Origin: a virus
Strand: one strand, 5' to 3'
Virus record (IMG/VR): IMGVR_UViG_3300030102_006837
Location: 1-21,193 of that record
DNA: 21,193 nucleotides
The notes beneath the pieces are model-generated. The model was given only the letters and a program-made list of their open reading frames with translations. It had not been told where the DNA came from and made no database searches. A program made the position numbers and the translations under genes. Positions 1 to 21,193 of the stretch are shown one piece after another. The first letter of the stretch is position 1. Every line of letters begins with the position of its first letter.

Positions 1-170
1 GCCAGATTCAGGTCAGCTTCGACAATCCAGACAGAGTTGTCTGGGTGATACTCCTGAATCCGAAACTTCCTGCGCAATGCACCCTTCTTTGTGGCAAAGA
101 CAGCCACGTTCACATTGTCCTCGAAGGGGGCCTGCTCATTCACGATGAATACGGTCTTCACGATTGCCAT
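1..170 (-). CDS. Hypothetical small protein, 3' end cut by window edge
   Basis: An open frame begins at ATG 170 (MAIVKTVFIVNEQAP...) and runs off the left edge with 56 codons visible and no stop. GGAGG about 5 bases upstream is a good Shine-Dalgarno, and a strong promoter lies at 194-222. Residues 20-55 (VNVAVFATKKGALRRKF... WIVEADL) loosely resemble the product of 2833-3051, which has the same strand-helix-strand rhythm and an 'EAL.KK' stretch, so the two may be distant paralogs. Function is unknown; no catalytic motif is visible. Confidence 0.75.
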   Translation of the reverse strand, partial: MAIVKTVFIVNEQAPFEDNVNVAVFATKKGALRRKFRIQEYHPDNSVWIVEADLNL

Positions 171-193
171 GGGTTCCTCCACTTTCTGAATGT

Positions 194-222
194 ATCTTAC
201 CAGGGCTAGTCTCTGGTGTCAA
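194..222 (-). promoter_or_regulatory. sigma70-type promoter P1
   Basis: -35 TTGACA (217-222), 17-bp spacer, -10 TAAGAT (194-199), preceded by the AT-rich tract AAATAATTC. The leader carries CAGAAAGTGGAGG. It reads into the gene starting at 170. The stop codon of the preceding gene lies in the spacer. Confidence 0.85.
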
Positions 223-415
223 GAATTATTTCCACATCAGCTTCTGGAGCCAGAGAGACAGTATAGGGAGTAACTGCCTGAGACCATCCAAACTGGGAAC
301 GGAAGCGTCTGTCTAGTTCCCCTACAGTCTCGCAGACTTCATCGACCGTCTCATATACCTGGCCACCATACTCATAGCGTGAGATAGGTACACCTTCGTT
401 TAGAATCATGTACAT
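206..415 (-). CDS. Hypothetical protein, 69 aa
   Basis: Starts at ATG 415 behind GGGAGG nine bases upstream. The product (MYMILNEGVPISRYEYGG...) is acidic and soluble with no motif I recognise. Its last residues, IILDTRD, are the translation of the promoter module for the next gene, so the C-terminus was probably set by that element. It is transcribed from its own promoter at 456-484. Confidence 0.75.
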   Translation of the reverse strand: MYMILNEGVPISRYEYGGQVYETVDEVCETVGELDRRFRSQFGWSQAVTPYTVSLAPEADVEIILDTRD

Positions 416-455
416 TTATTTTGTCCTCCCGCTGCTTTCGTTTGACTGTGGAGCA

Positions 456-484
456 ATACTATCAAGGCTGTTTGTTCCTGTCAA
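456..484 (-). promoter_or_regulatory. sigma70-type promoter P2
   Basis: -35 TTGACA (479-484), 17-bp spacer, -10 TAGTAT (456-461), with the upstream tract AAAATAATTC. Drives the gene starting at 415. The leader shares TTGCTCCACAGTC with P4. Confidence 0.87.
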
Positions 485-511
485 GAATTATTTTGTCTCC
501 CCCTTCAATTC

Positions 512-799
512 CTAACACTTGCAAGGCTTGTTAAGGGGTGAGGCTGCAATTGCCCGAAGCTCACCATAGTCGACTGCCTTCTTTAGTGAAGACGGAAGGC
601 GCTTGAGCTTGATACCCTTCGAGCGGAGGAAAGAAGCCCGGCCCCTCATGTAGCTTTCTTCTGAAGACCACGAAGTGGAGGAGGGGTTGCGATGAACGTC
701 GCAAGCCAGGATACGTTCGAGTGCCTGATTCATACAAGTAGAAGTCTGCCAAATCTGAACAAAGGCTACGAGTTCGTCCTGGGTGTATCGTGTCGACAT
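512..799 (-). CDS. Hypothetical protein, 95 aa
   Basis: ATG 799 follows GGAGAGACAAC. The product (MSTRYTQDELVAFVQIWQTS...) has a helical N-terminal half, with Trp in FVQIWQ and then a Cys-Met pair. The second half is basic (KGIKLKRLPSSLKKAVDY) and the tail is Cys-rich (NKPCKC). The sequence TQDELVAFVQIW...A.ERI suggests a small helical DNA- or protein-binding fold, but I recognise no family. Transcribed from the promoter at 824-852. Confidence 0.72.
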   Translation of the reverse strand: MSTRYTQDELVAFVQIWQTSTCMNQALERILACDVHRNPSSTSWSSEESYMRGRASFLRSKGIKLKRLPSSLKKAVDYGELRAIAASPLNKPCKC

Positions 800-823
800 G
801 TTGTCTCTCCTGGTTACTCACTA

Positions 824-852
824 ATAGTATCGAAGGTCTGTTTGGTTGTCAA
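824..852 (-). promoter_or_regulatory. sigma70-type promoter P3
   Basis: -35 TTGACA (847-852), 17-bp spacer, -10 TACTAT (824-829), upstream tract AAAATAATTC. Serves the gene starting at 799. Confidence 0.87.
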
Positions 853-863
853 GAATTATTTTG

Positions 864-1223
864 TCATCCCGCAAACACATTCACCACTGCACTGTTGTAG
901 GGAGTGTGAAAGAATGTTCCCTCTGGCAAGCCAAGCAAACTGCATGCAAGCTTGTCAATACTGTGCCACTTCTCCGAATTGTAGCTGACCTCTCCTGGGC
1001 TTCCGTACCATCCCGGGTCGAACATGTCTGTGGCATTAGGTATACCACCCTCACAATAAATTTCAAGGATAGACGTGGGGTTCCACTGGCCCGGTGCTTC
1101 GCATCCATGGTGTACGTCTGTCTGCACTGCCTCCTTGATATAGTCATCCACCCCAAAGATAGTGAGGATTGCCTTGCGGTATGCTTCCCGAATGTTCTGT
1201 GCCATGTGGTCATCGATGTGCAT
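864..1223 (-). CDS. Hypothetical protein, 119 aa
   Basis: ATG 1223 behind AGGAAATAAAAT. The product begins MHIDDHMAQNIREAYRKAIL and has an N-terminal helical part. A middle segment carries HHGCEAPGQW, and the C-terminal part reads WHSIDKLACSLLG...YNSAVVNVF. No known domain or catalytic motif is evident. A single gene behind its own promoter (1266-1294), ending just before the next promoter module. Confidence 0.72.
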   Translation of the reverse strand: MHIDDHMAQNIREAYRKAILTIFGVDDYIKEAVQTDVHHGCEAPGQWNPTSILEIYCEGGIPNATDMFDPGWYGSPGEVSYNSEKWHSIDKLACSLLGLPEGTFFHTPYNSAVVNVFAG

Positions 1224-1265
1224 ATTTTATTTCCTGTTGCCGGGGTTCATCTCGACTGTGAAGCA

Positions 1266-1294
1266 ATAGTATCAAGGATGGCTTGGCCTGTCAA
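1266..1294 (-). promoter_or_regulatory. sigma70-type promoter P4
   Basis: -35 TTGACA (1289-1294), 17-bp spacer, -10 TACTAT (1266-1271), upstream tract AAAATAATCC. Drives the gene starting at 1223. Its leader shares a CACAGTC segment with P2. Confidence 0.86.
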
Positions 1295-1302
1295 GGATTA
1301 TT

Positions 1303-1491
1303 TTATGTTGCCGCCGGAAAAGGCCACTCCTCGCACGAGTCGATGAAGATGCGCCCCTTTCTCTCGGCGAGCCGCAGGACGCACCGCCACACCTGGCGGG
1401 CTTCGGCGTCTGGCACATTGCCGTCCTCGCAGAATATACTCTTGAGAGAGATGATTTTGTTGAAGTCTCGCACTGCTTCGCGGTAGGTCAT
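1303..1491 (-). CDS. Hypothetical protein, 62 aa
   Basis: ATG 1491 follows GGGGGAAC. The product (MTYREAVRDFNKIISLKSIF...) looks like a compact helical protein, with VWRCVLRLAERKGR in its second half and a tail EEWPFPAAT. The TAA stop is the first part of the downstream module (TAAAATAATCC). No family recognised. Confidence 0.7.
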   Translation of the reverse strand: MTYREAVRDFNKIISLKSIFCEDGNVPDAEARQVWRCVLRLAERKGRIFIDSCEEWPFPAAT

Positions 1492-1531
1492 TGTTCCCCC
1501 TTGGGGTGAATGGGTTCCTTATCGTGTTACC

Positions 1532-1560
1532 AATGTAGCAAACTACTCTGGGGCTGTCAA
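1532..1560 (-). promoter_or_regulatory. sigma70-type promoter P5
   Basis: -35 TTGACA (1555-1560), 17-bp spacer, -10 TACATT (1532-1537), upstream sequence TTTAATCC. Drives the gene starting at 1491. Confidence 0.82.
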
Positions 1561-1563
1561 GGA

Positions 1564-1830
1564 TTAAATGTTGTGCCCCTTTCCCGATGCGATGATGTTG
1601 CCCATGGTTCCTGCCGGATAGAAGGTGACAAGCTCCTGCTCCATGGGCTCCTCCTCTGGGAGTTCGAGGGTGTGTCCGTTCCTACTTGTGATGAGGGTCG
1701 AGACTCTCTCGAACGTGTTCCTAGAGATAGCACGCTGCTCGGTGTCTGTCAAGGCCCGATAATTAAAATTGATATCCCGAAAGCAGTAGTCGAGATAGTC
1801 GAGAAGGTCGCTCACTGTCACCTTTGCCAT
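1564..1830 (-). CDS. Hypothetical protein, 88 aa
   Basis: ATG 1830 behind AGGAGACAGC, eight bases after the stop of the gene at 1839-2045, so the two form an operon. The product (MAKVTVSDLLDYLDYCFRDI...) starts with an amphipathic helix, then has ALTDTEQRAISRNTFERVSTL and a Pro/Glu-rich stretch (LPEEEPMEQE). No known domain seen. The TAA stop lies three bases from the next -35 element. Confidence 0.74.
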   Translation of the reverse strand: MAKVTVSDLLDYLDYCFRDINFNYRALTDTEQRAISRNTFERVSTLITSRNGHTLELPEEEPMEQELVTFYPAGTMGNIIASGKGHNI

Positions 1831-1838
1831 GCTGTCTC

Positions 1839-2045
1839 CTATCCGTATAGCTCGTTGCTCATCATCTGCTCGATGTCATCGAGGGGGCCAACTAGGTCCT
1901 CGATTGCCTCTGCTGGGAGGTCTCCTGCATCGTAGGAGTCACGCCACATTCTGTCGCGAAGGTCCTCGGAAGAGAAGCCAATGTGGTTTACGAGAATCTG
2001 GTCTACTTCTTCCATCCACTGGTGAAAGGTCAAGAGCTGATACAT
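1839..2045 (-). CDS. Small helical phage-type protein, 68 aa
   Basis: ATG 2045 behind AGGAGACAGC. The pattern LTFHQWMEEVDQIL followed by GFSSEDLRDRMWRD and YDAGDLPAEAIEDLV matches a small helical family I recall as frequent in phages and mobile elements (W..xVD..L....G.s..DL.D...rd.Yd.G..P.eA). I know no biochemical function for it. First gene of a two-gene operon driven by the promoter at 2072-2100. Confidence 0.78.
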   Translation of the reverse strand: MYQLLTFHQWMEEVDQILVNHIGFSSEDLRDRMWRDSYDAGDLPAEAIEDLVGPLDDIEQMMSNELYG

Positions 2046-2071
2046 GCTGTCTCCTTCGACGTTGTGAACAT

Positions 2072-2100
2072 ACTATAAGTGAGAAAATTTCTGGCGTCAA
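2072..2100 (-). promoter_or_regulatory. sigma70-type promoter P6
   Basis: -35 TTGACG (2095-2100), 17-bp spacer, -10 TATAGT (2072-2077), upstream AAATAAAAC. The preceding gene's stop codon (2104-2106) lies just upstream in the AT tract. Confidence 0.82.
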
Positions 2101-2103
2101 GTT

Positions 2104-2262
2104 TTATTTTCGACAAGCATTCACAAACCGCTGGATATCGAACCGGGGGTTCTCATTCCTGAAGTAGTTTGCGAAGTCGAGCGACAACTGCTCGCGCTGG
2201 TCGTATGTAAGGTCCTGTGCCTTAATGATTTCTGCTACTGCGTTGAAGTGCTTCCTTGTCAT
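2104..2262 (-). CDS. Small phage-type protein, 52 aa (MTRKHF family)
   Basis: ATG 2262 overlaps the previous stop as ATGA, so translation is probably coupled. The protein begins MTRKHFNAVAEIIKAQ and ends NENPRFDIQRFVNACRK. This 'M(T)xKHF.A.A..I' start with 'NPRFD..RF..AC' end is a very common small family in phages and plasmids, function unknown to me. Length is normal for the family. Confidence 0.82.
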   Translation of the reverse strand: MTRKHFNAVAEIIKAQDLTYDQREQLSLDFANYFRNENPRFDIQRFVNACRK

Positions 2263-2426
2263 ACGTTCCAAACCCTCTTCACCAGCTTGCGCTTGCCGTC
2301 AACGACTTCCCATACGGAGCCCCGCCATAGATTGATGCACATTGCATGAAACTCGTTTGTCGGTCCAATTACAAACCGTCGTCCGGTCATGCGCTCCACA
2401 CCTGTCACAATGAACTTTTCTTTCAT
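2259..2426 (-). CDS. Small beta-rich protein, 55 aa
   Basis: ATG 2426 follows GAGGAGAGCAC. The product begins MKEKFIVTGVERMTGRRFVI, and a later GSVWEVVDGKRKLVKRVWNV gives a strand-rich pattern. The Trp-containing strand WEVVDGKRK is typical of small phage host-directed proteins but does not identify a family. It overlaps the downstream gene by four bases and shares its promoter at 2451-2479. Confidence 0.75.
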   Translation of the reverse strand: MKEKFIVTGVERMTGRRFVIGPTNEFHAMCINLWRGSVWEVVDGKRKLVKRVWNV

Positions 2427-2450
2427 GTGCTCTCCTCAACTTGTGCAACC

Positions 2451-2479
2451 ATTATGGCGGAGTCCGCTGGGAATGTCAA
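2451..2479 (-). promoter_or_regulatory. sigma70-type promoter P7
   Basis: -35 TTGACA (2474-2479), 17-bp spacer, -10 CATAAT (2451-2456), upstream AAATTTCTC, a variant of the usual tract. Drives the genes at 2259-2426 and 2104-2262. Confidence 0.84.
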
Positions 2480-2488
2480 GAGAAATTT

Positions 2489-2767
2489 CTAGGAGATAAC
2501 AACTCCTGCCCGACGACGACGCTCGGACCTGGCATCATCCCTGAAAGAATCAGCCATGTTCTGCACTCGCTCGTTGGAAGTGTTGGGATAGTGTGCAGCA
2601 TAGATGATACCATGCCTGCTACCGACATAGCGGGAGCGATTGCTACACCATGCGAACTTGACCCACTGGCCTGTTCGGAGACCCATCTCTCCAGAGGCGA
2701 GGCGGTCGTAGTTGCTGTTGTCGATGTAGATAGTAGAAGTGAACTGTCCGGTGTTTCGCTTTGCCAT
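2489..2767 (-). CDS. Hypothetical protein with SH3-like centre, 92 aa
   Basis: ATG 2767 behind GGAGGCCAATC. The centre reads LRTGQWVKFAWCSNRSRYVG followed by HGIIYAAH, a beta pattern resembling small SH3-like phage proteins ('GQWV...SRYVG'). The C-terminal third is strongly basic (RDDARSERRRRAG), which could bind nucleic acid. It differs from the VGDLV set in the position of its motif. Function unknown. Confidence 0.74.
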   Translation of the reverse strand: MAKRNTGQFTSTIYIDNSNYDRLASGEMGLRTGQWVKFAWCSNRSRYVGSRHGIIYAAHYPNTSNERVQNMADSFRDDARSERRRRAGVVIS

Positions 2768-2793
2768 GATTGGCCTCCTCAGTTTGTGTTTGT

Positions 2794-2822
2794 ACTCTAT
2801 CAGGGTGTCTCTAGGTTGTCAA
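2794..2822 (-). promoter_or_regulatory. sigma70-type promoter P8
   Basis: -35 TTGACA (2817-2822), 17-bp spacer, -10 TAGAGT (2794-2799), upstream AAATAATCC. Serves the gene starting at 2767. Confidence 0.86.
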
Positions 2823-2832
2823 GGATTATTTC

Positions 2833-3051
2833 TCAGACATACACCTTTGGTGGGTCGAGGTCGTAGGTGTCTGCTGCTTCCTCTGTATACTCTACAACAA
2901 CTCCTGGCATATGCTCAAGAAGAATATCTATCTTCTTCTGCAGCGCCTTTTCATTGTGAGCGTAGATATGGACCCATGGAAGAAACACTTCCTTCTGGAA
3001 TGTGCAATCTTCGATTGTTGCTTCTCGGACAAGTTGAACTACGTAGTACAT
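2833..3051 (-). CDS. Hypothetical protein, 72 aa
   Basis: ATG 3051 behind CGGAGGACCAC. The product (MYYVVQLVREATIEDCTFQK...) alternates strands and one helix (NEKALQKKIDILLEH). It ends with an acidic, Pro-containing tail (DLDPPKVYV). Weak similarity in layout to the partial gene at 1-170 suggests a pair of paralogs. Function unknown. Confidence 0.73.
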   Translation of the reverse strand: MYYVVQLVREATIEDCTFQKEVFLPWVHIYAHNEKALQKKIDILLEHMPGVVVEYTEEAADTYDLDPPKVYV

Positions 3052-3075
3052 GTGGTCCTCCGTTGTGATGTCCTT

Positions 3076-3104
3076 ATCATGTCACGGTGTTATCTACTTG
3101 TCAA
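3076..3104 (-). promoter_or_regulatory. sigma70-type promoter P9
   Basis: -35 TTGACA (3099-3104), 17-bp spacer, -10 CATGAT (3076-3081), upstream AAATAATCC. Drives the gene starting at 3051. Confidence 0.83.
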
Positions 3105-3107
3105 GGA

Positions 3108-3287
3108 TTATTTCTCTTCCTGCGGAAGGTCTGCTGCATCCCCTAGATACGTGACTTTTGTTTTCTCTCCTCCCACCTTCAACTCGTAGTTGCACTGTGC
3201 GAGAATCCCCGGCCACGTCTGGTTGGTTACATGGTATTGAAGGTCGCCCCTCTTGAATACCGCAATGTACATTGTCTTCTTTGCCAT
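3108..3287 (-). CDS. Hypothetical protein, 59 aa
   Basis: I place the start at ATG 3287 (MAKKTMYIAVFKRGDLQYHV), one base after the stop of the upstream gene. An alternative ATG at 3296 would only add MLD, translated from a promoter-like motif. Neither has a clear Shine-Dalgarno, so translation is probably coupled. The protein is strand-rich with one Cys and a GGEKTKVTYLG hairpin. Function unknown. Confidence 0.68.
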   Translation of the reverse strand: MAKKTMYIAVFKRGDLQYHVTNQTWPGILAQCNYELKVGGEKTKVTYLGDAADLPQEEK

Positions 3288-3292
3288 GTCAA
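3264..3292 (-). promoter_or_regulatory. Promoter-like module inside a gene start
   Basis: TTGACA (3287-3292) lies exactly 17 bases from TACATT (3264-3269), with TTAATGC upstream. The spacing fits the other modules, but the start codon of the gene at 3108-3287 falls inside the -35 element, so a transcript from here would lack that start. Confidence 0.4.
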
Positions 3293-3501
3293 GCATTAAT
3301 CAGAGAAAGGTTTGAATTGAGAAGAGGGTGTACCCCGTGAGAGGTTCCATCGAACCAGTGAACATCCGCATACATGTTCTGGGCATAGCAGGATGTCTCG
3401 CTTGTCACGAGGCCCAAGCACTTCTCCGTCTCCCACCTTCCAATGTGAGTGTACTGCACCAAGGAACCGATGCGAACTTTGTTTGCTTCTTCTCTGGTCA
3501 T
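3289..3501 (-). CDS. VGDLV-family SH3-like protein, 70 aa
   Basis: ATG 3501 behind GAGGGAGCGAC. The product carries the family start as VRIGSLVQYTHIG, then LGLVTSE, a Trp strand (ADVHWFDG) and the end LSLINA. The final TGA is inside a TTGACA motif. Family function is unknown; the pattern of short strands suggests a small beta barrel. First gene of a probable two-gene unit behind P10. Confidence 0.8.
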   Translation of the reverse strand: MTREEANKVRIGSLVQYTHIGRWETEKCLGLVTSETSCYAQNMYADVHWFDGTSHGVHPLLNSNLSLINA

Positions 3502-3525
3502 GTCGCTCCCTCACTTTCTGCACTC

Positions 3526-3554
3526 ATTATGCCTGGTGAGGTTGGGATTGTCAA
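3526..3554 (-). promoter_or_regulatory. sigma70-type promoter P10
   Basis: -35 TTGACA (3549-3554), 17-bp spacer, -10 CATAAT (3526-3531), upstream AAAATAATCC, and the leader GCAGAAAGTGAGGGAG. Drives the genes at 3289-3501 and probably 3108-3287. Confidence 0.87.
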
Positions 3555-3565
3555 GGATTATTTTG

Positions 3566-3772
3566 TCATCCGCCAACAACCTTTGGGATGGCCCAACGTC
3601 GACCAACGGTGATTTTGCCCTCTGCACAAAGCTGGTCCACAAAGCCGTTCCAATCCTTGACACGCATGGTGCGGTTGGGCTTTCCACTGCCCCTGCCCCA
3701 CAAGCACTCAACCTCTCGGATGGCTGGGAGATGATATCGCTTCCAAAACTCAAGAGCCTCTGCCTTAGTCAT
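3566..3772 (-). CDS. Small phage-type protein, 68 aa
   Basis: Two adjacent ATGs occur; the second (3772) has the better distance from GAGG. The product begins MTKAEALEFWKRYHLPAIRE, and later has RTMRVKDWNGFVDQLCAEGKI with WAIP near the end. This 'eaL..W...hlP.....R...WN.fvD.L...G.I' pattern recurs in small phage proteins I have seen; no function is known to me. Confidence 0.75.
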   Translation of the reverse strand: MTKAEALEFWKRYHLPAIREVECLWGRGSGKPNRTMRVKDWNGFVDQLCAEGKITVGRRWAIPKVVGG

Positions 3773-3795
3773 CATCTGCCTCGCTTTCTGGAATT

Positions 3796-3824
3796 ATTAT
3801 GGCTGAGTGCTTGTGGGTTGTCAA
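3796..3824 (-). promoter_or_regulatory. sigma70-type promoter P11
   Basis: -35 TTGACA (3819-3824), 17-bp spacer, -10 CATAAT (3796-3801), upstream AAAATAATTC, leader CCAGAAAGCGAGG. Drives the gene at 3566-3772. Confidence 0.88.
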
Positions 3825-3832
3825 GAATTATT

Positions 3833-4348
3833 TTAGTATGCCCCGTCATCTTTCAAGTCACGGGCTGCTTCGTATGCGTTGTCGTAGTCCTCTTCTGACT
3901 TCACGAACCCATCACCACGCAGGACCTCCACAACATTCTCGGGTGTCTCGTTATTACTGTGTGGGATACCATACCCCACAATGATGTCATAGTAGTCATC
4001 GAATGTCAAGCCTGCATGATTCTTTTCATGCCACTCCTGCTCCCATACAGCCTCCCTCTTCGAGATAACATCGAAGACATCCTGCCGAAGGGCGTAGAAT
4101 GCGATAGTCCGAATGACAGTCCGATAGCTTTCAGTCTGCTCAGGGGCCATCTCCCCCAGCACGTTCCAGAGTGCTTCTGGATTCTCTGTGAACCGCATAA
4201 CAGTCTCAGCATCGCCCCACACAGAGGTGTACCTATCTGCTGCATTGCTCACAAGGGAGTCGAGGTCGGTGCCGTTGTCTTTGCTCTCCCACCATGCCTC
4301 GTTTGCAAGCACGGCAATGGTCTGGTCATAGTCTTCGATATAGCTCAT
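3833..4348 (-). CDS. Hypothetical acidic protein, 171 aa
   Basis: ATG 4348 behind GAGGAGGCCAC. The product (MSYIEDYDQTIAVLANEAWW...) is largely helical and acidic, with many Trp and Tyr (SVWGDAETVMRF, AVWEQEWHEKNH, DDYYDIIVGYGI). It ends AARDLKDDGAY, its TAA being the start of the P11 tract. No motif, signal peptide or membrane segment. One of the larger single genes in the left half, function unknown. Confidence 0.8.
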   Translation of the reverse strand: MSYIEDYDQTIAVLANEAWWESKDNGTDLDSLVSNAADRYTSVWGDAETVMRFTENPEALWNVLGEMAPEQTESYRTVIRTIAFYALRQDVFDVISKREAVWEQEWHEKNHAGLTFDDYYDIIVGYGIPHSNNETPENVVEVLRGDGFVKSEEDYDNAYEAARDLKDDGAY

Positions 4349-4372
4349 GTGGCCTCCTCGATTTCTGGATTT

Positions 4373-4401
4373 ACTTTAGCAGGGCTTTCTGGGGGTGTCA
4401 A
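4373..4401 (-). promoter_or_regulatory. sigma70-type promoter P12
   Basis: -35 TTGACA (4396-4401), 17-bp spacer, -10 TAAAGT (4373-4378), upstream AAAATATTC, leader CCAGAAATCGAGGAGG. Drives the gene at 3833-4348. Confidence 0.85.
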
Positions 4402-4553
4402 GAATATTTTGCAATGCTCCTCAACTTTTCTAGAAAGCCTTCCTCTGCGTCAATCCCATGTTCCTCGCCTAAATAGCGGATATACTGCAATGCAAGAATC
4501 AAGACTGCTCGCTGCGACAGCCCTATCTGCATCACCTTGTCGAGAAGAAACAT
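4398..4553 (-). CDS. Hypothetical helical protein, 51 aa
   Basis: I choose ATG 4553 (MFLLDKVMQIGLSQRAVLIL), which follows GAGGAGG at a normal distance and starts two bases after the upstream stop. Upstream ATGs at 4565 and 4610 lie inside the neighbour. The protein is helical (LALQYIRYLGEEHG, EGFLEKLRSIAKYS). Its TGA is part of the TTGACA of P12. Third gene of the operon from P13. Confidence 0.68.
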   Translation of the reverse strand: MFLLDKVMQIGLSQRAVLILALQYIRYLGEEHGIDAEEGFLEKLRSIAKYS

Positions 4554-4554
4554 A

Positions 4555-4800
4555 TCAGACAGCATCCTCCTCGTCAACCCCAAGCTTGCGAACAAACATT
4601 CGCAGACCATCTACTCTCTTTTGAGCATCCTGTAGGTCACGCAGCGCCACTGTCAAGGAAGAAACAATCTGTTCCTCGGAGAGGCAAACCTCGTCTTCCC
4701 CGTTCCCATCGCTGGTAATGTGAGCCCAGCCCCCACATTCGGGTCGATAGCACAGGAACCGGGTGGGCAGCTTCCGCACAGGAATGGTAACGCTGTTCAC
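4555..4800 (-). CDS. Hypothetical protein, 81 aa, GTG start
   Basis: GTG 4800 overlaps the upstream stop as GTGA and follows GGTGAAGG. The N-terminal part has a Cys-containing segment (FLCYRPECGGWAHI, with a later Cys), which might hold a metal. The C-terminal half is a long coiled helix (LTVALRDLQDAQKRVDGL) ending in acidic DEEDAV. Middle gene of a three-gene operon. Confidence 0.72.
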   Translation of the reverse strand: MNSVTIPVRKLPTRFLCYRPECGGWAHITSDGNGEDEVCLSEEQIVSSLTVALRDLQDAQKRVDGLRMFVRKLGVDEEDAV

Positions 4801-5006
4801 GCCTTCACCGGCCCTTCACAGATACCCTGCTCGATGAGAGACATAGCACCCCTGCCGTATGAGCCCTGAAGCTGCCAGACAATACCGGTGTCAATGAGAT
4901 GCTGCCAGGCTGCAATCTGCTCTTCACGCTCTGCGGGAACATTCCCTTCGATAATCATAACTGAATTGACTAGGCTCATCTGCTCTTGGGGCGTTTGAAT
5001 CTTCAT
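4797..5006 (-). CDS. Common small phage protein family, 69 aa
   Basis: ATG 5006 follows GGAGAGCGAC; a longer open frame to 5060 would begin in the promoter and is rejected. The segment AAWQHLIDTGIVWQLQGSYG with R.AMSLIEQGIC matches a small family I recall as extremely frequent in phages ('aWq.LIDtG..W.LQG.fGR.a..LI..G.C'). No biochemical role is known to me. First gene behind P13. Confidence 0.82.
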   Translation of the reverse strand: MKIQTPQEQMSLVNSVMIIEGNVPAEREEQIAAWQHLIDTGIVWQLQGSYGRGAMSLIEQGICEGPVKA

Positions 5007-5031
5007 GTCGCTCTCCGTTGTTTGTGCAATT

Positions 5032-5060
5032 ATTATTACACCGTTCGATGGAGGTGTCAA
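5032..5060 (-). promoter_or_regulatory. sigma70-type promoter P13
   Basis: -35 TTGACA (5055-5060), 17-bp spacer, -10 AATAAT (5032-5037) inside the A/T-rich GTAATAATAATTG, upstream TTTTATCC. The exact -10 register is ambiguous. Drives the operon 5006 to 4398. Confidence 0.8.
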
Positions 5061-5068
5061 GGATAAAA

Positions 5069-5287
5069 TTAAATGTTGTGATACTTTCTAAATTGTTCTG
5101 CAATTTTAGCTAGTTGCGAGTCTATCTCGCCTTTCTCTCTTTCTGTGTTGCCCTCGCAGAGGGGTGCGTCTGTCTCTTCATCCAGACACTCACGCCACTG
5201 CTCTGAGAAGGCAACGAGCATCTCATAGCACAGTTCCTTTGCACGTCGCCTAGGCGTTGTGGCATCCCCGTTGAAGTCTCTAATCAT
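5069..5287 (-). CDS. Hypothetical protein, 72 aa
   Basis: ATG 5287 follows AAGGTGCGCC and overlaps the upstream gene by eight bases; the longer frame to 5368 lacks a ribosome site. The product (MIRDFNGDATTPRRRAKELC...) continues with YEMLVAFSEQWRECLDEETD and a helical tail (DSQLAKIAEQFRKYHN). It looks all-helical; no family recognised. Last gene of the operon from P14. Confidence 0.72.
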   Translation of the reverse strand: MIRDFNGDATTPRRRAKELCYEMLVAFSEQWRECLDEETDAPLCEGNTEREKGEIDSQLAKIAEQFRKYHNI

Positions 5288-5405
5288 GGCGCACCTTTCC
5301 ACGACAGGCGCGCTTGTTAGCCTGCTTCTTGCGGTCAACATGATGCCCTGCACGACGATTGTGTGCATGGACAGCGAGCCAGTTCCTAGTCTTAGTGCGC
5401 TTCAT
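5280..5405 (-). CDS. Very basic small protein, 41 aa
   Basis: ATG 5405 lies one base past the upstream stop. The peptide (MKRTKTRNWLAVHAHNRRAG...) is rich in His, Arg and Lys and includes HHVDRKKQANKRACRGK. I recall similar tiny basic phage proteins with 'N.LA.HAH..RAG.HVDRKK...R'. The charge suggests RNA, ribosome or DNA binding; this is inference. It overlaps the next gene by eight bases, implying coupling. Confidence 0.72.
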   Translation of the reverse strand: MKRTKTRNWLAVHAHNRRAGHHVDRKKQANKRACRGKVRHD

Positions 5406-5406
5406 G

Positions 5407-5667
5407 TTAGAATCCAAAGCTGTCAACACCCTGCATGAGGTCAGCAAGGTCTGTGGTTTCCTTCTTTTCGCTATCGTTGTAATCAATATAGCGCCTTTGT
5501 GCTGTGGAGTCAAGAAGATTCTTCAGCTGGCTTTTAATCTCTTCGCCACCGAGAATGACACCATAGTGTGTCTCCACATTGCGGATGATACCTTCAAGCT
5601 TACGCAAGCCCTCCCTAAGAATAAAATAGTCTCTCTCTAGAAACATGACCTTCACTCGCTCATCCAT
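5407..5667 (-). CDS. Hypothetical helical protein, 86 aa
   Basis: ATG 5667 behind GAGGTGATACC. The product (MDERVKVMFLERDYFILREG...) is predicted helical throughout (LRKLEGIIRNVETHYG, EEIKSQLKNLLDSTAQRR) and charged. No motif. First gene of a three-gene operon behind P14. Confidence 0.74.
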   Translation of the reverse strand: MDERVKVMFLERDYFILREGLRKLEGIIRNVETHYGVILGGEEIKSQLKNLLDSTAQRRYIDYNDSEKKETTDLADLMQGVDSFGF

Positions 5668-5692
5668 GGTATCACCTCGCTTTATTTTCTAT

Positions 5693-5721
5693 ATATTATC
5701 AAAGCGATTAAAGGTTGTCAA
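5693..5721 (-). promoter_or_regulatory. sigma70-type promoter P14
   Basis: -35 TTGACA (5716-5721), 17-bp spacer, -10 TAATAT (5693-5698), upstream GAAAATAC. The -35 is inside the end of the preceding gene and is translated there as ILDNL. Confidence 0.87.
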
Positions 5722-5932
5722 GTATTTTCTCAGCAATGTGGACAGATATTGTGCTTTGCACGGGCTCGTCTTCTACAGGATTGTGCCAGTGAATCTTCAC
5801 CTTCTCTTCGCCCTTTTCAATGACGGTGCCCACCTGTCGCTTCTTTCTGTATGGCTCTCCTCTTCTTGGGGTCACAAGCGCTCCAACCTCTAGGCTGAGG
5901 TAAGGATTCTTGCTGTATCCTACATGTGGCAT
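5708..5932 (-). CDS. VGDLV-family protein, 74 aa
   Basis: ATG 5932 overlaps the upstream TGA as TGATG. The family motif appears late, as LEVGALVTPRRG, followed by VGTVIEKGEEKVKIHW and HIAEKILDNL. A longer N-terminal arm (MPHVGYSKNPYLS) distinguishes it from the short members. The ILDNL tail is the translated promoter module. Function unknown. Confidence 0.8.
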   Translation of the reverse strand: MPHVGYSKNPYLSLEVGALVTPRRGEPYRKKRQVGTVIEKGEEKVKIHWHNPVEDEPVQSTISVHIAEKILDNL

Positions 5933-6165
5933 CACTCGGTGTCAACCTTAAATTTAGTTTCAATCCAACAGTGTGCCCCACAGCTTAGTGGCTTGTGGGG
6001 ACGATATACTACACGGGCAACCTCTCGACCAGTCTCATCTCGGATAATGGCATCTGAAGTGTACCTATTGTCCTTGTATGTCTTCACCGTTAGGCACGGC
6101 TCATTGGTGTTGTTCTTTCTGTTGCTCTTGATAATGTGCTGATTTACATGGATGATAGTCTTCAT
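5932..6165 (-). CDS. Conserved small phage/mobile-element protein, 77 aa
   Basis: ATG 6165 behind GGAGAG. The product begins MKTIIHVNQHIIKSNRKNN, then EPCLTVKTYKDNRY and YRPHKPLSCGAHCWIET. This 'vIhVNqhvI..N.......P.itVk.y..n.y......y.p.kPL.cGa..WieT' pattern is a family I recall as widespread in phages and mobile elements; its function is not known to me. Its ribosome site abuts a TTGACA motif, so it is probably read through from P16. Confidence 0.83.
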   Translation of the reverse strand: MKTIIHVNQHIIKSNRKNNTNEPCLTVKTYKDNRYTSDAIIRDETGREVARVVYRPHKPLSCGAHCWIETKFKVDTE

Positions 6166-6181
6166 CGCACTCTCCTGTCAA
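6152..6181 (-). promoter_or_regulatory. Promoter-like module fused to a ribosome site
   Basis: AAAATAATCCTTGACA is followed at once by GGAGAG and the ATG of the gene starting at 6165. A possible -10 (TATCAT, 6152-6157, 18-bp spacer) would lie inside that gene. The motif supplies the stop of the gene at 6178-6546 but cannot give a full message for the next gene. Confidence 0.45.
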
Positions 6182-6546
6182 GGATTATTTTGCTTCTTGT
6201 TTCGCTTTTCCTTGCTCTCGGCCAGCATCTTAGTGACCCAAGAGTCAAAGCCGTTGTCGAACTCAGTGGCGTACTGGTCCTTGAGGACCAGCAGCTTTTC
6301 GCTATCCTTCTTCTCGTTGCGAAGCTTGTAGCCGGGGATGAGGAACTCTGTTCCCATCTTAGCTCCAAGGAACACGTTGCACACTGCATAGGGCATCGCC
6401 TTTGTGACCATCTTCTCCTCCCCTGTCTGACGGTCACGCACCCTCTTTCGATATCTACGGAAGCTAATATCTACGACACGAGACTGAATTGTCTCACCTG
6501 TGCCAGTCCTGATAATAACGAGGTCATTCTTGTGAAGATAAGCCAT
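6178..6546 (-). CDS. Hypothetical protein, basic C-terminus, 122 aa
   Basis: ATG 6546 (MAYLHKNDLVIIRTGTGETI) follows GGAGGAGACGAC; a longer frame to 6570 is rejected because it crosses this site. The N-terminus (HKNDLVIIRTG...QSRVVDISFRR) may be a divergent VGDLV-like barrel. The middle has VCNVFLGAKMGTEFLIPGY and the C-terminus is basic and helical (ESKEKRNKKQNNP), ending in the module's TGA. Function unknown. Confidence 0.75.
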   Translation of the reverse strand: MAYLHKNDLVIIRTGTGETIQSRVVDISFRRYRKRVRDRQTGEEKMVTKAMPYAVCNVFLGAKMGTEFLIPGYKLRNEKKDSEKLLVLKDQYATEFDNGFDSWVTKMLAESKEKRNKKQNNP

Positions 6547-6572
6547 GTCGTCTCCTCCGACTTTCTGCAATC

Positions 6573-6601
6573 ATATTAACTAAGTCTGGTGTTCCTGTCA
6601 A
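6573..6601 (-). promoter_or_regulatory. sigma70-type promoter P16
   Basis: -35 TTGACA (6596-6601), 17-bp spacer, -10 TAATAT (6573-6578), upstream GAATAGTCC, leader GCAGAAAGTCGGAGGAG. Drives 6178-6546 and probably 5932-6165 and 5708-5932. Confidence 0.88.
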
Positions 6602-6604
6602 GGA

Positions 6605-7135
6605 CTATTCTTCATCCCACATGGCAAACTCTTCACACAGTGCGTATTGCTCATCAAGTCGATTAAATAGAGGCGAGCGCTCGGCCTCTGGTAGTTCGTA
6701 CTCGTCCCGAAGTCCATCGAGATGCTCTTCGTTGCCATTGCTCCAATAGCCACCAAAGTCCATCCCTGGTTCGTGGTAGGAGGCATCAATGGAGCAGTCG
6801 GGCATTATGTCAAAGAAATTCTCGTATGCTTTGATAGGCGGGGCCCATGCTGAGGCGAAGCCACCCGTAATCTCTGCCGTTCCGTCCTCATATTCAACAA
6901 GCTCCAGACCATCACTATCAACATCCCACTTGGTCCCCCAATTATCTACGCGCCAGTCGTACCAGTTTGGGCCATCGCTTGGGGCTGCTGTATCTTTCAG
7001 CTCGACAGGCATCGGAACCATTGCTTGGAGTAGTCCGAAGCTGCCTTCGTTTGCGACTTGCGCATCCTCCCAGAGCTGCCTAATGAGGTCGCCTGGTCCT
7101 CGAATATTAATTGAATTATCACACCAATTGGGCAT
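6605..7135 (-). CDS. Api92/YubB-like ferredoxin-fold protein (DUF1281-type), 176 aa
   Basis: ATG 7135 behind GAGGAGACGAG. The N-terminus MPNWCDNSINIRG, the central NWYDWRVDNWGTKWDV (about residues 57-72) and the later GGFASAWAPPIKAYENFF are hallmarks of the Api92-like/YubB family (DUF1281), found in plasmids and phages. The fold is described as ferredoxin-like; no enzymatic activity is established to my knowledge. The length is normal and the acidic C-terminus ends MWDEE. Single gene behind P17. Confidence 0.88.
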   Translation of the reverse strand: MPNWCDNSINIRGPGDLIRQLWEDAQVANEGSFGLLQAMVPMPVELKDTAAPSDGPNWYDWRVDNWGTKWDVDSDGLELVEYEDGTAEITGGFASAWAPPIKAYENFFDIMPDCSIDASYHEPGMDFGGYWSNGNEEHLDGLRDEYELPEAERSPLFNRLDEQYALCEEFAMWDEE

Positions 7136-7159
7136 CTCGTCTCCTCACTTTCTGCAATC

Positions 7160-7189
7160 ATATTAACAAAGGTTGCTTTGGGTTGTCAA
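7160..7189 (-). promoter_or_regulatory. sigma70-type promoter P17
   Basis: -35 TTGACA (7184-7189), 18-bp spacer, -10 TAATAT (7160-7165), upstream AAAATAGTTC, leader GCAGAAAGTGAGGAG. One of the few modules with an 18-bp spacer. Confidence 0.86.
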
Positions 7190-7192
7190 GAA

Positions 7193-7393
7193 CTATTTTG
7201 AAAGAAGCACGAGATATTGATGGTCAAGCGGATAGTAACCATGCCCCTGATGGTCAAGCCAGGTAATAAAGGCCTCACGCCCACTCTCTACTATCTCCAT
7301 AACGACTCCATTCGTCATTCCCAGTGGGTGCGTCCACCGGACCAGAGAACCTACCTGGGCATCTATGAACTTGCCTGTGGTTGGGCTTTCCAT
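7193..7393 (-). CDS. VGDLV-family protein, 66 aa
   Basis: ATG 7393 behind GAGGTGAATAT. Family motif AQVGSLVRWTHPLG, then NGVVMEIVESG, a Trp strand (EAFITWLDHQG) and the end QYLVLLSK. A short N-terminal arm (MESPTTGKFID) precedes the motif. Single gene behind P18. Confidence 0.82.
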   Translation of the reverse strand: MESPTTGKFIDAQVGSLVRWTHPLGMTNGVVMEIVESGREAFITWLDHQGHGYYPLDHQYLVLLSK

Positions 7394-7423
7394 ATATTCA
7401 CCTCTTCTGTCAGGGTGTTTATA

Positions 7424-7453
7424 TTTATATCACCTACAATCCATCGGTGTCAA
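7424..7453 (-). promoter_or_regulatory. sigma70-type promoter P18
   Basis: -35 TTGACA (7448-7453), 18-bp spacer, -10 TATAAA (7424-7429). The -35 lies in the last codons of the VWA gene (...IAIDTDGL). Drives the gene at 7193-7393. Confidence 0.78.
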
Positions 7454-8660
7454 TAGCAATAATTCTTTCATTCGTAGAAAAGTAGGGTCGCTCTGCGTAG
7501 TATCGGCTAGTCATCCACATGCGCTGGCACTTGCTAGCCATAGGCTTTGGGGCACACATATCAGTCAGAACAATGTGGCCATCGAAGTCATTCTCATTCA
7601 CATACTTGGTAGGCGGATTGAAATCGGTGCCGCCATACCGAACTCGTGTCCACTGCTTCTTATCTCCCTTCTTCCAGACATAGATATCATCATGTGCAAC
7701 ATCACTGTCGAAAGGGATGACTGTGAAGGTAGCAAGGCTAGCCAACGTGTTAAGCTCCGCAAAGAAGGCTTGCAGCATCTCATCAGATACGGAGCCAGAC
7801 TGGTCAATCGAGATAGCGATACTGGCCTGCCTTCTGGTCTTGCGACCTGGGTGAATATAAGGGAACCTCCTGTTGAGACGGCGCTGCGTTGAAGCTCGGT
7901 CGGCTCGCTGCGAGGTCTTAATAAAGTAGCGCAGAACCTTTCGCCAGTCAACCGTAGAATTTAGGCTCTTGATAATATCCTTCTTGACTTCACTTGGAAC
8001 AGAGCCCCAGTTGTTGGACTTGTTAGCCTCCTCGGCGGCCTTCCGCATGACATCCTTCAGGCGCTGCTTTGCCTTCTCCTTAACGTCGCCAGGAACATCG
8101 TCCCAGCCACCATGGTCATCGAACTGCCCAGAGCCATCACCAGAGCCTTCGCCCTCCCCTCCCTGAGGCTGAGGGGGGTCGCTCTTCAACTTCTCGAAGT
8201 ACCACTCCGCACTCATGCCCGCAGGGTAGTCCGCAAACTCCTTCTCACCAGGCATGAGGCACATGTCTGGCAATTCGCCCCTGAGATGGCTGTTGATAGC
8301 CAGGTCAGTAGCATAATTCCAAAGCTTCGAGAACTCGCCAGGCCCCCCATCCTCTGCTGGAGGGGATGGATTGCGGCCAGTAACATGGTCGAATACAAGA
8401 TGATAGAACTCATGCTTGAGGACACCAAGCTTCTGGGTGTCTGAAAGCTTAGCAAAGAAGTCTGGATTGTACAACAATTCAAACTGACTAGAATCAGGGT
8501 TGACACGCACACCGGCTGTCGGGATGCCACGGTTGGGCCGCTTGTCGACTCGCCTTGAAATCCCCGCAAAGAACGGTTCGTTCATCAGTAGACGAGCGGT
8601 GTGCATGTTTAGGTTGAACTCGTTCGCAGGAGCTTCCTGCTGCTCGGGCGTTGCTGTCAT
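7434..8660 (-). CDS. VWA/metallopeptidase-like protein (DUF2201 type), MoxR partner, 408 aa
   Basis: I place the start at ATG 8660 (MTATPEQQEAPANEFNLN), behind GGGAG and downstream of promoter P19; an upstream ATG at 8705 lies within that promoter. Residues 83-92 read HEFYHLVFDH, an HExxHxxxxH zinc-type motif, followed by WNYATDLAIN (114-123). A Gly/Gln-rich linker sits near 163-185. The C-terminal VWA-like part has the metal-site motif DQSGS (286-290), GGTDF and LTDM. This matches the DUF2201 'putative metallopeptidase plus VWA' family that partners MoxR ATPases. Peptidase activity is not proven for the family. Confidence 0.9.
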   Translation of the reverse strand: MTATPEQQEAPANEFNLNMHTARLLMNEPFFAGISRRVDKRPNRGIPTAGVRVNPDSSQFELLYNPDFFAKLSDTQKLGVLKHEFYHLVFDHVTGRNPSPPAEDGGPGEFSKLWNYATDLAINSHLRGELPDMCLMPGEKEFADYPAGMSAEWYFEKLKSDPPQPQGGEGEGSGDGSGQFDDHGGWDDVPGDVKEKAKQRLKDVMRKAAEEANKSNNWGSVPSEVKKDIIKSLNSTVDWRKVLRYFIKTSQRADRASTQRRLNRRFPYIHPGRKTRRQASIAISIDQSGSVSDEMLQAFFAELNTLASLATFTVIPFDSDVAHDDIYVWKKGDKKQWTRVRYGGTDFNPPTKYVNENDFDGHIVLTDMCAPKPMASKCQRMWMTSRYYAERPYFSTNERIIAIDTDGL

Positions 8661-8682
8661 GTCATCTCCCAATGTTGGGTTA

Positions 8683-8711
8683 AGATTATCAGGACTGTTA
8701 GCCATTGTCAA
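8683..8711 (-). promoter_or_regulatory. sigma70-type promoter P19
   Basis: -35 TTGACA (8706-8711), 17-bp spacer, -10 TAATCT (8683-8688), upstream TTAATTC. It lies just after the MoxR gene stop and sets the start of the VWA gene at 8660 rather than at 8705. Confidence 0.84.
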
Positions 8712-8714
8712 GAA

Positions 8715-9788
8715 TTAATCCTCGTCCTTGTTCCCATCTCCAAGAATCTCTACGAGGTAAGCGCTGACCTTCATACCGCTCGCAGCCTGTGCCTTGTGGA
8801 TAGCAACAGTGTTCTCAAGAGGACCATTGCCAAGTAGACTCCACAGCTTCATGGCCACTTCGCTGGGAAGGGTGACGAAGTAGTTAGCCAGGTTCTGAAT
8901 GCGGGCTGCACTCAGCTCACTGTCACACACTCCTGAGGCCTCCAGCTTGTCAATCATTGCAGTGTGCTCATTGATGCCAAAGTCTTCTACCATGTCAAGG
9001 CGCCCCTCGTCAAGCAGATTCTCCACAGTGACCTGGCGCTCATAGTTGGCAACGAAGTCTGAGAATGCGACAGCTGCCTCGAAGCCGACAAACGCGGTAG
9101 AAAGACTGTAGACTGCGGTGGACTCTGGCTTGTCACCCAGAAGCTGACCAGCCTGTAGACACTCATCAAGACGATGCCAGGAGCGCCGGGAGGGATAGAC
9201 CTTGTTGGGCTCGAACTCATCATTGTGCTCAAGGTGCTGGCGGTTCTGATTGATGAAATCCCAGACCATAGTTGACACGTTAGTCTTGGCCCAGTTGAGC
9301 CAGTCTTCGATACTGGGCTCGACATCAAACACGGTCCATCGGTCCAGTTCTGCAGGGTCCATGTCCCCAACCTGATACTGAGCACCATGCTCTCCACCGT
9401 TGATAGCGGCAAAGATAAGCGTACCATCATGCAGGGTGTGACCATTCAGCTTGCGACTATCGGTAAGCTCAAAGATACCCTGTCGCACCTCGATGGTGGC
9501 ACGGTCAACTTCATCGAGGAAGAGCACCACGGGCTGCTCACATGCGGTCTTGAACCAGTTGGGGGGGTTCCAGTTAGTGCGGTCCTCATCGATGCTCGGC
9601 AGGCCAATGAGGTCGCCCTCAGTCATCTGCGAGGCACGACGCTCGACCACAGGCAGGCCAACACTTTCGGCGTACTGATAGACGACCTGAGACTTGCCGA
9701 TGCCATGGCGCCCCCGAAGGAGGACGGGCTTGTTAACAGAGGTAACGTAAGGAACTACGCTGAGAAAAGTCTTGAAATCAACTGCCAT
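8715..9788 (-). CDS. MoxR-type AAA+ ATPase, 357 aa
   Basis: ATG 9788 (MAVDFKTFLSVVPYVTSVNK) behind AGAGGTGTTTACA. Walker A is GRHGIGKS (26-33), Walker B VVLFLDEVDRA (87-97), a sensor-1 type Asn occurs in IFAAINGG, and DPAELDRW (about 144-151) supplies a likely arginine finger. These are the marks of MoxR-family AAA+ ATPases, which remodel or insert cofactors into partner proteins, commonly through VWA proteins. The adjacent VWA/DUF2201 gene is the expected partner. The target in this element is unknown. Confidence 0.92.
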   Translation of the reverse strand: MAVDFKTFLSVVPYVTSVNKPVLLRGRHGIGKSQVVYQYAESVGLPVVERRASQMTEGDLIGLPSIDEDRTNWNPPNWFKTACEQPVVLFLDEVDRATIEVRQGIFELTDSRKLNGHTLHDGTLIFAAINGGEHGAQYQVGDMDPAELDRWTVFDVEPSIEDWLNWAKTNVSTMVWDFINQNRQHLEHNDEFEPNKVYPSRRSWHRLDECLQAGQLLGDKPESTAVYSLSTAFVGFEAAVAFSDFVANYERQVTVENLLDEGRLDMVEDFGINEHTAMIDKLEASGVCDSELSAARIQNLANYFVTLPSEVAMKLWSLLGNGPLENTVAIHKAQAASGMKVSAYLVEILGDGNKDED

Positions 9789-9821
9789 TGTAAACACCTC
9801 TTGGTGGTTGGTTGTGGTTTA

Positions 9822-9850
9822 GTTATACCTAAAAGTAACTAGGCTGTCAA
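9822..9850 (-). promoter_or_regulatory. sigma70-type promoter P20
   Basis: -35 TTGACA (9845-9850), 17-bp spacer, -10 TATAAC (9822-9827), upstream TTTAACAC. Drives the MoxR gene with a longer leader (about 30 bases) containing repeated CCACAACCAACCACC. Confidence 0.84.
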
Positions 9851-9859
9851 GTGTTAAAG

Positions 9860-10057
9860 TTAATTTATTTCTGCTCTGTTGATTACTTTAATACAGTCAC
9901 GTTCGACCCATAATATTCCCCGCCAGTCTGACCAGAGAACGACCACCCAGGAGGCACCGTACTCTTCCTGATACTCTATTGGTTCTATTTCTAGCACAAG
10001 CCCAACAGCGTTGTCAAACAAACTTTGAACTAGGTCTCCTGGGATTATATCTCTCAT
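9860..10057 (-). CDS. VGDLV-family protein, 65 aa
   Basis: ATG 10057 overlaps the preceding TGA as TGATG. Motif IIPGDLVQSLFDN at the very start, AVGLVLEIEP, two Trp-bearing strands (ASWVVVLWSDWRG, ILWVERD) and IKVINRAEIN at the end. Coupled translation with the 242-residue protein upstream is likely; it is the last gene of the operon driven by P21. Confidence 0.82.
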   Translation of the reverse strand: MRDIIPGDLVQSLFDNAVGLVLEIEPIEYQEEYGASWVVVLWSDWRGILWVERDCIKVINRAEIN

Positions 10058-10785
10058 CAAGCTTTCTTGGGAAGCTTGCCCTTCTTGATGTGACGCTCCT
10101 CAACATACATCGGAGTGCTCTTACCTGCAAGAAGAATTTTATAAATGTTCGAATTCTTGGCTGCACTCCTGGGTGTAACTGGGGACACCTGCATAATAAA
10201 CCCCGGCTTGCCAGCGAACTGCTTCATCTGCCATAGACCATCTCGCTGCCTCCATGGAATTAGGTCAATCAAAGGGTTCTCAACAGGCAGCGAGCTACGT
10301 GCTCGAAAGCAAATGAAGTCGCCCACTTCATATCGAGGCTTCGCTTGTTGGGCTGCCCATATCTTAGGGAAATGGTTATTCTGTGTCAAGGTCTTAAAAT
10401 CATCTGGTGTTGGGGTGTGTGCATCATCGTCACCATCAATAAACGCATCTGGCACTACCGAGACAATGATGTGATAATAGCCACTACCCCTATAATATTT
10501 GCAAGCCGCCCTGAAGATATCGGCATTCTTGCCGGGGAAGTTAGTTTTAAACTCCTCTCGGTACTTCACTTCTTCAGGAGAAAACTTGTTATAAATTTCT
10601 CGCATTCTTTCAGAAGCCCAGTAGTAGATACGGTCTTCAACAATACGCTTTTCATAGTCAGTAATAATCCTATCACAACGCGACTGCATACTTGTAGGAA
10701 TAACATGACGAGCAGCCTCTAGTCTGTCAGCTGTAGCATGGAATAGCTTCTTAGGCTCCCAGTTATGAATGTCTTCAGCTGTCAT
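10057..10785 (-). CDS. Two-part protein with C-terminal VGD domain, 242 aa
   Basis: Start at ATG 10785 (MTAEDIHNWEPKKLFHATAD), with AAGGAG ten bases upstream; a longer frame to 10824 overlaps the neighbour more and is not favoured. The N-terminal ~145 residues are helical and charged (SRCDRIITDYEKRIVEDRIY) then strand-rich (YYHIIVSVVPDAF). From about residue 152 the VGD pattern appears: YEVGDFICFRA, PGFIMQVSPV, IYKILLAG, MYVEERHIKKG. It thus looks like a fusion of an unknown domain to the same barrel. Overlaps the zinc-knuckle gene by 11 bases. Confidence 0.75.
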   Translation of the reverse strand: MTAEDIHNWEPKKLFHATADRLEAARHVIPTSMQSRCDRIITDYEKRIVEDRIYYWASERMREIYNKFSPEEVKYREEFKTNFPGKNADIFRAACKYYRGSGYYHIIVSVVPDAFIDGDDDAHTPTPDDFKTLTQNNHFPKIWAAQQAKPRYEVGDFICFRARSSLPVENPLIDLIPWRQRDGLWQMKQFAGKPGFIMQVSPVTPRSAAKNSNIYKILLAGKSTPMYVEERHIKKGKLPKKA

Positions 10786-11545
10786 TGTGAACGAACTCCT
10801 TCCAGGCATCTGTGGTAACTGCATCGGTGAACATGACTGCGTTCTGGAACGAGTCTATATTCCACTTCGCATCATAGAATCTATGAGCGAAATTAGCGGT
10901 GGAGGGCTTTGAATTAAGCCATCCCTTTGGGGGACACGGGCTATTGGGTGCAGGCCCAAGGACAATTGCATTCCTAATTGTTTGGCCCTCCTTGAAAGCT
11001 GCAAGAAGATTAGCGTAATGATGCTCACTTGGCAAGGCAAAAAACTTCTTTTCTCCAGTCAGCATACACTTCGCATCGATATGGTCGAAGATATCCCATT
11101 CCATGCTATAGTTGAAGTTTATCGACCTCCAATTGATTCCAGTGACGATGTACTGGGCGGGCACATAAACGTAAGCCCTTTGCTCATAGTCATACTTACT
11201 AACATGTGCAAACATTAGGGCACCCTCGGCCAAGCCAATGGTTTTCATCCACTCTAGAATTGCAGGACGCGACCGTCGATTTGCTTCGTAACAAGCTTGC
11301 TTTGCTGCCTTGAGGCTTGGGCAACCTCGACGGTTGTGACCCGGACGTTCACAAAAGGTACACTTACGATTGCGGACAGCTCGCTTACGACCTTCCCTCC
11401 GCATAGATTGCATACGGTCGTAGTGGCGAACGGTTAGACTGTCCGGGGATTGCTTTCGGAGCACATCAATCGTTGCCTTTTCAGTGGGGCAAGTAGCACG
11501 ATTGTGTCCCGTCTTTTGACAATATCCGCAGCGTCTGGTTGTCAT
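10775..11545 (-). CDS. Protein with two CCHC zinc knuckles, 256 aa
   Basis: ATG 11545 behind GGGAGAGAAGC. Two CX2CX4HX4C knuckles lie at residues 6-19 (CGYCQKTGHNRATC) and 62-75 (CTFCERPGHNRRGC), with a basic linker between (MRREGRKRAVRNRK). CCHC knuckles typically bind single-stranded RNA or DNA. The C-terminal ~170 residues are mixed alpha/beta (AYVYVPAQYIVTGINW, GEKKFFALPSEHHYANLL) with no family I recognise. First gene of an operon with 10057-10785 and 9860-10057. Confidence 0.82.
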   Translation of the reverse strand: MTTRRCGYCQKTGHNRATCPTEKATIDVLRKQSPDSLTVRHYDRMQSMRREGRKRAVRNRKCTFCERPGHNRRGCPSLKAAKQACYEANRRSRPAILEWMKTIGLAEGALMFAHVSKYDYEQRAYVYVPAQYIVTGINWRSINFNYSMEWDIFDHIDAKCMLTGEKKFFALPSEHHYANLLAAFKEGQTIRNAIVLGPAPNSPCPPKGWLNSKPSTANFAHRFYDAKWNIDSFQNAVMFTDAVTTDAWKEFVHNDS

Positions 11546-11578
11546 GCTTCTCTCCCGGCTTCACTTGATTGTGTTTGA

Positions 11579-11607
11579 ACTATAGCAGGGTGAACCTAAT
11601 TGGTCAA
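11579..11607 (-). promoter_or_regulatory. sigma70-type promoter P21
   Basis: -35 TTGACC (11602-11607), 17-bp spacer, -10 TATAGT (11579-11584), upstream GAAATTCC. Drives the zinc-knuckle operon. The TGA stop of the preceding gene is inside the -35. Confidence 0.85.
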
Positions 11608-11825
11608 GGAATTTCTTTTAAACAGTCCAAAAAGTTAGAGTCTACGTATATTACTTCACCATTGAGCAGCAGTTTATGCCCAATGACTTTTGGAGAACCA
11701 GGCCTACCATCAAGGCACTGCATCTGCTCACCCAAGTAAACAACGGGCCTACCTAAGTATCGGTTCCTGTTGTCGACTTGTGTATAATCTCCATAGGTGA
11801 TTCTATATAGTTTGCCTACCTCCAT
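11604..11825 (-). CDS. VGDLV-family protein, divergent, 73 aa
   Basis: ATG 11825 shares a base with the upstream TAA (TAATG), with GAGGTGCTC as ribosome site in the neighbour's end; the longer frame to 11885 is rejected. The motif is MEVGKLYRITYGD, so Asp-Leu-Val of the core is changed. It continues YLGRPVVYLGEQMQCLDGRP and HKLLLNGEVIYVDSNFL. Likely the last gene of the array operon. Confidence 0.76.
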   Translation of the reverse strand: MEVGKLYRITYGDYTQVDNRNRYLGRPVVYLGEQMQCLDGRPGSPKVIGHKLLLNGEVIYVDSNFLDCLKEIP

Positions 11826-12022
11826 TAATTGAGCACCTCTAAATCTAGCTGATGGAGCCATTCTTGGCGGGGCGGGCGAGACCACATTACAAGCGCGCCT
11901 TCATAAGCCATGACAATGCCCTCTTCGTCTTCATAGGGAACGTCATCAAGTGACAGGACGATGCCAACATCCAGCTGCATCCTGCAGCTTTCATGCCACG
12001 TTACTAGGCTACCCACCTTCAT
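11825..12022 (-). CDS. VGDLV-family protein, 65 aa
   Basis: ATG 12022 lies within the end of the upstream gene (14-base overlap) behind GGAGGTGGTCA. MKVGSLVTWHESC, then VGIVLSLDDVPYEDEEG, Trp strand GALVMWSRPP and end LDLEVLN. The acidic insert after the second strand is unusual in the set. Confidence 0.84.
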   Translation of the reverse strand: MKVGSLVTWHESCRMQLDVGIVLSLDDVPYEDEEGIVMAYEGALVMWSRPPRQEWLHQLDLEVLN

Positions 12023-12212
12023 TGACCACCTCCAAGTACGGGCGGCTGCAACCTCCGATTCTGTTGCTGTTACTCCAAAGCACCTTGATTAGGTCAACAT
12101 CAGAGTAGACCTGTGTTACCAAGCCAGCGCCGAGCTGCTTGCCTGCGGTGTGCCTCACCAAGTCACCGACTTGAATCTCTTCACTTTTCTTGCGGGATGC
12201 TAGGTGTGTCAT
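12009..12212 (-). CDS. VGDLV-family protein, 67 aa
   Basis: ATG 12212 follows GAGGTAATA, two bases after the upstream stop. A 12-residue arm (MTHLASRKKSEE) precedes IQVGDLVRHTAGK, then AGLVTQVYSD, Trp strand LIKVLWSNSN and end YLEVVNEGG, whose codons overlap the next gene's start in another frame. Confidence 0.85.
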   Translation of the reverse strand: MTHLASRKKSEEIQVGDLVRHTAGKQLGAGLVTQVYSDVDLIKVLWSNSNRIGGCSRPYLEVVNEGG

Positions 12213-12214
12213 TA

Positions 12215-12439
12215 TTACCTCGCTGCTAGATATCTATTAACTGAGCTAACATGATGCTCGTAGTACCAATTGCCTGCGCCTCTATGTCCTTTGAAGTCAT
12301 CGGCCAATGTGTAAAACCACTTTACTTGATACGTGGCAACGCTGTCAATATCTTTTATTCCTTTAAACTTCTTATCAATGATGATACCCAAGTTCTCTAC
12401 ATTGTGCATGAATACCAAGTCACCTACTTCAAACTTCAC
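12215..12439 (-). CDS. VGDLV-family protein, GTG start, 74 aa
   Basis: GTG 12439 aligns with its paralogs (MKFEVGDLVFMHNVENLGI) and follows GGAGGTTATCA inside the upstream gene; a longer frame to 12529 is rejected. Trp strand TYQVKWFYTLADD, then WYYEHHVSSVNRYLAAR. Eleven-base overlap with the upstream gene. Confidence 0.83.
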   Translation of the reverse strand: MKFEVGDLVFMHNVENLGIIIDKKFKGIKDIDSVATYQVKWFYTLADDFKGHRGAGNWYYEHHVSSVNRYLAAR

Positions 12440-12602
12440 TGATAACCTCCGAACTCCAGGGAGCAACCCAGTGCTCCCAGCCAGGGAACCTGCCATCAAC
12501 AGAGCGAGCAAGACCGCTTCCTCTTCCATTAAGGCGCGTAATGACGGCGATATATTCTACACAGGCGGGGAGCTGCACGCGAACCAAGTCACCTACTTGC
12601 AT
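12429..12602 (-). CDS. VGDLV-family protein, 57 aa
   Basis: ATG 12602 sits in the end of the upstream gene, with GGAGGTGGTCA as ribosome site. Product MQVGDLVRVQLPACVEYIAV, a middle Gly/Arg stretch (RLNGRGSGLARS), then GWEHWVAPWSSEVISEV. Starts with the same 31-base junction repeat as the gene at 13219-13428. Confidence 0.84.
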   Translation of the reverse strand: MQVGDLVRVQLPACVEYIAVITRLNGRGSGLARSVDGRFPGWEHWVAPWSSEVISEV

Positions 12603-12613
12603 TGACCACCTCC
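12583..12613 (-). repeat. Gene-junction repeat copy A (31 bp)
   Basis: A 31-base segment containing GGAGGTGGTCAATGCAAGT and then a GGTGACTTGGT block. It encodes the Shine-Dalgarno, the stop of one VGDLV gene and the MQVGDLV start of the next in overlapping frames. It matches the copy at 13409-13439 with one difference. Confidence 0.85.
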
Positions 12614-12795
12614 AAGTCCTCTTCTAAGAGGCGGCGAGTGCGGCCAATGCCGTGAAGCTTGAGCACATAGACAACGAGACCGGGCTTGCCGCCCTTGACA
12701 GAATGCCGCTCGGTTACAAGACCTACCGTTCCCACGGGGATGCCGCTGATGCTAGCACGAGTAGTTTTGATTAGATCGCCTGGCTGAATGCTCAT
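12589..12795 (-). CDS. VGDLV-family protein, 68 aa
   Basis: ATG 12795 behind GAGGGAGC. MSIQPGDLIKTTRASISG, then VGTVGLVTERHSVKGG, LVVYVLKLHGIGRTRRLL (no Trp here) and the canonical end EEDLEVVNASR. The NASR* codons contain the ATG of the next gene in the other frame. Has its own promoter P22 although it sits in the array. Confidence 0.85.
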   Translation of the reverse strand: MSIQPGDLIKTTRASISGIPVGTVGLVTERHSVKGGKPGLVVYVLKLHGIGRTRRLLEEDLEVVNASR

Positions 12796-12816
12796 GCTCC
12801 CTCACTTTCTGAATAC

Positions 12817-12845
12817 AGTCTAGCGGAAGGTCCCTGGGAAGTCAA
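12817..12845 (-). promoter_or_regulatory. sigma70-type promoter P22
   Basis: -35 TTGACT (12840-12845), 17-bp spacer, -10 TAGACT (12817-12822), upstream GAATAACTC, leader TCAGAAAGTGAGGGAG. The preceding gene's TGA is inside the -35. Confidence 0.84.
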
Positions 12846-13018
12846 GAGTTATTCTTACTAATCACTTCCAGGGGGAAGTCCGCGTAGTTATCTACGTCTT
12901 CCTTCTCACCATCGCAAAACCACGTTATGGTGTCGGGCTCAGTGATGATGCCGATATACTCTTGGTGCGCTGTCTCCGAATAATACCTTACCAAGTCACC
13001 TACTTCATACTCTCGCAC
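12842..13018 (-). CDS. VGDLV-family protein, GTG start, 58 aa
   Basis: GTG 13018 behind GGAGGTGTTCA. MREYEVGDLVRYYSETAHQE, then YIGIITEPDTITWFCDGEKE and DFPLEVISKNNS. The NNS* end is one frame of the promoter module. The acidic stretch DGEKEDVDNYAD is distinctive. Function unknown. Confidence 0.84.
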   Translation of the reverse strand: MREYEVGDLVRYYSETAHQEYIGIITEPDTITWFCDGEKEDVDNYADFPLEVISKNNS

Positions 13019-13042
13019 TGAACACCTCCACTTTCTGAATAC

Positions 13043-13071
13043 AGTTTACCAGAAGGCTTTCAGGAAGTCAA
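13043..13071 (-). promoter_or_regulatory. sigma70-type promoter P23
   Basis: -35 TTGACT (13066-13071), 17-bp spacer, -10 TAAACT (13043-13048), upstream AAAGTTC, leader TCAGAAAGTGGAGG. Drives 12842-13018. Confidence 0.83.
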
Positions 13072-13232
13072 GAACTTTCACTGAGCACCTCAAGTTCCCC
13101 CGAAAGATGCTTTTGTCTTCTGGGCTTTTCTCCAGTCCAGCAAACTTCTATCATAGAAGGCATTGTCGGCACACATACTACTATGCCGAACTCTCCCCAT
13201 AGTTTATCTTTTACCAAGTCACCTACTCGCAC
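13068..13232 (-). CDS. VGDLV-family protein, GTG start, 54 aa
   Basis: GTG 13232 lies in the end of the upstream gene (15-base overlap). MRVGDLVKDKLWGEFGIVVC, MIEVCWTGEKPRRQK and ELEVLSESS. The end SESS* resembles the SESR* junction of 16291-16500, but the frame closes in the TTGACT of P23, as if a promoter replaced the next gene's start. Confidence 0.84.
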   Translation of the reverse strand: MRVGDLVKDKLWGEFGIVVCVPTMPSMIEVCWTGEKPRRQKHLSGELEVLSESS

Positions 13233-13428
13233 TTACCAACTCCAAGTCCTTGGGCTGCTTCCATCCGCCCTTGTGGGTAAAGGGATGATGTCCAGGTAGG
13301 TGCTTAACGCGCCACAGGGGTTCACCCCACCTACTCTTGCCGAGGGAGATAAGGATGCCCGTCACCCTTACACCCTGCTTGTGTTCCGTATCGTAGTCGG
13401 TGTATCGTACCAAGTCACCGACTTGCAT
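13219..13428 (-). CDS. VGDLV-family protein, 69 aa
   Basis: ATG 13428 overlaps the upstream gene by 14 bases, ribosome site GGAGGTGGTCA. MQVGDLVRYTDYDTEHKQG, VTGILISLGKSRWGEP, LWRVKHLPGHHPF and the end PKDLELVSASR. Its SASR* end carries the GTG start of the next gene. Confidence 0.85.
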   Translation of the reverse strand: MQVGDLVRYTDYDTEHKQGVRVTGILISLGKSRWGEPLWRVKHLPGHHPFTHKGGWKQPKDLELVSASR

Positions 13429-13439
13429 TGACCACCTCC
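13409..13439 (-). repeat. Gene-junction repeat copy B (31 bp)
   Basis: Second copy of the 31-base junction, GGAGGTGGTCAATGCAAGT followed by the CGGTGACTTGGT block. One base differs from copy A at 12583-12613. It joins the genes 13415-13573 and 13219-13428 in overlapping frames. Confidence 0.85.
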
Positions 13440-13573
13440 TTAACCTGTGCGGGCACCAAGGCCAGAAAGAAACCCCGGCTCGTCATGACGCGACATGTGC
13501 CGCTCTTGTTGATGTTGGTAACCAAAGCCAGCGTACTGCCGTCTGAAAGCCTAACCAAGTCGCCTACTCGCAT
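13415..13573 (-). CDS. VGDLV-family protein, 52 aa
   Basis: ATG 13573 behind GGAGGAAGTG; a longer frame to 13606 would start within the promoter leader and is rejected. MRVGDLVRLSDGSTLALVTN, CRVMTSRGFFLALVP and the end VKEVVNASR. One of the shortest members; the usual Trp strand is replaced by CRVMTS. Confidence 0.84.
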   Translation of the reverse strand: MRVGDLVRLSDGSTLALVTNINKSGTCRVMTSRGFFLALVPAQVKEVVNASR

Positions 13574-13597
13574 CACTTCCTCCACTTTCTGACTGAA

Positions 13598-13626
13598 GGA
13601 TAACAATTAGTTGTACGCTTTGTCAA
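13598..13626 (-). promoter_or_regulatory. sigma70-type promoter P24
   Basis: -35 TTGACA (13621-13626), 17-bp spacer, -10 TTATCC (13598-13603), upstream AAAAGTTC, leader TCAGAAAGTGGAGG. The -10 is poorer than in most modules. Drives the run 13573 to 13068. Confidence 0.78.
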
Positions 13627-13834
13627 GAACTTTTAGGCACTTTGTGAAAAGCCACTCAGAAATATTTGAACCCTCCCAAATAATTTCTGCTTTGTTCCAC
13701 ATACCTGGGTCCTTTACATTCACAACCAAGCCAAGCACATCAGGTTCATCATAATGATATACAATATCGCCTCTTTGTGGTGGCTCCTCGCGCAGAAGAG
13801 CAAGGGCTTCCTTCAGCAATGCATCGTCCATCAT
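13607..13834 (-). CDS. VGDLV-family protein with helical arm, 75 aa
   Basis: ATG 13834 behind GGGGAGGTAAC, right after the upstream stop. The helical arm MMDDALLKEALALLREEP precedes PQRGDIVYHYDEPD, LGLVVNVKDPG, the Trp strand AEIIWEGSN and CLKVLDKAYN. The VLD tail is translated promoter sequence. Overlaps P24. Confidence 0.82.
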   Translation of the reverse strand: MMDDALLKEALALLREEPPQRGDIVYHYDEPDVLGLVVNVKDPGMWNKAEIIWEGSNISEWLFTKCLKVLDKAYN

Positions 13835-13835
13835 G

Positions 13836-14033
13836 TTACCTCCCCACATCCTTTGCAGCAGCAGAGGACGTTACATATTGATACGCTCCCTTGTTAAAAG
13901 CTGGGGCCACGCATCTCGTTCGCCTGATTGTCTCTCGTGCGGAGTCTGTACTTCCGCATTGAAGGCAGGTATCATATCCGATTGCCTTGCGCTTATCTGA
14001 ATAAAAGTCTAAACACTTTTTGCATTGCGCCAT
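13836..14033 (-). CDS. Small zinc-ribbon protein, 65 aa
   Basis: ATG 14033 with AGGAGCCAGAT upstream, inside the end of the neighbour (25-base overlap). CKKC (4-7) and CLQC (23-26) form a likely zinc ribbon around KRKAIGYDT. The tail APAFNKGAYQYVTSSAAAKD with VGR matches a phage zinc-ribbon family I recall ('vaP.NKg.Yq.it......DiGr'). Probably binds nucleic acid or a protein partner; function unproven. Confidence 0.82.
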   Translation of the reverse strand: MAQCKKCLDFYSDKRKAIGYDTCLQCGSTDSARETIRRTRCVAPAFNKGAYQYVTSSAAAKDVGR

Positions 14034-14203
14034 ATCTGGCTCCTGTTTGGGTCAATCTGATATCTAACATACCAGCCGACATCACCACTGTCAAGTTTAA
14101 TTTTATATAGTGAATCAACAGAACTGAGGACGACGCCATGACGACTGTCTCTCATAGTGTGAACAACTACTTTTGTTCCGTTTTGTAATGGTTGATAGCT
14201 CAT
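14009..14203 (-). CDS. Divergent SH3-like protein, 64 aa
   Basis: ATG 14203 behind GGAGACAAGAA. MSYQPLQNGTKVVVHTMRDS, HGVVLSSVDSLYKIKLDSGD and VGWYVRYQIDPN follow the same strand order as the VGDLV set, but the motif is NGTKV. The residues PLQNGTKV at the start and YKIKLDSG in the middle place it as a remote member. Overlaps the zinc-ribbon gene. Confidence 0.74.
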   Translation of the reverse strand: MSYQPLQNGTKVVVHTMRDSRHGVVLSSVDSLYKIKLDSGDVGWYVRYQIDPNRSQIWRNAKSV

Positions 14204-14257
14204 TTCTTGTCTCCGTTAAACATATAATATAGTTAACGAAGATGCCAAAAGAATAAT

Positions 14258-14476
14258 TTACTTAGCCGTAGAAATTACTTCTAAGTACATATCCATATTT
14301 CTAAACTTATAGAAAGAGGTCACTCCTATCTCAAACCAGTGAATCTCTGCTATACCTTTTATATTATCGATACTTACAATAATCCCTACTCCGTAGTCTT
14401 TCCACGAGTAGGGATTAGCTAAATCATTCCAAGAAGTTTTATCTTCGCGCAGTAAGTCTCCTACATTATATTTCAT
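14258..14476 (-). CDS. VGDLV-family protein, 72 aa
   Basis: ATG 14476 (MKYNVGDLLREDKTSWNDLA). The middle GVGIIVSIDNIKGIAEIHWF includes the Trp strand, and the end is MYLEVISTAK. No strong ribosome site: the upstream bases are CTAAGAATAG. An insert NPYSWKDY follows the motif. No module-type promoter is upstream; a degenerate TTAATTCTT sits in the preceding gene. Confidence 0.82.
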   Translation of the reverse strand: MKYNVGDLLREDKTSWNDLANPYSWKDYGVGIIVSIDNIKGIAEIHWFEIGVTSFYKFRNMDMYLEVISTAK

Positions 14477-14490
14477 CTATTCTTAGGAAA

Positions 14491-14586
14491 CTATAAATGA
14501 GAAAGAATTAATCCCGCCACCATCCCCGCTATAAATGACATTACCGCAAAGGAAAGTAATGTCACCCATAGCTCCTTATTTCTCAT
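14491..14586 (-). CDS. Single-helix membrane peptide, 31 aa
   Basis: ATG 14586 behind GGAGACATA. The short N-terminus MRNKELW is followed by one hydrophobic segment (residues 8-28, SFAVMSFIAGMVAGLIL). A longer open frame to 14676 has no ribosome site and crosses the gene upstream. Phages encode many such peptides acting at the inner membrane; function unknown. Lies downstream of the LysW-like gene. Confidence 0.62.
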   Translation of the reverse strand: MRNKELWVTLLSFAVMSFIAGMVAGLILSHL

Positions 14587-14635
14587 TATGTCTCCAACTC
14601 CCCCATATATAACATAGTTATACATAAAGGTTTTT

Positions 14636-14809
14636 TTACTCTCCCCAGTCTTCCTCTTCCTCCGGGGCCTCGTCAATCCCTGGTGGGTCTATAGAGGTGA
14701 TTTCTAGCATTACTCCACATTCCTCGCAATCAATAAGCTCACCGACTTCATTGTCAATGTTGATTGTGATGGATGCACCACATACTGGACACTCTGGAAC
14801 CATTGACAT
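14636..14809 (-). CDS. lysW: LysW-like amino-group carrier protein, 57 aa
   Basis: ATG 14809 behind AAAGGTAAATT. Two CXXC pairs, CPVC (7-10) and CEEC (28-31), a central EVGELIDCEECG, then LEITSIDPPG and an acidic tail ending EDWGE. This is the layout of LysW/ArgW, whose C-terminal Glu is joined through its side chain to the amino group of aminoadipate or glutamate by LysX (an ATP-grasp ligase), shielding it during lysine/arginine synthesis or certain secondary metabolism. The length is normal (family about 54 residues) and the key C-terminal Glu is kept. No LysX, LysZ or LysY homologue is in the window. Confidence 0.92.
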   Translation of the reverse strand: MSMVPECPVCGASITINIDNEVGELIDCEECGVMLEITSIDPPGIDEAPEEEEDWGE

Positions 14810-14828
14810 AATTTACCTTTCTAAGAAA

Positions 14829-14852
14829 GAGGCACCTGTAACCCCGTGCCTC
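14829..14852 (-). terminator. Probable intrinsic terminator
   Basis: On the minus strand GAGGCAC, a 10-base loop, GTGCCTC, then TTTCTT. The perfect 7-bp stem followed by a T-rich tract, between the gene at 14951-15151 and the LysW-like gene, is the best terminator-like signal of the window. The T-run is interrupted, and part of the tract abuts the next ribosome site. Confidence 0.55.
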
Positions 14853-14886
14853 CCTGCGGGACATAGCTTATAAACTCATAGGAAGG

Positions 14887-14930
14887 TTATAAAAGAATTT
14901 TATAAGCACTGATTAGAGCCAAGTGGCTCT
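14887..14930 (-). other. Palindrome and hairpin in an intergenic region
   Basis: Two perfect inverted repeats occur after the gene at 14951-15151: AGAGCC-4-GGCTCT (14915-14930) and the AT-rich TTATAAAA-3-TTTTATAA (14887-14905). With the terminator at 14829-14852 they fill the 140-base gap before the LysW-like gene. They may be 3'-end structures or binding sites. Confidence 0.5.
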
Positions 14931-14950
14931 GGTCGCCCTCCATAGAAAAC

Positions 14951-15151
14951 CTACGAGAGAGTCTGGTTAAGGAAGCGCTGCAGAGAGCGAGCCTCCCGAA
15001 TGGTCATATTCACAGTAGCAGTGGTACTCTGCCAGTCATCGGGGGTAGTAGTGAGGGTGAAGCGATTAGCCCCTGCACGCTTTGAAGTGTCCCCCTGGCG
15101 GACTGAGAAGCTCATGTTACGAGTTGAATAGTTATTTTCACGAATTGACAT
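14951..15151 (-). CDS. Hypothetical protein, 66 aa
   Basis: ATG 15151 behind AAAGGAAAACAAA. The product begins MSIRENNYSTRNMSFSVRQG, then RFTLTTTPDDW, ATVNMTIREARSLQRFLNQT. The last part is a plausible helix after beta strands. No family recognised. Single gene behind P25; a probable terminator follows. Confidence 0.76.
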   Translation of the reverse strand: MSIRENNYSTRNMSFSVRQGDTSKRAGANRFTLTTTPDDWQSTTATVNMTIREARSLQRFLNQTLS

Positions 15152-15178
15152 TTTGTTTTCCTTTCATTTGGTGTTTAA

Positions 15179-15207
15179 ATAATATCAAGCGGCCTATAGA
15201 TTGTCAA
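15179..15207 (-). promoter_or_regulatory. sigma70-type promoter P25
   Basis: -35 TTGACA (15202-15207), 17-bp spacer, -10 TATTAT (15179-15184), upstream TTTTTCTC. Drives the gene at 14951-15151. Confidence 0.85.
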
Positions 15208-15215
15208 GAGAAAAA

Positions 15216-15503
15216 TTAAAATCCGTTGCAGTCTGGCGCATCGGTGCAGTCTGAATCTGCACAATCGGTGTAGTCATCGCGGTCATTATCAAGCATGTCG
15301 TCACAATCATTCTCAATAAAGATGCTAGGACCTCCCATGATAGCAGAAGCACTATCGTCATCGTCCCCACTCTCGTCTGCGCTGTCATCATCATCTCCTT
15401 CGGCACTATCGTCATCGTCAGGAGTCTCAGGGGCACATGCCATGGGGCACGCCACAAGACCGATAATAAGAGGTAGTGCAATTAGATTATTAATAAGCTT
15501 CAT
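15216..15503 (-). CDS. Asp-rich secreted lipoprotein, 95 aa
   Basis: ATG 15503 behind AAAGGAAACATAA. A signal peptide (MKLINNLIALPLIIGLVAC) with lipobox LVAC at 16-19 marks a lipoprotein. Three DDDDSA repeats follow between about 29 and 52. The tail is Cys/Asp-rich (ENDCDDMLDNDRDDYTDC, then DSDC and PDC) and could bind calcium. DDDDSA repeats and the 'CDD..DND.DD.TDC' style are ones I associate with Myxococcota/Deltaproteobacteria surface proteins, so it may have been acquired from the host. Follows tRNA-Lys in the P26 transcript. Confidence 0.83.
   Translation of the reverse strand: MKLINNLIALPLIIGLVACPMACAPETPDDDDSAEGDDDDSADESGDDDDSASAIMGGPSIFIENDCDDMLDNDRDDYTDCADSDCTDAPDCNGF
15349..15419 (-). 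repeat. 17-bp direct repeat in the lipoprotein gene
   Basis: GCACTATCGTCATCGTC (plus-strand reading) occurs at 15349-15365 and 15403-15419, encoding the DDDDSA repeats. Such repeats may change in number by slippage. Confidence 0.8.
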
Positions 15504-15533
15504 TTATGTTTCCTTTTCTTTTGTTTAAATGAG

Positions 15534-15605
15534 TGAATCTGGAAGGATTCGAACCTTCAACCAGCGGATTAAGAGTCCGATGCTCTACCGTTGAGCTACA
15601 GATCC
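15534..15605 (-). tRNA. tRNA-Lys (anticodon CTT)
   Basis: Cloverleaf folds: acceptor GGATCTG/CAGATTC, D-stem GCTC/GAGC, anticodon loop CTCTTAA, T-arm GAAGG-TTCGAAT-CCTTC, discriminator A. Anticodon CTT reads AAG. The outermost anticodon-stem pair is a T-C mismatch and CCA is not encoded. Transcribed from P26 ahead of the lipoprotein. Confidence 0.9.
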
Positions 15606-15621
15606 ATGTTTGATGCTTTGT

Positions 15622-15650
15622 ATTATCCCAGAATATTTTGAAACTGTCAA
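15622..15650 (-). promoter_or_regulatory. sigma70-type promoter P26 (tRNA-Lys)
   Basis: -35 TTGACA (15645-15650), 17-bp spacer, -10 GATAAT (15622-15627), upstream AAAATAACTC. Lies about 17 bases before tRNA-Lys; overlaps the stop of the gene at 15647-15904. Confidence 0.88.
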
Positions 15651-15904
15651 GAGTTATTTTGAATTTTTCTGAGTCCCTCTCGGATTGCCTCCTTGATTTC
15701 TTGCTTAGCGAGGATGGGGGCTCTTGCCTCGACATCGATTCCTATGAATAGGCCAATGCACATCCCGAGATTTAGAGGGATGCCTTTATTAATCCAGAGG
15801 TCAAACAAGATTTGACGCGCCCCTGGACTGAGAAATGGGCTCAGCGATGTAAGCGGGATGAAGAAAGTTAGTGCGAGAATAATTCCTGCATAGATAGGGT
15901 GCAT
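15647..15904 (-). CDS. Two-helix membrane protein, 85 aa
   Basis: ATG 15904 behind AAGGAAAACAGC. Two hydrophobic segments (about 5-25, YAGIILALTFFIPL; and 42-57, IPLNLGMCIGLFIG) precede a charged helical tail (LAKQEIKEAIREGLRKIQNN). Probably an inner-membrane protein with a cytoplasmic C-terminal helix. No family recognised. Ends with the NNS* frame of the promoter module. Confidence 0.77.
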   Translation of the reverse strand: MHPIYAGIILALTFFIPLTSLSPFLSPGARQILFDLWINKGIPLNLGMCIGLFIGIDVEARAPILAKQEIKEAIREGLRKIQNNS

Positions 15905-15933
15905 TGCTGTTTTCCTTCCTTGATTGTGGTCGT

Positions 15934-15962
15934 ATTATCTCACAGTGTTTTGAGGATGTCAA
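15934..15962 (-). promoter_or_regulatory. sigma70-type promoter P27
   Basis: -35 TTGACA (15957-15962), 17-bp spacer, -10 GATAAT (15934-15939), upstream AAAATAAACA. Drives the membrane protein gene at 15647-15904. It lies just downstream of the T-rich stretch after tRNA-Met. Confidence 0.88.
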
Positions 15963-15981
15963 TGTTTATTTTAAAAAAGTT

Positions 15982-16057
<76 letters not shown>

Positions 16058-16067
16058 AGAAGAAGTA

Positions 16068-16140
16068 TAGGCTCAGTAGGATTCGAACCTACAACCGCCT
16101 GGTTCAGAGCCAGGAACTCTGCCAATTGAGCTATGAGCCT
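16068..16140 (-). tRNA. tRNA-Gln (anticodon CTG)
   Basis: Acceptor AGGCTCA/TGAGCCT, anticodon stem-loop CCTGG-CTCTGAA-CCAGG (anticodon CTG, reads CAG), T-arm GTAGG-TTCGAAT-CCTAC, discriminator A; CCA not encoded. Ten bases separate it from tRNA-Met. Its 5' ten bases also encode the end of the upstream protein gene. Confidence 0.92.
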
Positions 16141-16304
16141 TTAGAGATTACTTCTATTCTATGAGGGGGATATCTGTCAATACTTTCTTTGCTGTCTAGG
16201 TGTACCCAGGATACAATAGTCTCCGTTCTATCTTGCTTAATAATGAGACCAATGTACTCATCATCTAAACACGAAGTATATTTTATTAAATCACCGACTT
16301 TCAC
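16131..16304 (-). CDS. VGDLV-family protein ending in tRNA-Gln, 57 aa
   Basis: GTG 16304 behind AAAGGTGATAA, overlapping the upstream gene by 14 bases. MKVGDLIKYTSCLDDEYIGL, then IIKQDRTETIVSWVHLD and HRIEVISKGS. The last codons GGC TCA TAG lie in the 5' end of tRNA-Gln, so coding and tRNA overlap by ten bases. Processing of the tRNA would cut this message's stop. Confidence 0.83.
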   Translation of the reverse strand: MKVGDLIKYTSCLDDEYIGLIIKQDRTETIVSWVHLDSKESIDRYPPHRIEVISKGS

Positions 16305-16500
16305 TTATCACCTTTAATGATGTTTGGGCGCCATAGGTCTCACTGTAGCGTCGTATCTTATTTCCAAACAGTACATGTATCATTCGATGGTATGGTTCTT
16401 GTTCGACAATACGTATGATTATGCCTATGAGTGGGGCTGCCGGGCCCTCAACACAATCAAACTTGTAGCGACGAACTAAATCACCAACTTTTAATTCCAT
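16291..16500 (-). CDS. VGDLV-family protein, 69 aa
   Basis: ATG 16500 preceded by AGGTGTTTAGTGG. MELKVGDLVRRYKFDCVEG, then LIGIIIRIVEQEP and MIHVLFGNKIRRY in place of the usual Trp strand, ending SLKVISESR. Its SESR* end holds the next GTG start. Behind P28, which also transcribes the tRNAs. Confidence 0.84.
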   Translation of the reverse strand: MELKVGDLVRRYKFDCVEGPAAPLIGIIIRIVEQEPYHRMIHVLFGNKIRRYSETYGAQTSLKVISESR

Positions 16501-16515
16501 CCACTAAACACCTAC

Positions 16516-16544
16516 ATAATATCAGAGAGTCTCACGGGAGTCAA
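16516..16544 (-). promoter_or_regulatory. sigma70-type promoter P28
   Basis: -35 TTGACT (16539-16544), 17-bp spacer, -10 TATTAT (16516-16521), upstream TTTTTTC. Drives two VGDLV genes and probably tRNA-Gln and tRNA-Met. Confidence 0.84.
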
Positions 16545-16689
16545 GAAAAAACTTTAATTCACTGCGAAGTCCTAACATTTTTATTCGCAATAGCTCCAAG
16601 TCAGCATTGCGATACTCTTCTCTTAGAACATTATAGATTCTATCTAACTCATCCCAGAAAGCTTGTAGTTCTTCAATTGACACGTCCAT
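16522..16689 (-). CDS. Hypothetical coiled-coil protein, 55 aa
   Basis: ATG 16689 with GGGAAG about 11 bases upstream. MDVSIEELQAFWDELDRIYN, then LREEYRNADLELLRIKML and a tail KFFLDSRETL; helical throughout with leucines spaced as in a short coiled coil. The FFLD tail translates the P28 module; TGA abuts the -10. Function unknown. Confidence 0.72.
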   Translation of the reverse strand: MDVSIEELQAFWDELDRIYNVLREEYRNADLELLRIKMLGLRSELKFFLDSRETL

Positions 16690-16708
16690 GATAAATTTCT
16701 TCCCTATA

Positions 16709-16771
16709 TTAATATAGTGCTGTCCAAAGCCAAAACATTATGATTAAAAATACCACTACGTTATATTCCAT
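16709..16771 (-). CDS. Possible 20-residue membrane peptide
   Basis: ATG 16771 directly follows the stop of the gene at 16772-17290 (TAAATG). The 20 residues (MEYNVVVFLIIMFWLW..., ending in LY) are one hydrophobic segment. No Shine-Dalgarno is present, so translation would depend on coupling to the upstream gene. Real expression is uncertain. Confidence 0.35.
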   Translation of the reverse strand: MEYNVVVFLIIMFWLWTALY

Positions 16772-17290
16772 TTAAATAATTTGAAAAGGAGTAGCCCCTC
16801 TAAGCTCCATAAACCATACAGGTATCTTGTTCTTTGGGTATCTGATGCGAGGCTTGCTTGCATAAAAGCGCCGATAAGATTCTACAATATTATTTGATTT
16901 AAATTCCTCAGGCATACACAAGGGGAGAAGTGTCTCTTCGTGCGTGGAGAATAGTGATGGGTCGTAAATATCAATTACCTTTTCGAGAACTGCAGCACAC
17001 TTATGCACCTTCCCAAACCTTTCAGTATACTCCTCTAGCATTGCAAGCGTATGTTCGACAAGCAGTTCAAAATTAGCTGATGACTCTCGCACCCAAAGTG
17101 TAGACGGATGTCTTGCATGAGCGTTCTTGTACGGAGAAATCTGATGTCCATGTTGAAGGTTCAACGCGGTGCAAAGCATCTGTACAGATTCAAGAATCAT
17201 CTTTACAACACGATAATTGTCTTGGGATTTAGCAGAGGCAACCCAATCAATATTTCCTTTTGTATCCGATTCAATCGCAAAGATATTCAT
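16772..17290 (-). CDS. Conserved phage protein with HVVKM-like helix motif, 172 aa
   Basis: ATG 17290 overlaps the upstream stop (TAATG). MNIFAIESDTKGNIDW, then YRVVKMILESVQMLCTALNL, HARHPSTLWVRESSANFELL, AMLEEYTERFGKVHKCAAVL and LCMPEEFKS...YRRFYASKP. This order ('VVKM.LES.QmL.tA', 'hP...W.r.S..N', 'l..EY..R.GK.HK', 'MP.e', 'Yr.yY..K') is a family I recall in many large phages. It has some likeness to the Pyr_excise glycosylase family, but that is a weak guess. The length appears full. Confidence 0.78.
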   Translation of the reverse strand: MNIFAIESDTKGNIDWVASAKSQDNYRVVKMILESVQMLCTALNLQHGHQISPYKNAHARHPSTLWVRESSANFELLVEHTLAMLEEYTERFGKVHKCAAVLEKVIDIYDPSLFSTHEETLLPLCMPEEFKSNNIVESYRRFYASKPRIRYPKNKIPVWFMELRGATPFQII

Positions 17291-17574
17291 TATGATAGCT
17301 CCCTATCCTTTGGAAAGGCTTCAATATATCCATTGGGCACATGAAGTATTACCACATCATAACCGTGAAACTTCATAAATTGATATAGATATTTTGTGAT
17401 ATCCTCTTGTGTATCATCCTCGTAGCGCTCAAGGCGCACTCGAATCCGAAGGCCCGCTGGGTCTCCTTTATAGAATACATCGTATTCATTGTCAATAATG
17501 CAATCATCTAGGAAGTCCTCCATTGCCTCGCAGGCTTCCTTAATGGGTAGCTTCTCGCTTACGTCAATAGTCAT
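17290..17574 (-). CDS. Hypothetical protein, 94 aa
   Basis: ATG 17574 (MTIDVSEKLPIKEACEAMED) is preceded by GGAG about 13 bases away; a TTG at 17592 is less likely. Acidic helical start (FLDDCIIDNEYDVFY), then LRIRVRLERYEDD and a C-terminal strand part (YDVVILHVPNGYIEAFPKD). No family recognised. Overlaps the next gene by one base, implying coupling. Confidence 0.75.
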   Translation of the reverse strand: MTIDVSEKLPIKEACEAMEDFLDDCIIDNEYDVFYKGDPAGLRIRVRLERYEDDTQEDITKYLYQFMKFHGYDVVILHVPNGYIEAFPKDRELS

Positions 17575-17669
17575 ATTATAGATTTGCTCCAATATCTACC
17601 GAGTATCTTATCATCGTCACGAGCCTCTTGTCCAGTATAAAATGATGGGGGGCCAGCTCCTGCACTCAC
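17571..17669 (-). CDS. Possible small protein, GTG start, 32 aa
   Basis: A frame from GTG 17669 (VSAGAGPPSFYTGQEARDDD, then KILGRYWSK) ends in ATGA, exactly overlapping the ATG at 17574, a classic coupling junction. There is no Shine-Dalgarno, and it overlaps a long inverted repeat and a possible promoter. It might be a remnant of a longer gene, since open codons continue upstream of GTG without a start. Confidence 0.33.
   Translation of the reverse strand: MSAGAGPPSFYTGQEARDDDKILGRYWSKSII
17605..17634 (-). promoter_or_regulatory. Weak promoter candidate
   Basis: TGGACA (17629-17634), 18-bp spacer, TAAGAT (17605-17610), with ATTTTATAC upstream. The -35 has one mismatch and the upstream tract differs from the consensus. 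It could start the transcript of 17574 to 16709. Confidence 0.45.
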
Positions 17670-17735
17670 TCGCCAAACGCAAACAACAAAGCAAAAGAAT
17701 CAAGTGAGACTTCCTTAAAGAGCCCGCCCCCCATC
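17644..17735 (-). other. Long nested inverted repeat (structured RNA)
   Basis: Arms 17720-17735 and 17644-17659 pair over 14 of 16 positions (GATGGGGGGC with GCCCCCCATC at the core). An inner CTCACT/AGTGAG stem (17703-17708 with 17665-17670) is nested inside. The outer 3' arm is followed by ATTTTAT on the minus strand. This could be a terminator, an RNA-processing site or a small structured RNA. Confidence 0.6.
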
Positions 17736-17927
17736 GGGGTAACTGTCTCGCTTTATCCTCCTGAATAAACCGGGACGTAACCAAGGAGAACTTACTCTAC
17801 TTTTTTGCCAATATATTTTAATCATAGTTGGCGCCCTTTTCTCCTTTTTAATATCAGTTACAATCCCAACGTCACAGAAGTGAGAGTTATGGTTAGGTTT
17901 AACTAAATCACCGAGTTTGATTTTCAT
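17715..17927 (-). CDS. VGDLV-family protein, 70 aa
   Basis: ATG 17927 lies six bases after the upstream stop; no clear ribosome site. MKIKLGDLVKPNHNSHFCD, VGIVTDIKKEKRAPT, the Trp strand MIKIYWQKS, then a basic tail (LRPGLFRRIKRDSYP, ending GGRAL). The tail is outside the family consensus, and its last codons form one arm of the inverted repeat at 17644-17735. Confidence 0.8.
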   Translation of the reverse strand: MKIKLGDLVKPNHNSHFCDVGIVTDIKKEKRAPTMIKIYWQKSRVSSPWLRPGLFRRIKRDSYPDGGRAL

Positions 17928-17933
17928 TAGTAA

Positions 17934-18161
17934 TTATTCACTTATTAAGGTAAGACCGTCCGCTGTAAAAAGATTATGAGGATAGAAGATAGTATCAGCA
18001 AAGGGTCTTTGCCAGGCAACTCTAATTATCTGGACACTGGTCTTGGGGCACGGAGTAACATGAGTTATAACTCCCGGCCCAAATCCCTGCAAGTCTGGGT
18101 CTTCAACATGCCTTACGAGACATCCCACCTTCAGACTATCTTGACTTTTTGGCTGGCACAA
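17934..18161 (-). CDS. VGDLV-family protein, TTG start, 75 aa
   Basis: TTG 18161 has GAGGGAG eight bases upstream; a start nearer the motif (CTG 18134) would lack one. After MCQPKSQDS comes LKVGCLVRHVEDPD, GPGVITHVTPCPK, Trp strand IIRVAWQRPF and LTLISE. Overlaps the upstream gene by 26 bases. Cys replaces the Asp of VGD. Confidence 0.78.
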   Translation of the reverse strand: MCQPKSQDSLKVGCLVRHVEDPDLQGFGPGVITHVTPCPKTSVQIIRVAWQRPFADTIFYPHNLFTADGLTLISE

Positions 18162-18438
18162 GTTTGAACTCCCTCATAGGACTACACGGCCCCTTGTCTT
18201 GTTGCCAAGCGACTTTGTACGCCGGACCATCAGACTTCACTTGATTACAATACATTACTATTCTTTTAACTACAACCCCTAAATCTCCAGGTTTCAACTT
18301 TCTCTCATAAAAGCCCGGAGCCACCTTTACCAAATCCCCTATTTCAAATTGATATTCAAAGTCGTCGCACTGAGGGCGTACGTCTGCTGAAGGTCCTAAG
18401 GTATTTGCCCACTCTATTTCCCAATCATTCATTGACAT
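18136..18438 (-). CDS. VGDLV-family protein with acidic arm, 100 aa
   Basis: ATG 18438 (MSMNDWEIEWANTLGPSADV) is preceded by GGGGAAGG and starts after the neighbour's stop; a longer frame to 18570 lies mostly inside that neighbour and is rejected. The arm is followed by YQFEIGDLVKVAPGFYERK, GDLGVVVKRIVMY, Trp strand AYKVAWQQDKG and EFKLVPAKKSR. Confidence 0.8.
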   Translation of the reverse strand: MSMNDWEIEWANTLGPSADVRPQCDDFEYQFEIGDLVKVAPGFYERKLKPGDLGVVVKRIVMYCNQVKSDGPAYKVAWQQDKGPCSPMREFKLVPAKKSR

Positions 18439-18457
18439 GTATAAAGCCTTCCCCTTC

Positions 18458-18898
18458 TTACGAACCACTCGCATAAGGAGCGATATCTTCTTTCCAATGC
18501 CACCCGCATGATTGAAGATCTTGCCAAAAAACTTTGTATCGTGAAGCAGTTTCTCGCTCGCCTTGTTCATTATACCAGCCTATGGGAGCATCCTCAAAGA
18601 CATCCACCACTATACCAAGAGCATTTTCTTTTAAGTTTACGCCAGGGTTAATAGACTTATCCCACTTAACCAAGTCTCCAATTTTAATTTCATTATTAGA
18701 ACTTGCTAAAACCAAAGGAACCATTCCCCCATAAGCCCACAAAGAAGCTAAACTTGTGAGAAAAATTAAATTATTTGCATGGTCCTCTGCCTCTGTATAT
18801 AAAGGAGGATAGAAATAATATAAAGGAACCGCAAGTAAAAATAATACAAATCCACTGATAACAAAAGTTTGCCCTATAAGATTCAGTAGATTCCTCAC
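18458..18898 (-). CDS. Membrane-anchored VGDLV protein, 146 aa, GTG start
   Basis: GTG 18898 behind AGGGG. Two hydrophobic segments (about 11-34, TFVISGFVLFLLAVPLYYFY; and 42-65, LIFLTSLASLWAYGGMVPLV) precede a full VGDLV domain: IKIGDLVKWDKS at about 71-82, ALGIVVDVFED, SRYKVFWQDLQ. The barrel would face one side of the inner membrane. It is the only membrane-fused member. Its ribosome site lies in a hairpin (18907-18926). Confidence 0.82.
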   Translation of the reverse strand: MRNLLNLIGQTFVISGFVLFLLAVPLYYFYPPLYTEAEDHANNLIFLTSLASLWAYGGMVPLVLASSNNEIKIGDLVKWDKSINPGVNLKENALGIVVDVFEDAPIGWYNEQGERETASRYKVFWQDLQSCGWHWKEDIAPYASGS

Positions 18899-18906
18899 AT
18901 ATTTAA

Positions 18907-18926
18907 CCCCTATTAATAACTAGGGG
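18907..18926 (-). promoter_or_regulatory. Hairpin over the ribosome site of the membrane VGDLV gene
   Basis: CCCCTA and TAGGGG form a 6-bp stem with an 8-base loop just before GTG 18898. The 3' arm includes the AGGGG Shine-Dalgarno, so the hairpin could hide it. A possible promoter (TTGATT, 17 bp, TAATAG) overlaps this stretch. Confidence 0.5.
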
Positions 18927-18942
18927 ATAAAAAATCAAAGAG

Positions 18943-19167
18943 TTAGTTTTTCACAGAACTTACAACTTTAACACTTTCAGGATGTTCCCAGGTTTGAAAT
19001 CCATAGCGCATCCAGAAGACTAGAACTTGTGGGTCATAAAATGAGCCACCATGTTCCACTTGTTTAATGAGACCGGGGGTGCCGACGCTAAGAGCCATCT
19101 CACCCTCAAAGCTGGCGTCGGTAGCAACAACCAAATCACCAATATTCATTTCTATTTCTTTTATCAT
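18943..19167 (-). CDS. VGDLV-family protein, 74 aa
   Basis: ATG 19167 gives MIKEIEMNIGDLVVATDASF; an internal ATG at 19149 would give the more typical MNIGDLVV start. Neither has a good ribosome site. GTPGLIKQVEHGG, the Trp strand VLVFWMRYGFQTW and ESVKVVSSVKN follow. Contains an acidic-small insert (EGEMALSVG). Function unknown. Confidence 0.8.
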   Translation of the reverse strand: MIKEIEMNIGDLVVATDASFEGEMALSVGTPGLIKQVEHGGSFYDPQVLVFWMRYGFQTWEHPESVKVVSSVKN

Positions 19168-19184
19168 CGTAAATGTAAAGTAGT

Positions 19185-19400
19185 TTAAGTCCGATACTTA
19201 CGCCTGATAATACTACATTCTCCGCCTTCTGTATAAAGGTCTGGTATGTTGGTGTGGACATTATGGCCTGTCCAAGACCTCTCATAGATGAAATAAATTG
19301 GTTCCGTGCCATGTCTCTCCTTCACTTGTTGGTAATCATCGCTAGATTCCCATTCTAGGTCATCCACCGTATATGAAGTTATTATAACATGCTTTTGCAC
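19185..19400 (-). CDS. Hypothetical protein, GTG start, 71 aa
   Basis: GTG 19400 shares a base with the upstream TAG (TAGTG), with GGTGG before it. MQKHVIITSYTVDDLEWESS is followed by a charged YQQVKERHGTEPIYFIYERS and a C-terminal CSIIRRKYRT. Strand-rich. No family recognised; probably translated by coupling to 19400-20404. Confidence 0.73.
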   Translation of the reverse strand: MQKHVIITSYTVDDLEWESSDDYQQVKERHGTEPIYFIYERSWTGHNVHTNIPDLYTEGGECSIIRRKYRT

Positions 19401-20404
19401 TAAGAGCCACCAAAACCTGCAGGGGCGCTCTTACTCCTCTTCATAGAGGGTTTCTTTACGTAAGGAGTGGTATTCTTTGCACCACCCATTCCTATTAGTC
19501 TTTTCTTCATTTTGTTGTGGCGAGCACGGACTTTCCGCTGATACTTCTCTACTTCGCTCAAGACAACCATGTCCTCTTCCTCGACTATACTTATGTTTAA
19601 AATCTTCAGTGGGGTTGCTATTATTTCGTTCCACAGTGAAGTCTTTAATTCACCATCGCATGAATCTATGCTTAAGCAAATGTTTGTATCGGGACCAGGG
19701 TAGTCCAGACGGTGCAAGTTAACAGCACGACGCCCATTGTTGAGAGCCAGCGACTTTACATCACTACGGAAAGCTGCACGAACATTCGCCTCCAGTGTTA
19801 GAATTAAATTTGATTCATCTCTAAAAAATGGGGAAGACATCATTGTAAACGTAGAAACATCAAAGTCTTCTTGATTCTCGATAGAGGATAGAATCTTCTT
19901 TAATCCAAGCTGTGATGTGTAATGTTTAACCTGCCTCACGTTATAATCAGAGCCATAGAACTGCGTGGTGAACACATCATCCACCATTACATATGGTTCA
20001 ATATCTCCTCGCGAAAACAAAAAAGCAAACCTAAGAGCCTCTATGTTAGGAAAATAACTTTGGTATTGGGTACGCAAAGACCAGAAACGATGGTTAATAA
20101 AATCTTCAATAAAGTCTAGAACATTCTTTTCAGTTAGAGAAAACCTCTCAGCCTCTACAGTTAAGAGGTATCCAAAAAAATGATTTATTAGTTTTAGCCA
20201 CTTATCTGATTGCACTGGCTTGGTGGGGTCAACTGTTATCACTCCACCTCTAACTGACATTCCCTCAGCCTGCAGCGCGAGCATTTGATTTACAGCAGAC
20301 TCCCACGTTGCAAGAGTATGAAATTGGTTAGCAGGCCTAACGTAACCGCGTACTTTTACCCTAACTTCTTCGTTAAGGAAGGCCTTCCATTTTTTATTAT
20401 CCAT
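19400..20404 (-). CDS. Hypothetical protein with basic tail, 334 aa
   Basis: ATG 20404 (MDNKKWKAFLNEEVRVKVRG) has no strong ribosome site and follows the upstream stop by seven bases. A helical middle (KWLKLINHFFGYLLTVEAER, NVLDFIEDFINHRFW) is followed by strand-rich segments (SNLILTLEANVRAAF, RRAVNLHRLDYPG, NICLSIDSCDG). The tail is basic, low-complexity (KYQRKVRARHNKMKKRLIG, ending in APAGFGGS). I recognise no domain; the tail suggests nucleic-acid or packaging contact, which is speculative. Confidence 0.78.
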   Translation of the reverse strand: MDNKKWKAFLNEEVRVKVRGYVRPANQFHTLATWESAVNQMLALQAEGMSVRGGVITVDPTKPVQSDKWLKLINHFFGYLLTVEAERFSLTEKNVLDFIEDFINHRFWSLRTQYQSYFPNIEALRFAFLFSRGDIEPYVMVDDVFTTQFYGSDYNVRQVKHYTSQLGLKKILSSIENQEDFDVSTFTMMSSPFFRDESNLILTLEANVRAAFRSDVKSLALNNGRRAVNLHRLDYPGPDTNICLSIDSCDGELKTSLWNEIIATPLKILNISIVEEEDMVVLSEVEKYQRKVRARHNKMKKRLIGMGGAKNTTPYVKKPSMKRSKSAPAGFGGS

Positions 20405-20411
20405 GTTTTAA

Positions 20412-20759
20412 TTAGTCATAAACCTGCTGTTCACCATCTTCAAACGTAATGATGGTCTTGTTTTCCTTGTGAGGTAGAACATGAACCTTTAGAAAATCAT
20501 TTAGAGAATCGAAGATAGCAATTCCGCCTCGTGGTGGAGGATAAAGCCAGTGTATAATAGCCTGCCCAGTAGCAAAGATGGCCCCCTCGATTACGACACC
20601 TGTGCCTGAAACACCTGTCTCATCTGCTTGTCGGCAGACCGTAAATGTCTTAATACCTCTAGGAGCTAAAGGGGGCGGAGGCTTTGGCTTGAGGTCTTCT
20701 TCTTGAGCCTCCTCTTCCGCCTCTGTTGCTAGCTCTTCATCTTCAGAAATAAAAATCAT
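20412..20759 (-). CDS. Small beta protein with TGVSGTGVV motif, 115 aa
   Basis: ATG 20759 behind GGAGAATAAT; a longer frame to 20786 overlaps the neighbour and is rejected. An acidic, then Pro-rich arm (EAEEEAQEEDLKPKPPPP) precedes DETGVSGTGVVIEGAIFATG, AIIHWLYPPPRGGIAIFDS and LKVHVLPHKENKT. The latter half resembles a small family I recall in phages and actinobacteria ('TG.SGtG.V.eG..F.dG..vl.Wl...s......s....vH...g.t'); function unknown. Confidence 0.8.
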   Translation of the reverse strand: MIFISEDEELATEAEEEAQEEDLKPKPPPPLAPRGIKTFTVCRQADETGVSGTGVVIEGAIFATGQAIIHWLYPPPRGGIAIFDSLNDFLKVHVLPHKENKTIITFEDGEQQVYD

Positions 20760-20760
20760 A

Positions 20761-20955
20761 TTATTCTCCACGCGAAACCAAAACAAGCCCCGGCATTGAT
20801 AGAACTTCTCTCAGTTCGTGTTCCAGTTGTCTTATATCTATATCTGTATTCTTTATAACGACTCTGAAGGAACACCCCGAGAGCCTAATCTTTCCAACTT
20901 TGATTGCTGGCTGTATTTCTTTTATTCTTTTTTTTAGTTGCTTCTTGTAATTCAT
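20761..20955 (-). CDS. Hypothetical basic protein, 64 aa
   Basis: ATG 20955 (MNYKKQLKKRIKEIQPAIKV) behind GAGGGACCCG; a longer frame to 20988 extends deeper into the upstream gene, which it already overlaps by 71 bases. Basic N-terminus, strands GKIRLSGCSFRVVIKN, helix IRQLEHELREVLSM and LVLVSRGE. No family recognised. Confidence 0.7.
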   Translation of the reverse strand: MNYKKQLKKRIKEIQPAIKVGKIRLSGCSFRVVIKNTDIDIRQLEHELREVLSMPGLVLVSRGE

Positions 20956-21193
20956 CGGGTCCCTCTGAGATGACTTCCATAATACCACACTTTATTAGTT
21001 CGTCAAGATCTACTTCTACAACCCGCTGCACTTCTTCATTAAATAGTATCAAATCATAATACCATTGCGGGCCAAAGGACCAGTCTCCTCCTTTTATTTC
21101 TAATAACTGTCGTCTTATTATCAAAGCGAAAGAGAATTTATCGCTGGGTATGATTCGGGGAACGCAAGAAAAGAGTGTGCCTATTCTATATTT
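20885..21193 (-). CDS. VGDLV-like protein, 5' end cut by window edge
   Basis: The frame is open from the right edge to TAG at 20885, with 102 residues visible. The visible start KYRIGTLFSCVPRIIPSDKF aligns with the family's '[KR]xxxVGDLV' region, so the true start is probably just outside. FALIIRRQLLEI, the Trp/Tyr strand PQWYYDLILFNEEVQRVVEV and LDELI follow. A later internal TTG (21124) is not needed. The C-terminal tail is Lys-rich (EATKKKNKRN). Confidence 0.68.
   Translation of the reverse strand, partial: KYRIGTLFSCVPRIIPSDKFSFALIIRRQLLEIKGGDWSFGPQWYYDLILFNEEVQRVVEVDLDELIKCGIMEVISEGPDELQEATKKKNKRNTASNQSWKD

What the first reader, a model, noticed from the sequence alone, without database searches (positions are those of the whole stretch)
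3289..21193. Some 26 paralogous VGDLV proteins, a very large single-family expansion
Short proteins with [VI]GDLV near the N-terminus, a G[LI]V strand, a xVxW strand and an LEV[IV] end recur at 3289, 5708, 7193, 9860, 10057 (C-terminal), 11604, 11825, 12009, 12215, 12429, 12589, 12842, 13068, 13219, 13415, 13607, 14009, 14258, 16131, 16291, 17715, 17934, 18136, 18458, 18943 and 20885. Conserved ends with variable middles suggest one barrel scaffold used against many targets, such as host proteins, defence effectors or nucleic acid. I know of no described system with this scale.
Basis: partly seen in the sequence, partly recalled or inferred. Interest (0 to 1): 0.88.

Follow-up and report, generated by a model that had tools for sequence, protein, structure and literature searches.

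The report
Swappable small-protein cassette arrays in phages
A group of uncultured, mostly T4-like viruses of bacteria carries rows of 20 to 35 small genes that share one protein fold and one DNA linker, and related viruses swap individual genes at that linker, which points to a virus-wide pool of interchangeable, probably host-controlling proteins.

Summary
A profile built without the window's sequences finds 22 of the 26 listed proteins, and none in reversed or shuffled controls; 10057, 11604, 14009 and 20885 are not detected. Two divergent members fold as five-strand SH3-like (KOW/Tudor-type) barrels.

The larger finding is how the genes are joined. The conserved "LEV[IV]...SESR" end is not mainly a protein motif: GGAGGTG there is the ribosome-binding site of the next gene, and the last 14 nt overlap the next start (ATGaaaGTcGGTGA), the stop lying inside "VGD". 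In 121 viral contigs (1,411 members, up to 38 in 15 kb), 77% of near adjacent members share this 14-nt overlap, against 3% of other gene pairs.

Near-identical cassettes often have unrelated neighbours in different phages, DNA identity falling from about 0.78 to 0.27 at this ~33-nt junction. Cassettes are no more alike within a genome than between genomes, so arrays look like draws from a shared pool. No integrase or reverse transcriptase was found; RecA/UvsX was in 28 of 29. Interiors are under purifying selection (dN/dS about 0.2). Promoters at array heads suggest early host-takeover or counter-defence proteins; that step is inferred. Cultured phages searched lack the arrays.

The parts
3289..3501 (-). 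family member, lone gene behind its own sigma-70-type promoter
   Evidence: held-out HMM E 2.5e-6; 84% identical orthologue in L122; promoter 3526-3554
5708..5935 (-). family member
   Evidence: held-out HMM E 4.6e-4; orthologue 69%
7193..7393 (-). family member
   Evidence: held-out HMM E 5.6e-5
9860..10060 (-). family member
   Evidence: held-out HMM E 3.2e-9
11825..12022 (-). cassette, overlaps the end of 12009
   Evidence: held-out HMM E 4.1e-9; 68% orthologue in same order
12009..12212 (-). cassette; AlphaFold model m94dce8f2a0e6, pLDDT 85, five-strand SH3-like barrel
   Evidence: held-out HMM E 2.1e-11; structure; Foldseek
12215..12439 (-). cassette, GTG start inside the end of 12429; AlphaFold model mac13e7f61f5e, pLDDT 79, same topology
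   Evidence: held-out HMM E 8.3e-4; structure; 77% orthologue
12429..12602 (-). cassette, starts in the 14-nt overlap with 12589
   Evidence: held-out HMM E 1.8e-7; orthologue 71%
12589..12795 (-). cassette replaced by an unrelated cassette in the close relative, between the same neighbours
   Evidence: held-out HMM E 9e-10; replacement
12583..12612 (-). junction GAGGTGGTCAATGCAAGTAGGTGACTTGGT: RBS + start + stop overlap
   Evidence: exact pattern, 0 expected in shuffles
12817..12845 (-). promoter TTGACT-17-TAGACT at the head of the 12589-11825 run, conserved in the relative up to the swap point
12842..13018 (-). cassette; has its own promoter here but follows directly on an upstream cassette in the relative
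   Evidence: held-out HMM E 1.1e-5
13043..13071 (-). promoter TTGACT-17-TAAACT
13068..13232 (-). cassette absent from the close relative
   Evidence: held-out HMM E 4.7e-11
13213..13242 (-). junction, 2 mismatches to the pattern
13219..13428 (-). cassette absent from the close relative
   Evidence: held-out HMM E 7.1e-11
13409..13438 (-). junction GAGGTGGTCAATGCAAGTCGGTGACTTGGT
   Evidence: exact pattern
13415..13573 (-). cassette absent from the close relative
   Evidence: held-out HMM E 1.2e-6
13607..13849 (-). family member
   Evidence: held-out HMM E 2.6e-5; orthologue 81%
14258..14476 (-). family member
   Evidence: held-out HMM E 3.1e-6; orthologue 81%
16131..16304 (-). cassette beside tRNA-Gln; no close match in the relative (best 39%)
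   Evidence: held-out HMM E 7.4e-10
16285..16314 (-). junction, 2 mismatches
16291..16500 (-). cassette with promoter TTGACT-17-TATTAT at 16516-16544
   Evidence: held-out HMM E 3e-10
17715..17927 (-). family member
   Evidence: held-out HMM E 7.2e-7
17934..18161 (-). family member
   Evidence: held-out HMM E 3.5e-5
18136..18570 (-). family member with a conserved N-terminal extension
   Evidence: held-out HMM E 8.3e-5; orthologues with the same extension
18458..18898 (-). family member with an N-terminal hydrophobic region that reads as two membrane helices (by eye), kept in orthologues
   Evidence: held-out HMM E 4.5e-7; sequences
18943..19167 (-). family member
   Evidence: held-out HMM E 6e-8

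Best explanation
The window is part of an early accessory region of an uncultured T4-like phage that holds tandem arrays of interchangeable gene cassettes. Each cassette encodes one ~60-residue SH3-like (KOW/Tudor-type) barrel. Cassettes are joined head to tail by a ~33-nt junction that does three jobs in one sequence: it encodes the last beta strand of the upstream protein, it supplies the Shine-Dalgarno site of the next gene, and it overlaps the upstream stop with the downstream start by 14 nt. Any two cassettes therefore fit together and stay translationally coupled. Shown: family, fold (predicted), junction, promoter enrichment at array heads, purifying selection, and cassette-wise replacement between phages with boundaries at the junction. 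Inferred: the swapping uses general homologous recombination (UvsX/RecA-type) between junctions during co-infection. Inferred with less certainty: the proteins are made early and bind different host or counter-defence targets through their variable loops, so that cassette exchange refits the phage to new hosts.
For: Family and fold. Junction role of the tail: SESR ends 203 of 617 overlapped members against 17 of 571 without a near downstream member. Swapping: window against close relative; 57 downstream-discordant and 72 upstream-discordant cassette pairs with identity dropping at the junction; next gene differs in 39 of 112 pairs at >=80% identity and 173 of 267 at >=60%, against 6 of 72 and 84 of 269 for other genes; 54 of 113 testable clusters have a discordant next neighbour. 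Pool: pairs >=70% identical are 4 of 10,464 within contigs and 354 of 984,291 between contigs. No tyrosine integrase or RT in 29 contigs, RecA-family in 28. Promoters: 12.7% of array-first genes, 1.8% of internal, 0.6% shuffled. dN/dS about 0.2 in interiors.
Against: No experiment shows expression, recombination or a target. Most loci were fetched with the junction pattern, which inflates the overlap fraction (60% in loci fetched otherwise). Breakpoints at gene ends are partly expected, because discordant pairs were chosen by neighbour. The gene-order control uses crude gene calls. At >=90% identity most neighbours are kept (65 of 79), so swapping is not very fast. Junction identity between different cassettes is not perfect, and ~33 nt is short for general recombination. 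Only 12.7% of array heads have a recognisable promoter.
Confidence: 0.6

Rival explanations
1. Ordinary paralogue expansion: repeated tandem duplication of one ancestral gene inside each phage lineage followed by divergence.
For: All members share one fold and lie in tandem.
Against: Recent duplicates within a contig are rare: 4 pairs at >=70% identity, while 479 of 1,411 cassettes have a >=70% relative in another contig; the per-pair rate is equal within and between contigs. Neighbours are often unrelated.
Confidence: 0.12
2. Selfish or neutral array: the junction alone drives accumulation, and most proteins do little.
For: The junction is self-perpetuating and arrays vary in content.
Against: dN/dS about 0.2 in cassette interiors across 220 orthologue pairs in all identity bands shows selection on the protein.
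Confidence: 0.1
3. Nucleic-acid binders acting on transcription or translation, such as NusG/Spt5-type KOW factors or T4 MotB-like DNA-binding proteins, and not protein-target effectors.
For: Best folds are KOW/NusG/Spt5 and Tudor/PWWP. T4 MotB, an early nonspecific DNA-binding protein that alters H-NS binding, has a predicted KOW domain (PMC7827196).
Against: Near-random loops and no shared basic pattern in the column statistics apart from position 9; SH3-like barrels bind proteins as well as nucleic acids, so fold alone does not decide.
Confidence: 0.3
4. Site-specific cassette system (integron-like, with an undetected recombinase), or diversity-generating retroelement.
For: Array logic and pool-like content resemble integron arrays (compare PMC1382264, abstract seen).
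Against: No Phage_integrase and no RVT_1 match in 29 contigs; the junction has no stable fold beyond shuffles; cassettes carry their start in the junction, unlike attC cassettes.
Confidence: 0.08

Closest known systems
PeSL promoter/stem-loop cassettes of T4-type phages (Arbiol 2010; Comeau 2014, as cited in PMC4503421)
   Same: T4-like phages; accessory genes shuffled between relatives at short repeated sequences; early promoters.
   Different: PeSLs are intergenic promoter plus stem-loop. Here the shared sequence lies inside overlapping coding ends (RBS, start, stop), has no promoter and no stable stem-loop, and joins genes of one fold. Only secondary descriptions of PeSLs could be read; the two primary papers are not held.
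Integron gene-cassette arrays
   Same: Arrays of small promoterless genes in one direction, led by a promoter, drawn from a pool shared between genomes.
   Different: No integrase found, no attC-like fold, one protein family only, cassettes overlap by 14 nt.
T4 MotB (PMC7827196)
   Same: Early protein of a T4-like phage with a predicted KOW (SH3-like) domain and a role in host takeover.
   Different: Single gene, two domains, no array; T4 has no match to this profile.
Small uncharacterised SH3-like phage proteins in BFVD and PHROGs (e.g. phrog_1690, A0A516M7xx block)
   Same: Same fold and size; weak profile matches for a few members.
   Different: No sequence-level membership for most members; whether the phage behind that accession block has an array was not resolved.
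ATGA/TGATG overlapping gene pairs with termination-reinitiation (PMC6728339)
   Same: Stop/start overlap and presumed translational coupling.
   Different: Here the overlap is 14 nt, the same in hundreds of pairs, and includes the conserved VGD codons.

Membership tests
SH3-like barrel (KOW/Tudor type) | five-strand barrel with short 3-10 helix before the last strand | tested here: met
   Two AlphaFold models, pLDDT 85 and 79; Foldseek hits to NusG, Spt5, Tudor, PWWP, chromo barrel, probability up to 1.0, E 0.009 at best
SH3-like barrel (KOW/Tudor type) | significant sequence match to a named Pfam or PDB family | tested here: not met
   Best PDB profile E 0.011; Pfam best E 0.0021, scattered families
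PeSL shuffling cassette | early promoter within the repeated element | tested here: not met
   Promoter before 1.8% of internal genes against 12.7% of array heads
PeSL shuffling cassette | stem-loop within the repeated element | tested here: not met
   Six junctions fold no better than shuffles, z -1.1 to 1.5; terminators not enriched in the window, 10 against 16
Integron array | tyrosine recombinase (IntI) | tested here: not met
   0 of 29 contigs match PF00589; control genomes 14 of 14; several contigs are fragments
Integron array | promoterless cassettes drawn from a pool shared between genomes | tested here: met
Diversity-generating retroelement | reverse transcriptase | tested here: not met
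   0 of 29 contigs match PF00078
Gene accordion / tandem duplication array | recent copies more alike within a genome than between genomes | tested here: not met
   4/10,464 within against 354/984,291 between at >=70% identity
T4-like phage | gp23-type major capsid protein | tested here: met
   24 of 29 array contigs match PF07068; the window itself is a 21-kb fragment and was not tested, but its close relative G001 has it
Known anti-phage defence protein | match to PADLOC-DB | tested here: not met
   0 of 80 members; PADLOC is built for defence systems, so counter-defence proteins are hardly covered
Host-takeover or counter-defence effector | binds or inhibits a host factor | not testable with these tools
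   needs pull-downs or expression tests

The most novel reading that the evidence does not exclude
A phage counterpart of the integron without an integrase: a community-wide pool of interchangeable single-domain effectors whose joining sequence is at once protein end, ribosome-binding site, stop/start overlap and recombination site, so that a T4-like phage can refit its early host-takeover set cassette by cassette.
Probability: 0.5. Interest if true: 0.92.

Novelty: categorically new. Interest (0 to 1): 0.83.

Why it matters
It offers a concrete, testable answer to how phages keep large, fast-changing sets of small early genes: one fold, one universal joint, and exchange of whole genes. It supplies over a thousand small proteins of one fold, kept by selection, as candidates for host-takeover or counter-defence functions. 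The joint itself is a natural standard part for building translated gene arrays. No cultured phage searched here carries such arrays, so a common strategy would have been missed by isolation-based work.

Tried and rejected
Pfam, PHROGs and PADLOC gave no family for most members. tblastn of consensus and real members, and blastn of the junction, found nothing credible among 50,697 phage records, but the queries are short and divergent so sensitivity is low. Profile searches of T4, KVP40, P-SSM2, S-PM2, HTVC008M, RM378, immuto, Mel-JY01, B23 and C48C1 found no match; phiKT1024 gave two weak ones at 0.002 and 0.01, and the uncultured huge-phage record LR756508 one at 0.0014. Membership of 10057, 11604, 14009 and 20885 rejected. 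Integrase, RT and stem-loop explanations rejected. Arms-race diversification inside cassettes not supported: dN/dS about 0.2. Literature searches for the motif or the array returned nothing relevant. The cultured phage behind the A0A516M7xx accession block in BFVD could not be identified.
Full report
Observation. All family genes of the window lie on the minus strand. I aligned the candidates, iterated a profile over ORFs of viral loci, then removed every window sequence and searched the window again. This held-out profile finds 22 ORFs at E<1e-3 and nothing in reversed or 20-fold shuffled ORFs. Four listed members (10057, 11604, 14009, 20885) are not supported by profile-profile comparison either. 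The seed of the iteration came from the window, so the model is held out in content, not in origin.

Fold. AlphaFold with 80 diverse family members gives a five-strand barrel for 12009 (pLDDT 85). The weakest confirmed member, 12215, gives the same order of elements (pLDDT 79). Foldseek ranks NusG and Spt5 KOW, PHF1/PHF19 Tudor, PWWP, chromo-barrel domains and the Lon-protease factor entry 5ycq, and a profile search of PDB sequences lists mostly SH3-like barrels at non-significant E-values. These are SH3-like barrels; no named sequence family claims them.

The joint. Reading the DNA shows that adjacent genes overlap: GAGGTGGTCAATGCAAGTCGGTGACTTGGT encodes ...EVVNASR-stop in one frame and MQVGDLV... 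in the other, with the ribosome-binding site GGAGGTG inside the codons of LEV. The pattern saturates a scan of viral contigs. Across the fetched loci, 617 of 1,276 adjacent family pairs have the stop exactly inside GGTGA. Measured from the start codon, 613 of 792 near pairs overlap by 14 nt, against 16 of 490 other gene pairs. Because most loci were fetched by the pattern, the fair figure is from loci fetched by other proteins: 50 of 84. Tails such as SESR belong to overlapped genes (203 of 617) and are rare otherwise (17 of 571); E and V of LEV fall from 0.86/0.77 to 0.64/0.57. In genes with no near upstream member, codons of VGD still lean to GTC and GGT (0.41 and 0.57 against 0.20 and 0.30 in the rest of the genes), as expected if many once sat in a junction.

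Swapping. In the closest relative (contig 3300021197_001931; AAA+ protein 85% identical), neighbouring cassettes are orthologous at 68-82%, but the slot of 12589 holds an unrelated cassette, and 13415, 13219 and 13068 are missing. DNA similarity runs through the promoter and ribosome-binding site on one side, is lost across the cassette, and resumes at the LEV/ATG junction. Over all loci, cassettes at least 80% identical in two contigs have different next genes in 39 of 112 cases, and at least 60% identical in 173 of 267. The control with other genes gives 6 of 72 and 84 of 269; its gene calls are crude. In 57 downstream and 72 upstream discordant pairs, base identity falls from about 0.78 to 0.27 at the junction, -21 to +12 around the VGD glycine codon. 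Cassettes at least 70% alike are as rare within a contig (4 of 10,464 pairs) as between contigs (354 of 984,291), so arrays look like draws from a common pool. Two phages whose capsid proteins are 68% identical share a single cassette at 88%.

Who carries them. Profile counts per contig reach 35; L033 holds 38 by the more sensitive local search. Of 29 array contigs, 24 have a T4-type gp23. A gp23 tree places 22 array-bearing phages on one side of a branch (92/89) from the isolates nearest by gp23, among them Flavobacterium immuto, Microcystis Mel-JY01 and Rhodothermus RM378; two rows have long branches, so the placement is tentative. None of those isolates has the family. The bacterial-genome scan hits only four MAG contigs, one inside a 2.8-Mb WOR-3 assembly (L160). 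The host and habitat of the window's phage are unknown.

How it most likely works. sigma-70-type promoters sit 40-70 nt before array heads far more often than within arrays and are doubled over chance in the window (59 against 26.7), so the arrays are probably early operons. Translational coupling through the overlap follows from established knowledge of such pairs (PMC6728339). Exchange by general recombination is inferred: 28 of 29 contigs have a RecA-family gene, none a tyrosine integrase or reverse transcriptase. Cassette interiors evolve under dN/dS of about 0.2, so the proteins are kept by selection while change comes by swapping. That the proteins act on varied host or defence targets is the least certain step; T4 MotB, an early protein with a predicted KOW domain that alters H-NS binding, is a precedent (PMC7827196).

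Comparison with the known. PeSLs of T4-type phages also mediate shuffling, but they are intergenic promoter and stem-loop units; the junction here has neither. Integrons share the array logic but not the integrase. Tandem duplication is disfavoured. I therefore call the architecture new as a kind, while the fold and the general idea of modular shuffling are known. Literature searches found no description; subscription papers and preprints are mostly not held, so absence is not proof.

Noticed in passing
window 1-6600, minus strand: Single small genes, many led by AAAATAATYCTTGACA-17-TANNNT directly after the preceding stop codon (11 copies of the 23-nt core in the whole window): repeated promoter modules without terminator-like stem-loops.
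   Followed up: partly
window 7434-9797: AAA+ MoxR-type ATPase (8715-9797) next to a DUF2201 metallopeptidase-like/VWA protein (7434-8711).
   Followed up: partly
window 15533-16140: tRNA-Lys, tRNA-Met and tRNA-Gln genes within the accessory region.
   Followed up: no
window 15216-15503: Possible lipoprotein with acidic DDDDSA repeats after a signal-peptide-like start.
   Followed up: no
window 18458-18898 and L133: An N-terminal hydrophobic segment that looks like two membrane helices fused to the SH3-like domain: a membrane-anchored version.
   Followed up: partly
L034, L065, L041, L114, L136: Family domain fused to a conserved ~90-residue N-terminal domain (MKV..IKK..HF...GYVGSFLANG...DYFAGSFRDN) without a Pfam match for the two examples scanned.
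   Followed up: partly
L160 (CP070664.1, WOR-3 assembly) 6647-7862: Three family genes, two with the 14-nt overlap, in a 2.8-Mb bacterial chromosome assembly: prophage or misassembly.
   Followed up: no
BFVD accessions A0A516M7xx: At least eight small SH3-like structures from one accession block, suggesting one named phage with several such genes; phage not identified.
   Followed up: no
window 10775-11545: Protein with two CCHC zinc-knuckle-like motifs (Pfam below cut-off).
   Followed up: no
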